Below are positions 1-64,000 of a stretch of DNA of 64,000 bases, one piece after another. Location of the stretch: the NCBI RefSeq assembly GCF_026151205.1, contig NC_087074.1:19388740-19452739 (forward strand), written 5' to 3'. A program made the translations under genes and the position numbers. Every line of letters begins with the position of its first letter. Positions within the stretch are counted from its first letter, which is position 1. The notes below the pieces were generated by a model that saw only the letters and a program-made list of their open reading frames with translations, had not been told where the DNA came from and did no database searches. The DNA is from Bolinopsis microptera (Eukaryota > Ctenophora > Tentaculata > Lobata > Bolinopsidae).

Positions 1-731
1 GCGCCCTCAAAAACCTTGGTTCCTTTTCTCCAGACCGAATCATGGTGGACTTTGAGCTCGCCCTGAGGAACGCCCTATCGTCTACATTCGAGTCAGCCCA
101 AGTGGATGGGTGCTTCTTTCATATCTGCCAGGCTGTCATGAGAGCTGTCGGGAGGCTTGGATACAAGGAGGAGTATGAAAAAGTCCTGACAGATCCCTCA
201 TCTGGCCAGAAGAACTACACCCCTACACGAATCTGGATACGGAGACTGATGCTCCTAGCCTTCATCCCCACCGAGGACGTCATCGAAGCGTTTTTCAGAA
301 TCCTGGATGAGATACCGATAGGCCTCGCCATTGACGATCTCCTGGCATACTTCCAGACCACTTGGATCCAGGGACTAACGACTGCCTCCGGCACCGGACG
401 AGCTAAATTCCCTCCGTCCACGTGGAATGCCTATGAACGCAGCCACTTCAACATGAACCGGACAAACAACGTGGTGGAGTCCTGGAACAAGAAGTTCTCT
501 GCTCTAGTCGGACACGCAAACCCGACCATCTACAATTTCATTGCAGCAGTCCAGATGGAACAGTCCTCGACAGACAAGAAGATCTTAGCGAATTCGCTTG
601 GAGAGCAGCCGCCTAAGAGGAAGAAGGCCAACAGCGACAAGGATAGAAGAATCCTCAGCATAGTTCAGAACTACCATTCGTACGAGGATGATATTTTAAC
701 CTATATTGATTTGCTAAAGAGTGCTATGTGA
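1..731 (+). CDS. MULE (Mutator-like) transposase, C-terminal part
   Basis: The frame is open from the first bases, so the 5' end lies outside the window; the first in-window ATG (42) is internal. The reading starts with a D-R-I-M-V-D-F-E block followed by V-D-G-C-F-F-H-I-C-Q-A, which matches the second catalytic Asp region and the C-x2-H region of MULE (MULE-domain DDE) transposases; the later E-R-S-H-F-N-M-N-R-T-N-N-V-V-E-S-W-N-K-K block is the family's usual C-terminal signature with the final Glu. The tail is Lys/Arg-rich and ends at TGA 729-731. The visible part has no frameshift. I see no terminal inverted repeat downstream, so I cannot place the element's 3' end. Family assignment is from motif recognition only. 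Confidence 0.85.
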   Translation, partial: ALKNLGSFSPDRIMVDFELALRNALSSTFESAQVDGCFFHICQAVMRAVGRLGYKEEYEKVLTDPSSGQKNYTPTRIWIRRLMLLAFIPTEDVIEAFFRILDEIPIGLAIDDLLAYFQTTWIQGLTTASGTGRAKFPPSTWNAYERSHFNMNRTNNVVESWNKKFSALVGHANPTIYNFIAAVQMEQSSTDKKILANSLGEQPPKRKKANSDKDRRILSIVQNYHSYEDDILTYIDLLKSAM

Positions 732-984
732 AATGTTTATGTTATTGCATGATATTATTCTATTCGGGTTTTGACAAAATTGATTGATTACATTGTGATT
801 TATATTACCTTTAAGCGTTCTCTATAACCCTGTGTATTTTGTTTTTAAAGTTACAAAGAATTCGAAATCAGTACCACTAAAATGATTGAATATAACTTAT
901 ATAATTTATACAATTTGAAGTACGTTGTGTGATGTTTCAGGTTTTGTAGTATTACCAGTCGAGCATTTAGGACATGTGATCGTT

Positions 985-1137
985 TTACGAGACTTCCGCC
1001 CAAATCATGGGATCGACCTCCGCCCTCGCGACCTCCGCCCTCGTGTCCAACCTTTTAGGAAACTTCCGCCCTTGCGTCCTCCGCCCTCAAGTCTTCCGCC
1101 TACGCGACCTCCGCCCACGCGTCTTCCGCCCTCCTGA
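985..1137. repeat. Degenerate 15-bp minisatellite (CTCCGCCC type)
   Basis: About seven imperfect units resembling CGACCTCCGCCCTCG lie in this GC-rich island inside AT-rich DNA, about 250 bp after the MULE stop. Small ORFs across it are Pro/Arg-rich products of the repeat, not genes. Confidence 0.7.
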
Positions 1138-2956
1138 CCGGTTCCCCATGGCCACGCCTTGCTCATTTCGAACATGTCACATATTGCAGGGATTTACCTT
1201 TTTTTGTTGCTACATACATGCCTCAAGCGTTTTGAACAGTCTTCAAGAAAGTAACAAATAATTGAAATTCAACTGTATTTGCTGTTACGAGCAGGGAGAC
1301 AATGCCCGCGAAACATTTTTTGCAAATTTCTCCGCTCCAAGATAACAACAACGCTAACAGGAAGTCTTAAAAAAGTAACGAAACAAAGGTAACTGCCACG
1401 GGAAATTTTGTTTAGTACTAAATACTACTTAGTACTAATTCTTTTTCGCTCCTATTTATATTATTTTTAAAGTTTTCCCGATGACCATGCTCTTAGTTTT
1501 ACATGTGCTTATTTCGTACACCTCTTTCTTATTGCTCTAATTGCTACATGCCTTAAGTTCCTAAAGTAAACCGATTTGAATTTCTTGAATGTTACAAATA
1601 ATTGAAATTCCCCTGTCTTTTCTGAATTAAATTCTTTGCAGTATTACTTGAAGCAAGTTCTTTATTCCATATATTCCAGGATGTTATAAGCTAGGAAACT
1701 GTCACTCTTGACAATGATATCCTACACATACGTATATGTACACATTTTTTTACATGCCGTAACTTTAGAACAGGGCGCCACTTTCTATTATTATAATATG
1801 TGAGCACTGCAAATCCTAACATATAACTGTAACCCTATATAATATAACTCGGACAGATATCTGTCAAAACGAGGAAAACTCCCATGGAATTGTCAAAATT
1901 TTAAAACTTTTGAATGACAGTCATCATAACTGAAAATACTGCAAAATACAGGCATTGAGCGGTTCTTGACGTACTATTTATGTTATAATTTCATTTCTAC
2001 CTGTCTAACTTATTAGCTTTGATTCTCTGGGGCTACCGTATATATAAGGAAACCTTTTGAAATCCTGGAATATTGTTACCTCGGCCGAAAAATTATTACT
2101 AACTCAGTACTGAGTAAAGGAGTATGACCCTACCTGGGTTCATCTAGTATCGCCCACTCGAGAATATTTATATTATTATATTTAATGTTTAACGAAATTC
2201 TGGGAGGATATTACATCTAATAAGATATGACCAATCTTATTATAAAAGTACTAAAATCTTCCCTCGCTAATTTACCTGGATACGAACTTAGCAGCTCACT
2301 ATAGAAATGTTAGCAACGAAAAGGGGAGGGTATTTAGGCGGGGGGGGGCGTCCCTGAAACTTTTATACAGATTCAAAACCAAACTTATTCAAGTGTTCAT
2401 TGTTAGCTCAGTGCAGATAAAACGTGATCCGATGCTAAATCTGATAGTTGAAACGTAGTTTCGAAACTTGGAAACCTTATTTAAGCGATTTGGGAGCTCT
2501 TTTGAAACATCAAAAAGCGGAGCCGGTCGGTGTAACGTTGCGTCGTTACGCCAAAAATGTACTCTTTTCCATCCGTAGATTTACTGTGTCTCATTGAACT
2601 GTAATTACTATAACTGTAAGTCATTTACTGTTATCGATATATAGTTGTAAACGTTAGCTGTACTAAATGTCCAGTTTTATATCTCTAGTCACTGATGATC
2701 GTTCGTGCAGATAGGTCTACAACACGTGTTTACAGGCACGCGCGGCAATGAAATGTGTCAGTTAACAGCGGAACTAAACCGCGCGCACGTGCGGTGCGCG
2801 CAAAATAATTAGCAAGTAATTAATTTGCTAATTTGAACCAATGGAAATACAAAGAATCGAATGAAGTAAAAACATAATCTTTACTGATCACTACTTTATC
2901 TAAAATAAGCATTCCAACAAAAAATCACTTATTTACGGGAAAATTGCTAAAATATT

Positions 2957-2981
2957 GATTACGTAATATGTGAACGACCCC
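2957..2981 (-). mobile_element. Solo end of the GGGGTCG-family MITE
   Basis: The plus strand reads GATTACGTAATATG, then TGAACGACCCC. This is the right end of the MITE seen complete at 59425-59585. The rest of the element is missing here. Confidence 0.7.
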
Positions 2982-3148
2982 TTTTGACTCTAGTACTGGC
3001 TCGATGGAGTTATCTTTGAGCTGTTCGAGATTAGAGACATTAGAGAATGTAGTTTATCATGATTTATTTGGGATGATTCAACTTTTATGAGATTAGATGG
3101 ATCAAGACTGTTCTGTTGACTGTTCCTATGATGACGCCTTGGTCTTCC

Positions 3149-3154
3149 AAAAAA
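3149..3154 (-). terminator. Pol III T-run terminator of tRNA-Gly
   Basis: Six consecutive T on the minus strand, a few bases after the tRNA 3' end. Confidence 0.8.
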
Positions 3155-3158
3155 GAAG

Positions 3159-3229
3159 TGCGTCGGCCGGGAATCGAACCCGGGCCTCCCGCGTGGCAGG
3201 CGAGAATTGTACCACTCAACCACCGACGC
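3159..3229 (-). tRNA. tRNA-Gly (GCC anticodon)
   Basis: On the minus strand a 71-nt cloverleaf runs from GCGTCGG at 3229 to CCGACGC plus discriminator A at 3159. The acceptor stem pairs perfectly. The D-arm contains TGGTTGAGTGG (A box), the anticodon loop CTGCCAC gives GCC, and the T-arm contains GGTTCGATTCC (B box). There is no intron. A six-T run follows at once (plus-strand A run near 3149-3154), a pol III terminator. It looks intact. Confidence 0.96.
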
Positions 3230-3230
3230 A

Positions 3231-5499
3231 TACTAATGATGCGATGATCAACCGAGTAATTCTTACAGGACGAAACGTATTTACAAGAATATGTGGCACA
3301 ACAACTACACAGCGTTAAAGCGAGACTCCAGATTCTTCGAACATATAGTCTCAGTACAAGTGACAGTGATGAAATAGACGGGACCGTGCTCAACGTGAAA
3401 TGTGTCCAATCATCACAGGTATTCCTTAACACAGATGAATAAATAATAATATAAATTTATATTTTCACCTTTATATCAATTTGTCTTCTTCAAAATAGAT
3501 TTCTGATATCTGGCCCAAAAAAGTAAAACTCTCCATAATTCCAGAGCGAAGTCAGTAGTGATCCGTACGTATCAGCTTACAACGCAAGACTGGTCAACCT
3601 GGGAGTGAACCAATCCCTTGTCAGACCACGTCTTTCTTTGGAATGTGCAGAAACCTCAGACATTTGCTGAAAACCATCTGCCAATTTGACGTCCTGTCAG
3701 CTGTACGTCAGTTATTTTCTTATTCCTCCTTCTGTTTGTTAGTTGTTATCCTGCACCGTTAATAGTATAAGTTAAAATTGTTGAAGCTGTATTTCACACA
3801 AGATATAAAATATAAAGTATCCATGATGATAGACAGAAATCATATGGATTTCCTTTTAAGAGAACAAACTGGATAGGAATATTATTCATTTCCCGTTCTA
3901 TTTATTTAAGGAGTACTCAAATTATGTTTACACACGTTAGCTTAGGAATATAGCAGCTGGAAGATTCTTATCTTCATGATATTATAGTGGACATATTCAG
4001 AGTTCTCTCTTGATATGGAAGAACATTTTAAATGAAGTCTACTTGAAACTTAGATCAAAAATTAAGAGAAGGACCTAAATTATAGTGATATCAACCTCCA
4101 ATTTCAAATGTGTCCACTAAGATAGAAGATTTTTCCGACACACCGTTATATTAAGTTTCGATAGTAGGTAAATATATTGTCTCAAATCTCAAATTATTTG
4201 TCAAGTTGTAAACCTATTTGTCAGTACATACGAGATTCAGTGATCGTGTTTTACATACGAGTGATAGGGCACGTTTTCAGTGTTGTATTAAACAATCGGT
4301 ACTGTAAAACCTTTTTTTTTCGTGGGTACTGATTTTACGGATTTCTTTAATTGGATCATTTTCGCGGCATCAATTTACGTGAATTCAAATGATTGAATTC
4401 ACAGTATGTCACTTGGACAACAGAAGAGCCTTTTATATTATTATAATAATGGTACACTTTAACACAATTTTATACTAATAGTTACAATTTTTAGGGGATA
4501 TTGACTTTTATTTCCGAATCGATTAACATTTTGTTTAGTCACTCTTCAATGACGCCCTCGTTTTAGCTGCAGACTATATAATATAAAGGACAATTAGAGA
4601 AACTATAAGATTATTATTCTAATCTGCAGTTTAAAGTGCGTTAATTGCAGGATTGATTGATGCATATAATTTTGGTTCTTTGGACACAAATCAGAATATT
4701 AAACATACGGAACCGCTAGATCTAGACAATGAAAGTGTTTTTCTTTTATTTCTTTTTAATCATTTCTCGTTTGAATGTACATGTTGGGTAAAGTTTATCG
4801 GAGGTGACATACTTCATCAGATTTCTTAAACCAATTTTCACTAATTGTAGTGTCTCAGACGTATGCTCATCAGTGACAACCAACCTGTGTTGTGTGATAG
4901 AAACACGAAACTTCCAAATATTAGGAAAATATATACCTGCTTAAAATGAATGAGGGTTTGAGCGAATTTGTTTTTTTATAATAATCTCTTTTTCTTGCCC
5001 TTCTAATCTGGTACCACTGATGAACACACGTTAAAAAGAATTAAATTTTACTGACTTTGCCCAATATCGTATGCTGATTGGCTACTGCTGATATTAACTG
5101 TAATTACTGAGGAGGATTTCGGTGTTTTTCGCTATTACAAATATAAATATCCTCCCCATAAATGAAGTGCTAACCGAATATTATATAACAGATCACAGTA
5201 ACTGTAATCTTTATTTGCATTTATTATTATTATTCCATGCTTGTTATTAATATAGAATATATTTTTGTTACTAATTAATCATTATAACCTCATTATATAA
5301 CCGTTTAATGTTTGTATGGCCTGTGTAAAGTATTGCTGTATTTCTTAACCTAAAATGTGACACGCAGTTCGATAAACTATTCGTTTTATTTCGGGGTTAA
5401 ACGCAAGACAAAATCAGAATCGTTTAAGTTTCACAGAAAATGAATTCCACAGGAAAATTGTTCTATAGGAAATAGATAAATTACAAATAAACACGACTA
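3231..5499. other. Intergenic, no gene seen
   Basis: AT-rich with frequent stops on both strands. I see no exon, structured RNA or clear repeat. Confidence 0.55.
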
Positions 5500-5505
5500 T
5501 TTATT
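5500..5505 (-). promoter_or_regulatory. Candidate poly(A) signal of the GPCR gene
   Basis: AATAAA on the minus strand, about 135 bp past the GPCR stop codon. Confidence 0.45.
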
Positions 5506-5639
5506 GGTAAATTATACATTCATTGATTCCATTTACACACTTATACAAATAAAAAACAAAACGCTAAAACATACACTATTTTTTCTCCAATTCACCGCCA
5601 TCCTGGTAGTCCTATAACTAATATGGATCACATCTCCAA

Positions 5640-7373
5640 CTACCCTTTAAAACTACACCTGCAACTGTCACACATTCCCGCCACATTCCGGCCTCCCCGC
5701 ACTATCAACTCCCAGGTGGTCCTCCTCATGGTCTTGTTGTGTTTAAGGAGCATGATGGTGTTCACAAATCCGGTTACTGGCATCGCCATGTAGTACCACA
5801 AGGTTGCGTACAGCTTTCCTGTGGGGGTTGCTGCTATCAGGTCGAACACAGAAGTATCCGGCTCAAACACGTACACTAGCACTTGCATGATGAAGATGAA
5901 ATGGATTACCAGGTAGTTGAATGATAGGGATAAAGTGCACTTGATGACGGCGGCTTCCATCCTCGTCAGACCACTGATATTATCCCGGATTGCCTTACGC
6001 TTGGCAATGATGGCAACAACCGCACTCCCGCTAGTTAGGGAACTGCTCCGATCTTCTCTGGAGGGGATGGATACTCGCCTAGTGTTTGGATTTGATAGAC
6101 GTCTCGTGTTGGGATAAGATATAGGTCTATTGTTTTTTTGGAAAGTGGGTTCTTGGTGGTGAATGATACAGTTCTCGGGTAAGACTGGGCAGGAGTTACC
6201 TGTACCAGTGTCGTCTTGTTGTTTCGCTCGTTTGATTGGAGACTTGAACAGTTTCAACGCAACTATAAAGTTCCCAGCTACGATGATAAACCATGCAATT
6301 ATGAGAGGCACGGCAAGAAGAAAGAGGACGAGGAAGTAGCCGGCGTTGTGGTGGTTTGGAATAATCTCGGTCATCTTGAAATCACATGTTGCCCAATCTG
6401 GTTGGTATCTCATCTTGTGTCCTGCAATGAAGGGGGCCGACGCCACGCCGAGACCTGTCGTAGGGATTGCTATTTTAGGAAATTTCAAATTATTTCTCGT
6501 TTAGTGATGAGAGGTTTTTTTCTACTTATAAATTTTAGCTAAGTATTTTTAGCTAAAGATAGAATTGAAAACTATAAACTTACCCCATAGCCAGCTTATA
6601 GAGAACCCGATCCAATAAAACGGATGATTGAAGCTGAGCTGGGAAAACCTAAATAAATCATTTATTAAATCCTGTATCACTGACTCAGTTAACATTCAAT
6701 TTGGATAAGACATTCTAAGATATTTCTAGATTTCTGATCGGTGAAGCTTACTTGACGGGGAAGGCTATAGCAATGATTCTCTCGATAGTAGTGATGGAGA
6801 GGAGTAGGGGGGTTGATATCTGGTTCAGATTAACCAGAATGCCAGGAATTTGACAAAACAGAATGTCTGTGGGTAGTTTTTCTCTCTGGTTAACCAGACC
6901 CAGTCCTAACACTACAGCTTGTGTTCCTGTGGTAAAGAGAGGGATCAGTTGTGGGAACCTAGTGTTAATGTTATACTTATATCGTGATATCAACGAATAA
7001 TGACTACTCCTGTAAAAGCATGGTGCGGTGCCCTATTTAAATTCCTGTGGTACCATAAAACCAAACTGAAATTCCTAGTTTCTTTGTCCACCTGCGATCA
7101 GGTTACTGATAGTGATGTGGATCAAACAGTTGGAACTTCTGGTACGGGTTCTCTTCCAACCGTAAAATATCATGATGTTCAGGAACATCCCCAGAAATCC
7201 TGAAATTTCACTTTGTATCACAGAGTGTTCACTTCTCCAGAACAGCTTAATAATGTTTTTAATTTCTTGAAAGACGACCGAGCATGATCACAAGCTAATG
7301 AAACGTTTCACTCACCAAGGAATAGATTGATGGAGCCAAATATCAGATTGGCAAACTTCACAATAAGTGCCAT
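5640..7373 (-). CDS. Rhodopsin-like (class A) GPCR, five exons, orphan
   Basis: Exons by GT-AG sites: 7373-7316, 7199-7092, about 7009-6752, 6648-6584, 6469-5640. In order they carry TM1 (GFLGMFLNIMIF), TM2 start (LIHITISNLIA), a Cys before TM3 (DILFCQIPG), TM3 ending T-I-E-R (an ERY-type variant of DRY), TM4 (FYWIGFSISWLW), an extracellular-loop-2 Cys (WATCDF), TM5, a long basic third intracellular loop, TM6 and TM7. The NPxxY region is altered to F-V-N-T-I-M. The protein is about 440 residues and would sit in the plasma membrane and couple to G proteins; the ligand is unknown. Exons 3-4 and 4-5 join in frame. The exon 2-3 join does not keep frame with the sites I can see, so a microexon, an alternative site or a frame lesion is possible. 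The start at 7373 (ATG directly before TM1) is tentative. Confidence 0.8.
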
Positions 7374-7501
7374 AGATGTACTAACGTAACTAAATAAAAC
7401 TGATTAAGATTTGGCAACGAAATGATACTTAATTCAGAACATGTAAGACATATAAAATTAGTAGAATAATTTTTGCCAATGAAATAAGTTATCAAACTCA
7501 C

Positions 7502-7618
7502 AATATTTGCTATAGCAACGTCCACGTCAGCTTGAGCTAGTGTCATAACTACTAAGAGGATAGCGAAAAAAGATACCGCGAACCCATGATTTCTACTGAG
7601 ACCCTGATTAATATACAT
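7502..7618 (-). other. Possible 5' exon with a signal-like segment
   Basis: An ATG-initiated 39-codon stretch with a hydrophobic run (FAVSFFAILLVVMTLAQA) ends at a good GTGAGT donor. It could be a signal-peptide exon of the GPCR, but its phase does not match the next exon at 7373, so I list it only as a candidate. Confidence 0.3.
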
Positions 7619-8989
7619 TCTCTATTACAGGGGCATAAACCTTGTAACTCTCCTGCCGACTTTCAGGAACCATGGGATAACACCAGTCTCGAGTGATTAA
7701 CAACAAATTAGAACTTGGATTGTTGTTTACAGGAACTTTATAGGTCAGGTTTACTACAGCATCTGGTCGATCAGGGCACAATCACGATCAGCCAAACATT
7801 TATTTCAGGCGTCATTTCGCTGCATTGAGATCTAGTATACTTAAGACGTTTGTGAGATAGAGACGTGCTTAAACAAAATTTTAGTTAAACAAATATAAAA
7901 TTAAATAGCATCAAGTCGGCCAATTTACGAGCACCAGCTGTTGTGCCACACATCGCAAAATGTCGACCGTTAATTTACAAAATGTTTTTAGCTGCCCTTT
8001 CAAATCTAACAGTAACGGTATCAAATGAAAGATGCTGCAGTCCTACTCCTAGAGTTAGATCAAAGGACTCACGGTGGCTTCTGATGTCTTAAATTTGAGC
8101 CCTATAATTCCATGTGGTATTATTTGCAAACGTTGATTGACTTTGCAATCTTGGAAATAGTTCAGATGCTCTGAACCAGAGCACTCCTAGTCTTAATACC
8201 ATTATTAGGTAAAATCGACTTTTGTAGTCGTATCAACAAAATCGTTCGACTTAAAAACAAATAGTAATACTAATACAACGTACGAATTGATCAAAAACAT
8301 TCAAAGCATTGTATTAAATGCAAATGGTTGTATTTGTTATGTGACTGTTTTTTAGATAAGAATGCTATTGATAATGATAGGGATATTGATAAAGCGATTT
8401 AACAAATTCACTTTAACTTTAGCCAAACAATTCTTGTGGCACAGGTGCACAACTTTAATATACTCTTTCATACGCTTAATTTGTCACAGTTGGCGTTAAC
8501 TCCATCGTCCAGGAGCATTGCTATTGGCTATCAGATGGAAATAACGGTCAACAAGAGTTTTTCCTTCGTGGCTGTAGTCTGTTATAAATGATTCTTAATC
8601 TAGGCTAGTTTGGATGTAATAGGTGCCGAAATGATATCGGTGGATTCAGATTGAAGTTTCTTAAGAATAAGTCCGCAGAAAATAAGTTGATAAGCAGGTG
8701 TCGAGTTTTTAAATTGACTGCCACTGTCACCATACCAAGCCTTTACAACAAACACACTCCTCCATATTGAAGACTTTTCGGTTTACGATTTGACCACCAA
8801 TCTCCACTTCTAGTTCTACCACTGAAGTTTAAAGTAACCCCTCAGTGACCTTAGAGTTACTGTTAGATTTGATACACGTTGCATACCGATTACCGGGACG
8901 CGAAAAGAGGTATATGCAATATGCAACGTGCATCTTAGTCAGACCTAATTTGCATTGCCAAACGAATTTAAACGCTCTACTTGTGGTAA
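7619..8989. other. Intergenic, no gene seen
   Basis: AT-rich upstream flank of the GPCR gene. I see no conserved exon or repeat. Confidence 0.5.
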
Positions 8990-9152
8990 GGGGTCGTTTA
9001 TGTATTACGTAATCGCTGAGGGGGAAGGGGGGATTTCTAAATGAATACGCTAGTGTAATTTTAACACAATAGCTATGTGTAAAACTGATTACGGAGGGGG
9101 AAGGGGGGTTAAAATGAGCCATAAAGTGATTACGTAATATTTGAAATGGGTT
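8990..9152. mobile_element. GGGGTCG-family MITE, older copy
   Basis: It shares its whole layout with 59425-59585: GGGGTCGTT..ATTACGTAATC start, G-rich GAGGGGGAAGGGGGG blocks, and an internal CTATGTGTAAAACTGATTAC block. The right end is eroded (TTTGAAATGGGTT instead of GTGAACGACCCC). A 121-codon minus-strand ORF across it is not a gene. Confidence 0.75.
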
Positions 9153-9791
9153 GTGACTTGTGATGGGGTCCGTAGTCCCCACACATAGTATCATGTCCTT
9201 GTTTTACTGACTACTTCAATGAAGATCGTACATATGTACGACTATGACCCCTTACCGATCATGAGGCACACAGGCAAGCTCCGTAAATAATAACCAAACT
9301 AAATGCTAAAGCCAGTGCTTACCTCAAAGCCTGACTTTGATCCGGACCGCAGTCCGCACCGATGGTTGAACTGGCTAAAGGTTGATTTACCTAATCAGGT
9401 AATTATAATTTAATATTGATGGAATATGTTACTTCATCAATCTTACACAAGATACCGGTGCAGGCCATTCTGATTAGCTGTCAGCCCTGGGCCGTATTAC
9501 TTAGCTAATTATGATAAATTGCAGGGCCCGTAAACTCTTCACAGGGCCCGAAGACGTACTCTGCGCTATCTTGGTGGGTCTTGATGAATTATTAGCGTGC
9601 TCGATTTGATCGATTTCACCGATACGAAGTGACATGATCATAGTAATCTTGCTGATCATATTCATTGCGGTATCCAGTATAACTATCTGAAATCGTAACC
9701 TCTATATAAATTTATATTTGCAAAGAAATCGAGTGGTAACGTTTACAAAAATTTTGTTTAAAAAGAAGTAATGTAAGCATGTTCCAGCTTC

Positions 9792-9795
<4 letters not shown>

Positions 9796-9881
<86 letters not shown>
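9796..9881. repeat. (GA)n microsatellite
   Basis: About 43 uninterrupted GA dinucleotides. A Ser-Leu repeat ORF on the minus strand is an artefact. Confidence 0.95.
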
Positions 9882-9885
<4 letters not shown>

Positions 9886-12278
9886 TTGCATTGAAGCTTC
9901 TGTACTACATTAAACAATTTTTAACATCGTTGTGAGGCAGTCAACAAGAAAACTTAATCAGATATAAGACATAACAGCGGCGGCACAGACCGAAACTGTG
10001 CTGTAATATTGCCAAGCGGTACCTTAAATTAGGAATACCACGAAATCTCACTACCATCTACGTCAAAATCTAAACTGGGACTCATGTCAACTTGTATAAC
10101 TATAAATATATAGAAACTAGAAAGTTCAAACTATACGTCAGAAGAATGACATGGGTGATGGGCATCTTGCGATCAGTTCCTTCCGTAATTGGCAAAACGT
10201 GTCCTGCATGTCCCGCATGAATACTTAATACACTCTAGAAGTTGCTACCCTGATTATTATAGACAACTTCGTTACTTATAGTGAACTCTGACACTTGGTG
10301 ATCATTTTACGGTTAGGTAATTTAGAGTTGGATTCGTGGAAGGTTCCACGTGCGGATACTGACACCGCTCCACGAGTGGTCAATATTGTTGCATGTCGGA
10401 GTGTTCACTGTCATTGTCGAACGGGCACTTCAAAGGAGATATTTTCGAGGAGTGCAGTGGTAGAAAGGATAAAAACGGCACGCTGACGGCTGATGAAGTG
10501 GCTGGTACGGTCTAATGCTCTAATGATTTCTTCATCATGGAGTGGATATCTACATTTTAACAGGGCTGCAGGCTGGATCAAGCTCTATTGGGCGGGATGT
10601 AAGACTCTGCAATATTTCTGTATTACTGTAAAGTGTAGCAGCAGCATCTGCAGACACCACGGTAAAGCGTAGATTTGGAAGTTTGAAATTACCCAAGTCA
10701 GAAAATCAACTAAAGTGAGTAGTCAGATATCGACTAATTGCGTCATTCTTTCTTTTTTAAATCGCTCTGTGAATTTTATTTCCAAGTTTCCATTTCTTGA
10801 TCCCATCCTTGAAGTACGCTATAGTCCCTATATTAGACACATCAAAACTCATCGGATCAATTATGCATGACAACTGATGCCGATTATATCCTAGTTTAAA
10901 GACTATAATTAAGACTATGTGAGTGAGAATGTATGATGTAGAAATTAGAAGTAAAACAACAAATTAGAGGAAACAAGTAGTAATCGTTCAAAATAAGGTA
11001 TATAGTATGTATTATAGTGGTACTAGCACTATTGAACACGCAGCTAGCAGAGGCGAATCGGCCCCTTAGACCATTATCAAGTTCATAATCAATGGGAGCA
11101 TATTTCCCCTAATACTAAGCTAGTAGAGCTCGATGTGCTGGAAGTCCCATTGTAGAGACAGTTAGCCGTGGGAGGAGCTTAGCCAATAGTTTTTATATTT
11201 ATTATATCCCGCCACAACACCCTCTAGGTTTGGTAAATATCAAGCCTCAATTGACTTGAACCCCGAAAATCAAAATTCAGTCCGATCCCTTTCGTTACAA
11301 CCTGTCCAACTGCCTTTTGAATTTTGATAATTACATACGATTTTGGTAAATTGCAAATATGACTGAACTTTCTCCAGGGGGTTAGTACCACCATCTTTGT
11401 AACAAGCGTAAGGGGTTTAGCAAAAATGTATTACAATTTTACGTTATTATATGGGGCATCAAGCTAAAAGAGGACAAGCGGGCCAACGTGTCTTGGTGAC
11501 GATTCGGAAAAAGCTCGCGGCGCGCAGTATGCGCGTCGCACTAGAAGCTATCACGAAAAACTTTCTATAGCAATTTGAACAATGTTTGCTAGTACCACAG
11601 TTAATGTTCAGCATTTTACCACAACAAAATATTAGGGCCAAATGTGATCCAAGTTGTGTGAAGTTGTCCTCCAACTTCGGAGGAATCTATAATTTTACAG
11701 AACAGAAAAATTAGAAAAGCCAAAGACAAAAATTTGTTAAATATTATCTACCAGTTCTACAAAAAAGCTTAATCGCAACATCACAAAGAATATAAGATAA
11801 ATAAGATAATAAAATCATCAGGAATCCAAATTAGGTAACTTATTTTAGATCTATCCGAAAATAGTTGAACGCAAGATTTTAATAACAGTTTTTGATACCA
11901 TTTTTATTGAATATCAAGTAATATGCAGCACAGAAAATCCGCATGCAGTTGATCACGGCTCACTTTTGCCTTACAGCAAGCCGTCATGTTCTCGTATTGG
12001 TATTATCATACACTTCATCATTGAAAATTGAAATCCTTCCTCGACGTCTCCAGGTTTCCCAAAAAAAGACTTATCCGATCCAGTCAAAAAACGAAGCATG
12101 GTCTGCAACGCTGACATTTTTCGGATCGTCGCTTTAAGAGACGCGATTTTCCAATTACACAAGATCGGCTGCGGCGGATTAATCTGGCTGCGGGGCTTAG
12201 AGCTATTTGGGAGCAGAATTCATTACTCATTCTAAAGGAAACGCAAATCCTTGTGATCTTCAGTTGTACTCAGAATTC
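9882..12278. other. Intergenic, no gene seen
   Basis: AT-rich with short open frames only. AATAAA on the minus strand at 11903-11908 might serve the gene ending at 12279. No other element recognised. Confidence 0.5.
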
Positions 12279-13677
12279 TCACTCTTGGACGGAAGCACTC
12301 ATAAACCCAAGTAGTTTGCCACTGTCACATTTAGCAACGATAAAGTGAAGTACTGGGTTGATGATCCCCTCCCCGACTGTCAGGTGATATACCTAAAATT
12401 AAAAGTGTGTTAAAAGTACAGATATTGTAATCATGCTCTGTTTGAGAATATTAAGCTTCTTCCGCTAACAGCAAGCGATATAAATTATTGGCCGATCTTC
12501 AAACATGATGCATTCTGATTTCCCAAGCAAGTTTGTTAAACATTGACCTAAAGCGTACGTGTCACGTGATGCACGTGACATCAATACTTCTGGAAAATAA
12601 CCAGATACAAACAAGTTCAATATACGATTAAAAGGTTGGACATCAGCCAACTGGCACAGACACTGATAGCCCCGAACCGAACACATACAACATAAAATAT
12701 TCCTAATCATACCTCGTCATAGTTTTCGAAGATAGTAGAGATGATATCCGTGGGACATTTGTAAACATTCATAGCGTCCTCACCTTGGTAGCTGATTATG
12801 GGCAGTTTGTTCAGCATACCTGAAAAATAGAATCAATTAGGAAAATAATCATATAATTTTCAAAAAGATTGACTGAAGTGGGATTCGAACCCACGCCCTT
12901 TCGGACTGGTGCCTAAAACCAGCGCCTTAGACCGCTCGGCCATCCAGCCATGTATCAATAGAAATGTTTAGTTTATAAAATAGAACAACAAAATGCGTAT
13001 TTTGTATTGCGTAATCCATTTCTTCGAAACGGACACACAATACACATCGAGATCGAATAGAAAGCTTACCCGGAATAATGTGACGATATCATTTAACAGA
13101 CCTCTGGAAAAGAATGAGTAATGGAGTGAAGCTTTGAAAGAAGCTGAATCCAGTCCCAACTCTGCCAGAAAGCTATCCGGGGTGAACTCGCCGACCATGG
13201 GAAAGACACACGGTACACAAGTGTAGTCGATGTCACTCTGCCAGAAGAGACCCTTTAAAGCGATGCTGAGTTGTTTCAGAGCTTCACGATCCGTTTCACT
13301 CAGGGTTGATAGTGTGCCCAATGCACCCTGTAAATATATGAGTACAGCTAAAGTAAACAAGTTCAGGTAAAAAGGGAGGAAAATCTCAACGGAAAGCCAG
13401 AAAAATTAGTTGGGTATTAAAATGTTGGTACCTCAACAGTAACACATTTGTGACTGTAGACGAGTTTCCCTTTATCCAGTAATCCCTGGGTTTCCTGTGA
13501 AGTCTTGTACAACATAAGCTTATTGTTGATGTCGTGAAGGAATTGCGGGAACCTCAGGTATGCCTCAGGGTTGAAGGAGGCGGGAGGAATGCCGGCTGAG
13601 ACAGTGCTGGAAAGGAGGGCGAGATGGTGCGCTGCAGCAGGCACCTGTCGCAGGAGTAGTCGAGTGGTACTGATCAT
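12279..13677 (-). CDS. Unrecognised four-exon protein, about 230 aa
   Basis: Exons: 13677-13432, 13327-13102, 12819-12713, 12392-12279. All joins keep frame and the stop is TGA at 12279-12281. The start is the only ATG before a run of plausible coding (MISTTRLLLRQVP). The protein has a short basic/hydrophobic N-terminus, a helical middle (LSETDREALKQLSIALKGLF), an aromatic/Cys segment (DIDYTCVPCVFPM) and a hydrophobic C-terminal exon (IINPVLHFIVAKC). I do not recognise the family and assign no function. The exon 2 donor that keeps frame is the weak GTCTGT at 13101; the stronger GTAAGC at 13069 would run into a stop in exon 3, so alternative splicing is possible. A tRNA-Leu lies in intron 2 on the same strand. 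Confidence 0.65.
12870..12949 (-). tRNA. tRNA-Leu (TAG anticodon)
   Basis: The minus-strand cloverleaf begins GGCTGGATGGCCGAGCGG and ends TTCAGTC plus A. The anticodon arm CTGGT-TTTAGGC-ACCAG gives TAG. A long variable arm (CCGAAAGG) marks a class II tRNA, and the T-arm is GTGGGTTCGAATCCCAC. The acceptor stem has two G-U pairs. There is no intron. A T5 terminator lies at plus 12862-12866. The gene sits in intron 2 of the unrecognised protein gene, in the same orientation. Confidence 0.95.
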
Positions 13678-13929
13678 TCTAGAAGTTTTGTAACAGTTAA
13701 TTTAGAAACAACTGAGTGGTTCAATTTCAAAGAAATTTCTTTTTTCAAAAAAACAGAACAAAACCTATCGGTTTTCAGTTAAATGAACAGAGACACAAGC
13801 TGCCAAGGTTTACTTGGCAGTGTGCCAAACCAAGTCATCTCATACAATAAACTGTTCATTGTACAATAGGCCCAACATTGAGACACAATGACGTATTGTA
13901 CTTCTCATGTATGAGTTGTGTATAATAGG

Positions 13930-14333
13930 CTAACTTCAAAGACAATAAAAATGAGATCATTATATATGCTGATAATTGTGAGACAACTAGGAAAAGCAAT
14001 GCAGGACGGGAATAGATTATTATGTTTTCGAGAAATATTGTCGTGTGCCGTATGTGATATTAACGAAGCGAGAATGAGCGAGCAATAAGCATAAAGAACT
14101 AGTATAAGAGTAGCTCACTGAGATGTAAACTGCCCGCAACGTGACAAAACAACTGTGTTAGCACTTAACAGCTGTGTTTAGCTATCAACGTGGAATGGAA
14201 GTACTACTACCGATCCAAAGATCATGCAAGGAAACAAACACTACCTTCTAGAAAATGTAATATCTGCCAAGTGCCAACCTACGAAAAGCAACCTGTATGT
14301 GACTGTTTATAAAGCGACAGTAAGTATAGGTAC
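13930..14333. repeat. Dispersed repeat, copy 1
   Basis: It matches 19139-19475 over about 350 bp, with shared blocks such as AACTTCAAAGACAAT, GATTATTATGTTTTC, TGGAATGGAAGTACTACTAC and GAAAATGTAATATCTGCCAA. It contains no ORF, and its class is unknown. The large hairpin at 14334 begins where this copy ends. Confidence 0.7.
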
Positions 14334-14843
14334 ATTTGACCAAAACCCATAATCATGGGTAGAGTGGACCGCTGCCAGTGTCTCTCTTTCCCAAACAAAA
14401 GGAAATGATATTAATTTGATTGACCGTTCTCAAATGCAAAATGATACCGAGAATGAAATCGGTCGCTCGCTTTTCCCATTCATTCACGGCTTACGAATTG
14501 TAATAAGTTTCGATTGATTAGGTACATCAATCAGATGCTGTAAAAATCTCTTTGGGTTGCGTTCGGGTCGATACCTAGTATTTCGGGGTAAGGGTGGTAG
14601 TTATTACTTATTGAATTAGTTGAAGTTTATTGAATCTTTATTGCCGAGTACAGCTGCCTTTGGGTAGTTCTTCTTAATCTATTACAATTGTAAATGAATG
14701 GGAAAAGCGAGCGACCGATTTCATTCTCGGTATCATTTTGCATTTGAGAACGGTCAATCAAATTAATATCATTTCCTTTTGTTTGGGAAAGAGAGACACT
14801 GGCAGCGGTCCACTCTACCCATGATTATGGGTTTTGGTCAAAT
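14334..14843. mobile_element. Foldback/MITE with about 160-bp near-perfect inverted arms
   Basis: Left arm 14334-14506 (ATTTGACCAAAACCCATAAT..) is the reverse complement of right arm 14682-14843 with almost no mismatch over 150 bp, apart from one short indel near the inner end. The spacer, about 175 bp, is unrelated. There is no ORF. Such a structure fits a young foldback element or MITE and would form a long hairpin RNA if transcribed. I could not define a convincing target duplication. Confidence 0.85.
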
Positions 14844-14968
14844 ATCATCTCTTTTTGATTATAATGTCAGGGTACTTTATAAAGTCGAAATATAAACTGA
14901 TATCTTCATTAATAAGGAGGAAGTTTCAACAATTTCGAAATTTTTCCTTTAAAAATATTTCCTTGTGT

Positions 14969-14977
14969 TTAGGTAAG
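14969..14977. repeat. Target-site duplication (3' side) of the RT/RNase H LINE
   Basis: TTAGGTAAG, repeated exactly at 17595-17603, flanking the element and directly next to its poly(A) tail. Confidence 0.85.
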
Positions 14978-17594
14978 GATTTTTTTTTTTTTTTTTATTT
15001 TTTTTTTTTAGAGAGGCTGGGCCTGGTTGGCCCACGAGAGGATAGCATATGAATGCTTTGCCTACCTCTGGGGTATGGCAGTCCTGTGGGAGGATGCCAG
15101 TGGAATCAAGATGTGTAATCAAGGATGATGGTAAGTGTTGTGGGGTGTGTCATAGACAAACGCTTAAGTGGTGGTTGAGTGTGGAAGAGAGAGGCGAAAT
15201 AAGACGGCGTTAAAGTAGTCGCTATGTTACACCTGTCTGGTCCAACTCCTCTGGCACCACTAAGCGTTTAGTGTGGTTTGTAAAGTTGACAATGGTGGAG
15301 ATGTGTTGGTTGTCGAATATGTCATTGACAGAGAGGTAGTAGTCCCGGAAATATTGACCTCTTATTTGGGCAATAGCCGGGCACTGTCCGAGAAAGTGTG
15401 AGACAGTCTCCTCTTCGTCGCCGCATTTAGGACAAGCACTTGTGTCTGATTTGCGAATGGTGTGTAGGTGTTTGTTGAGGCCACAATGTCCCGTGATGAG
15501 GTGCACTGCAGTTCTATAATTTTGTCTGTTGTTACTGAGTGTAGTGTTGAGATTTTTGATGATGTTGATGTTTTTATGTCCAAGTGTCAGTTTAGTGTGT
15601 CTGGGACCATCAGTAATCCATGATTCTTGATTAAGTTTTGTGACTTTGTCGTTGATCAGGCGTTTGATGTAAGATTGTGGAATTGGGCAATTCAAAGTGG
15701 ATTCACTGGTTGTACCATTTTTGGCCAGCTCGTCTGCTTTTTCATTACCCCACAATCCAATGTGTGCAGCTATCCATCTGATCTCTAAGGTGTTAGTGGA
15801 TCCGAGTGTATTGAGGGTGTCGTAACAGTCTCTAGTAGTCCTACTCCTCGTTGAAGGTGAGGATATGGCTTGAATAGAGGAGAGACTGTCTGACCATATG
15901 ATGATGTGTGTGTTTGTATAAGTTGATAGATATTTACAAGCTTCGATGATGGCAGTGAGTTCTGTTTGATAAACGGTGCAATAATCGGGAAGCTTGAATG
16001 ATCTTTCATCTAGTGTAGTGTTGTTGTTGTCTGTGGTGATAATATAACCAGCCCCGCTACCTGAGTCTGTGCGTGACCCGTCTGTGTAGCAGGTGATGGT
16101 TTCACTGGGGATGTTGTCGATGGTGTTTTGGAGTGAGCCTCTATAACCAATGTTGTCAGCTCCAGGAGTGGTGACCGTGAAGCGTCGTTCAAGCATCATG
16201 GTTGGTATAGATAGGTCTCTCTCTGCTTTGGGTGGTATGTTGAGATCTACCATGAATTGTTTGTTGATAGTGGTGTGAGTTGTGATGGTACCTTTTCTGG
16301 GGGCGATAGTTTCGAGGGTTAGGCTTCCATAAGCTTGAAGCCTGGCTGTGCCCTTTGCTGCTTCACCTCTCAGGAAAAGTATGATATCTGGAGTGTTAGT
16401 GAGGTGGTTCAGTGCGATGAAGGGAGTACTAGGCATGGCACCAGACATCATTCTCAATGCCAATGCCTGAACTCGTTTGAACTTCCTCGCGTTGGTGTCT
16501 GTTTGGGTTGCTCTAATCCATATACTACAGCAGTATGATAGAATAGGTCTGATGACAGCGGTGTACATCCATTTGCATGTTTTAGGGCTCATACCCCAAG
16601 TGGGGCCGACAGCTCTTCTACATTGCATAAGGGATGCCGTAGCTTTTTTGGTGGTATTGGTGATATGTTCATTGAAATTGAGCTTGCTGTCGAGGGTCAC
16701 TCCTAGGAATTTGGCAGATTTGGATAGACCTATGGTGGTGTTACCCACCACCACAGGTCTTAGTGTCCATTTCTTATTCCAGGTAAACATGACTATTTGT
16801 GTTTTGAGTGCGCTTATGGATAGATCTTTGGTTTGGCACCATTTTTCTATTGTGTTGATGGTTTTGCGTGTTCTGTTCCAGATGATGTCTAAATCATTCC
16901 CCTCCGCTAGAGAGAGCAGATCGTCTGCAAAAGCTTGCAGATAACCTGGTATGTCTCTTGCGGTGTAGGCCAGGAGATCATCGACTACCAGGTTCCAGAG
17001 GAAAGGGGAAAGGATGCCACCTTGAGGGCACCCTCTCCGGATCCGAACCCTTGTCGACTTATCCTTATGATTTAATGTGATGAATCTGTTAGTTACCATG
17101 TTGATAATCCATTGTGCTGTGGCCAGATCCACTTTCGTGGTCTTGATAGCGTCAGAAATAGCCTTGAAAGAGACATTATCAAAAGCTCCCTCTATATCTA
17201 GAAAGACGCCTAGGACATATCCCTTCTTAGCTATCCTGCGCTCGATGGTGTGAGTAACTTTATGAAGGGCTGCTTCGGTTGAACATCCTTTCTTAAAGCC
17301 AAATTGTCGTTTGTTGATGTCTTTAGCGATATTAAGGTCGTGTTGCATATGCCACAGTATCACCTTCTCCTGTAGTTTTAACATCACTGGAGAAAGGGTG
17401 ATAGTGCGAAATGACTTTGGTTGGTTGTAGTCAGTTTTTCCAGGCTTTGGGAGAAAGATTCCAAGGGATTCTTTCCACAAAGTTGGAATGTGTTGGGTTT
17501 CATGATTTTTTGTCATAATGGTTCTGGTGATGTCTTTGATGTGTGTCCAAGCTTTCTGTATGATGATAGGTTTGAGGGTGTCGGGTCCAGCAGC
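14978..17594 (-). mobile_element. 5'-truncated LINE of the RNase H-bearing group
   Basis: On the minus strand the element runs from 17594 to a poly(A) tail (plus-strand T run 14980-15009), bounded by the 9-bp duplication TTAGGTAAG. The endonuclease is missing: coding begins abruptly at the A-A-G-P-D-T-L-K-P block of RT motif 0, right at the junction, as expected for incomplete target-primed reverse transcription. The long intact ORF suggests a fairly recent insertion. Confidence 0.9.
15222..17516 (-). CDS. LINE reverse transcriptase plus RNase H (5' truncated)
   Basis: From the first ATG the frame is 764 codons; coding continues upstream to about 17593 without an ATG. Reverse transcriptase motifs in order: F-L-D-I-E-G-A-F-D (catalytic Asp), G-C-P-Q-G-G-I-L-S-P, and A-F-A-D-D. 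A type I RNase H domain follows: C-Y-T-D-G-S, a Glu in V-Y-Q-T-E-L, W-S-D-S, and H-I-G-L-W-G-N-E-K-A-D. A CCHC-like knuckle (CPKCGDEEETVSHFLGQCP) lies near the end. The domain order fits the I/R1/Jockey-related LINEs that carry RNase H. No internal stop, but without its endonuclease and promoter this copy should not move by itself. Confidence 0.92.
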   Translation of the reverse strand: MTKNHETQHIPTLWKESLGIFLPKPGKTDYNQPKSFRTITLSPVMLKLQEKVILWHMQHDLNIAKDINKRQFGFKKGCSTEAALHKVTHTIERRIAKKGYVLGVFLDIEGAFDNVSFKAISDAIKTTKVDLATAQWIINMVTNRFITLNHKDKSTRVRIRRGCPQGGILSPFLWNLVVDDLLAYTARDIPGYLQAFADDLLSLAEGNDLDIIWNRTRKTINTIEKWCQTKDLSISALKTQIVMFTWNKKWTLRPVVVGNTTIGLSKSAKFLGVTLDSKLNFNEHITNTTKKATASLMQCRRAVGPTWGMSPKTCKWMYTAVIRPILSYCCSIWIRATQTDTNARKFKRVQALALRMMSGAMPSTPFIALNHLTNTPDIILFLRGEAAKGTARLQAYGSLTLETIAPRKGTITTHTTINKQFMVDLNIPPKAERDLSIPTMMLERRFTVTTPGADNIGYRGSLQNTIDNIPSETITCYTDGSRTDSGSGAGYIITTDNNNTTLDERSFKLPDYCTVYQTELTAIIEACKYLSTYTNTHIIIWSDSLSSIQAISSPSTRSRTTRDCYDTLNTLGSTNTLEIRWIAAHIGLWGNEKADELAKNGTTSESTLNCPIPQSYIKRLINDKVTKLNQESWITDGPRHTKLTLGHKNINIIKNLNTTLSNNRQNYRTAVHLITGHCGLNKHLHTIRKSDTSACPKCGDEEETVSHFLGQCPAIAQIRGQYFRDYYLSVNDIFDNQHISTIVNFTNHTKRLVVPEELDQTGVT

Positions 17595-17603
17595 TTAGGT
17601 AAG

Positions 17604-18863
17604 CATATCGGTCGATCACTGACTGAATATGCCACTTAATACTCATTCAAGTTGGCATTAAATTCATTTATAATGACATTAAACTGTCGTGGCAAAGCAG
17701 AATTTGTTGGAAATCACGAATGAGCAAAATTCTCACCTTTCGCACGTGCAAACTTTGAGCGGACGTTGCGTGCGCATCCAATATTGAATCGCCGTAAATT
17801 TGTATATGTAATTGTTTTATATATAGCTTGATAAGCATGCAAAGTTTCAAAGTATTTCAAGAAGAACTGTTATCACAACGGCACTCTAAAGTTGACAGAA
17901 AATGACGAAAACAGCAATTTTCAGTGATTTTAGCAATTTTCTATCAATTTGGGCGTGTCCCCACGTGTGCAAATTTTTGATTTTTAACTGTAAAACTAGC
18001 CTAATGCACAATTTATACCTATAGGAAGCAGAACTGAGCTCCACAACCCAAGGCATGGCCCAATACCAGAGAATACTAAATCGCAAAATTGACGTTTTTA
18101 TAAAATAATTCTTCAAAAAAGCACAAACTTCAATGACGAATATCTTTATGAAGGAGCAAGCTAGAAAAACTTTCCGGTAGATTTTCAGAATGCTTGAACA
18201 ATTATCTAAGATAAAAATTTCCTCAGATTTTGAATACAATTACTTTTTAATGGTGTAAAATCATTTTTAAAAGTTATTACTTTGTCAAAAATCAAGTTTT
18301 AAAAACGGTTAACTTGATGACATCATCAAGGGGTGTTTATGACGTCAAATAATTTGTTTATACAATGTAAACTAAAGTGTAAACAATTATTTTCAAGACC
18401 TGTGGTCGGAAATGGCTGTATCTTTTATACTTTTGAATCTATGGACAATTAAATACAGGCTACAATTGACTGGCAAAGCGTCTATCCCTGAATATATATA
18501 TATGTATATAGATATCACGACAATCTGTCGAAAAACAGGGGTTCTAGAAAACCCACTTCCCGATGTTCCTGAAACCTGAAACTTTTTTTGCAGTCGATTT
18601 GGTCAACGTCTAGACGCCCTGAAAAATTTCAGATCTCTAACTCGATTTAAACATGGTTTTTAAGGCACCTAAATATGGCGATTTTGGGTTTTTTACCGAA
18701 TTTCGTATAACAGTGCTGGCGAGTATTTTATGCAAATTTCTTAAAAATCTCAACATAACTATTTTTTATTCTTGTCATCTTTGACATCAAATTAGAATGT
18801 TTTGAACTAAAAATAAATCTGCTGAACGACTTCCGATGAGTCTTAATGCCTGAAAAACTCCTG
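17604..18863. other. Intergenic, no gene seen
   Basis: AT-rich; no exon or known RNA is recognisable. A short (TA)n stretch lies near 18496. Confidence 0.5.
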
Positions 18864-18896
18864 CCGGAGGCGGCGGCCTTCGGCCGCCGCCTCCGG
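18864..18896. other. Perfect 15-bp GC-rich hairpin with TTC/GAA triloop
   Basis: CCGGAGGCGGCGGCC, then TTC, then its exact reverse complement. It stands out in AT-rich DNA. A second hairpin of the same design follows 5 bp later. Confidence 0.9.
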
Positions 18897-18901
18897 CCGG
18901 A

Positions 18902-18920
18902 GTGCACGCTTCGCGTGCAC
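18902..18920. other. Perfect 8-bp hairpin with TTC/GAA triloop
   Basis: GTGCACGC, TTC, GCGTGCAC. The minus strand contains GCGAAGC, a sequence known to form an unusually stable DNA mini-hairpin. Confidence 0.85.
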
Positions 18921-19138
18921 GAAAGAGGGTTGTAACGTGTACCAAAGGGGGTATAATAGTAAAGGGGGTACATAGTATACCCACAATAAATGCACCGGTC
19001 GTGCTTGCCAGCACTGTGATAAACTACGAACCCTAGTTCTCATCGGGAAATATGTACATTCTGATAAAATAACGTGACGAAACTCTAATGCGTTTTCAAG
19101 TAACCGTGTGGCTTCAATTTATAGTCCCCCAAAGAAGA

Positions 19139-19475
19139 TTTAACTTCAAAGACAATCACACTGAGTTCAGCATGATGATTATTGTGACAAAACTAGGAAA
19201 AGCAGTGTAGGATGGAGATCGATTATTATGTTTTCTAGAAATATGGTCGTGTGCGGGGTGTACCGTACGCGTACGGTGTACGTATCTTCTACGAAGCGAA
19301 TTGTGAACAGTAGCCCGCAACAAGAGGGAACAAAACAACTGTGTTAACAGCTGCCAATAGCTATCAGCGTGGAATGGAAGTACTACTACCGATCCAAAGA
19401 TCATGCGATAAAGAGGGAACAAACACTACCTTCAAGAAAATGTAATATCTGCCAATCCACCAAAAGTATAGGTAT
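19139..19475. repeat. Dispersed repeat, copy 2
   Basis: The diverged partner of 13930-14300. It includes a perfect 16-bp palindrome ACCGTACGCGTACGGT at 19262-19277 that copy 1 lacks. Confidence 0.7.
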
Positions 19476-19938
19476 ATTAACTACGAACAGTAGCTCTCAC
19501 TGGGAAATACATTCTGAGAAAAGAACGTGACGAAAGTCTATACTCTCCTAACAACTGCGAATTTGTTGACGGTGTGGAGTGGTAGTAGTACTTCCTGTCC
19601 ACATACAATAATCTAAATATGGTTTAATGGGATGGCTGGTATGCTAGATCGTACGAGCACAGCACGAGAAAAAGCGGCAAACTTTAAACTTTTGAAATGA
19701 TGCTTGCTATCTTGATATTTCTCACCGATAAACTTGGATACTGTTGAGATGAGTCATAACTCATATTTGCTTTTATAGTTTAAATAGTTCATCAGGCACA
19801 GGTCTATTTGTGTTTATGATTGTTAATAAAACAAATTGTATACTAATTCTTGCAAATCCTAAGAAAATGTTAACTAATATTATCTTATTATCCAGTACTT
19901 ACTTACTTTGGATACTTTGGAGAGATTCGTAGATTCCT

Positions 19939-22900
19939 CTACTGGGTCATCGAATAGTTCGACCGCCCTTGCAGCATCGCTGCTGCCTTATTCATACTCC
20001 AGTCCAGCAAAGAATTTCCATTAGGGCAGCTGTAATTGCTCACAGGTGGGTTATCTGGAAACGGTTTAAGAAATGCTGATAGTTTTGCTTTGAACAGCAG
20101 TGGGTCTTCAATGAGGTGAAGATCTGATGGAATGGTGTTCCATAAACGTGGCCCCATTACTGCAAATGAACCATCATACAATGACTGTTGACGTTGAGTA
20201 CTGCTCTTGCTGAGACTTGGAATGGTGGCCTTGATTCCGTGTCTTGATGGAGTAGAAAAAAGAATCCCAAGGTCATTTGGGCAGCGTTGGTGTAAGATTT
20301 TCCACATGTGGATGATAATATAACGCTCTCTCCTCCTTTGCATCGACATTAGATTTAGTGCTTTGAGCCGCTGCCAATAGTCAAGATGTTGAACACCCCA
20401 AATCCTTGAGGTGAAAGTACGCTGTACTCCTTCAATCTGTTGGATGTCTGAAATTTTACTGGTATTCCACAGAGGGCAGCAGTACTCTAAATGACTTCGG
20501 ATAAGTGACTTGTAAAGTGTCAACATTGTGGTTCTATTTCTGCACTTGAACGCACTGAGCACCCAGGCTGCCACTTTTCTAGCTCGAGATGCCATAGAAC
20601 TGACATGATGTGACCACGACATATCAGAAGACACTATAACTCCAAGATCCTTAACTTGGTCTGTAGGATAGAGCATATTACCGCCTGACACCTTGTATGT
20701 TTGTGTTTGACATACAAAAGGCAGCTCATACAGACTCTCATTAGGATTCCCCCGGTGAACTAGGAGCTCAAACTTATCCTCATGTAAAACCATGTTATTA
20801 CGTTTGGCCCATGCAATGACATGGTCGAGATCTTGCTGAAGAACGATAACATCATGTTCTGTATATATGTGCTTCAGTATACGGGTGTCATCAGCAAAGA
20901 ATCTTATAATTGAACCAGTCACACAAAGCTTCATGTCATTTATGAAGAGTATAAAAAGGAGGGGTCCAAGAACGGTTCCTTGGGGGACTCCACTAATAAC
21001 CAAGGCTGCGAAGGAAGACACCCCGTTCAGAACAACATGTTGATGACGGTCCGACAGAAACGACTCCAGCCACTTAAGAATCCTTCCGTTAAATCCATAC
21101 TTTTGCAATTTATCAATGAGAAGACGATGATCCACCTTGTCGAAGGCCTTCGCAAAGTCTAGATATATTGCATCAGTATCTGACCCACTCAAAAGGCCTC
21201 TCATGATGTCGTCGAAGTGGCTAAGAAGCTGAGTCAAACAGCTCCTTCCCGAACGAAATCCATGTTGATTATCACACAAAATTTCATTTTCATCTAAGTA
21301 CTTGACCATGGTGCTCCGTAGAATGCGCTCATAGATCTTGATGATGTGTGAGGTGAGGGCAACGGGACGGTAGTTCACTGCATGTGCCCGGTTTCCCTTC
21401 TTGTAGAGAGGAGAAATGTGTGTCTCCTTATAGAATTTGGGTACAAGACCCAGGGTGTATGATTCCGTCCAGATAAGTTTAATGGGTTGGCACAGTTCCT
21501 GAGCACATGTCTTGAGAAGACAAACTGGCACTCCATCTGGTCCACATCCCGAATCGGGTGAGATTGCAGAAATAGCCGATATGATGTCTTCATCAGAAAT
21601 AACAAAATCTTCGTCAGTTAGTGGTTGCGTTATATCTGCTGCCATGAACTGGGGATTTTGAACATCGGGACATTCTGGATCACTGAAAACAGAGCTAAAT
21701 TGCTCTTGAAGAAGATCTGCCATTGACTTAGGATCAGTGATTATTTCATCACGTTTGTTGAACAGCATGCTAATTGACGATTTGATTTTTGATAAGGACT
21801 TGGCATAACTATAAAAGTATTTAGGGTTGGTCTTGATTTTTTCCAACGCTTTATCTTCCTTTTTATCAATTTCGTTAAGGAATGAATCTTTTATATCATA
21901 GCATATGAGAGCAAGCTTGTCTTTAACATTCCTAATGTGAACTGGGTTCCCGTTCATAGCTAAGAGTGCATCCAGACGTGTTTTAAGACGTGCTTTCTTC
22001 CGTCTTAATGCATTGACATGCTTTGGGCGACCTGACGGGACTCTCTTCTGGGGGACACATGACTGGCAAATCTGAAACAAGGTATCCGTAAAGAGTGCGG
22101 GGAATTCTTCAAATGAGCAAAGATTTCGCATCGTAGGCCACTCCACTTCATCCAGTTTCTGTTTCAGAACTTCATAGTCTGCTTTGCTGAAATCTAATGA
22201 TCTGAAGGAGTTCTCATCAAACTTTGGAATAGCTGATTCTTCAGAACTAAGCGGGTTCCATGCAAACATGATATCGATCAGGTTGTGATCAGATAGTTCT
22301 GTCTTCTCAGAAACGATATTAGTGATAAGTCTATCGTTATTAGTCAAGAATATGTCTAGAACATTATTACCTCTAGTTGGGCATGTGACGTATTGACTTA
22401 AGAAATGTTCTGACATGAATGACAAAAGGGCACGGCATGATTTGTGCATCTCGGAAAATCCGTCTGATTTCAAAGTTGAAGTTTCCCAGTTAATTGCAGG
22501 TAAGTTACAGTCCCCCGTTATGTTATGATCAAAACTGTCGTCATTGACCTGTTGTATACAATTTGACACAAACTTCAGGAGTGCGGTAAAACTTTCCACA
22601 TGGGCATTTGGTGGTCTATAAACCACGACGTAGCACGTCTTGATGGTGTCAAAACGACAGAAAATTCCTTCGCAAATACCATCATCAAAGGTGTGGCATT
22701 CACTAACAGGAATGTTCATATGGGAGTAGAGGAGCACACCTCCACCCACTCTAGCATCTCGGTCCGAGCGGGAAACCACATATCCAGGCACGTGTAATTG
22801 TGCATCGGATATATAAGACTTAAGCCAAGTCTCGGTGAGTGCAATAAAAGGCAGAGAGTGGTTTTTTGACTTTTCTTCTTGAACGAAGGAAATAATTTCA

Positions 22901-22962
22901 GGAACTTTCCACTTGCTTGTACTGTTTGCACTCGGGTTCATTGACTGCACATTTAGGAGCAT
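19939..22962 (-). CDS. LINE ORF2: AP endonuclease plus reverse transcriptase
   Basis: A 1007-residue protein. The N-terminal third is an exonuclease-endonuclease-phosphatase fold nuclease: L-L-N-V-Q-S-M-N start, A-L-T-E-T-W-L (catalytic Glu), G-G-G-V-L-L-Y, G-D-C-N-L-P, and S-D-H-N-L near residue 220. The middle is reverse transcriptase: A-V-N-Y-R-P-V-A-L-T, Y-L-D-F-A-K-A-F-D, G-V-P-Q-G-T-V-L-G-P, R-F-F-A-D-D-T. The C-terminal region has the L-E-Y-C-C-P-L-W and G-P-R-L-W-N-T-I-P blocks typical of CR1/L2-like LINEs. There is no RNase H. The ATG at 22962 lies upstream of the ORF1 stop, giving a 10-nt overlap. No stop or frameshift, so the copy may be or recently was active. Confidence 0.93.
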   Translation of the reverse strand: MLLNVQSMNPSANSTSKWKVPEIISFVQEEKSKNHSLPFIALTETWLKSYISDAQLHVPGYVVSRSDRDARVGGGVLLYSHMNIPVSECHTFDDGICEGIFCRFDTIKTCYVVVYRPPNAHVESFTALLKFVSNCIQQVNDDSFDHNITGDCNLPAINWETSTLKSDGFSEMHKSCRALLSFMSEHFLSQYVTCPTRGNNVLDIFLTNNDRLITNIVSEKTELSDHNLIDIMFAWNPLSSEESAIPKFDENSFRSLDFSKADYEVLKQKLDEVEWPTMRNLCSFEEFPALFTDTLFQICQSCVPQKRVPSGRPKHVNALRRKKARLKTRLDALLAMNGNPVHIRNVKDKLALICYDIKDSFLNEIDKKEDKALEKIKTNPKYFYSYAKSLSKIKSSISMLFNKRDEIITDPKSMADLLQEQFSSVFSDPECPDVQNPQFMAADITQPLTDEDFVISDEDIISAISAISPDSGCGPDGVPVCLLKTCAQELCQPIKLIWTESYTLGLVPKFYKETHISPLYKKGNRAHAVNYRPVALTSHIIKIYERILRSTMVKYLDENEILCDNQHGFRSGRSCLTQLLSHFDDIMRGLLSGSDTDAIYLDFAKAFDKVDHRLLIDKLQKYGFNGRILKWLESFLSDRHQHVVLNGVSSFAALVISGVPQGTVLGPLLFILFINDMKLCVTGSIIRFFADDTRILKHIYTEHDVIVLQQDLDHVIAWAKRNNMVLHEDKFELLVHRGNPNESLYELPFVCQTQTYKVSGGNMLYPTDQVKDLGVIVSSDMSWSHHVSSMASRARKVAAWVLSAFKCRNRTTMLTLYKSLIRSHLEYCCPLWNTSKISDIQQIEGVQRTFTSRIWGVQHLDYWQRLKALNLMSMQRRRERYIIIHMWKILHQRCPNDLGILFSTPSRHGIKATIPSLSKSSTQRQQSLYDGSFAVMGPRLWNTIPSDLHLIEDPLLFKAKLSAFLKPFPDNPPVSNYSCPNGNSLLDWSMNKAAAMLQGRSNYSMTQ

Positions 22963-24284
22963 GCAGGAGGAATGAAGGGCATGGTTGGAGGCATGTTGGG
23001 TGGTCTCTGCGACAGAAGGTACGCTTGTTGAAACTGCGGCTGGTGCATGTGATGATACTGGTTTAGTGCCGCTCCTGTTGGAGGTGGGAGAGCATATCTC
23101 GACATTTGTTGCATCTGCTGCTGTTGGTAAAGAGTATTGACCAGGCCGGATCGGATGTCTGCAATCTCCCGAAGGAAGTTTGACTGCATTGTCTCGACCA
23201 GCCCTCTCAACTCTAAAAAATGATCCTTAGAATCATTTGGGACTGAATCTGAACGCTCGGGGCTGGGACGCTTCTCATTCGCGTTTGTACTCCTAGCCTC
23301 TTTTCGTCTGGTTCCCTTCAGATGAATAAACGTGCATTCAAGGTTGGTGCAAAGTTTATTCTTGACTGAGTATTTGCACAATACTGGGTGGACGAGCTGG
23401 CACCTAGCTCCTTTCTTACAACCACCCTTGTTTTGGTTGCCAAAGCTGCAAAATCTAGGGCAATATCTGGGATGATTGAACTCACATGGACTGCCGTCTA
23501 CAAGCTTGTTGCCTTTCAGGCCATGAGGACATTTTCCCTTCTTGTATTGCGGACAAACATTTTGATCCTTAGCCACTATTTCAAGTTTATCTTGAAGTTT
23601 GGATTGAAAGTCTTCGTCGAGAGAATTGTGCTGATCAATATGAGTTGTCTGACTATTCTCCTCAAACTCAGGTTCAACAACACTTTGATTGCAAGACTGA
23701 TGAGTAGGGGAGGAGGTCTGACTTTTAAGCTCACTCATAATCCTGGATAGTGTGGGATCAGGTTTGGTGACGCTGTTATGTCTTGATTTAGACTTTCTGG
23801 GTTTGAGGGGGTTATGTGTAGCTTTACAGTCCTTACACATCCACACGTGCCCAGATAGGAGACTGATTATAGATGCTTCCGACATACATTTGTGGAAAGT
23901 TTTGACATTCTCGCAGTTGTGAGAACCCCGGAAGCATGTGTAGCAAACAAATAAGGGTGGCTCTTCAGCATCCAATTCGACAACATATGATTCGTTGCAG
24001 TCACCGCAGGAAGTTGGAAGAAGTGAAGAGATACCAAATATGATGCGGTATACCAATGACTCCTTGGTGTACAGTTTATTGTCATCTTCGTCTGCAAGGT
24101 TAATACTGAGAAACTCTGCACATGGCTCCAGAATATCGAGATTGAACTGATTCAGTTGTTTGTAGTTGACGGTACGCTTAGCAAATGGATCAAATGCAGT
24201 GAGGACACGTTTAACTAGTACATTAGACTCTGCCCGGAGAAGCAGGCCCCCAATCGCAGTTTTAATCTGATTCTCTGTTTCCAT
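22953..24284 (-). CDS. LINE ORF1 with Cys/His-rich module and CCCH zinc fingers
   Basis: 443 residues from the first ATG (METENQ..). The first 90 residues are unrecognised. Then comes a PHD/zinc-ribbon-like Cys/His cluster (C-x2-C, C-x2-C, paired His/Cys, C-K-D-C), a polar linker, and three CCCH-type units (VCPQYKKGKC..CEFNH, YCPRFC..CQLVH, LCKYS..CTFIH). A Gln/Met/Pro-rich tail follows. CCCH fingers usually bind RNA, so binding of LINE RNA is the likely role; this is inference. It ends at TAA 22953-22955, inside the start of ORF2, so ORF2 is probably translated by termination-reinitiation. Confidence 0.85.
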   Translation of the reverse strand: METENQIKTAIGGLLLRAESNVLVKRVLTAFDPFAKRTVNYKQLNQFNLDILEPCAEFLSINLADEDDNKLYTKESLVYRIIFGISSLLPTSCGDCNESYVVELDAEEPPLFVCYTCFRGSHNCENVKTFHKCMSEASIISLLSGHVWMCKDCKATHNPLKPRKSKSRHNSVTKPDPTLSRIMSELKSQTSSPTHQSCNQSVVEPEFEENSQTTHIDQHNSLDEDFQSKLQDKLEIVAKDQNVCPQYKKGKCPHGLKGNKLVDGSPCEFNHPRYCPRFCSFGNQNKGGCKKGARCQLVHPVLCKYSVKNKLCTNLECTFIHLKGTRRKEARSTNANEKRPSPERSDSVPNDSKDHFLELRGLVETMQSNFLREIADIRSGLVNTLYQQQQMQQMSRYALPPPTGAALNQYHHMHQPQFQQAYLLSQRPPNMPPTMPFIPPACS

Positions 24285-24679
24285 ATTGACAAAAATTGAC
24301 AGTTGACACGTCTTATTCTTCAAATGTACACGTCTTATTCTTCAAATGTACTCGATAATATGTACTATTTCCAATATGTACACAAACCGCCACAGTATGC
24401 AGCAGTATCGAGCTGATAAGCTTTTAAAGATAAGGGAGACAAAAAATAGCAACGTATTAAACGTATTAAACGAAAAGTTTTTACATAATACATATTGCAA
24501 CATAATCATTCATTTACAAATTAATTGCAAGGGGTTTTATGCAATTGCGAGGGTTCAATTGATATTCCCCCAAAGAAGAATAATCACTTAATCAATAAAA
24601 AGCAAAGATACTATTTATATCAGAAGACTCAACAACTTTCCGAAACATTTGTGTACACCTTCGCTCTTCACAAATAAAT

Positions 24680-25490
24680 TTATAATGAAAATTCTGACAA
24701 AGCCAAAACTGTAAATGAAGAGAAGAAACGATCGAAGTACTTGATGATCTACGGTTGCCATGAAAGTGATAAAGAAGCCGATTTTGAGCTCAACAAAGTT
24801 GTCAAGGACATACTTTACGGAACTGACGCTTTCCCCGTGCTCCGCACTGGTGAGGTCTACAGAATCGGAAGGAAGGAACCGGGTAAGAATAGGCCTATCA
24901 AGGTCGAATTTGGTTGTGCCAGTGAGGTAGACTTGATTTTGATGCGTGCACGAAACCTCAGAGACAGTGACTCTTTCAAACATGTTTATTTGGGACCGGA
25001 CAGAACCAAAGAGGAACAGCGTGCGCATAGTAAACTTGTTAAGGAGATGAAACAGATGATCCAGAAAGACTCAAATAAACATTATTTCATACGCGACAGA
25101 AAGATCTGCACGGCTGATAAAACCTTATCATCTCAAACGTCCCAAAGCTCCTGATAAGAGTTAATGTATGATGTATGTTGAGTGTTATTTGGTGCTGACT
25201 GGAGTTGCCGTGTGTAGATTTACCACTTTTTACAATTAATAAATGAACCGCGTTGAAAGCTTATTTAGTGTGTTTTTTTCAGTGCTGAGACTGGTAAATG
25301 TTAAAGTAACAGAACCTGAACTGCAACTCATATTTTTATGCTATTTTCTAGTTACGTCGACACACAATGCTAAATAGTTTTCGGAGGCTTGCTAGAATTT
25401 TATTCTCTATGTTTCTCTATAATTTTATATTGTATGTTTTTTATATTTCGGTACAGACCAGCGCCCATTGGGCGTATTCAATCAATCAAC
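24680..25490 (+). mobile_element. ORF1-only (half-LINE) retroelement, copy 1
   Basis: A LINE-type ORF1 fragment is followed directly by a short 3' tail with hairpin GCGCCCATTGGGCG and ATTCAATCAATCAA, with no reverse transcriptase between. The copy at 49881-51036 has the same order and tail. It must depend on another LINE's enzyme. The 5' end is truncated near 24680. Confidence 0.7.
24690..25154 (+). CDS. LINE ORF1 C-terminal domain (RNA-binding type)
   Basis: The frame is open from about 24690 (in-frame stop just upstream); the first ATG is at 24744. It has the ORF1 signature K-Y-L-M-I-Y-G, Y-R-I-G-R-K, R-P-I-K-V-E-F, V-Y-L-G-P-D-R-T-K-E-E-Q-R and H-Y-F-I-R-D-R-K-I, matching the RRM plus C-terminal domain layout of LINE ORF1 proteins. 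The N-terminal coiled coil is missing. Related to the decayed ORF at 49881. Confidence 0.75.
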   Translation, partial: NSDKAKTVNEEKKRSKYLMIYGCHESDKEADFELNKVVKDILYGTDAFPVLRTGEVYRIGRKEPGKNRPIKVEFGCASEVDLILMRARNLRDSDSFKHVYLGPDRTKEEQRAHSKLVKEMKQMIQKDSNKHYFIRDRKICTADKTLSSQTSQSS

Positions 25491-25880
25491 ACACAGCTGG
25501 AGGTAGGCAGTGAAATCTCTAGTTTTACTATAAGACAATTTGCACCCCTACTGAGTCTACAATTACTTACAGTTGTTGACAACAACTTAATTTAACGTCA
25601 CGATTCTGATAAAACATCATACTTCACTAAACTTAAAACTAGTAAGTAAAATTTAATTCACTAACGCTAAAAACGAAGGTCCCCAATGTTTTGCTGTAAA
25701 TAAATCAATCGTGTTCAGTGTATTGAATAATCTAGAATTGCGTCAATCATCAGAAATGTTGACCAGCAACCACTAAATGATTATATTATATCAAACATTT
25801 CATCTTAACGTCATGTTTAAAACCTTTTTTCCCCGAAAATCATGCCAGTAGATGAATTAATGGAGCGGGGGGAATGCAAC

Positions 25881-25940
25881 GTCAATTAATGTCAATTAAT
25901 GTCAATTAATGTCAATTAATGTCAATTAATGTCAATTAAT
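25881..25940. repeat. (GTCAATTAAT)6 subterminal array
   Basis: Six perfect tandem decamers at the left end of family A. Confidence 0.97.
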
Positions 25941-26547
25941 GTCAATGTCAGTTTTGCAAAATTTTGGAATACTGACATTAATTGACACGATATTTTTCGA
26001 CCAGAGATTATGTAGTTCTACCATATTTTTAGCACTTTAGAACGTTTATATCATCAATTTATTCACTACTATCACATATGGAAATGTGAAATGTGAAAAA
26101 AATTCAGATCATTAAACAATAAAACTAAAATAATACGGTTTCCCGAAATTTAATTTTCTTAAATGGGCGTGGCCATCCAAGGGCGTGGTTCTCAACATCA
26201 TCAGAACTTAAAACCCACATTAAACGAAATGCCTTCATGACATTTATATTTGAATAACGAATCTTAAACAGCTAACATTACTCCTTCATACTAAAAAAGC
26301 CGATTCTAGATATTTTACCTGTATAAGAAACCAATAAAATATGGGCGTGGCCGGTGGGACCGAAGATGGAAGAGTTGGAAGCTGAAATTTTTTTTGGTGG
26401 TCTTTAAACCTAAGGATTAACAGATAAGAACATACTCATAATTATTCAAGGACATTTTGTTTTTTTGAACCGGTCTAACTTACATAGACGTGAATATCTT
26501 GAATATTTATCGAATAATGATAATCTCAAATTTCAAGACATATTAAT

Positions 26548-26627
26548 GTCAATTAATGTCAATTAATGTCAATTAATGTCAATTAATGTCAATTAATGTC
26601 AATTAATGTCAATTAATGTCAATTAAT
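26548..26627. repeat. (GTCAATTAAT)8 subterminal array
   Basis: Eight perfect tandem decamers at the right end of family A, in the same orientation as the left array. Confidence 0.97.
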
Positions 26628-26895
26628 GTCAATGTCAGTTTGGGGTTTTTATGGAATACTGACATTAATTGACGTTGCATTCCCCCCAATGGAGCTACAG
26701 CTTGGAAAATCATTACAATTCATTTTCAAATAAAAATCAATTTTTTACTTTTTTCCACAAAGGTATCACCATCATGAACGGGTTATCTTCAGAAGGTCAA
26801 GCAAAAAACGTACCCCAACATTCCCTAACAATACTGGAATCCCCAAGCAGCACAACAAGGCCCATATTACAGTAGGAAATAATGAGAACAGTCCC

Positions 26896-29577
26896 CTAAT
26901 CCTGATGAGGATGGTCCTCCTGAGGAGCAGCCTCCTGTTCTGGTTGTTCCCTGACATCCTCCCCCCAGTTATAGCCCCCTGGCCGGGTATCATCAGGCAC
27001 CTCCCCGTACTCATCTTCTCCTTCGTCAAACAGGAGCTTCAGGAGCCGGGGTGTCTTCAGGATCTTACATCCTCCCTGAGCAAGGCGAGATGTTATGACT
27101 TGATGCAAATTTATAAATTATAATGTCAGGTTAATATCGCATTATATAATAGTTTATTAGTCTGTTCTGATAGGATTGAATTGGAATCCAAATGCACTAC
27201 ACATTCTTATCTGTAAGATGACTTCTAGATTTAAAAGTTTTTGAATCTAAAACCTTACTTTCCCGACTTTAATTTAATTTTTAGAAAGAATTCAATCAGT
27301 AACTAATTCCGTCGATTATAAAAACATAATACATACCTCAATGTTAGGAAGCACATCCTCTAAGTAGAAATAAACGTGTCCTACAGCGATACCCATGAGA
27401 TCAACTATAACTGAGTTATCAAGAAGTAATGAAAATCCAAACAAAACCTGAGATTACAATGATATGACTTTTCAATGCAAATGATTAAGTGTTGAGGATG
27501 TAAAACTGCACCAAATCTTAAAGCATTTTCGATCACACAAAATTCGGTTTAAGTAAATGATTGTAATAAAAAGGATAAATTTGAATCAGTTATCAAACAA
27601 AAAAACAAAGTGCTTACCCATGGTAAATAAGGAGCATTAAAGTTGAGCATTCCAAAGAAATTCATCCTAATGTAAGGATTTCTCTTGGCCCAGATGTACA
27701 CGAGCATGATGGTAAAGGCTTGCCCCAAAAACACTAAGTTCACGAAACATGCGCATATCGTCATCAGAAAACCACCAAAAACAAACATCATTATAAAGTC
27801 GGCTGAAATGAGAAAATGTGAATGCGGATAGAATTGTCAATTGAGCCAGTAACTGAAGATCATCAGAGAAGATTGTTGCTATAAAAAGATTGATAAGGCT
27901 ACTTTCAAGTGATGAATATGACGATTATCCTACTATCACTATCTTACTACCTTACTCGGGATTATTATAACCGGGATAAAGTGGTGGGTTTTGGAAGATT
28001 CCGCCATATTTTTCCCGGTCAAAAATTTTACCAGTCATAAAAAAACCCGCCGACTCAGATTATGGGGTTCCAAGGGGGTGGTGATCATCATATTTTACCT
28101 GAAGTCTCATATGTGCTAGAGAAGACTTTTGAAGCAGTGGATGGAGGGCTGTAACTTTATTGGCGGTTGCTACCATAATTTCGTTATAAAAATCACAATT
28201 TGGTTATAGAAATCAGATTTCAGGGTGGACCGTGATTCTCACTTTTCTTGCCCATGAAGTGAGTAAACTGTGCCACTATTTCATGGTCCACGGTGGATTG
28301 ATTACTGGAGCAGTTGAAGATGCAAAGCCAAGACGTTCCCCAATACCAAGCGGTGGGCAGGAAATTAAGCTCCGGCTGACCTTCAGAGCAGTAGCCCCAT
28401 TAGCGGACAAAATTAAAGTCTTGATAAGACAACAATAGGGGGGGGGGAGCCAAGTAGATATTTGTAGATATTTGTAGATTAATGTAGAATGGATAATCCA
28501 CGAAAAAAGTGGATGACATTCTACAAATTTATACATTTATCTCCAAAAATTCAGTAGAATTTCTGGGCACATAATTGAGATATACATTTTTTGTAGATAA
28601 ATGTAGATATTTGTAGATTATTGTAATGGATAATTCACGAAAAAAGTGGATGACATTATCCAAATATCTACAAAAATCTACTTGGCTCCCCCCCCCCCCC
28701 CCCCCCCCCCCGAACAATACAACTTCGAATTTGACGGTCAGCAGCAGGGGGATATCAATAATGATAATGGAGGGGACATTAGCGATAATGAGAATGAGAA
28801 TACGCTTTAATGAAGATTTGACTTATTATTGCTATAGATTTATTTTCCTTTAAATACTAGACGTGTCTTTTTTTCTATTTCTGAGTAATATCAGTAACTG
28901 TAAATTGAAATAACTTCTTTAACAAGTAACAAAAACAGAAATTTCGGTTGAAAATTTGTTGACCTCTGAAAAAATCTTGAAAGGTCGGCCACCGGTAAAT
29001 ACATGACCGGGATAACTTGGCGGGTTTTGGGAAATTCCGCCATATTTTTCCCGGTTATTAATTTTCCCAGTCATAAATTAACCCGCTATAATATTCCCGA
29101 GTAAGGTAGATGTAAAGAACTTTAGAATATGTTGAATATCTTACCAGTTCTCCCTCTGAAAGAGCCTTCTTCCAACATTCGACAGTACCGATATGTAAAT
29201 ATCATGTTAAATACAAAGTTAAAACCGATGGTTCCGAAGAATGTGAAGTTGGTGAAGAGTCTCCAGATCTGATATTTCCTCCAGATCAGGGACTGATTAA
29301 AATATAACTGCGAAAAGAGGATTATTAATGTTTTCGTTGATATTGATGATGTAATTTTTCTGAGTTACAAATTCTATTGATAATAATGACGGACCGATTA
29401 TAAACCTATTATTAATGATAAAATTCGAAATTAAACATCACAATTGAAATGTAAGCTCACCTGAAAGGGTGAAAGGATGTCAAGCTGAACAGCGATAGTG
29501 GTCAGTACACACGCTGTGGCGTAAGTTCGTGTAACCGGCGGAACAGCCATGTACTCCTGGTGGAATGTCTGAGCCAT
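26896..29577 (-). CDS. DERL2: Derlin (Derlin-2/3 type), five exons
   Basis: Exons: 29577-29461, 29307-29145, 27802-27618, 27447-27337, 27075-26896, all GT-AG and in frame, giving about 252 residues (derlin-2 is about 240). Derlins are rhomboid pseudoproteases of the ER membrane that help retrotranslocate misfolded proteins (ERAD). Seen: N-terminal [11 protein letters not shown], the derlin W-R pair (Q-I-W-R-L-F-T-N-F), [37 protein letters not shown], and [13 protein letters not shown]. The C-terminus keeps R-P-G-G-Y-N-W-G-E but then becomes acidic and His-rich, without the G-x-R-L end of the p97-binding SHP box, so p97 binding may be weak. Intron 3 is enlarged by nested transposons. Confidence 0.95.
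27950..29106. mobile_element. TIR element in derlin intron, TA target site
   Basis: Ends are CCTTACTCGGGATTATTATA at the left and the inverse at the right (TATAATATTCCCGAGTAAGG), each next to TA, as in Tc1/mariner-pogo type insertions. Near each end lies a direct copy of an 80-bp block (27971-28051 and 29007-29088; shared ATTCCGCCATATTTTTCCCG). No transposase. A G-capped element of family B is inserted inside. Confidence 0.75.
28438..28712. mobile_element. G-capped repeat element, family B (275 bp)
   Basis: It starts with a long G run then AGCCAA and GTAGATATTT-type decamers, and ends with the inverse (TCTACTTGGCT, then a C run of about 24). Flanks share AACAATA (28431-28437, 28713-28719), 7 of 8 positions of an 8-bp duplication. 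The interior has two direct copies of a palindromic unit with the hairpin core CACGAAAAAAGTGG (near 28499 and 28636). No ORF. Confidence 0.85.
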
Positions 29578-30055
29578 CGTCCCAGCTGATTTGAGATTTT
29601 GACTGTTAAACTCTTTAATGTTTATAGTAATTTGTAAATGTAGAATGTAGATGGAGCTTATTTAGCGTATACAATAGTCATTTATTTTTTATTTTTAAGA
29701 ATATCAGAATACTTGTTGATTTCTAATTCAAGCCTTGAAAATATTAAAAGTTAGTAGCATGTGATATATTATTTTGTCATGAGACAATGACACAACTTAT
29801 GTGTCACGAGTGAAACACAATGTTACGTACAAAATACTGACTTTTAGTTATACTATTAAATATTATAATACAATATTCAATTTGTTATAAATACATACTG
29901 TAGTTGTTACTTTATAATACACATGTAGTAAATAAAACTATTTTACACAAAAAATTATATGGCATTCTTATCAGAATGTATTCTAATATAATTTACTGAG
30001 TTTCTGAAAGTTTTGAAAAAAAGATAATAAGTAATTTACTAAAGTTAAACGTAAC

Positions 30056-30061
30056 TTTATT
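30056..30061 (-). promoter_or_regulatory. Candidate poly(A) signal of DAAF9
   Basis: AATAAA on the minus strand, about 260 bp past the stop codon. Confidence 0.45.
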
Positions 30062-30321
30062 TGTAAAAAAAGTGAAGCCAGCTTCCAATGATAAGTGTAT
30101 GATTTAATATTATAGTATAAATTATTTGATATCATAAAGTAATTTATCTTACACTGTAAAAAATACTTGATAATGAAAACTCTGACAACTGAAAACTTTG
30201 ACAAAACTTGGAAAACAAACTAAACTTTGATAACTTAATTTTGTAAAAAGCGAGCACACAAAACAAATCACAAACATCACTAATATCAGTTATAATAATC
30301 CCAACCGGGACCTCGGCACAA

Positions 30322-33300
30322 TTAACTTCCATTGAACAGCGACGACACTTTAGTGTTATCAATTTTGTGGTTGAAAAGTTCAATCTCCTCATTTCTCTTG
30401 TTTAGGAACCTTTCAACAATATCATCAAACAGTGGGTGTTCCATCTTCTTTCCTTCCATCATGGAAACGTAATGAGAGCCATTATAAAACCACCCTTCTG
30501 GAAGTTTCTCTCTCGCTGCTTCCAACTTTAGCATTTCCTTTTCTTTTGAACTCAAAGAAAATTTAGTGTATTTTTCTTTTTTTACGGGAGGTTTCGGAGC
30601 GCAGCCTTGTAACCACTGCTTCACCTGCTCTTCAGTTATTTTGTAGCCAGTGAAAATGAAACAATTCTTGCTGCCAGGAGGCAGGGGCTTGTTGAAAGTA
30701 TTGAGAGAAATAGTTTCACTTCTTGGAGTACACTCCAGGGTGTAAAGGTTGTTATCCTCCGTAAACTTAGCTCTGCCTCCAACATAGAATATAGAGCCGG
30801 ACATCATCAACCTATCAACATACACTCGTCCCTCCTTCTGGTGGAGACTCTTCAGATGGGACATGAAGCGAGCTTTACAGAGATCAGCTCCGAACGACAC
30901 TGTCAGATATGTAATGGGAATGAAGGGAGGATTTGGTTTGTATTGTAAGGAATACCATCCTGGAGCAGTAAAATGTCTTGAAATTGGCAGGGTAGATTTA
31001 GCAAATGCATAAACTGTACACATTTCTACAAGGCTATCTTTGTCTATGTAGTTGTTTCCCACAACCTCAATAATGCTGCACGAAGGGTTCAGGGTCTTCA
31101 AGAAACTAATTCTCTCATCTTTACCTTTCTGTTTGGAAGGACTACAACCGGTAACAATGATGTTGTTAACCCATCCCTCGCTACACTGCTCAATTATTTT
31201 TGGGAAACATGTTCGGTTGCTTATAAACAGATTTCGTAAGTCAATGCAAGTGCTGACGGAGGCAACATGACACGATTGCCTGGTAAACTTATCAGGATGA
31301 TGGACAATAGCAGCAACCACCTCAGGTACTTCAACATAAGCAGAAACAATGACAATAACTCGAATCGGATCATTTCCCCTCTTGCTCAGCATCTGTAGAG
31401 CTTTTTGCATGTTGTGAGCACTGAACAGCTCTTCAGAACCAAGTGGTTGTCTCAGTACAATGAAATGGTGGTCTTCTTTAGTTCCTTCTGTTACTATGGA
31501 GCAGATTTTCTCTTGGTTGCTACCAGGTATTCCAACGAGCAATGTGATGAAGATGAATGGTTCTGCTGTTTCAGATTTCATTGCTGGATTGACATCAAGT
31601 TGGTTGTAGGTGAAATTCCCCAGAGAACTTAGCATCATGTGGGGTGCAAATGCCGGGTATGTGGGATAGGAAGACTCGATCATCCTGCCCTCATCTGAAG
31701 TTCCCAAGTTGCCAACATCACTAGTTTTAACAGTCACAATATTTTCGTATCTCAGCAGGAAATCTGGAGGTAAATTTTCTGCAGACTCTGGTATATTGTA
31801 CTCCCTAAACAAAGGCAGCAAAGTGTCATTTGTGAACCTCACACCTTTCCCTCGTTGCCAGAACACCAAGCAGAACCTCTTCAGGAATGGAGGTAAGCAA
31901 TTAGAGGCATGTTCAAGGTAAAGTGCAACAGCGATTGATCCAGTTTTCTTTACTCTTATCTCCTTCAAGTCGTTTATTCTGATTTGAAGAAGTGTAGAAT
32001 AAGGTGATGTTATGTTGATGGTGTTGTCCTCCAATCTGAACATAGCTTCATAAGTGTTAACATCGTTGCACAGCAGAGAGCACGGTACAGAGTCTGCATT
32101 TTGTGCTCCAAAATGGTTCCATTGCACATAGGTAGGAATAACGTCTGTAACGATCAGCAGCTCAGAGTCATCAGCAGAGACGTCATCATTTTTCACGATA
32201 ATGTGAGACTCAAAGAATGTGTCTTGAAATACCAATGGTTTGTAGACAACTTTAGTATTTTGCAAACTAGCAATATTTGAAACAGCTGCTCCAAACACCT
32301 TCATGCTTGACTTTGAGTTTGAACTCACTTTATTTCCTTTAACATCAAAAGCTTCTAGACTCACTTCAATCTTTACAGAGCTTGCTTTGAAATTTACAAG
32401 CTGAGGATATTTGTAAGTACTGAGCTTTTCAGTGAACTTCTTTGTGAAGTATTGAAGTAGCTTTGAGGAGTTTTGTGTGGTTAAAAAGCGTTGAATAGTT
32501 CTTTGTGTAGTGGCAGCCATGGCATCATATATTGATGAAAGGAGGACCAAATCACTGGAGTCAACGTTGTCGTGTATGAAGTAAGTTCTTCCACAGCTTA
32601 GCGAACTTGGAGATTCTATAACAGAGCAAGTAATGAAGAAGGGTTTTCTAGTAACCGCATGTTTTTCCAATCCAAAAACTGTGGCACCATGAGCATGACT
32701 ATCACTTGTTTGGTTGCCATGCTCTAGATAGCTCACAACAGGATCAATAGCCTTATCCAAACTGTTATCTAGAGTTTCACTTTTTATCATATTGGACACA
32801 TTCATTATCATAGTATTCCACTGGAAATTTAACAAGATGCTTGTATCTTTCAGCAGATGTTTTAGAGATCCTAGATCAAAGTCACAGAACACGGAGAGCT
32901 TTTCAAAGTTGAGTGGTATTAGCGAATGAGTAAGTCCGAAAAATCCTTGTGAGCCATAGTCTTCGAGAGCGTATGCTTGAAGTAATGGCCATTTTTCAAT
33001 AACCATTGGGTCGAACTCATTAGAGTCATTGGAGTACGGAATGGCAATTTTATTGACACCTTGAGTCATGGAGATAAAGGAGTAAATTTTATGGTCCTCA
33101 ACTATGTTCTCATCGCTAGAGATGTTGGCATCAAGGCAGTGAATTTGAAGATCATGAACTTTGGCTAGATAGGGAAGGATGCTTTTCATGTCTTTGTGAG
33201 TGACATAAAGCTCGACTTTAGACGGCTTAATGAGCATCACAATTTCATCTGTATCAATTTCAAAGTATTTGCTGAAGCTCCCTGATTTATACATGGAGCA

Positions 33301-33507
33301 GCCAAATAAGATGAAATTAATGAAATGCCTACAGTCAGGACTGTAACGACTGTCAATTCCATTGATAGCAACAAAACCATCAATATTGTTATCAACCAGA
33401 TATCTTTGAATTTTGTTGATTCTCAACAAGCACAATGTTGACGCATCTTTCACACATGTCTTTTTCTCAGTTTGAAATGGTTGAGATATACTTCCAATGA
33501 CAACCAT
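30322..33507 (-). CDS. DAAF9: Dynein axonemal assembly factor 9 (C20orf194/Shulin) homolog
   Basis: A single 1061-codon frame, close to the vertebrate protein's roughly 1180 residues. Family features recognised: an N-terminal helix then V-A-I-N-G-I-D-S-R-Y-S-P-D-C; W-P-L-L-Q-A-Y-A-L-E; C-G-R-T-Y-F; a G-I-P-G-S block about two-thirds along; F-P-K-I-I-E-Q-C-S-E-G-W-V-N-N-I; A-P-G-W-Y; and a C-terminal L-P-E-G-W-F-Y-N-G followed by a helical end rich in E and N. The ciliate ortholog Shulin binds outer dynein arms, holds them inactive and helps deliver them to cilia; the vertebrate protein is an ARL3 effector. It is probably cytoplasmic. A splice acceptor (TTTCTTTTTAG) lies directly before the GTG-ATG start, so a 5' exon probably exists upstream. 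No intron interrupts 3.2 kb of coding. Confidence 0.92.
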   Translation of the reverse strand: MVVIGSISQPFQTEKKTCVKDASTLCLLRINKIQRYLVDNNIDGFVAINGIDSRYSPDCRHFINFILFGCSMYKSGSFSKYFEIDTDEIVMLIKPSKVELYVTHKDMKSILPYLAKVHDLQIHCLDANISSDENIVEDHKIYSFISMTQGVNKIAIPYSNDSNEFDPMVIEKWPLLQAYALEDYGSQGFFGLTHSLIPLNFEKLSVFCDFDLGSLKHLLKDTSILLNFQWNTMIMNVSNMIKSETLDNSLDKAIDPVVSYLEHGNQTSDSHAHGATVFGLEKHAVTRKPFFITCSVIESPSSLSCGRTYFIHDNVDSSDLVLLSSIYDAMAATTQRTIQRFLTTQNSSKLLQYFTKKFTEKLSTYKYPQLVNFKASSVKIEVSLEAFDVKGNKVSSNSKSSMKVFGAAVSNIASLQNTKVVYKPLVFQDTFFESHIIVKNDDVSADDSELLIVTDVIPTYVQWNHFGAQNADSVPCSLLCNDVNTYEAMFRLEDNTINITSPYSTLLQIRINDLKEIRVKKTGSIAVALYLEHASNCLPPFLKRFCLVFWQRGKGVRFTNDTLLPLFREYNIPESAENLPPDFLLRYENIVTVKTSDVGNLGTSDEGRMIESSYPTYPAFAPHMMLSSLGNFTYNQLDVNPAMKSETAEPFIFITLLVGIPGSNQEKICSIVTEGTKEDHHFIVLRQPLGSEELFSAHNMQKALQMLSKRGNDPIRVIVIVSAYVEVPEVVAAIVHHPDKFTRQSCHVASVSTCIDLRNLFISNRTCFPKIIEQCSEGWVNNIIVTGCSPSKQKGKDERISFLKTLNPSCSIIEVVGNNYIDKDSLVEMCTVYAFAKSTLPISRHFTAPGWYSLQYKPNPPFIPITYLTVSFGADLCKARFMSHLKSLHQKEGRVYVDRLMMSGSIFYVGGRAKFTEDNNLYTLECTPRSETISLNTFNKPLPPGSKNCFIFTGYKITEEQVKQWLQGCAPKPPVKKEKYTKFSLSSKEKEMLKLEAAREKLPEGWFYNGSHYVSMMEGKKMEHPLFDDIVERFLNKRNEEIELFNHKIDNTKVSSLFNGS

Positions 33508-33587
33508 CACCTAAAAAGAAATAATGTAAAATAAATGAAATAGTTCAACTCAATTATAAAATTTCGCAATACATTAGAGTTAAATAG

Positions 33588-33617
33588 GATACAAGGATAC
33601 AAGGATACAAGGATACA
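33588..33617 (-). repeat. (TTGTATCC)n LINE tail
   Basis: Four tandem 8-bp units (GGATACAA on the plus strand) mark the 3' end of the LINE fragment that follows. Confidence 0.8.
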
Positions 33618-33788
33618 AAAGTGATAATTACTTTATTGAGTACACAATAGTTGTAATTCTGAAATAATTTAAGTTACACAATTCTAATTATTTACAAGTG
33701 TGTAGGGATAATTTAGAAATGTTATATAATGCTAGTTTTAGAAAAATAGATAAATCGAGTTTGTATGGTTCAATCTTATTTTAAGGTC

Positions 33789-35036
33789 CTATAGCATTAT
33801 GCACTTGCCAGTATTTGAGTGGAAATCTGGGCTCTTATAGTAGGCTGTATAATTTTCGTTCACAGAGAGAATTGAATGGATTGCTCTTGCTGTGGCAGTG
33901 AGTGTGGTAGGATCTAGAGTTTTGTTGGAGAGCAAACCGACTAGGTCAGTAATGTTTAGGGGATGGAAATTGAATTTTTCCCTAACTGAGGAGTAGAGCA
34001 AACAGTCAATCAATACGTGACTTTCGTCCTCAATAGGCTTGAGCCCTTTGCTGAAAAAGCAGTAGGTGCACCAACGTTCTTCTCTTGGTACAAGGGGGGT
34101 TTCGTATCTGCCCCTTTCGATGTAGAGGTTGTGGCAGCTGATACGAAACCTTGTCAGACTTTTTCGAACATCCGGTATTTTGATAATTCGTAGGTATGCC
34201 TCTGGTTCGAAATCATGTTTAATTAAGTTATAGAATTCTAGTTTTGGCGAGGAGGCCTTGGCAGCTTTCCAGGTATTCACGAATTCTTCCCTCATGTTAT
34301 GACTGATTTGGGTGGAGAGCTTAGATTTTGAGGAAGATGAGGGGGTGAAGTTGTATTTGGTGAGAAGCTTTGAGATGTTGGTATACCAAGGAAGTCCCAA
34401 CATGATTTGTTCGTGAAATGCAGCACAGAGTAGTTCGTTTTCAGTGTTTTCAAGGCGACTATAGTAATCTATTGCAAGTTTGCAGGCTTCAAAGAATAGA
34501 GGGTGGCGCCCGCTTTCGCCCCAGCAACCTATATTTGATGCTTTTGAATGTACAGACAAAGACCACTTGATAAACTTTAGGTGGAATTTTTCATAGTGGT
34601 CTTGTGCAATGTACTTCAAGGTATGCTGGGGGTTGGCTTTGTCATCTATTTTTGAAAGGTATCTCATGGTTTTTGAGTGGGGGCATAAGACTTGACAGCC
34701 ATAAAGCAGGATTGGTTTTATTAAGGAGTCAAATAGAATATTAAGGGCACGGTGTGAGAGGGCATCCTTAACTATTTTGCCTTTGAGGCCATAGAGAGCA
34801 CGGAGAGCCTTGGCCCTCAGCTCAGTATTTGCTGCTGTAAACGATCCATTTCTGTGGAATATTATGCCAAGATAGCAGTATTTATCGGTGTGCTGGATGG
34901 GCTGACCTCCCAATGTGAATGTTTCATAGGACTGCTTTCGTTTGGGAGGGCTGAATATTACAATCTTAGTTTTCTTAATATTTACTTCAAGGCCCATAGT
35001 CAATGAAACAATAAGTTCCCCAAGACACCCTAACAT
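33789..35036 (-). CDS. LINE reverse transcriptase, C-terminal fragment
   Basis: 415 codons from the in-frame ATG. It begins at the block after the YADD motif (G-L-E-V-N-I-K-K-T-K-I-V-I-F), followed by Y-C-Y-L-G-I-I-F-H-R-N-G-S-F, P-I-L-L-Y-G-C-Q-V, and a Cys/His C-terminus (W-C-T-Y-C-F..D-E-S-H-V-L-I-D-C-L). The polymerase Asp residues are absent, so this is a dead fragment although its frame is open. Confidence 0.85.
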   Translation of the reverse strand: MLGCLGELIVSLTMGLEVNIKKTKIVIFSPPKRKQSYETFTLGGQPIQHTDKYCYLGIIFHRNGSFTAANTELRAKALRALYGLKGKIVKDALSHRALNILFDSLIKPILLYGCQVLCPHSKTMRYLSKIDDKANPQHTLKYIAQDHYEKFHLKFIKWSLSVHSKASNIGCWGESGRHPLFFEACKLAIDYYSRLENTENELLCAAFHEQIMLGLPWYTNISKLLTKYNFTPSSSSKSKLSTQISHNMREEFVNTWKAAKASSPKLEFYNLIKHDFEPEAYLRIIKIPDVRKSLTRFRISCHNLYIERGRYETPLVPREERWCTYCFFSKGLKPIEDESHVLIDCLLYSSVREKFNFHPLNITDLVGLLSNKTLDPTTLTATARAIHSILSVNENYTAYYKSPDFHSNTGKCIML

Positions 35037-35484
35037 CCAAGCCTTCTATAAAACGTGGCAACTCCAAATCTTAACAGTGAGTGATAAAACAGTTCAGTTA
35101 ATATTGCTTTAAGGCCTAAAGTACAATGCACCCAATAATACAATTCAAAACCTTCCATCTCAAATTCATATACCTTAGGTGCAAAAAATTTAATGCCGAA
35201 AAATTTCAGCTAAACTCAAAACGCGGACGAAATTTTCCGGCATTAAATTTTTCGTCGACGAAATTTTTTAACGACGAAATATTTGGGACGCCTACTTTTT
35301 TGGTATTTTTTGCATCATTAAATTTTGAAAGTTAAAATTGAGTACATACGAATTAATTCAACTTCAGTTAATAATCTAATTTTGAATGATTCATATTTCA
35401 TACAGTATAAGAATTGAAACATTTCATACCAAAATGATCATAATATCGTAATACTAATATCATAACATTTCTCGCCATCTAATT

Positions 35485-36891
35485 CTACATTAAATCCGCG
35501 AATGGATCCAGTTCACTGACAAAGTTTTCAGAGGCGGCATCGGTTATTCCTGCTTTGGAAAACCCTTTAATTATGTCGTCTTCTCTAGTTGATAGAAAGT
35601 TGTAGGTGTCTATGATCCATTCTGCGTGGAGCTTCTTTATCTTGGAAATCCTTGTATCGACGTCAATGTTGTCCTGATTAATACCAGCAGCTAGCTGTGT
35701 AGTAATACAGGTCGCGTAATACTTCTCATACTGGTCTCTCATGTGGCTCTTTACTAAACCATTAATCGAAACGTCCAATGGTTGAAAAATATGCGTCAAA
35801 TTTGGAGGCACCTTTTGGACGATCATATTGAGAGATTCATACAGTGTTAACACTTCCTGAGTCTGCTGCCCCCTGAATACGTCCGATATTATTAGGCTCT
35901 TCTGTTCAGGAGGCAATCCGAGCTCTTGTTTCGTCTTCTCGATATAAGGAGCCAGTATCTTCAATACGTAATCTTTTGAAGTGTTCTCGTTGGACCAGTG
36001 GTTTGGAGTCATAGTCAGATGAAAGCCAGTGGGAAACTGAACCCCTTTCGGCAGACAGCGGTTCGTCTTTCCCTCATAAATAAGTTGAAATGGCAACAAC
36101 TTCCCCGAAAGTGTGACCGCAAGATTTCCCGTGATTTGACGCTTGTCTGAACTTCCTGCTATCGGGACTATTGATGATCCCCGCGGAGCCATGGTTCTGC
36201 TGCTGACGCTTACGTACTTAAGAGGTGTTTGATCGTGGTTAATGATCAAATCTTCGGGGATTTTATGCTCTTTAACGATTTTATTGATATCACACTGGAA
36301 GCAAAGTTTTACTTCGGATAAGACACCCTCTGGCACAGGAAGTCGGGCTGTTGTGGCTACTCTTTTTACGAGCTTGACTTTCTTCCTCCTCTCATAATGA
36401 TAGAGAATTTGCCTAGAGGACTCGTATGCCACTTCGTAATTAGAGTTGGGCTGTAGTTGTTTGAGAACCCCTTTCAAAACACCTCTGATGACACAACCTT
36501 TAACGATGGCCCCTCGCAACCGCAGGACATCCAAGATCTCTAGCACTTTATCAATTACAGTATCTGGAATGAGCGTTGGACGGCCTCTTTTCTTGGTTTC
36601 TAATTCATTTACAATCAGGTCTCTCTCAATACTGCTCAGTTTGTCGATCATCAACTTCTTGAAGGTCTGAGCAGTCTGACGGGTTAAGCTGGGATGTTGC
36701 TTCTTAAAGTGCTTCGCTGCGGCAACAGCACCATGTACCCTCGCGTAGTTTCCTATATCTGCTCTATCTTTAGCCGTCCACTTGTTATACTTTCCTTTCT
36801 GCTCAGCTTTCGCTATTTCCTTGTTTACAGCGGCTACGAACTGGGGTGTATTTGCAGGTAAATCATTCGAATCCAGGTTTACAGGGACACC
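35485..36891 (-). pseudogene. Pogo-like DDE transposase, N-terminus cut by LINE
   Basis: The frame stays open from 36891 (LINE junction) to the stop at 35485. The visible protein starts with a helical, basic region (K-Y-N-K-W-T-A-K-D-R-A-D-I-G-N-Y-A) and a second helix-turn-helix-like part (K-K-R-G-R-P-T-L-I-P). The DDE domain follows: N-H-D-Q-T (first Asp), T-M-A-P-R-G-S, D-K-R-Q-I-T, L-I-I-S-D-V-F-R-G-Q (second Asp), P-P-N-L-T-H-I-F-Q-P-L-D-V-S-I-N (third Asp). All three acidic residues are present. No internal stop, but the inserted LINE removes the true start, so this copy is probably dead. Confidence 0.85.
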
Positions 36892-36892
36892 G

Positions 36893-37670
36893 AAGTAAGT
36901 AAGTAAGTAAGTAAAGATTATGACATAACATCATCACAAGTGTCTACAAAATATCATTGCACTAAATAAAAAAATAATTTAAATAAATATATTTTTCCAT
37001 CAACATTAATAATTTATCAAATTCAATTTTATTAATTAATAAAATCTAATACATTATCTATAAATAATTCATTAATACTTCCCAGTGGAATAAAGATTTA
37101 TGAAACGCTTCTTTGCCACAAAAGGATGAAACCAAAGATATTCATTATGTGTCTCCTTATTGCTTAAATAACTGGGTCCTTCAATTTTCCCTAAAACTTC
37201 ATTCGAAACATTCCAAAAATAAAAATCATTTACACTGTTTTTAGAAATCATTTCTTTCTTAAATTCTTCCAATCTAACTTTAAAGCTTAAAACTGTCAAG
37301 CAGTTCTTGACATCTGAAGGGAGTTTGTTCCAGTAAGGAATGACTCGCTCCGGAAGAAAAGAGGACTGGAGATTCTTAACTTTAGTTACACTCTTATTAC
37401 ACCTATTGGTTGAAACTAGATTAAGACCAGATCTGCTCATTCTGAACAAACCCGATCCATATTCAGTCAAACCACTAGTTACTTTAAAAGCTTCGATAAG
37501 GTCCCCACGTATTCGCCCCACGTATTCACCGAAGAAGTGACGAATATCGGTTCGTGGCATCGAAGACATACTGCAGCGGTTACAAACTGTGATGTTTCCT
37601 GCAACTGCACACCAACGTATACAACAGAACAAGGGTAGAACTACACTCAAAGAGAAGGGAGCCCGATTCG
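36893..37670 (-). mobile_element. LINE 3' fragment nested in the pogo-like element
   Basis: A CR1/L2-type RT C-terminus followed by an (AAGT)n tail at plus 36894-36915, the same tail type as the LINE ending at 19897. It interrupts the transposase frame. Confidence 0.8.
37072..37650 (-). pseudogene. LINE RT C-terminal fragment
   Basis: About 190 open codons without a proper ATG. Blocks R-G-D-L-I-E-A-F-K, L-P-E-R-V-I-P-Y-W-N-K-L-P and a Cys/aromatic end are typical of the last part of CR1/L2-like reverse transcriptases. No catalytic motifs remain. Confidence 0.8.
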
Positions 37671-37967
37671 ATACTTTCTTTTACAATCCAAGATATTTGT
37701 GAACGTGATTGAGATACCCGTCTTGATGTTTGAGATCAGGGATCATTGCTGAGACTTTTGTCTGCATAAAAAACGCTAAAATTCCAGAGAAAGTGTGAAG
37801 CTGCATGATCAAGCTTAATGGCCAGGTTCCAAATAAAAATGTACGTACAAATGAGACTAATATAAGATTTCTGTAATCTGATTTCTATGCGAGTACTGGC
37901 TTCTTCCTAATTAACCGGAGCTCACAATTCCGCCTTTTCACACTAGCAATTGTTTACGTTCAAGTTC

Positions 37968-38651
37968 ATGTCAGTAGAAGCTGTTTTTAAAACTGTTATA
38001 GCCAGTCGTGGCTTTCATGTTTACATGAAATCGACATGGCCGAAGCCGGATCTTAGCGACAAGCTCAAAGTTCAACTGGATAAAGATAACAATGACGACC
38101 CTTTTGCGGTAGCTGTTATTAAGATCAATAACACGAAAGATAAATCAGCAGCTGGAGAAGTGGTGGGACACCTTCCGAGAGAAATAAGCAGGCATGTTCA
38201 TTTCTTCATAAAGTTAGGCGGGAAAGTCGATGTCTCTGTTTATGATGTTAAATTACATAAAAGTTTGACAGCCTTGAAAGGTCTTGAAATACTACTGAAT
38301 GCGTCGTTCAGAATCTCTGGGGCGAAAAAATTCGCAGTACTCGAGAGGCTTAAAGATCACATAGAGAGCAACTATAAAACACCTGTTAGAATTGTTGGAG
38401 TAGAAGAGGACGCAGCAAACAACTCTTCGGATAAAGCTGATGAAATGGAGGCAGGAGCGAAGGTAGACAGCAATTCTTCCAACAACGCTACAGTATCAGG
38501 AGCAGAAGCAGTGAGCAGTTCTTTGGACAAAGCTATTAATGAAGGAGTAGTCAGAAATTCCCCGGACAAAGTTGATAAGGTTGTCTACTACCAAATTTCT
38601 GACGATATAAGTAGCTCCGACTGTTCTGATTTAGAAGTAATTTTTGATTAA
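37968..38651 (+). CDS. HIRAN-domain protein carried by the pogo-like transposon
   Basis: 227 residues from the first ATG. Residues about 10-95 match a HIRAN domain: S-R-G-F-H-V-Y, L-D-K-D-N-N-D-D-P-F-A-V-A-V, V-V-G-H-L-P-R-E-I-S-R, G-G-K-V-D-V-S-V. HIRAN domains bind exposed 3' DNA ends (as in HLTF). The second half is Ser/Asp/Glu/Ala-rich and looks disordered. It lies inside the inverted repeats of the transposon, divergent from the transposase, so it is probably an accessory or cargo gene of the element; a role at cut DNA ends is inference. No stop or frameshift, unlike the neighbouring transposase. Confidence 0.8.
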   Translation: MSVEAVFKTVIASRGFHVYMKSTWPKPDLSDKLKVQLDKDNNDDPFAVAVIKINNTKDKSAAGEVVGHLPREISRHVHFFIKLGGKVDVSVYDVKLHKSLTALKGLEILLNASFRISGAKKFAVLERLKDHIESNYKTPVRIVGVEEDAANNSSDKADEMEAGAKVDSNSSNNATVSGAEAVSSSLDKAINEGVVRNSPDKVDKVVYYQISDDISSSDCSDLEVIFD

Positions 38652-38816
38652 TTTATTTTGAAATATATGTTTTATTGGTTTCCTAAATGTCTAAATTTGA
38701 CAAAAATAGGACGAAATATTTCGCAGACGAAAAGTTTTGTGAGCAATTGACGAAATTTTTCGGACGAAATATTTCGGAATAGTTTTTTTCGCGACGAAAT
38801 TTTTTACACCTAAGGT

Positions 38817-40251
38817 AGTCACAGTTTATGTTTATACTAGTCGTGAGCATTGAATTCTGATTTATTAAATCCTGCACAGAGAAGGTGGTACTTCTTCTTC
38901 TACAGTCCCTAGTTTTTGGATGCTGGAGCGAATTAGCATACATCCACAAAATAACAAAAATGACCACTTTTGCAACACTTTCTAGTATCGAATCCGTAAC
39001 TCACACATTGCACTATGCCAATTTGTTTAGTTACAGTATGCCAACAATTTCCGTAACAAAGAAACAGTAAACAATTAAAAGAACTTAGTTAGATCTTGAG
39101 CCAATCAATGAAACAAGAAATAAATGAAACAAGAAATTTAATTTTAGCACATTTTACAGAATAAAAAGATGTAAAACAATTCATAAAATATAATGCCCAT
39201 TTGGTGTATGACTTTTTGTCCTTGACTGCTAGTTTGGGTTTGGAAGGACAGGTAACTAACGGGGCAAGGAATGCGCGTGCCTGAGAGCTTTTGCACACAC
39301 CGAAACGCTAGTTCAGTTAGGTTTTTAGAGACAAGGCTCATATTAGGACTAAAAGCCAATCGAAACAGGTGATATTTTGTCTCATTTCTTATTTCAGCTG
39401 AACACAATCAATATATGATTTTTGAAGGTTTCTGTTAGTACATCGTATCATTTATATTTTTGAAGAACCACCCTCCAGTATGTAGTTTCGTATCAAGTGA
39501 GATTATCAAGTTAAGAAAAATTTTGTTTTTCTTAACTTGTAAGGCTCGTTAGTCCGTGTGCCACGTGGCACCTATTCACCCTATCTATTACCTTTCGGTC
39601 ATAATTCCGGTTGAGAACCAATACTGTGTCTGAACTAAACGTACATAAGCTGTTGACCTAATCTTAGATGGCACTGTGGAAGGGATACAACAAAATTAGA
39701 GATTAAAAAATTGATTTTGTCCAGCCATAAGGTCAGAAACCCTCAACAATAGTCATATAAAAACCAATTCAGTAGAGTACTATATTAATTGCAGCACACT
39801 ACAATGTAAATATACTGAAGGGGTACCCTTTTTGATCTTTTGGCAGGGTCTCTCAATCACGTATCAGATCATTCAGCTGAGTCGGTCGTTGAGACATTAA
39901 ACAAATGTTCAATTTCGCATAGATCCAATGGATCCTTATTAGCTACTCCCTAAAACATACATATAAACTAGACGACACTGGGATTCAAATCCTTGATGCA
40001 AGTTTGCATGAATTGGAAATATCGTCAAAAAGGCAATTCAATTTTCATATACCAAAGTTTAAAACAGCGCTCGATTTTCACAGGTGGTAAAATACGTTAT
40101 GCGCGGCGCTTTCAAAATTTTATCAACAAATTGATTTCGAATAGTTACTATTTATAGATTAAATTTATTTTATGCGAAATTAATTTTTCATTTTTAGCTT
40201 GTTTGTTTTTGGACAATTTATCATTCCGCCATATTCAAAGCTAAAGAGTTT
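38817..40251. other. Intergenic, no gene seen
   Basis: AT-rich. It contains a 14-bp perfect hairpin (39507-39539) and a 14-bp palindrome GTGCCACGTGGCAC (39558-39571). Small ORFs look random. Confidence 0.5.
39507..39539. other. Perfect 14-bp hairpin with T-rich loop
   Basis: CAAGTTAAGAAAAA, TTTTG, then the exact reverse complement of the first arm. Confidence 0.8.
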
Positions 40252-40943
40252 TTACTGGGCCGCGCTCAGCCTGTCATTCCGCCTAATCTCTATTCGGGCT
40301 GAGTGAAATAAGACCTCCATCGCACTGAAAAAAAGTGCGAATGCTCATTGGAAGTTAGTCTGCGCGTGACCAACATCCACGTGACCGTTAAGAACTAATT
40401 GTTGCCTCGGAAAAAAACACGTGCACGCTAACTACCAATTGGAGAAAAGTGACATATACGCTACAGGAGCCGCGCGCTGACTTAGTTTGTAAAATTTTGT
40501 TATTGAGTTTAAAATCGAGCGATGCGAGGCCGAGTGTGCTGGTCACTGCACCTCGTGTTGACACACTGTAAAGCTTGATATATATTCTGTAAGTGTTACT
40601 CTCTTCAGTTGTTTGTTGTTCCTCCAGATTTTATTTTTACTTAATTTGATGTTCGTACCAGATATGCTACAATTGTCCAGTTGTTTATATCTATAGCTGC
40701 CCTACAATGATTTCGTTTAAAGACGGAAAGATATTTAGTGCCTTACTTGAAATTAGAATTTCATCGTCCTCCGTATTTGAACTCCACTTCCGAGAACTGG
40801 TAAAATTATTTCTCCTACTATAAATTGCATCTTCAAATAATACAATACTGTAAAGGTTTATTACAGTTACTAGGCCGCGCTCAGCCTGTCATTCCGCCTA
40901 ATCTCTATGTTTATGAACATAATAGCCTGAGGTCCCCAGGTAA
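40252..40943. mobile_element. Composite miniature transposon (692 bp), 8-bp duplication
   Basis: Flanked by the exact 8-bp repeat AAGAGTTT (40244-40251, 40944-40951). The left end (TTACTGGGCCGCGCTCAGCC) and the last 77 bp (40867-40943) are direct copies of the small MITE seen alone at 41134-41215. About 570 bp of unrelated sequence lies between, including hairpin TCGCACT..AGTGCGA near 40320. No ORF. Confidence 0.85.
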
Positions 40944-41133
40944 AAGAGTTTTTAATATTTAAGTTTTAGTTACCGAAGTAATTTGTAATTTTTGATGTTT
41001 TAAGATAAAGTTGCAAAAAAATTTATAAATATTCTAACAATCTGGTTAAATCAAATTTTCAATTTGATTAAATGATTTAAAATACTAATGTAAAAAAAAG
41101 GCAATTTTTAGAGAAAAGACAATTCCTTCGACT

Positions 41134-41215
41134 TTACTGGGCCGCGCTCAGCCTGTCATTCCGCCGAATCTCTATTCTATGTTTATGAACATAATAGCCT
41201 GAGGTCCCCAGGTAA
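41134..41215 (+). mobile_element. 82-bp MITE with 8-bp duplication CTTCGACT
   Basis: Begins TTACTGGGCCGCGCTCAG and ends GGTCCCCAGGTAA, with imperfect inverted ends. Flanked by CTTCGACT at 41126-41133 and 41216-41223. Confidence 0.92.
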
Positions 41216-41980
41216 CTTCGACTAAACTGTCCAATTTTAAGTTTATAACCTACCAAGACGCGCGCCGAGTTAGATTTGTCGATCAGTACGGTTTTAAAAT
41301 TTGGAACAGTCTTAATATTCGGAACAAATATTTTACGAGTATCACCCGTTACCTAACATATTTAGTACAACAACATGTTTAGGTATGTCCATGTATGATG
41401 TAATAGTTTCTAATTCAATTACTGTTGAAAGAGTCAATGAAACAATAAATTTTCAATGAAACAACAAGTTTTATTTTACATTTCTTTAATCATAGATAAA
41501 ATACAAGCTTAAACCATAAATTAGCAGTTGACTTGAAATGCAGAATTTGAAGAATTATTTGTTTGGTGATTGTTTATAATTATTTATTAAATTTTATTTG
41601 ATTGTTTATTGTATTTTTATTATGGCAATTGGTTGAATTTAGTGAGGCAGGGTTAGTTTCTTTATTGTATTAGAAACATGTTTACTTTACAGTAGGCTTA
41701 ATGCTGAATAGCAGGCTTAATGGCGAGTAGCAAAGTAAAGGAATGAGGGACCAAAACGCTTGGGGCTAACAATGGCCCATTTACAAACCACTTCAGACAT
41801 GGCATGGACAATGATCTCAAAAAACATATTAAAAACATTTTGTATAATACGAGGGAAAAATTAACAAAAGAGGCGCCAGTACCAAGAGATAAACCCTTTC
41901 CGCAATCCAGGTCCTGGGCAAACCAGGAGAAATAAAGGATAAAGGAAAAGAAGAAGAAGAAAAATGTCTAAGTGGACATC
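41216..41980. other. Intergenic, no gene seen
   Basis: AT-rich; nothing recognisable before the decayed LINE. Confidence 0.5.
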
Positions 41981-42204
41981 ATCAGCAAATGACTTGGCTA
42001 TTTTCTTTGATGTCATTTATGCGTTTCCTGGTAGGCCGCACTCAAAGAACCAGAATAGGCTCTTCTACTAGTGATACGATCATTCTAGAATTTGGTGTAC
42101 CTCAAGGTTCTGTGTTAGGACCGGTGCTATTCAACATATACATCAGATCTCTGTATAGGACCATCGAGAAATCTGGATTCAATGTGCAAGGATATGCAGA
42201 TGAC

Positions 42205-42276
42205 TTGCTCTAACCAGAGCCCTCTCGCTTGCAGTAGCGCGCGACCGCAGTACGCGTAGGCACATGGCTATGTGAA
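42205..42276. mobile_element. 72-bp insertion with 9-bp duplication in a YADD motif
   Basis: GCAGATGAC occurs at 42196-42204 and 42277-42285, on both sides of a GC-rich 72-bp block. Removing the block restores the reading after A-D-D. The ends hold small palindromes CTCTAACCAGAG and CACATGGCTATGTG. Nine-bp duplications are usual for Mutator-like elements, but assignment is uncertain. Confidence 0.8.
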
Positions 42277-42345
42277 GCAGATGACCACCAGGTATATAAA
42301 ACTTTCAAACCTTGTGATCAGGTAAATGTTCTGGGCATCCAAATT

Positions 42346-42416
42346 TTACCTGAGGACCCCAGGCTATTATGTTCATAAAGATTTGGCGGAATGACAGGCT
42401 GAGCGCGGCCCAGTAA
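42346..42416 (-). mobile_element. 71-bp MITE, inverted copy, 8-bp duplication TCCAAATT
   Basis: Reverse-complement copy of the 41134 MITE (ends TTACCTGAGGACCCC and GCGCGGCCCAGTAA). Exact flanks TCCAAATT at 42338-42345 and 42417-42424. Confidence 0.92.
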
Positions 42417-42759
42417 TCCAAATTGTGAATTGCGCTAGGACCATACTATACAGCGCTGGATGGTTGAATATTGCCTTCAACTTAATCCTGGAAAAACACA
42501 AATACTTATCATCGCCTCACCTCAAGTTCTAAACCAGGTCAGTATAGGGGGAGTTAAGCTATCAAATGATACCTGTATCAGATTTGTCAGCACAACAAAG
42601 AACCTTGGTGTTCAAATTGACCATCATCTTACTTTTGAGCCTCAAATCATGTCCCTCAAAAAGCATTGTTTCAGACTCCTTAGGAATGTAATAAGGAGAA
42701 AATATCTCTTTAGTAAAGCTCAGCTCAAGCTTATAATTAGTAAAACAAATTAGTAAAAC

Positions 42760-43969
42760 AAATTTAAATTTTGGTATTTATTAATAACAATCAAAACATA
42801 TCATATCATAAAAATAAAGCCGCGCGTTGGTTGACTGCCTCAGTATGGTGAATAATTTAAGCTTGAAGGTGCCCTGCGCATTTACAGAACATTATGCGGC
42901 GATCACATACGAGGACCTGTGAGCGCCAAATTTAATTTAAACTTTCTAGAAATCGTACATCACTACGAGTTACTCATGCTTTTGAATTATAGGAGTGCGG
43001 ATTGTCAGGTATTTCATTCATTCATACTTAATCGGTTTAAAGCTGTATATTTAGAGCTCACTATTGTTTGAACTATGAAAGCAGAACGTAAATAATGGAC
43101 AATATACCGACGACAATACCAAGGACCCGAGTGCCGCATTGACTTTTCCGGATCCGTTTTTACCGAAGGCTTATCCACCAGTTACTCATGCTGCATGTAT
43201 AGTCTGATAATATTTTGTTTTATCTCTAGCAAGCATTCTGTAAGTTGGAGTGTCGTATTTATTATAGAAGAGCCAGCCAACCTCCGCATTACAATCTTTT
43301 GTATGCCAGGTTCGTTTATAAAATCTAATCATATAATAAGATTGATCCAATAGTCTAAGATGAACGGTATATCTTAGCTCATCGTTATTAAAATCCTAAT
43401 GGATGAATTAATCAAGTAATGTTCCCTTCCAACACAACTAAACAACAAACAAATGCTTGCTCACCAGTGGTGACGCAATCGTAGGGGCATGCAGTTGGTT
43501 CAGATAACTCTCACCCCGACGACAGCGTCGAGAAATTATCAAATTATGCATTTGCGCCATACTGGACACATTTTATATTTAATATTTTGTGGTTTGTAGA
43601 AATTAGTGTCATCTAAAGTATAGCTTAACTGGCGAGCAAGCATCGTCCCACTCGGCGGGGACGAAAATACCGAGTCCAATCACAGAAAGTTAACCAAAAG
43701 ATAAAAACAAGAGCTCGGATATCAACAAAAATCACACGCTCCAGACGACGGGGGAAGAGAGGATAGGAAGTAAGCTGCTGGGCTCAACAAATTTTGATAA
43801 TTGTAAACAAATTTGTTCTTGTGCCCTATAATAATTTGGTATTGAGGTTTGACCCTGTACTGTGCGTGATAGTGAAAATGAAAGTGAATGTGAATCTGTA
43901 ATGCGAACGAAATGAGTTATGGCCAGACGATTCTTCAATTTCAAAATAATAAAGTCAAAGGACTCTGTT
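42760..43969. other. Intergenic and LINE 3' UTR, no host gene seen
   Basis: The right part (about 43730-43969) is probably the 3' UTR of the SGNH LINE on the minus strand. I cannot place its tail exactly. Confidence 0.45.
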
Positions 43970-46900
43970 TTAAAATACAAGCTCATTCTTATCAAAGTTT
44001 AATTCTGTCCATTCTAATTCTTCGTACCTGGACTGTATCTTGAGTAGCTCACTTTTCAGTGTTACTTTAACTAAGTTCGTTGACTTAGTAAAGCTTATCA
44101 AACTGTCAATTTTTCGACAGTCGTTCCACATTTTTGTTGATTGATAAATGAAAGAGGAGGATGGGTTCGGGGTGATGAACTGGTCTGAACGTCTTTGTGA
44201 TGGTGATCTGTGGAGTAAAGATAGGAGTGAGATTGGAGATTCTAATCTGACAATTTTGAACAGTTCTAATAGACATGTGTATTTGTACAGGTTGTGGACG
44301 GTAAGAAGGCCGTTCTTGTTAAACAACGGCTTTGTATGCTCTTTTTCAAAGAATTCTCTTCCTAGGATTTGTTCATCTATACAACGTGTTCTGGCACATG
44401 TTCTAAATTTATCTAGATATGCTTCAAGGTCACCAAATAGTATTCTGATACATTTTTTCTGAGTGGTGAAGATAGGTTGAAGCATATTATTACTCGACCC
44501 ACCCCATACCGATATTCCAAATCTTAGGTGTGACTCAAATAACGTGTGGTACAATTCTTTATGGTGTTTTTTCGGGATAACGTGTCGTATTCTACTGAGT
44601 CTTCCGATCTCACACCTAAGTTTCGAGTTGAGGGCTCTTATTTGAACATCCCATTTTAGCTTTTCGTCAATAATAACACCTAAAAACTTGGTCTCTTTAA
44701 CTTGCTTTATTACCGTATTATTTAGAGTTAGTATATATTCTGATTCGTTATCTGCCTCATTATCAGTAGCTGTACGTGACGGATTGAAGTGAATGTAGCA
44801 GCATTTCTTTATATTTATATGTAATAGATTGCATTTCATGTACTGGTGTAACAAACGGAGAATTTCGTTTGCTCTTGCATACAGTTTTTTTCTACATTCA
44901 TCTACTACGAATATGTTTGTGTCATCTGCAAATAGTATGAACTTGCCCAGATCAGTTGTTCTAAATAAGTCGTTAACATATATTATAAATAGCAAGGGTC
45001 CGAGACAAGAGCCTTGAGGAACTCCAAAGAGAACAGGCAGCTTGTCAGACTCTTCGCCCAGTACAGAGACATATTGATATCTATTAGAGAGATAACTAGC
45101 GATGAGTCTATTGGCGTTTCCACGTATTCCATAGTTGTCTAGTTTATTAAGTAGTTTTTCATGTGAGATCGTGTCAAACGCTTTAGATAGATCAATAAAT
45201 ATTCCAAGTACATGCAGTTTTTTGCTAAGACAGGATTCTATGTAATTCACTGAGGAGTTGAGGGCATGGCTTGTGGAGTGATTTTTTCTAAATCCGTACT
45301 GGTTCTCGTAAATCATTTTCTGGGACTGAAAGAAGCTATACAGTCTGTTGTAAATAATTTTTTCAAATATCTTACCAAAAACAGCTAAAGTTGATACTGG
45401 CCTATAGTTTTCCAGCAATTCCTCATTATCCTTCTTATAGATCGGACTGATTCTCCCAGTCTTTAAATCATCTGGGAATACTCCATTCCTCATGCATTCA
45501 CTGTATAATAAAGATAGTATAGGACAGATCACTTTAGACGATTCTTTAACTACATGTATTGGGATGTCGGATGACTTCCCATTCTTCAGTTCAGATATAA
45601 TCATTCTAACCTCGTCAGCTGTACAGTCATTAATGAAAATACTGGACGTGTTTGCTCTAGGCAGGTAGTCATAAAAACTAGGAAGATTGTTAATAGTTAG
45701 TTCTCCAATTTCATTATATGCCCCGTTTAAATTAGACGCTAGAGAAACAAAATACTTATTAAATTCATTGGCTATTACTCTACGATTGGTTATCTTCTCA
45801 TTGTTTATAGTAAACAGTGGTTTTATTTGCCGTTTCTGTTTGCCCCGTATTTGATTAATCAGTTCCCATGTCTTCTTACTATTACCGTTTGTGTCTGCAA
45901 ATTTTCCCATGAAATACTTAGTTTGAACATCTTTGCGATCTTTTTTAACCATCCTTCTATAATCCTTATAAGTTTTGTATCTAGAACGTTTTTCACAACA
46001 TTTCAAGCATTGACATGTTCCACCTTTATAATCAGTTTCACCGAGTTTACATTTTTTCTTTCTAACTTTAGCCCAATTGTCATAGAGTTGGTGCTGATGC
46101 TTGATTTTGGCTATAAGCCCAGGTGTGATCCATGGGTTATTTTGTGTAGTTCTTTTGGAAGACTTAGGGGTTGCCAACTTACACGTTTTATCGATACTAC
46201 TTTTGAAAACATCATGAAATACCGTGAAGTTGTCAATTACTTTATTCTCTAATTCATGTTCCAAGTCCTTAACAAAAGAGGTAACATTAGACTTACAGTA
46301 GTCGTAATATTGTTTATATTTTAGGTTACTCTTAGTGGATCCCATACTCTTTTCAAATATTTGAAAGACTGGTGAGTGGTGGGATATACGATCAGTAAGT
46401 GTGCCTGAGGCTATTATACTCTCTACATCGTTAGTTATAATATTGTCAATACACGATACTTTACAACCTGGCTTCTCATGAGTTGGCAGAGATATTAGGG
46501 GAAAAAATCCTCTACTGAACAGGACTTCCTCATAACGTTTTACAATCGCATTATCCTTATTATGTAGATCAATGTTGAAATCACCTGCCAGGTAACTGCA
46601 TTTCGGCAAATTATCGAGAATTGCTGAGAGTTCTAATAATGCAACATTTACATCACCACTTGGAGGGCGATACACTACACCAACAGTGACCGGAGTATTC
46701 TTGCTGCTTATCGTAACAAATAGAGTTTCTAGGTTTTCAGATATATGGGACAAATTGCCATTTACTGTAGCACTGAGGGTATCACATACATAAAGAGCGA
46801 CTCCAGTGCCTTTTCTTTTATCTTGCAAAGTGTTTTGGTAGAAACTATTGTATCCAGTCAGTTGGTAAAGGTCACTTAATTCGGGGCCTTCATTTGTTTC

Positions 46901-47338
46901 TGCTAAAGCAATGATCGAAAATTTCATATATCTCTGTAGTTCTATTGCCAGAGTATCAAAGTTAGATTTATTACCATCGATATTTTGAAATAATAATGAT
47001 GAGTACTCGTTCATTTGGTTGCAAAATGTTTTATTAAATTCTTTAACACTATATGGGTTACAGTTATTGAGTAATCGGTTGATGTTTACAAGTGTTTCAT
47101 CAATGTCAGTACTATTATTTTCAGAGTCAGTATCTTCATATATAAACGGATTGTAACGAGTACTTGCTAAGTGTACACAGTTAGGGCAGTAAAAATCTTC
47201 ATATATTTTGTTTGTACTGGATTTAGTATAGCATTTATGGTGCATAGCACAGTCACACCTACAACATTCAGCAATGAATTGGCCAATGAGAATGAATTTT
47301 GTACAGACAGGGCATACCTCTTTGGTCAATTTATTCAT
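43970..47338 (-). CDS. LINE ORF2: zinc finger, endonuclease, reverse transcriptase
   Basis: 1122 residues. The N-terminus is a PHD/RING-like Cys/His cluster (C-P-V-C..C-C-R-C..H-H-K-C..C-P-N-C). An AP-type endonuclease follows (I-A-L-A-E-T-N-E-G, G-T-G-V-A-L-Y, A-G-D-F-N-I-D, S-H-H-S-P). The RT has N-Y-R-P-V-S, F-I-D-L-S-K-A-F-D-T, G-V-P-Q-G-S-C-L-G-P and L-F-A-D-D-T, with K-F-L-G-V after it. No RNase H. It resembles CR1/Rex-like LINEs of invertebrates. No stop or frameshift. Translation probably follows ORF1 through the ATGA overlap. Confidence 0.93.
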   Translation of the reverse strand: MNKLTKEVCPVCTKFILIGQFIAECCRCDCAMHHKCYTKSSTNKIYEDFYCPNCVHLASTRYNPFIYEDTDSENNSTDIDETLVNINRLLNNCNPYSVKEFNKTFCNQMNEYSSLLFQNIDGNKSNFDTLAIELQRYMKFSIIALAETNEGPELSDLYQLTGYNSFYQNTLQDKRKGTGVALYVCDTLSATVNGNLSHISENLETLFVTISSKNTPVTVGVVYRPPSGDVNVALLELSAILDNLPKCSYLAGDFNIDLHNKDNAIVKRYEEVLFSRGFFPLISLPTHEKPGCKVSCIDNIITNDVESIIASGTLTDRISHHSPVFQIFEKSMGSTKSNLKYKQYYDYCKSNVTSFVKDLEHELENKVIDNFTVFHDVFKSSIDKTCKLATPKSSKRTTQNNPWITPGLIAKIKHQHQLYDNWAKVRKKKCKLGETDYKGGTCQCLKCCEKRSRYKTYKDYRRMVKKDRKDVQTKYFMGKFADTNGNSKKTWELINQIRGKQKRQIKPLFTINNEKITNRRVIANEFNKYFVSLASNLNGAYNEIGELTINNLPSFYDYLPRANTSSIFINDCTADEVRMIISELKNGKSSDIPIHVVKESSKVICPILSLLYSECMRNGVFPDDLKTGRISPIYKKDNEELLENYRPVSTLAVFGKIFEKIIYNRLYSFFQSQKMIYENQYGFRKNHSTSHALNSSVNYIESCLSKKLHVLGIFIDLSKAFDTISHEKLLNKLDNYGIRGNANRLIASYLSNRYQYVSVLGEESDKLPVLFGVPQGSCLGPLLFIIYVNDLFRTTDLGKFILFADDTNIFVVDECRKKLYARANEILRLLHQYMKCNLLHINIKKCCYIHFNPSRTATDNEADNESEYILTLNNTVIKQVKETKFLGVIIDEKLKWDVQIRALNSKLRCEIGRLSRIRHVIPKKHHKELYHTLFESHLRFGISVWGGSSNNMLQPIFTTQKKCIRILFGDLEAYLDKFRTCARTRCIDEQILGREFFEKEHTKPLFNKNGLLTVHNLYKYTCLLELFKIVRLESPISLLSLLHRSPSQRRSDQFITPNPSSSFIYQSTKMWNDCRKIDSLISFTKSTNLVKVTLKSELLKIQSRYEELEWTELNFDKNELVF

Positions 47339-48176
47339 GGGTACGGTACGTAACCTTCCCCATGTTGAGTCGCAGCAGCAGCAGGAGAGGAACCACCCAT
47401 CGTCTGGGAGTATAAGCGATTGTCAACTTTATCCGATCTCTTCTTCCTTCTATCAGTCCCTCCATTCATCCTTAAAAGTATTGTATTACGTATAAGAACC
47501 CCCAGTTTTGCTGTACCACTCCAATTGAGGTGTAAATAGTCCGGTCTCTGGTTTCGTCCAATGTTCCTAGAGAATTGCTGGCTTAGGAGCCCAGCCTCAT
47601 CACAGAACATGTCAAAACCAGGTACCAAAGTCACACCAAAGTTGGAATGGAGCAGCTCCTTAAAAATTAATTCATTATAATGTGCAACTTTACGATTTAG
47701 CTCAACGAGTTTGGTTGGCAGCAGCGGACACACAAATATATTTGCTTTGGGGTTAAGCGCTTGGATCATTTCTACTTTCTGAACAAATGGTTTAAAAACA
47801 TTGTTCTTTATATCAGCGGTATTTTTGATCTCAGGTTTCCTGATATCATTTATACCACACATCAAGAGAACATTCCTGTATCCACATGAAACTGTAGGAT
47901 TTATATCCCCCACTACCGGAGCAAAATACTGTTTTCCGGGGAGCCACTGCCCAAATGATTTTTTGGGGTCCAGTCCGAATTTGAGACCACCAGTATGCGA
48001 GTCTCCGATGATACATGTAGAGTTCCTGTTTCTAAAGCTAACTGAACGAAAAGTTAGGCTGTATCTCACCCCACCAGTTATTGCCCCATCCTCGATACAG
48101 TGGCTGTAGAACTCTTGGCTGCGTCGAGTCATGCGATACATGGATCTTGGCACACATTTATGGTCATCATTGTCTG
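47335..48176 (-). CDS. LINE ORF1 with SGNH hydrolase domain (5' partial)
   Basis: SGNH/GDSL blocks: C-I-I-G-D-S-H-T-G-G (nucleophile Ser), V-L-L-M-C-G-I-N-D-I (Gly and Asn), and D-Y-L-H-L-N near the end (Asp and His). These domains occur in ORF1 of some CR1-like LINEs and are thought to act as esterases on lipids; the role in transposition is unclear. All catalytic residues are visible. The frame runs upstream to 48255 without an ATG, but its first residues come from antisense of the adjoining LINE tail, so the true N-terminus is lost. The first internal ATG is at 48141. Confidence 0.88.
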
Positions 48177-48180
48177 CAGC

Positions 48181-48851
48181 ATCATTGTCTGCAAATTGGA
48201 CTACTGCAATGCTATTTATTATGGAATTAGTGACAACCTCATCCACCAACTCCAACTCGTTCAGAATGCAGCTGCTAAAGCTATAGTAGGACTATATAAA
48301 TATGATTATCTAGGAGACACTCTGAAAGACCTTCATTGGCTGCCTATTAGTTACAGAATTCAATATAAGTTATTGCTTCTTGTCTATAAATGTCTTAATG
48401 GTATGGGACCAGATTATTTAAGTGATATGTTTAAATATGCCAATTATAATCATCTTATCTATTTGACTGAACCTAGAGTATATTCACAGTATGGAGAAAG
48501 ATCGTTTCAGAAAGTTGGCCCTAAATTATGGAATGAGCTGCCTCTTGAAATTAAGAATTGCATGTCACTGGAATCTTTTAAAGTGTATCTGAAAACGTTT
48601 CTTTTTAAACGTGCTTTTAATATTAATTAATTTACTATTTTTTCAACGTTTCTACTGTTAAGTGCATACCCTTAACCTTGTAATTTAGTGTATCAAGTCT
48701 TTACAATTTTCTATGGTTTGGAACCTAAATGTTGATTGCTTTTCAGGTTTTCTTGTATCCTGACTTGTTTTCGTGGCACACCTGTGCATTTTAAGTTGTT
48801 GTGCCACTATAATCTATAAGTTTAAATTATTATTATTATTATTATTATTAT
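48181..48851 (+). mobile_element. L2-like LINE 3' tail with (ATT)n end
   Basis: Coding to 48630 gives C-K-L-D-Y-C-N-A-I-Y-Y-G, L-K-D-L-H-W-L-P-I-S-Y-R-I and G-P-K-L-W-N-E-L-P, the last part of an L2/CR1-type reverse transcriptase. A 200-bp 3' UTR ends in (ATT)n at 48827-48851. Strongly 5' truncated. It lies head to head with the SGNH LINE. Confidence 0.88.
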
Positions 48852-48972
48852 GCTTAATTTGTCTGAAACTGACCCTAGTGCAGTCAGCAGTGCATGTTCG
48901 ATCTCCTTCGTGTCTCATCAATCCCTAAAGTGACCAGTACTGATGGCAAAATTAGTCAAATGATCAATTTAC

Positions 48973-49194
48973 CTAGCTTGCTAGTCTATTGATCGCTTCT
49001 CTTATAGATGTGCAGGAAGCTCCAGGAGTCCATACACCATAGTTCTCGAAATCAATACAAATTTGTGTTTTAGTCTTCATGGCAAGAAGAAACCGCTTTG
49101 CGCTATCATACTCTAGAGGGTAGAGATATGTTTTATTCTTCTCTTGAAAAGCTAATACAAATCCTTTAATGGGAGAGTATTTGATGCACCTTCT
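48973..49194 (-). other. Possible terminal exon of an unknown gene
   Basis: A 72-codon stretch with coding-like composition (Y-L-Y-P-L-E-Y-D-S-A-K-R-F-L-L-A-M-K) ends at a stop at 48973 and is preceded by a good acceptor (TTGTTTGCAG). I find no upstream partner exon. It may be an orphan exon or chance. Confidence 0.3.
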
Positions 49195-49209
49195 GCAAAC
49201 AAGAGCCAC

Positions 49210-49880
49210 TTTGGTCTACTTGCTGTGAGGTGTCTCAGCTACATGTGTTCGGGTTATACCCCTCCCCTTTTAAAAATCAAAACGGAGACCCCTGACTATT
49301 ATCGTGGGTTAGTGCTCCAGACGTGGTGAATCTGGTGCTATTGAAGCTCTTACAACTTGCTACTTTTGCCAACTGCTTCTGGTTAAAGTATCGCCCTATA
49401 TCTGGAACCGAAACGGGCATAGTTATAATTGTCCCACAAGGTCAGCGTCAGCCTGCTAATTTATCGTTCCTCTTATCCAATGGGAAAATAATTGAACTTT
49501 CAGTCAGTCACTAATAAGTGTTCACTAATCATTTGGTATTTTATGCACTGTTCCGCAAGTTTCACTATGCGGCACCGTGCTTAAGTTGCAATCACTAGTT
49601 AATAAAGAATAAATGATTTCCCCTTATCCTGCTACAGCTGTTGCATGATTATCACTCTCAGTGCTAACAAAAGAATCTTTACAAACTTGTATTTTATGTA
49701 TGCTATGATTAACTTATATATTGTGTGAATGTGCCACATTTGTCTTCCAAATGCAGGATTGTGACTTCAGTTGACACAGTTCGCAGTAAACCACTTAGCA
49801 TTTGTATCGTTTTTAGCTTCTTATCAGCAGTTATTATCTGCAAGTGTTACACGGGGTACACGCCACGCTAACTAAACTTG
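49210..49880. other. Intergenic, no gene seen
   Basis: Short frames only. The right part may be the 5' UTR of the ORF1-only element that follows. Confidence 0.45.
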
Positions 49881-50590
49881 ATGGATTTCTCTGTAGACTT
49901 ACTACACGCAGTGGAAAAGTATATAATGCAATCGGAGTTTGGAAAGCTCATGAAAGCTGTGAAACTCTCGTCTTCCTCTGATATCAACCAGGGTGTTCTA
50001 AAAAAACTGCTTAAGGGTCTGCTTGTAAATTTCCTCAGCAACATAGTGATTTTAATGGACAGCAATATAAACCTATGCAAGTCTGCAGCCAGCAAAACAG
50101 ATCAGATGAAAACAGAACAGATAGACATGCAAAAGCAGCTGATTAACAGACAGCAGGATCAGATCGACTCGGTGCAGAAAACTGTAAAAAGTTGGGCAGA
50201 TGTCGTCAAGAAGAACAGCGCCCAATCAGCTTACAGCAAAAAATGTGAAAGAAGCCGTGAGATCAGTGAATGAGGAAGAAGAAAGATCAAGAAACTTGAT
50301 TATCTACGACGTTAAGGAGATGAAAGAAGGGGAGCGCGCAGTGGGAGGACGTATAACACATTGATATTCTCCCAGCCTTTATTAGGTTATGTTAGTTTTT
50401 CAGATGTGGACAATATACTAAGGAACGCACACAAACTTTAAACAAATGTAGAGTTTAAGTCAGTTTATCTTGCACCGGATAGGACAAATGAGCAGAGAAG
50501 GCTACACAGTGGACTTGTCGAACAGATGAAAGAACTAATAAAGCAGGACAATAGCAAGCGTTATTTTATCAGAGACAATAAAGTTAATTG
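49881..50590 (+). pseudogene. LINE ORF1 (coiled coil plus RNA-binding domain), frameshifted
   Basis: From ATG 49881 the frame gives a helical N-terminus, a Gln/Lys coiled-coil stretch (MQKQLINRQQDQIDSVQKTV) and S-W-A-D-V-V-K-K-N. Near 50215 homology moves to the next frame (N-V-K-E-A-V-R-S-V-N-E-E-E-E-R-S-R-N-L-I-I-Y-D-V-K-E), then decays, and reappears as V-Y-L-A-P-D-R-T-N-E-Q-R-R and R-Y-F-I-R-D-N-K near 50465-50585. The same blocks occur in the element at 24690. Order and motifs fit a LINE ORF1 chaperone; this copy is dead. Confidence 0.75.
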
Positions 50591-51036
50591 TGTTAGCCTT
50601 ATCTACAAGTACACTGACTTGTTATCAGAATTTATGAAATGTTATATGTTATGTTCACATTCTTTATCTACTTGCTGATACTGTATAGTTTGTTTTACAT
50701 AGTATGTATTTAGTGTAAGTTGTGGCTGTTGATTTCTATAAACCGTTTTCAACAAGTTTTTTACAAATGCAGGATTTTGTGTGGAGATTTAGGCAGAAGA
50801 AAGAACTGTGGCTCAAATTTTATTATATTTAGGTCAAGGCATAATACTATATTTAGGTCAGCCATGATCCGTTGAGCTCGCAGGACTGAAAGTCCTTGTA
50901 AAGCAGGTATGGCTTAAATTGTAAGTAGGTGCAGGTTGTTTCATTTCCAAGGAAAGCAACTTTATTTTGTTTTAAATAAATTGTGTATACTGCTCAAAAG
51001 CCCCTATGGGTGGCCTTCGGGTCTTTCAATCAATCA
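49881..51036 (+). mobile_element. ORF1-only (half-LINE) retroelement, copy 2
   Basis: ORF1 is followed by a non-coding 3' part ending in GCCCCTATGGGTGGC, GGTC and TTCAATCAATCA, the same tail design as copy 1 near 25470. There is no reverse transcriptase. ORF1 is broken by a frameshift near 50215 and stops. Confidence 0.7.
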
Positions 51037-51399
51037 CACACAACTCTAACGTTATACTGCAACATCATTATTCTAAAGATTTCATGTACAGTGCTTGAAC
51101 TTCACCTTGTTTTGTCATTTCAGTTAGGTCCTAGCTCTTATAGGGTTCACAACAGGCGTTGTCGGTAACTAATCAGCAGACTATCTGAATGATGTAACAC
51201 TAATTTGATTCTAATTCTAATTCAAGTTACTATCCAATTACTCAACTTCAGTTAGAAGGAATAATGGGTAAATAATTTACTCAAAAGTAAGCCTGGTTGG
51301 CCATGCTGCTGCTGCCCTTCTATTCTTTTTGTTTTACTTATTTATGGCTGATAACTATCTGTTACTCCAATCCTTAACTCCAATTTCGTCTAACTTAGT
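51037..51399. other. Gap between retroelement and MRG gene
   Basis: No exon recognised. Any upstream exon of the MRG gene, such as one for a chromodomain, is not visible here. Confidence 0.45.
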
Positions 51400-52005
51400 A
51401 TGGTTACAACTGAAAGGAAAAGAAACAACCCTCTTAAACTCCTTGCTGAAACTGGAAGACGTGAACAGCCAAGAACCCGAAAAAGAAACAAAGGAGAGGA
51501 TTCGGTTGACAACAAAAATGGCAACCAAATTATCTTGTTCTTTAGTCCCGGCCTAAAAGAAAAACTTATTAAGGATAGGGATCTGATCGTGGCAAAAAAG
51601 TATTTGGTGAAAATACCCTCGAAAGTGACCTGTGAAATGATATTCAAAGAGTTTCTCTATCATGAAAATCAAGAAAATTCGATCTACTTCAGTAATGGTG
51701 TATCTCAAGATATGATTAGTGGAATCAGGACATACTTTAATCATAGATTCATCGTTGAACTACTTTACAAGCCAGAACTACCTCAGATCAAGAACTTGGC
51801 TGGAAAAACAGTATTCACTGAGATTTATGGTTGCGAACATTTGTTGCGGTTGATGACTTGTATTGGAAAACTCATTTCACCTAATGAGTTTGATGAATGT
51901 GGGTTTAATATTCTCCAGATGCATTACCAGAGATTTTTGGAATTCATTGATGTTAACAGAGATACTTACATGCCTGGGGATAATTATTTTCAGGTCGTTC
52001 AATGA
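51400..52005 (+). CDS. MRG-domain protein (MORF4L1/MRG15 family)
   Basis: 201 residues from ATG 51400 to TGA. The first 45 residues are basic (R-K-R-N-N-P, R-T-R-K-R-N-K) and may hold a nuclear localisation signal. The rest is an MRG domain: L-K-E-K-L-I-K-D-R-D-L-I, K-Y-L-V-K-I-P-S-K-V-T, M-I-S-G-I-R-T-Y-F-N, L-L-Y-K-P-E-L-P-Q, I-Y-G-C-E-H-L-L-R-L, and F-L-E-F-I-D near the end. MRG15 proteins act in NuA4 acetyltransferase and Sin3 deacetylase complexes; the MRG domain recruits partners. The N-terminal chromodomain of MRG15 is missing, as in MORF4L2-type proteins. It is a single exon, so a retrocopy or a last exon are both possible; an acceptor-like CTAACTTAG lies just before the ATG. AATAAA lies at 52096. 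Confidence 0.85.
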   Translation: MVTTERKRNNPLKLLAETGRREQPRTRKRNKGEDSVDNKNGNQIILFFSPGLKEKLIKDRDLIVAKKYLVKIPSKVTCEMIFKEFLYHENQENSIYFSNGVSQDMISGIRTYFNHRFIVELLYKPELPQIKNLAGKTVFTEIYGCEHLLRLMTCIGKLISPNEFDECGFNILQMHYQRFLEFIDVNRDTYMPGDNYFQVVQ

Positions 52006-52095
52006 TTAAACCATGGAAACTACGATTAACTGAACCTTTTCTGTTTAAATTATGATACTTATAATTGAATTGATCGACAAATGCAAATGTACCAT

Positions 52096-52101
52096 AATAA
52101 A
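52096..52101 (+). promoter_or_regulatory. Candidate poly(A) signal of the MRG gene
   Basis: AATAAA about 90 bp after the stop codon. Confidence 0.5.
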
Positions 52102-52484
52102 TTATTACCTGAGAACGAATAATTTGGTTAAAGGCTAGACATCAAATTGTCGCCTGTATTTAAATATTTCATGTATTCTGAATTTCTGAAAATAAAGGAG
52201 TTTGCAGCACAATACAACTGGTAATTATTCGCTTTAAATGTCAGAAGTAGGACTATGAAACTAATTATTCGGTAAAAATGATCATAACCCAAATTAATGA
52301 AATAAATATTAATCAGCACGTTTTAGATTTTTCTAAGCAAGCTTTGACAAGCTATCCAGCTCTACTGAAATGTTCCATTGGTTTTCTAACCCCATATATT
52401 CAGCAGCAGTGATGTGGTTGCAAGTTATTAAAACTACAGAAGAGCAGTTGAAGATGAGGTGAAATTGCACCTCATCTACTCTGT

Positions 52485-55400
52485 ATGAGTGCTGCTAATC
52501 ATGTAAAGAACGGTGTAAAGGGGGATCCAGATTGCGAACATGGTGAAACCTTCAATGTCACCAGTATAAAGCAGAGTCTGGTCAGTATAATTACTTTTCT
52601 GTATTGGTAGTTATGTGATCCATCATTAGAATAGATATAAGGTACCTTCACATAATTCTATGTGAATAGTACATTTGAAGACTGCCAAGATTATTAGATT
52701 AGTGACATTTAAATTAGGTAATTGATGAAACCGTGAATCTGATCCATGAGGCTTGATGCCGACTTGATATGGAATGTGCAATGTGAGCTCAAATTACATA
52801 TTCCAACTGAAAACAGTTTATTCATATTGCATCCATGAATTTGTGTAGATCTCATAAATGTAATAAAATTATTATTAAAATGTTACAATGATATAAAATT
52901 ATTGATTTAATAACAGAACTCAATACATAACAGAAAAACAGTAAAACCCCGATTTACCATAAAACCCCGATTTACTGCAGCTTTTTCCTTTCTCCCAAAC
53001 TCTGCGGTAAATCGGGGTATTACTGTATTCAGTTCCGAAAGTAACATATTGACACATTTATTTCAGTTATCTCCCGCCTATCTGCACACCAACAGCACAA
53101 GTCATACTTGGGCATTTTCCGCTGTTGCTGAACTTATAGGTATGTCAGATCTTTGTTGTATTCGCAAAACGTTGCAACAAATCTTAGTCATAGATATTTT
53201 AAAGATGATCAATAATCTAATTAAACTCGGGGCTTTTTGATACGCAGCAATGTTAGCGACGTATTTCTTGCCAATTTTTCGCGTATTTCGACTAATATAT
53301 AAGATTCTCATGAATTTATTTTTTATTTCCAAATTCAAATAAATTTTACATCAATCTGTTCCATTACTGCATTATATTATGTAGTGTTGGTACATAAATC
53401 ATAATTAGGTTAGCCGCAAGTAATACTATAAGCTTATTAGGGGTGGAGGGCACTGATTGCGGTCTGTTTGGACTGTAGAGAGAGTTCATACGTACTTCAT
53501 ACGTAGTTCATACGTACTTCATACGACAATGCGGAGTTAATAAGGGTTAATTTCTAAAACGTTTAAATAAAAATGGAAAGCGGTTCAAGACGGGAGTGAT
53601 GAGGTGTAATAGTCGTGGTACAGGGTGTACGGACCTTATGATCATGGAATGTGGTGCCTAATAATGACTTAATTATCCACGAGAAAGAACTGATTATGCG
53701 ATTATGTTAAATACAATTGGATACGTGAGGCCGTGAGGGCACTCCGAATAGAATTGCTCACCTAATGGGGGTTTTGACTCATCGGGTAAATACTCCTACC
53801 CTTTTTAACTGCGGCAGTGAAATTCCGGCCGAAGGCGGGTTACACTAGTATTAATAATAATAATATTATATTTATGTTAGATACAGCCATACTCTGTTGA
53901 ATACATCCCATCTCGTTCGATCTTGGAAATTATGCAACTGAAGACCGGGTTAGCAATTCTTATTAATTTAATGTAATATAACGCTAAATTATTTTTTTCC
54001 GGTTTTTTATTCGAATAAATAAGTTATACATGAACCAGTAACGGACCAATTTAAACTGTGACATAATTATTTGTTTAACAAAATGAGATATGCTTCCTCC
54101 CTGAAAATCAGCACTGGACATAATATTATCTCAAAATAGGCAATATCAATATAATTAGTTTGATCATTTATTTAAATTAAATCAAATATCATTCAATTTG
54201 GCATGTTATTCACTTTATGAATCCAAATCTAATCTTAAACAATAATCTCAGAATGTGTGTCTGTGTGTGCACGTTTAATTTCGGAGCGGCTTAATCAAGA
54301 AAATGGTTAGAGTTATGGGACTGGTTTTTTCGGTATAGTGCCGAGAAAAAATGATCAAGGTTTTTTAAATCGGTCGGTGGTAAGTGGTTTAATTGATGGT
54401 TTTGTACCACAAATGTGACATAACACAAGGATATAACTTGTGAACTCGGCTAGTATATATGAAACATTTGTCAATTGTCATGGAGTTGTAGAGGGAGTTA
54501 TGTGCCTCGCCGGGCTAAAGTAGTGGATGACCTTGCTGTACGGCAAGTTAAACAAGGATCTGAAACTACTAGGTTCCGTACAGACTCAACTCTGCACCCG
54601 TGTCAATATGTTCATTATATGCAAGCCTCTTGATTTATAAAATGGCTCACGTTTTTCCCTCCTCGCTCTCTCTCCCATTACTACATATTATGTAGCGTTG
54701 GTAGTTGGTACATAAGTCATAATTAGGTTAGCCTCGATATTCACTTTCATCTAATACTATAAGCTTATTAGGGGGGGGGGGGGGGGGGGAAGCCACTCAT
54801 TGCGGTCCGTTTGTTTACTTTCACGACAATGTAATGCATGTTTTCAAATATAATAGGCGGGTGTGGTGCGGATTAAATAAGGGTTAATTTCTAAAACGAT
54901 TTAGATAAAAATGGAAAGCGGTTCAATTGCTCACCTTATGCCGGTTTTGTCTCAGCGGGTAAATACTCATACTCTTTATAACTGCTGCAGTGAAATCCCG
55001 GCCGAAGGCCGGGTTACACTAGTACTATCATAATACGGGTTATACGGGTAATACGGGTAATACGGGTAATACGGGTAATACATACTAAGATAATACGGGT
55101 AATACATACTATGATAATACGGGTAATACATACTAGGATAATACGGGTAATACATACTAGGATAATACGGGTAATACATACTAGGATAATACGGGTAATA
55201 CATACATGTACATTGTACTAGGATATTTATGTGTTAGTTGTTAAACAGGTTAGTTCTGAAATACGTGAAATCACCGTTGCGTAATATTGCGACTTAGTCT
55301 CCGTCTCATAATTGTACAGATAAATGTACTGTAGGTAAATAAATACTGTATAGTTAGTGAGAGCACAGAGCACAGTGCTCTGACTAACTACATCACGGAA

Positions 55401-55863
55401 TACACAGTGCACTGAATGTACACACAGCAGCACTGTAAAACAGCACCTGACTACACGTGCTGGTGTCACGTGATGTCTCTGTTACTCGCCATGTTAACAC
55501 ACAACACTCAGTATATATATCAGTTTACAAAGAATTACTCCAATTGTGGGCAGTGTTAACACTTGGCACCGCGCCAGGCTCGGTACTCTAAAGAGAGCCG
55601 CTCTGTGCATTGTGGTATCACATGACGGAGTATTGTGGACTCTCTTAGATCACGAGATATCGTGCAGGGAGCTCACTCTGGCCACGTGACTGTCATCACG
55701 TACACGTGACTGTCTCACTTAATCACCGCTGTAATATCACACCACTCACTTTGCTGGCTGATTATTCCTTTTGTGGCATAAACGATAGGGTGAAGGATGT
55801 CAAGTGTGAGTTGTGACTGTATATATATATTGCGAGTGTAAGGAATTATCTACTTTTGATGGG

Positions 55864-55949
<86 letters not shown>

Positions 55950-58900
55950 CTGTTAATATATGCAGGAATTAGTTGAATATTCCTTTACATAACATAATAT
56001 GCAGGAGTTTGCCTCGCATAATTGTGTGCCTGTTGTATTATATTTATGTCTCATGAGACACATTCATATATTGACATAATCTTACACTCAAATAATTGTA
56101 TTTTGAAGTTATAGGCACAAGACAAATGGGCATTGGGCGGTGCGTCTTTTCCGTACACGATATTATATGGCTTCGTAGATCAGACCTTATTTGTATATAA
56201 GGCTAGGCGTACAAAGGGCGTTTTGAATAGTGCATTGGGAACAGTAAATTATTACTAGAAATTTACGGATACATTATCTACAGGAGATTAAGTTCGCAAC
56301 CAGAGGGTATCTACTGTGTGATGTGAACTTTGAACCATTTAAATATGACAGCTGATCGCATTGCGTCAGTAATGAAACTCTCAGTCATTCACTTGATGCT
56401 GAGTATTTTATTTTATTACTCGCTCCACACTTAGAATCAGTTGAGGTCAGATCAGTTTTCTCAGCCCTCAAATTTACCCAGGGGGCAAACGTATAATTAC
56501 TAATTAAGTACATACATCTATTGCACTTTTTTTTAAATCACCTTATTTCCCTCAATAAACGTAATTTAGAATAATGTAGTGACTTTGTAAAAATAAGACT
56601 CTGATATTTTTCACTTAATGTAAGCTTAAATCTTAATATCAACAATATATTTACAAATCATCTCTAAATTCATGAATCCATCTAAATGTGTTTGGGTCGG
56701 TTGTTCTCCATCCTTTTGATTTGAGTTCGTCTGTTCTGGAACCAAACTCTGATATTCTCTGACGTCAACCCGAGCACTGCTGCCAAACTTTGTCTCCTCT
56801 CAGTCGAGATATAGTTACAGTCGTCAAACTCCCGTTCTAACACGTCCAGCTGGAATGTAGTGAACCTGGTTCTCCTCCTCTTCTGTTTTGGAGCCTTGCC
56901 AAAAGAAGAAGGGGTCTGAGCTGGGGTTCCAGGTGGTGTTAGGATCTGGTTCTGGATAGCAGGAGCAGGAGAGGGTGTTCTCAGGTTGTGCTGATCTGCC
57001 TTGTTGGGTAGAGGGAAGTCAGGAGGAAAGAAGAACTGCGGAGGGGAGATAGAACCAGGGGTGGTAGGTGGAGTGGTGGTGTTCAGAGTAGAGGACAACA
57101 TAGGTACAGGTGTGAGTAGAGGGGTCGGTAAAGCAGGAGTCTCTGGTTGTACTTCTAGCTTAGTTGTTGGTAGCTCCAATCGGTAAGGTTTAGAACGATC
57201 AACATTCCTGTATCCAAAGCTCCGTTTAGAGTAAGGGTGAGGGCTTGGTACTGGAGTAAGAGTAGTGGCGTAAGGAAGAGTAAGAGGTCTAGAGTTGATG
57301 TAAGGAACACCAATAGACTGGAGATTTGTGTAAGGAGGAGGAGTCAGCGATGTAAGGTATGGAGTTCCAAAAACAGGGTTTCCTCTGTAATGAGCACAGA
57401 GACTAGGCGAAGTTGCCATCTGTATATCGTGATTAGGATTAGATCTTTTGAAGAGTGCATTGAGGTAAACTTCGAAGGAGGAACTCATAATGTATTGTAC
57501 TTTATTAATTTATAGTAAATTGATGTAGAAGTTGATGACGATAACTGACAATAAACCTTATGAGTCGGCTGAGTTATATATTGGTAACGATCCATCCTGA
57601 TACATCCTGATTGAGTTCTCGAGTGTCCAATTTAGAAAAGCTAAACCTGCTCTCATGCTGCATAATTTGTAAACACTCCGCTGATTTAGATGGACTCATA
57701 TCACATGTCCGATATGGGATCCAATCAGCTGTGTCTGATCAAGAGATCACATCCAATGAGCCATAACTGATCACATAGCTAATGGATCTTGTATCCGACT
57801 TACTTACAACCTTGACACCAGCTAAGCGTTGAACTTTGACATCACTGATATCAGATGACAGCCTGCTTATCACTGATATCAGATGACAGCCTGCTTATCA
57901 CTGATATCAGATGACAGCCTGCTTATCACTGATATCAGATGACAGCCTGCTTAACTCGGACTCGGTTACCGGACTAAATAATTCAATAACCGGGAAATCG
58001 CTATTCACACATATAATATGACTCAAACATCTATATAAGTGTAAACGCTCGCTCACTCGGTACAATTATGGTTTACACAAATATAGACACCTCACGAGGT
58101 CAATATATATCCCGCTCCGTTTGCGTGCATGGTACCTACTAGTGCCGTGCATGGTACCTACTAGTGCCGTGCATGGTACCTACTAGTGCCGTGCATGGTA
58201 CCTACTAGTGCCGTGCATGGTACCTACTAGTGCCGTGCATGGTACCTACTAGTGCCGTGCATGGTACCTACTAGTGCCGCTCCGTTTGCGTGCATGGTAC
58301 CTACTAGTGCCGCTCCGTTTGCGTGCATGGTACCTACTAGTGCCGTGCATGGTACCTACTAGTGCCGTGCATGGTACCTACTAGTGCCGTGCATGGTACC
58401 TACTAGTGCCGCTCCGTTTGCGTGCATGGTACCTACTAGTGCCGCTCCGTTTGCGTGCATGGTACCTACTAGTGCCGCTCCGTTTGCGTGCATGGTACCT
58501 ACTAGTGCCGCTCCGTTTGCGTGCATGGTACCTACTAGTGCCGCTCCGTTTGCGTGCATGGTACCTACTAGTGCCGTGCATGGTACCTACTAGTGCCGCT
58601 CCGTTTGCGTGCATGGTACCTACTAGTGCCGCTCCGTTTGCGTGCATGGTACCTACTAGTGCCGTGTCTATATAATGTTGTAACTTACAAAACTTATTGA
58701 CTTAATGACTCAGCCTATACTACATGGAGATTTGTTACTATATAGACCTATAATTACTACAAATGCACTGTCAGCAGACGACGCCACCCACAATATAACT
58801 ATAACTATATATCTAACTATAAATATATAACGCTGAGTCCAGGTAGGTACATGGTACCTACTTGAGGAGCTATTGATCATTAGACACATAGGAATTGCTA

Positions 58901-61900
58901 CCGAATGTATATTATAATATACAACAAACATATGATAAATGTTTAATAAATTACCTAGTTTGAAACTCGCTCAAGCGAATCAGTGTTTTGGTGTAACTTT
59001 AACAAGTAAAATAGTCGCATTAATAGTGACTTAGATAGTGAATGTTCTAATACAACAGCTGTCAATATATTCTTACAGACAGCATTAAGCTCGTCGACTA
59101 CTATCACGTGTAAAAAAACTATGTTTCCAGTCCTTCAAACAGAATTGGTAAAATATTGTGATACCGTAGGTAAGTCGCATAATCTAGTATTCATTAATAA
59201 TTTGATTATAATGGATTATTAATAGATAATTTGATAAGAGTTCGAAGAAGACAGATCTTACAGTTTCTCGCCTGATTAGATTACTGATGACCAAACTCAA
59301 TTTTTTTCCATAATCAGAGGAAAGGAACATCGCATAAATTCCTGATTCCTGAGGAAAGTAATTGATTAACTTAGTGAAAGTAAGCAAAAAAACTATATGA
59401 AATTATCTTTCCCTCTGACACTTAGGGGTCGATCACATATTACGTAATCAGCCGAGGGGGAGGGGGTTTCCAAATGATTACGCTAGTGTAATTTTGACTC
59501 AATAGCTATGTGTAAAACTGATTACGGAGGGGGAGGGGGGTTACAAATTGTCCAAAAAGTGATTACGTGATATGTGAACGACCCCTAAACTTATTGAAGG
59601 GTACACATACCATATTCGACACGCACGGAAGTTCAACACACACTAAAGTTCGACTCTGTCGAACTTTGGTGCGCTACTTGGACTATAGTTCGACACGCAC
59701 TGAAGTTCGACAAGACTGTCGAACCTCAGTTCGCTACCTGAACAGGTCGTACTAAAGTTCGACAAGAGAACTGCGATTGGGTAGATAAGATAAATCTTGT
59801 AATTTAGATTAGCTTTAAAAACTCAGTTTCATTCAGTTTTATTTCATTACGTTTAATGACAGACTTTCATTCAACAATTATGAGTCACATATGATAAAGT
59901 TTGATAACGTTAATAGAAACTGTACATAATATAAATAATATTTAAAGTCAACAAGCAACCATGGATCCAACACACTTCAAATAATCCGTCCTTTCGAAGT
60001 CATCATAAGACAGGATAATGTTGTTCAGCCTCCTGTCGTAGTCCTTCCACTTTTTCTGTTGAGGAGGTGGGGCTGTCATCTTTTGGTCAATCATATTATT
60101 TGTATATCTTAAATGAGGGCAGCTGGGTCATATTTGCCATAAAACCCAAACTGGTTTTAAATCAGTCAACTTATGGTCTTCTATTCTTCTATTATTGGTT
60201 AAGCTTCGTACTTTCGTAGCAAACACTACAATCATTTTACAATTTACGCCAAATACATATAGATTATATAGTGAACCACACTTAAACCATTCTCAACATC
60301 ATATTTTAAGTCTATCTTAAATGAGGGCAGCTGGGCCAAAAACCCTAGAATAGTTTATTTTCATAGCAACGTACTGTAAGTTTGTAGTACTGTAAGTTGG
60401 AATAAATTGTTTTTGATTTATGATTAAATTTTGATCGAACAATTGGCTAATTAAGTTAAATAAGAAGATTTTCGGGATTTTATGTTAATTTAAGACTCGG
60501 AGAGCATTACATCTGTAAATTGTAAATGGCATTGTACCTGTAAATGGCAGAGCACATGTAAATTGTAAAAGGCATTATTGAATTGAAGTACGCACGCTGT
60601 GTCGTGGCCCGTGATCGTGGGTCGAACTGTCAAATTATATACATGGTTGAGTACGCTTATATGGCATGGTATGAGGTCAAAAACAAATATGCTTCTACTG
60701 CAAAGATCTGGGATCTGCACGGTGCTGTCACTTTTTCAGGGGGTGCCCCCGCCACCCTGGTTACGTCCTTGATATCTTGATAATTGGCAAATTACAAGAT
60801 GGACACAGGGCCACAAAAACAGAGAAAAACATCCTCTGAGAAGATATTGTATAGGGTCTACATTAATCAGGTGACGTGAGACGCTCGTAATACATAACAG
60901 ATTTATGTACGCCAAAAAAGCGCGCATTTGCATGATATAACAGTGGCCGGCGGGGTGCCATACAAATTTATAGTTTGATTCATGGATTATATCGGGAAAA
61001 ATATATCCACAAACTGAATTTTCAATGATCTAGCATGTCATCAAGGCGGACGAGGTAGCCAATCAAAATATGAAGCTGACTTCAAAAATCAAACCCAGCC
61101 ACGTATACATATGTTAGACGTTAGCGATATAATTATAAGGTATTTTTCGTTATCAAGATAACACCACTGATTTGTACACACCTGATACCAAACAAATCTG
61201 TCTGAAATAATGGGTTTGCCGACACAGCAAGGTCAGCAAGCTTTCAGAGGATTTTGGGTTCCATCAGATGCCTCTTACGACCATTTCTCCAACCTTTTCC
61301 GCATGTCTTAAGGCCACTTTTTACCACCTTTCTTGTTCGTCAAATATGTTTAGTTGTCGACATCATTGGTAACATAAACAGCCTCGATTAATCGGCAATC
61401 TTGAACGATGTCCACAACTAAAGATATTTGACAAACAATTAAGGTGGCAAAAACTGACCTTAACGACACGTGGAAAAGTTCGGAGAAGTTGGTCAGCCGT
61501 AAAGGACATCCAATGGAACTCAGAAACGCCAAATATCCTTAGGCAGCATCTTGTATCGGCAAACCCATTTTTCATACCAATTTGTCTGTACTAGATTTCT
61601 TTCAGACAATGCGTACGACCCAGACGTCAATGCGACCCAACTGAAAATTGACATTGCTGACATCGAGGGGATGACATGCTTGACATTTTTGGATAACGGC
61701 GCTGGAATGTCCCCGCATACTTTGTATAAGATGCTTTCTTTTGGTTTTTGTGACAAGGTAAACTCCAAAAATAAATCAGTCAAATATCTAAAGTGAGTTA
61801 AATAATTATGCTTTCAGACCAGTAGTTGATAGTTGGTACTGTAACTGCAATTAATGTTTCAGACTAAAGGTATCATTAATGTCGAAAATTCATCAGTAAT

Positions 61901-63110
61901 TTCTTGTTGCAGGACAAATACGCTGTGACTCGCCACAAACCGGTTGGTCACTATGGTAACGGCTTTAAATCTGGCAGTATGAGGCTTGGGAGAGATGCAC
62001 TCGTGCTGAGCCGACACGGCCACGGCAAAGGTTCCAAATAGTATTCTTTTAAACATTTTAGTTGATTGCCATAAAATCTATTATACAGTATGTAATACCA
62101 CCGATTCATTGTTTCATTTAATGATCTCACCTGATTGACCTTCCTATTTTTAGATAGTATCGTTAGTGTGGGCTTGTTGTCTCAGACGTATCTAGACGCA
62201 ATTAAGTCAGAGACAATACTAGTACCAACTGTAAGCTGGTCCTACGTAACACACGAGCGTATTGAGTCCCCTGATGCTGAGGCCAGTCTACAGAGTATTA
62301 TCAGGTACTTTTCTAACTTTTAACTCTACGCCAATTTAAGGGTTGTATTTTATCACCATTTTGTTTAGCAGTTTAGAATAAGCTGTCTAAATCCGACCAA
62401 TTAAAGGGCTTAGTTTAATTACAATTTTGTTTAGAATAAGGGGGGGGGGGGGGGGGGGGGGTACCGACGGACATTAATGGCAGTGTTTTAAAATTTTGCT
62501 CAGACTGCCATTAATGCCCATTAATGCCCATATTTAATAGAAAAACGGGCAAAAATGGGGAAAAAAGTATGGGCATTAATGGCAGTATTTTAAAATTTTG
62601 CACATTAATGCCCATTAATGCACATTAATGCCCATTAATGCCCATATTTATTAGAAAAATGGGCAAAAATGGGAAAAAAACATGGGCATTAATGGCAGTA
62701 TTTTAAAATTTTGTTCAGACTGCCATTGCCATTAATGCCCATTAATGCCCATTAATGCACATTAATGCCCATTAATGCACATTAATGCCCATTAATGCAC
62801 ATTAATGTCCGTTGGTACTCCCCCAGAATAAGCTGTTCAACATAAGATGTTTCGTGTCATTTAGTTATATTGTCACCGGGCATAAACATCACAAGTAAAG
62901 CTGGTCTGGCTTTACTCAGATCCGGGATAAACTAGTCAGGAGATTTCTATTTTATGTTTTAATCTTTGTAATCACTAAACCTCTCCTTTGAATCTTATTT
63001 AAAAGAAAGTATTTTTGAAGTCTGATGGGGTTAAATTGAATTGTGTTTCAGGTTCAGCATTTTCAAAAACGAGGCTGCAATTCTCTCCACTATTGCTACA
63101 AAAATAAAAA
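52485..63110 (+). CDS. MORC-family GHKL ATPase, 5' part (six exons in window)
   Basis: Exons: 52485-52580, 53067-53139, 61606-61757, 61913-62030, 62154-62304, 63052-63110; all phases agree, and the gene continues past the window. MORC proteins are nuclear ATPases that dimerise, clamp DNA and compact or silence chromatin. ATPase motifs: L-H-T-N-S-T-S-H-T-W-A-F-S-A-V then E-L-I-D-N-A-Y-D-P-D (residues about 54-63, Mg-binding Asn; the Asp codon is split across intron 2), D-N-G-A-G-M (86-91), V-G-H-Y-G-N-G-F-K-S-G (118-128), and G-L-L-S-Q-T-Y-L in exon 5. It is closest to MORC3/MORC4. Later parts (S5 domain, CW zinc finger, coiled coil) are not in the window. Exon 1 is less certain: it is chosen because it is ATG-initiated and in phase, with a weak GTCAGT donor. 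Intron 2 is 8466 bp and holds a homeobox gene on the other strand. Confidence 0.9.
52939..53025. mobile_element. 87-bp MITE of pogo/Tigger type in MORC intron 1
   Basis: Ends CAGTAAAACCCCGATTTAC and GTAAATCGGGGTATTACTG are inverted; the left terminal motif is also repeated directly once (AAAACCCCGATTTAC). No ORF. The CAGT..ACCCCGATTTA type is common for small pogo derivatives; this assignment is from memory of the family. Confidence 0.75.
53355..53848 (+). mobile_element. Helitron-like non-autonomous element, copy 1
   Basis: Starts TCTGTTCCATTACTGC after an A. Ends with GGCCGAAGGC hairpin, GGGTTACA and CTAG before a T: the Helitron pattern (TC start, hairpin then CTRR, insertion between A and T). 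It shares most blocks with 54669-55023. Confidence 0.7.
54669..55023 (+). mobile_element. Helitron-like non-autonomous element, copy 2
   Basis: Starts TCTCTCCCATTACTAC and ends with a perfect hairpin CCCGGCC-GAA-GGCCGGG, then TTACACTAG before T. The base before the start is C, not A. A G run of about 19 lies inside (54772-54790). Confidence 0.7.
55035..55207. repeat. Two-level minisatellite (GGGTAATAC and 24-bp unit)
   Basis: Four GGGTAATAC-type units lead into about six 24-bp units (ATAATACGGGTAATACATACTAGG type). The Tyr/Pro/Ser repeat ORF on the minus strand is an artefact. Confidence 0.9.
55454..55708. promoter_or_regulatory. Cluster of four CACGTG E-boxes in MORC intron 2
   Basis: CACGTG at 55454, 55467, 55683 and 55703, three of them as CACGTGA. 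It lies about 1 kb past the 3' end of the homeobox gene. Possible bHLH-type enhancer; sequence evidence only. Confidence 0.35.
55868..55947. repeat. (GA)n microsatellite
   Basis: About 40 GA dinucleotides with one interruption near the start. Confidence 0.95.
55948..56681. other. MORC intron 2, 3' flank of homeobox gene
   Basis: AT-rich; includes the homeobox gene's 3' UTR on the minus strand. No other feature. Confidence 0.5.
56682..57488 (-). CDS. Divergent homeodomain protein, nested in MORC intron
   Basis: 268 residues in one exon, ATG to stop. The first 200 residues are Pro/Thr/Ser-rich and probably disordered. The homeodomain spans about 202-261: F8, L16, F20, L40, W48, F49, N51 and R53 are all conserved, with Gln at position 50 (so a TAAT-type core site is likely). 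Helix 3 reads E-N-I-R-V-W-F-Q-N-R-R-T-Q-I-K-R. T54-Q55-I56 in place of the usual (M/A)-K-W is unusual, and I cannot place it safely in the ANTP or PRD class. No hexapeptide, paired box or LIM domain. There is no intron in the gene. A TATA-like TATATAA lies about 90 bp upstream. It is nuclear and probably a developmental regulator. Confidence 0.93.
   Translation of the reverse strand: MSSSFEVYLNALFKRSNPNHDIQMATSPSLCAHYRGNPVFGTPYLTSLTPPPYTNLQSIGVPYINSRPLTLPYATTLTPVPSPHPYSKRSFGYRNVDRSKPYRLELPTTKLEVQPETPALPTPLLTPVPMLSSTLNTTTPPTTPGSISPPQFFFPPDFPLPNKADQHNLRTPSPAPAIQNQILTPPGTPAQTPSSFGKAPKQKRRRTRFTTFQLDVLEREFDDCNYISTERRQSLAAVLGLTSENIRVWFQNRRTQIKRMENNRPKHI
57574..57580 (-). promoter_or_regulatory. Candidate TATA box of the homeobox gene
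   Basis: TATATAA on the minus strand, 86-92 bp before the ATG, which suits a short 5' UTR. Confidence 0.55.
57841..57952. repeat. Four perfect 28-bp repeats upstream of the homeobox gene
   Basis: Period 28, each with the palindrome CTGATATCAG and AGCCTGCTT. It starts about 350 bp upstream of the homeobox ATG. Confidence 0.95.
58114..58664. repeat. Two-unit minisatellite (22 bp and 11 bp modules)
   Basis: A 22-bp module (GTGCATGGTACCTACTAGTG plus CC) alternates irregularly with an 11-bp module (GCTCCGTTTGC). Order from the left: spacer, seven 22-mers, then mixed single and grouped 22-mers separated by spacers. Copies are nearly identical. Each 22-mer has palindromes GGTACC and ACTAGT. A degenerate copy lies at 58848. 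ORFs here are artefacts. Confidence 0.95.
58665..59424. other. MORC intron 2, no gene seen
   Basis: AT-rich with several in-frame stops on both strands. Confidence 0.5.
59425..59585. mobile_element. GGGGTCG-family MITE, complete copy
   Basis: 161 bp. The left end GGGGTCGATCACATATTACG and right end (inverse of GGGGTCGTTCACATATCACG) are inverted repeats of about 25 bp, flanked by TA on both sides. Two G-rich blocks and one CTATGTGTAAAACTGATTAC block lie inside. Other copies: 8990-9152, and an end at 2957. Confidence 0.88.
59615..59770. repeat. GTTCGAC hairpin cluster
   Basis: Six AGTTCGAC-type motifs with inverted partners, including the 10-bp hairpin AAAGTTCGAC-TCT-GTCGAACTTT (59645-59667) and a second hairpin near 59705-59724. 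No ORF. Confidence 0.75.
59771..61199. other. MORC intron 2, no gene seen
   Basis: Contains a 25-bp direct repeat (CTTAAATGAGGGCAGCTGGG) near 60109 and 60318, and a fragment GGGTGCCCCCGCCACCCTGG then TTACGTCC near 60739 that resembles a transposon end common in aquatic invertebrates. Confidence 0.5.
61200..61575. mobile_element. Diverged foldback element with about 175-bp arms
   Basis: Left arm 61200-61375 and right arm 61398-61575 are inverted copies (shared blocks: ATGGGTTTGCCGA, GTTCCAT, CTTTTCC, GTCAAATAT, TTTAGTTGT) at perhaps 70-75 percent by eye. It lies just before MORC exon 3. Confidence 0.7.
62441..62824. mobile_element. G-capped repeat element, family C (384 bp)
   Basis: In MORC intron 5. 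Flanked by the 8-bp duplication AGAATAAG (62433-62440, 62825-62832). Starts with a G run, GTACCGAC and GGACATTAAT; ends with the inverse (ATTAATGTCC, GTTGGTACT, CCCCC). Inside are decamers CCCATTAATG and CACATTAATG and about three tandem copies of a unit with a hairpin core GGCAGT..AAAATTTTG..ACTGCC (the middle copy lacks the closing ACTGCC). No ORF. Confidence 0.88.
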
Positions 63111-64000
63111 GTGAGTTTGTCAATAATGAAAAATCAAATACTTCGTTATGAGCTATTTTAGTGAATAATGATGTTCAATCATCATCATCATTCATCAGTC
63201 ATGAAGGATGTGCTATTTAGGTGAACTTTACTACATAACAATTGATTTAAGGTTACCTGACTCAGAGGCAACATATACTGTGTAAGTGTGGTGGGCGAGG
63301 AATGGACCTAATACCGCACTTTTTTGCGCCATCGGCCGTTATTCGTACCATTATATTTGTGTACTTCAACTTTATATCGCTGTGCACAATGGGATAATAT
63401 CTACATGCCCATACCTTAGATTCCGGGCCAAACGTGTTTCATGACGTAACATTTTAAAAATCAAAAAGTAGAGTAACTATTTAAATCAGGAAAAAAATAT
63501 ATAGAACAATTTTTATTTCTAAAAATATTTCTTTATTATCATTATCAGATGACAAGTTGATAATGCATTGACCTTTAATACTATCGATATTTGATAAAAA
63601 CAAAAGAGAGCGAATCTTGGTAAATGAATAATTTGGTATGCTGGATCGTGATCCCTTAATTTATTGGAATTGAGTTACATTAGTCACATTAGTCACATAA
63701 GTCGCTTATACACACAATGTGTTGGAATCTTATGTTGCAAAGTTATAAAGTTATAATATTGAATACTCTAGTATCTACTTTAATTAAACTCATCACTAGC
63801 TCACCTAGCCTCAGCCATTCTGCACATCTCATTGTTAAACATTCACATGAGGATAATTCTAGGTTTATACTAGGTTTATACAATATACATCGTGACACTG
63901 CGTAAGACACTGCGTAAGTTAATTGTCGTGATAAACACAACTATCGTGTAAGGCAACGTTATATACTACGTTAATGAATAATCCAACCTGAGAGTACTTC
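63111..64000. other. MORC intron 6, no further exon seen
   Basis: The sequence after the GTGAGT donor at 63111 is AT-rich without a recognisable MORC exon; the next exon must lie beyond the window or be too short to see. Confidence 0.5.

What the first reader, a model, noticed from the sequence alone, without database searches (positions are those of the whole stretch)
25867..62824. Three transposon families share one G-capped, decamer-repeat, hairpin-core design
Elements at 25867-26687, 28438-28712 and 62441-62824 have different sequences but the same plan: a run of at least five G, a short family-specific head (AATGCAAC, AGCCAA, TACCGAC), AT-rich repeats with a 10-bp step starting with G (GTCAATTAAT; GTAGATATTT; GGACATTAAT), a hairpin core, then inverted decamers, with the whole unit duplicated inside the element. 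All have 7-8 bp target duplications (AATGGAGC; AACAATA; AGAATAAG). The 10-bp step equals one DNA helical turn, which suggests a protein array bound on one face of the DNA. I know no described family with this exact plan; an 8-bp duplication would allow hAT, P or KDZ (Kyakuja/Dileera/Zisupton) type enzymes.
Basis: partly seen in the sequence, partly recalled or inferred. Interest (0 to 1): 0.88.

Follow-up and report, generated by a model that had tools for sequence, protein, structure and literature searches.

The report
G-capped jumping genes with ten-base arrays
Five families of small jumping DNA pieces with unrelated sequences share one layout in this animal-type genome (runs of G at the tips, stacks of ten-base repeats, a hairpin-like core, and the same end block at both ends in the same direction), which makes them a new variant of the known 'foldback' kind of transposon; the enzyme that moves them was not found.

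Summary
The three window elements are real insertions, and a blind scan of fetched sequence gave two further families with the same plan (F4, F5). Exact ends genome-wide: F1 137, F2 135, F3 29, F4 713, F5 230; reversed-pattern controls 0. All five have G caps, 10-bp subterminal arrays, a quasi-palindromic core, and the end core in direct (not inverted) orientation at both ends. One-unit solo elements exist. F5 lengths form a 10-bp ladder.

Three corrections. G caps also occur on TTAA elements without decamers. The window F2 sits inside a larger repeat whose joined flanks without F2 occur 129 times. Target duplications are 8 bp in F1 (29 of 29), 7-8 in F3 (2 sites), but mostly 6 in F2/F4/F5, with a T....A bias resembling the hAT/P target rule.

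Best reading: non-autonomous cut-and-paste transposons moved in trans by an unidentified transposase that reads phased decamers as multiple binding sites, as shown for Hermes and Galileo. No transposase was seen in the long copies read, and no MULE domain lies between the ends compared. hAT and Merlin searches did not complete; P and KDZ were not searched. The plan is a new variant of foldback-like transposons.

The parts
25859..25866 (.). F1 left target duplication AATGGAGC
25867..25880 (+). F1 G6 cap and head AATGCAAC (terminal inverted repeat)
25881..25940 (+). F1 left array, six GTCAATTAAT
25946..25977 (+). F1 left quasi-palindromic core TGTCAG..CTGACA
25977..25986 (-). F1 single inverted decamer of the left unit
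26548..26627 (+). F1 right array, eight decamers, same orientation as the left array
26633..26664 (+). F1 right core
26664..26687 (-). F1 inverted decamer (26664-26673) and inverted head with C6 cap (26674-26687)
26688..26695 (.). F1 right target duplication AATGGAGC
28438..28711 (+). F2 element: G10 cap, AGCCAA head, decamers 28454-28483 and 28593-28622, cores 28490-28520 and 28627-28657, inverted decamers 28662-28681, inverted head and C24 cap 28682-28711
28431..28437 (.). F2 left flank duplication AACAATA (right copy 28713-28719; in the sister copy L047 8 bp if one C of the cap is counted)
27947..29108 (+). larger repeat that carries F2 (extent from the L031-L034 match); its joined flanks without F2 occur 129 times in the genome
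62433..62440 (.). F3 left target duplication AGAATAAG (its last G adjoins the cap)
62441..62824 (+). F3 element: G cap, TACCGAC head, three cores at 62479-62498, 62581-62600 and 62694-62713, decamer arrays, inverted head and C5 cap
62825..62832 (.). F3 right target duplication AGAATAAG

Best explanation
F1-F5 are non-autonomous cut-and-paste DNA transposons. Each end is a recognition module: G cap plus short head (the strand-transfer end), decamers spaced one helical turn apart, a quasi-palindromic core, and decamers in the opposite direction. A transposase supplied in trans would bind several decamers together and use the core as a paired high-affinity site, much as Hermes uses its phased, partly palindromic subterminal repeats; array length then drifts by single decamers. 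The end module lies in direct orientation at both ends, so recombination or slippage between the two can leave one-unit 'solo' elements, which still carry both heads and have their own target duplication. The target bias (T at position 2, A at position 7 of eight) points to a hAT/P-like enzyme. Shown: insertion, ends, duplications, 10-bp steps, direct modules, solos, joined flanks without F2, F1 youth. Inferred: binding, in-trans supply, the origin of solos. Unknown: the transposase superfamily (hAT or P type about 0.45).
For: 29 of 29 F1 copies held with both ends have a perfect 8-bp duplication. Joined flanks of the F2-bearing repeat: 129 exact matches, control 0. In 27 of 27 two-unit F1 copies both 32-bp cores are present and arrays run from 2 to 11 decamers; both inverted decamers are exact in 26 of 27. 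33 of 45 F5 head-to-head distances typed from the first 100 listed places are 8 or 9 modulo 10 (residues chosen after looking; binomial 2e-14). Module direct at both ends in F1, F2, F3 and F5 by alignment score (135 v 41, 90 v 55, 119 v 54 and 141 v 55, 98 v 47); the F4 core is direct by reading. Solos L020 4748-4918 and L021 4480-4614 with duplications. F1 interiors of 18 copies differ by a median 1.9%. Target bias: 6-bp cores T first 12 of 17, A last 11 of 17 (5e-4 after allowing that G or C next to the cap cannot be seen); F1 T2+A7 23 of 52 in 26 sites (p 0.03; three ambiguous sites left out). Hermes passages; hobo and P target motifs.
Against: No transposase was seen in any long copy read: the seven long F1 copies hold nested elements or inserts without long frames (named by eye, not scanned against Pfam), the long F3 copy holds satellite-like DNA, and two F4 copies hold pyrimidine-rich DNA. 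hAT ends usually begin CAGGG-like (recalled); these begin with G. F2/F4/F5 show 6-bp, F1 8-bp duplications, so one enzyme for all is unproven. The F1 target bias is weak. 8 of 30 non-F1 sites had no match or one of 4-5 bp. In the F4 elements the arrays of the two ends are inverted to each other. Core folding is well beyond shuffles in F1, F3, one of two F2 and one of two F4 units, marginal in the others and in F5.
Confidence: 0.68

Rival explanations
1. Mutator-like (Phantom/FLYWCH MULE) foldback elements, as Muta1 and Tm1: terminal motif plus short tandem repeats, moved by a MULE transposase.
For: Muta1 has 8-9 bp duplications, a terminal motif and 12-bp repeats, and 10 of 12 long-TIR Aedes families carry 9-15 bp repeats; Tm1 likewise, mostly 9 bp. 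This genome holds 88 MULE matches, one at the start of the window, followed by a 15-bp array at 1014-1133; a FLYWCH frame lies in L028.
Against: Of 87 typed MULE places (of 88) and 324 typed end positions, five end-MULE pairs lie within 6 kb and none has the MULE between two ends; the nearest is 2 kb outside an F4 copy (the listed ends are only a part of all). Muta1 shows no target preference; 6-bp duplications are outside 8-10. The MULE-linked array in the window has a 15-bp step and no G cap beside it.
Confidence: 0.2
2. Merlin-type elements: terminal GG, 8-9 bp duplications, internal tandem repeats.
For: Published Merlin features match the terminal G and the 8 bp of F1 and (with one cap base) F3.
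Against: 6 bp in most F2/F4/F5 sites. PF12762 could never be searched. A zinc-ribbon-like frame in L028 looked Merlin-like to me but gave no Merlin family.
Confidence: 0.12
3. Convergence: the five families use different transposases (8-bp and 6-bp cutters), and G caps and decamers arose repeatedly, the caps being slippage-grown G runs as on TTAA elements.
Against: Same period, direct cores and same order of parts in all five; heads share a weak CAA(C/G)-like motif 2-4 bases inside the cap (motif chosen after looking); a T....A centre in both 6- and 8-bp sites.
Confidence: 0.3
4. Ordinary satellites or simple repeats that happen to lie beside G runs, not transposons.
For: Arrays are tandem; F4 and long F3 interiors are satellite-like.
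Against: Exact ends, duplications, 129 joined flanks without F2, dispersed copies.
Confidence: 0.01
5. Rolling-circle (Helitron/Helentron) elements, which also carry hairpins and tandem arrays.
For: Hairpins and arrays inside the elements; Helentron-borne arrays are reported in oyster (title and start of abstract in the listing).
Against: Helitrons make no target duplication (recalled); F1 has 8 bp in 29 of 29.
Confidence: 0.01

Closest known systems
Muta1 and related MULE families of Aedes aegypti ('type 2 foldback'), PMC5225508 (passages)
   Same: Short terminal motif, then many copies of a short tandem repeat; several families in one genome; non-autonomous copies with varying repeat number; 8-9 bp duplications
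   Different: 12-15 bp repeats in Muta1 and Muta5, in Muta1 with 3-4 bp spacers, inside TIRs; no G cap in the passages read; no target preference; transposase-coding copies known
Tm1 of root-knot nematodes (Mutator/Foldback), PMC3169594 (passages)
   Same: Terminal motif, arrays of 13-15 bp repeats of varying number, a hairpin motif in some copies, MITE-like forms
   Different: Mostly 9-bp duplications, asymmetric outer motifs, hairpin between the TIRs rather than in each end module
Galileo (P superfamily), PMC3688188 (two sections) and PMC3573991 (passages)
   Same: Tandem repeats in the ends; several THAP sites shown by footprint and gel shift; repeat number varies between the two ends
   Different: ~210-bp repeats in one subfamily of D. 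mojavensis, 7-bp duplications, long TIRs
Hermes (hAT) subterminal repeats, PMC10368747 (passages)
   Same: Phased short repeats, a quasi-palindromic repeat pair, asymmetric ends; hAT elements make 8-bp duplications with the nTnnnnAn rule (hobo)
   Different: Few repeats, no long arrays; hAT ends CAGGG-like, not G-capped (recalled)
MULEs with tandem TIRs, PMC3310237 (passages)
   Same: Extra copies of the end module inside the element, with slippage or recombination considered as origin
   Different: Plant elements with long TIRs, two in tandem at each end

Membership tests
Foldback-like / subterminal-array non-autonomous DNA transposon (structural kind) | End regions built of tandem short repeats of varying number | tested here: met
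Foldback-like / subterminal-array non-autonomous DNA transposon (structural kind) | Arrays lie within long terminal inverted repeats | tested here: not met
   Strict inverted repeat only ~28 bp in F1 (read); modules direct in F1, F2, F3, F5; F4 arrays are inverted
hAT | 8-bp target duplication | tested here: inconclusive
   F1 29 of 29, F3 2 of 2 with one cap base counted; F2/F4/F5 mostly 6
hAT | nTnnnnAn target | tested here: inconclusive
   bias present, weak in F1, clearer in the 6-bp sites; P elements share it
hAT | CAGGG-like terminus (recalled) | tested here: not met
   termini are G runs
hAT | hAT transposase with these ends | not tested
   PF05699 did not complete
MULE/Mutator | MULE transposase between these ends | tested here: inconclusive
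   none of 87 typed MULE places lies between ends among 324 typed end positions; most F4 ends and part of the others were not listed
MULE/Mutator | 8-10 bp duplication | tested here: inconclusive
   F1 yes; F2/F4/F5 mostly not
Merlin | terminal 5'-GG and 8-9 bp duplication | tested here: inconclusive
   terminal G met; duplication met in F1, and in F3 with one cap base
Merlin | DDE_Tnp_IS1595 transposase with these ends | not tested
   PF12762 did not complete
P superfamily | 7-8 bp duplication and palindromic target with T2/A7 | tested here: inconclusive
   F1 and F3 length and the bias fit; F2/F4/F5 length mostly does not
P superfamily | THAP/P transposase with these ends | not tested
   no search made
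KDZ (Zisupton etc.) | KDZ transposase with these ends | not tested
   no search made
Helitron | no target duplication (recalled) | tested here: not met

The most novel reading that the evidence does not exclude
F1-F5 are one previously undescribed group of DNA transposons whose transposase reads a one-turn decamer ladder around a palindromic core and whose ends are direct repeats of a self-sufficient mini-transposon. Solo units (F1 135 and 171 bp; F3 candidates of about 72-114 bp by end pattern) are the basic mobile entity and the longer elements are composites of two, as insertion sequences make composite transposons. The same target geometry (T....A centre) gives 6- or 8-bp duplications in different families.
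Probability: 0.2. Interest if true: 0.78.

Novelty: new variant of a known kind. Interest (0 to 1): 0.52.

Why it matters
Five sequence-unrelated families in one genome keep the same period (10 bp), the same order of parts and direct end cores, so the layout rather than the sequence appears to be what is selected. That gives a natural series for asking how many phased sites a transposase needs, and how arrays inside transposons seed satellites (two F4 copies and a long F3 copy carry such DNA).

Tried and rejected
Autonomous copy among long F1 elements: seven fetched (1.5-4.3 kb). L012 (an F4 element plus a 352-bp insert), L014, L016 and L017 (reverse-transcriptase or other retroelement frames, named by eye) are long by insertions; L015, L018 and L019 have inserts without frames above 91 aa. 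Autonomous F3 in L051: satellite-like interior. A Merlin-like zinc-ribbon frame in L028: no Merlin family. Block-shuffled control of G-capped pairs: rejected as a control because 200-bp blocks keep flanks and heads together (25.8 pairs, 14.5 with duplication per shuffle, against 58 and 37 real). Organism: not established; I guessed a ctenophore from assembly size (recalled, untested), and genes such as Spt16-like and homeobox frames were named by eye.

Papers: passages or sections seen of PMC3688188, PMC4079207, PMC3169594, PMC3706591, PMC3573991, PMC5225508, PMC10368747, PMC3310237, PMC3276498, PMC8101967, none read whole; other papers only as search listings. That this exact plan is not described rests only on the searches, none of which asked for the whole plan; timed out; two searches were malformed.
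Full report
Observation. F1 is 25867-26687 between two copies of AATGGAGC; F2 is 28438-28711 between two copies of AACAATA (one extra G at 28712); F3 is 62441-62824 between two copies of AGAATAAG. The window lies at C3:19388740-19452739 of a 264.65-Mb assembly in 232 contigs. The best period was 10 or 20 in 13 of 13 end stretches of seven decamer elements, each above the best of 500 single-base shuffles (by little in F3's first and F5's first stretch); 0 of 3 stretches of two G-capped TTAA elements exceeded their shuffles.

The plan is genome-wide and covers five families. A blind scan for G-run...C-run pairs with inverted heads in the fetched DNA (289,085 bases, whose output was cut; 356,193) recovered F1, F2 and F3, and gave two unlisted families: F4 (L012 3755-6138; L020 6410-8440; head TGTCAY, decamer type GGACATAGGC) and F5 (L028 3175-3653; head TCCAAG, decamers such as GGGGAATTTT). 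Exact end patterns counted 137 (F1), 135 (F2), 29 after removing overlapping rows from 58 (F3), 713 (F4) and 230 (F5); the reversed patterns gave 0 each time. As a control on the cap base, G caps gave 58 pairs of which 37 had an 8-bp duplication, C caps 8 and 0, A caps 27 and 0, T caps 46 and 1. Most fetched loci were chosen because they hold F1 or F2, so these counts are not a random sample of the genome.

Insertion is proven. All 29 F1 copies for which I held both ends have a perfect 8-bp duplication; L005, L010 and a lone end in L011 were not counted because only one end was held, and L001 repeats the window. In 15 of the 29 the match needs no base of the cap, and in 12 of these the caps are exactly G6 and C6; F1 caps are 5-7 long except C13 in L020 and C20 in L007. 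The window F2 sits in a larger repeat of about 1.17 kb shared by L031 (the window copy), L034 and L047; the joined flanks of that repeat without F2 occur 129 times, control 0 (a 30-base pattern, surroundings not read). So the caps belong to the element, and the F2 copies with these flanks are one insertion event that was then copied.

Target duplications differ between families. Of 30 non-F1 sites (15 F2, 2 F3, 7 F4, 6 F5), the match that needs no cap base is 6 bp in 17, 7 in 5, 5 in 2, 4 in 1, and none in 5. Left out of the 30: L034 and L036 (ends not parsed) and L041/L043 and the window F2 (flanks as in L047). F4 and F5 are 6 bp in 10 of 13 sites; both F3 sites are 7, or 8 if one cap base is counted. 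Some F2/F4/F5 sites also extend to 7 or more if cap bases are counted. Among the 17 six-bp cores T is first in 12 and A last in 11. A G or C next to the cap cannot be seen as part of the core, so I tested 23 of 34 against 0.384 rather than 0.31: p = 5e-4. In F1, 23 of 52 positions 2 and 7 carry T and A (26 sites; three ambiguous ones left out; p = 0.03). This is the frame of the hobo rule nTnnnnAn and of the P motif GTCCGGAC as listed in PMC3276498 (passages). The 6-bp sites look like positions 2 to 7 of the 8-bp frame; whether the enzyme cuts 6 bp, or the cap overgrew one base at each junction, is open.

Anatomy. In 27 two-unit F1 copies the first array holds 2-10 decamers and the second 3-11 (interrupted arrays counted by their longest block), each followed by a 32-bp core TGTCAG...CTGACA; both inverted decamers after the cores are exact in 26 of 27 (L029 lacks one). 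The left and right cores differ in their loops, and each is kept but for point changes. The other two copies, L020 4748-4918 (171 bp) and L021 4480-4614 (135 bp), are a single unit with both heads, the right-type core and their own duplication. In F1, F2, F3 and F5 the end unit is repeated in direct orientation (scores 135 v 41, 90 v 55, 119 v 54 and, for the long F3 copy, 141 v 55, 98 v 47); in F4 the core is direct by reading, while its arrays are inverted. Thus the strict terminal inverted repeat is short (about 28 bp in F1), and the ends are not the long inverted arrays of a textbook foldback element. Single-strand folding of the units is well beyond shuffles in F1 and F3 (z -3.5 to -5.2), in one F2 unit (-8.0; the other -2.1) and one F4 unit (-5.2; the other -1.8), and marginal in F5 (-2.5, -2.2). 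Two further stretches were badly cut (F4 -1.3, F5 -1.2) and were redone.

Length ladder. Gain and loss of whole decamers is the main length change. The 26 F1 distances spread over more residues. F1 interiors of 18 copies differ by 0.7-10.3%, median 1.9%, so F1 moved recently.

What they carry. The seven long F1 copies fetched are long because of inserts: L012 holds an F4 element and a further insert, L014, L016 and L017 hold retroelement frames (named by eye), L015, L018 and L019 hold DNA without frames above 91 aa. None of these frames was scanned against Pfam. Two F4 copies carry about 1.4-1.6 kb of pyrimidine-rich DNA between their arrays, and the long F3 copy L051 carries a (CCCTGA)n-like array. 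No transposase was seen. The genome has 88 MULE matches; 87 of them compared with 324 listed end positions gave five pairs within 6 kb and none between ends, the closest 2 kb outside an F4 copy. Only the first 100 rows per pattern were listed, so most F4 ends and part of the others were not compared. Searches for hAT (PF05699) and Merlin (PF12762) domains did not complete, and P and KDZ were not searched.

Mechanism. I take the decamers as subterminal transposase sites. Precedents: Galileo's THAP domain binds sites inside its tandem repeats (PMC3688188, sections 2.6 and 3); Hermes gathers BED domains on phased subterminal repeats, two of which form a quasi-palindrome, and a one-base shift impairs cleavage (PMC10368747, passages). 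The F core flanked by inverted decamers resembles such a paired site, and the two ends are unequal in F1 (many decamers before the core seen from one terminus, one seen from the other), as the two Hermes ends are unequal. These are analogies; no binding was tested. Solo elements would follow from recombination between the two direct modules, or they may be the primary form.

Comparison with the known. The kind is known: Muta1 and its relatives combine a terminal motif with 9-15 bp tandem repeats in many families of one genome (PMC5225508, passages), and Tm1 does so with 13-15 bp repeats and a hairpin motif (PMC3169594, passages). What is not in those passages: the uniform 10-bp unit without spacer across five unrelated sequences, the palindromic core inside each end, direct end modules, solo units, and the G caps. 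G caps are not diagnostic: TTAA-flanked elements in L019 and L044 have them too, without decamers. The first window bases encode the end of a MULE-like protein followed by a 15-bp array, so MULEs here may carry arrays of another step and without the cap.

Verdict. Real, widespread, young in F1, a new variant of foldback-like or subterminal-array transposons. The one-enzyme claim and the superfamily are open.

Noticed in passing
window 3-728 and 1014-1133: 3' part of a MULE transposase-like reading frame (PF10551, below the cut-off in the part held; the domain hit C3:19388577-19388870, over the cut-off, spans the window start), followed by an array of ~15-bp repeats that may be its subterminal repeats.
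   Followed up: partly
L019 1729-2465; L044 2527-2822: G-capped elements beside TTAA with plain inverted repeats and no decamers; two families in the fetched DNA, so G caps recur on unrelated transposons here.
   Followed up: partly
L028 2160-2985: Element with inverted ends around GGCAGTATCGAGATAGCCCG and a tandem ~14-bp TGCGGACCACTGTC-like repeat, holding a zinc-ribbon-like frame; Merlin-like to my eye, no Merlin family hit.
   Followed up: partly
L051 ~480-1660 (reverse strand): Long array of CCCTGA/CCCTAA-like hexamers inside an F3 element, telomere-like in look.
   Followed up: no
L012 3755-6138; L020 6410-8440: Both F4 elements read carry about 1.4-1.6 kb of CCT-rich pyrimidine DNA; with 713 exact ends F4 may be a large dispersed source of such tracts.
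   Followed up: partly
window 58124-58666: 22- and 33-bp tandem repeat array (CGTGCATGGTACCTACTAGTGC) outside any element studied.
   Followed up: no
C1:3879106/3888245, C4:1930223/1944193, C10:12968812/12979436: Weak MULE-like matches in inverted pairs 9-14 kb apart, possibly the inverted ends of a large element.
   Followed up: no
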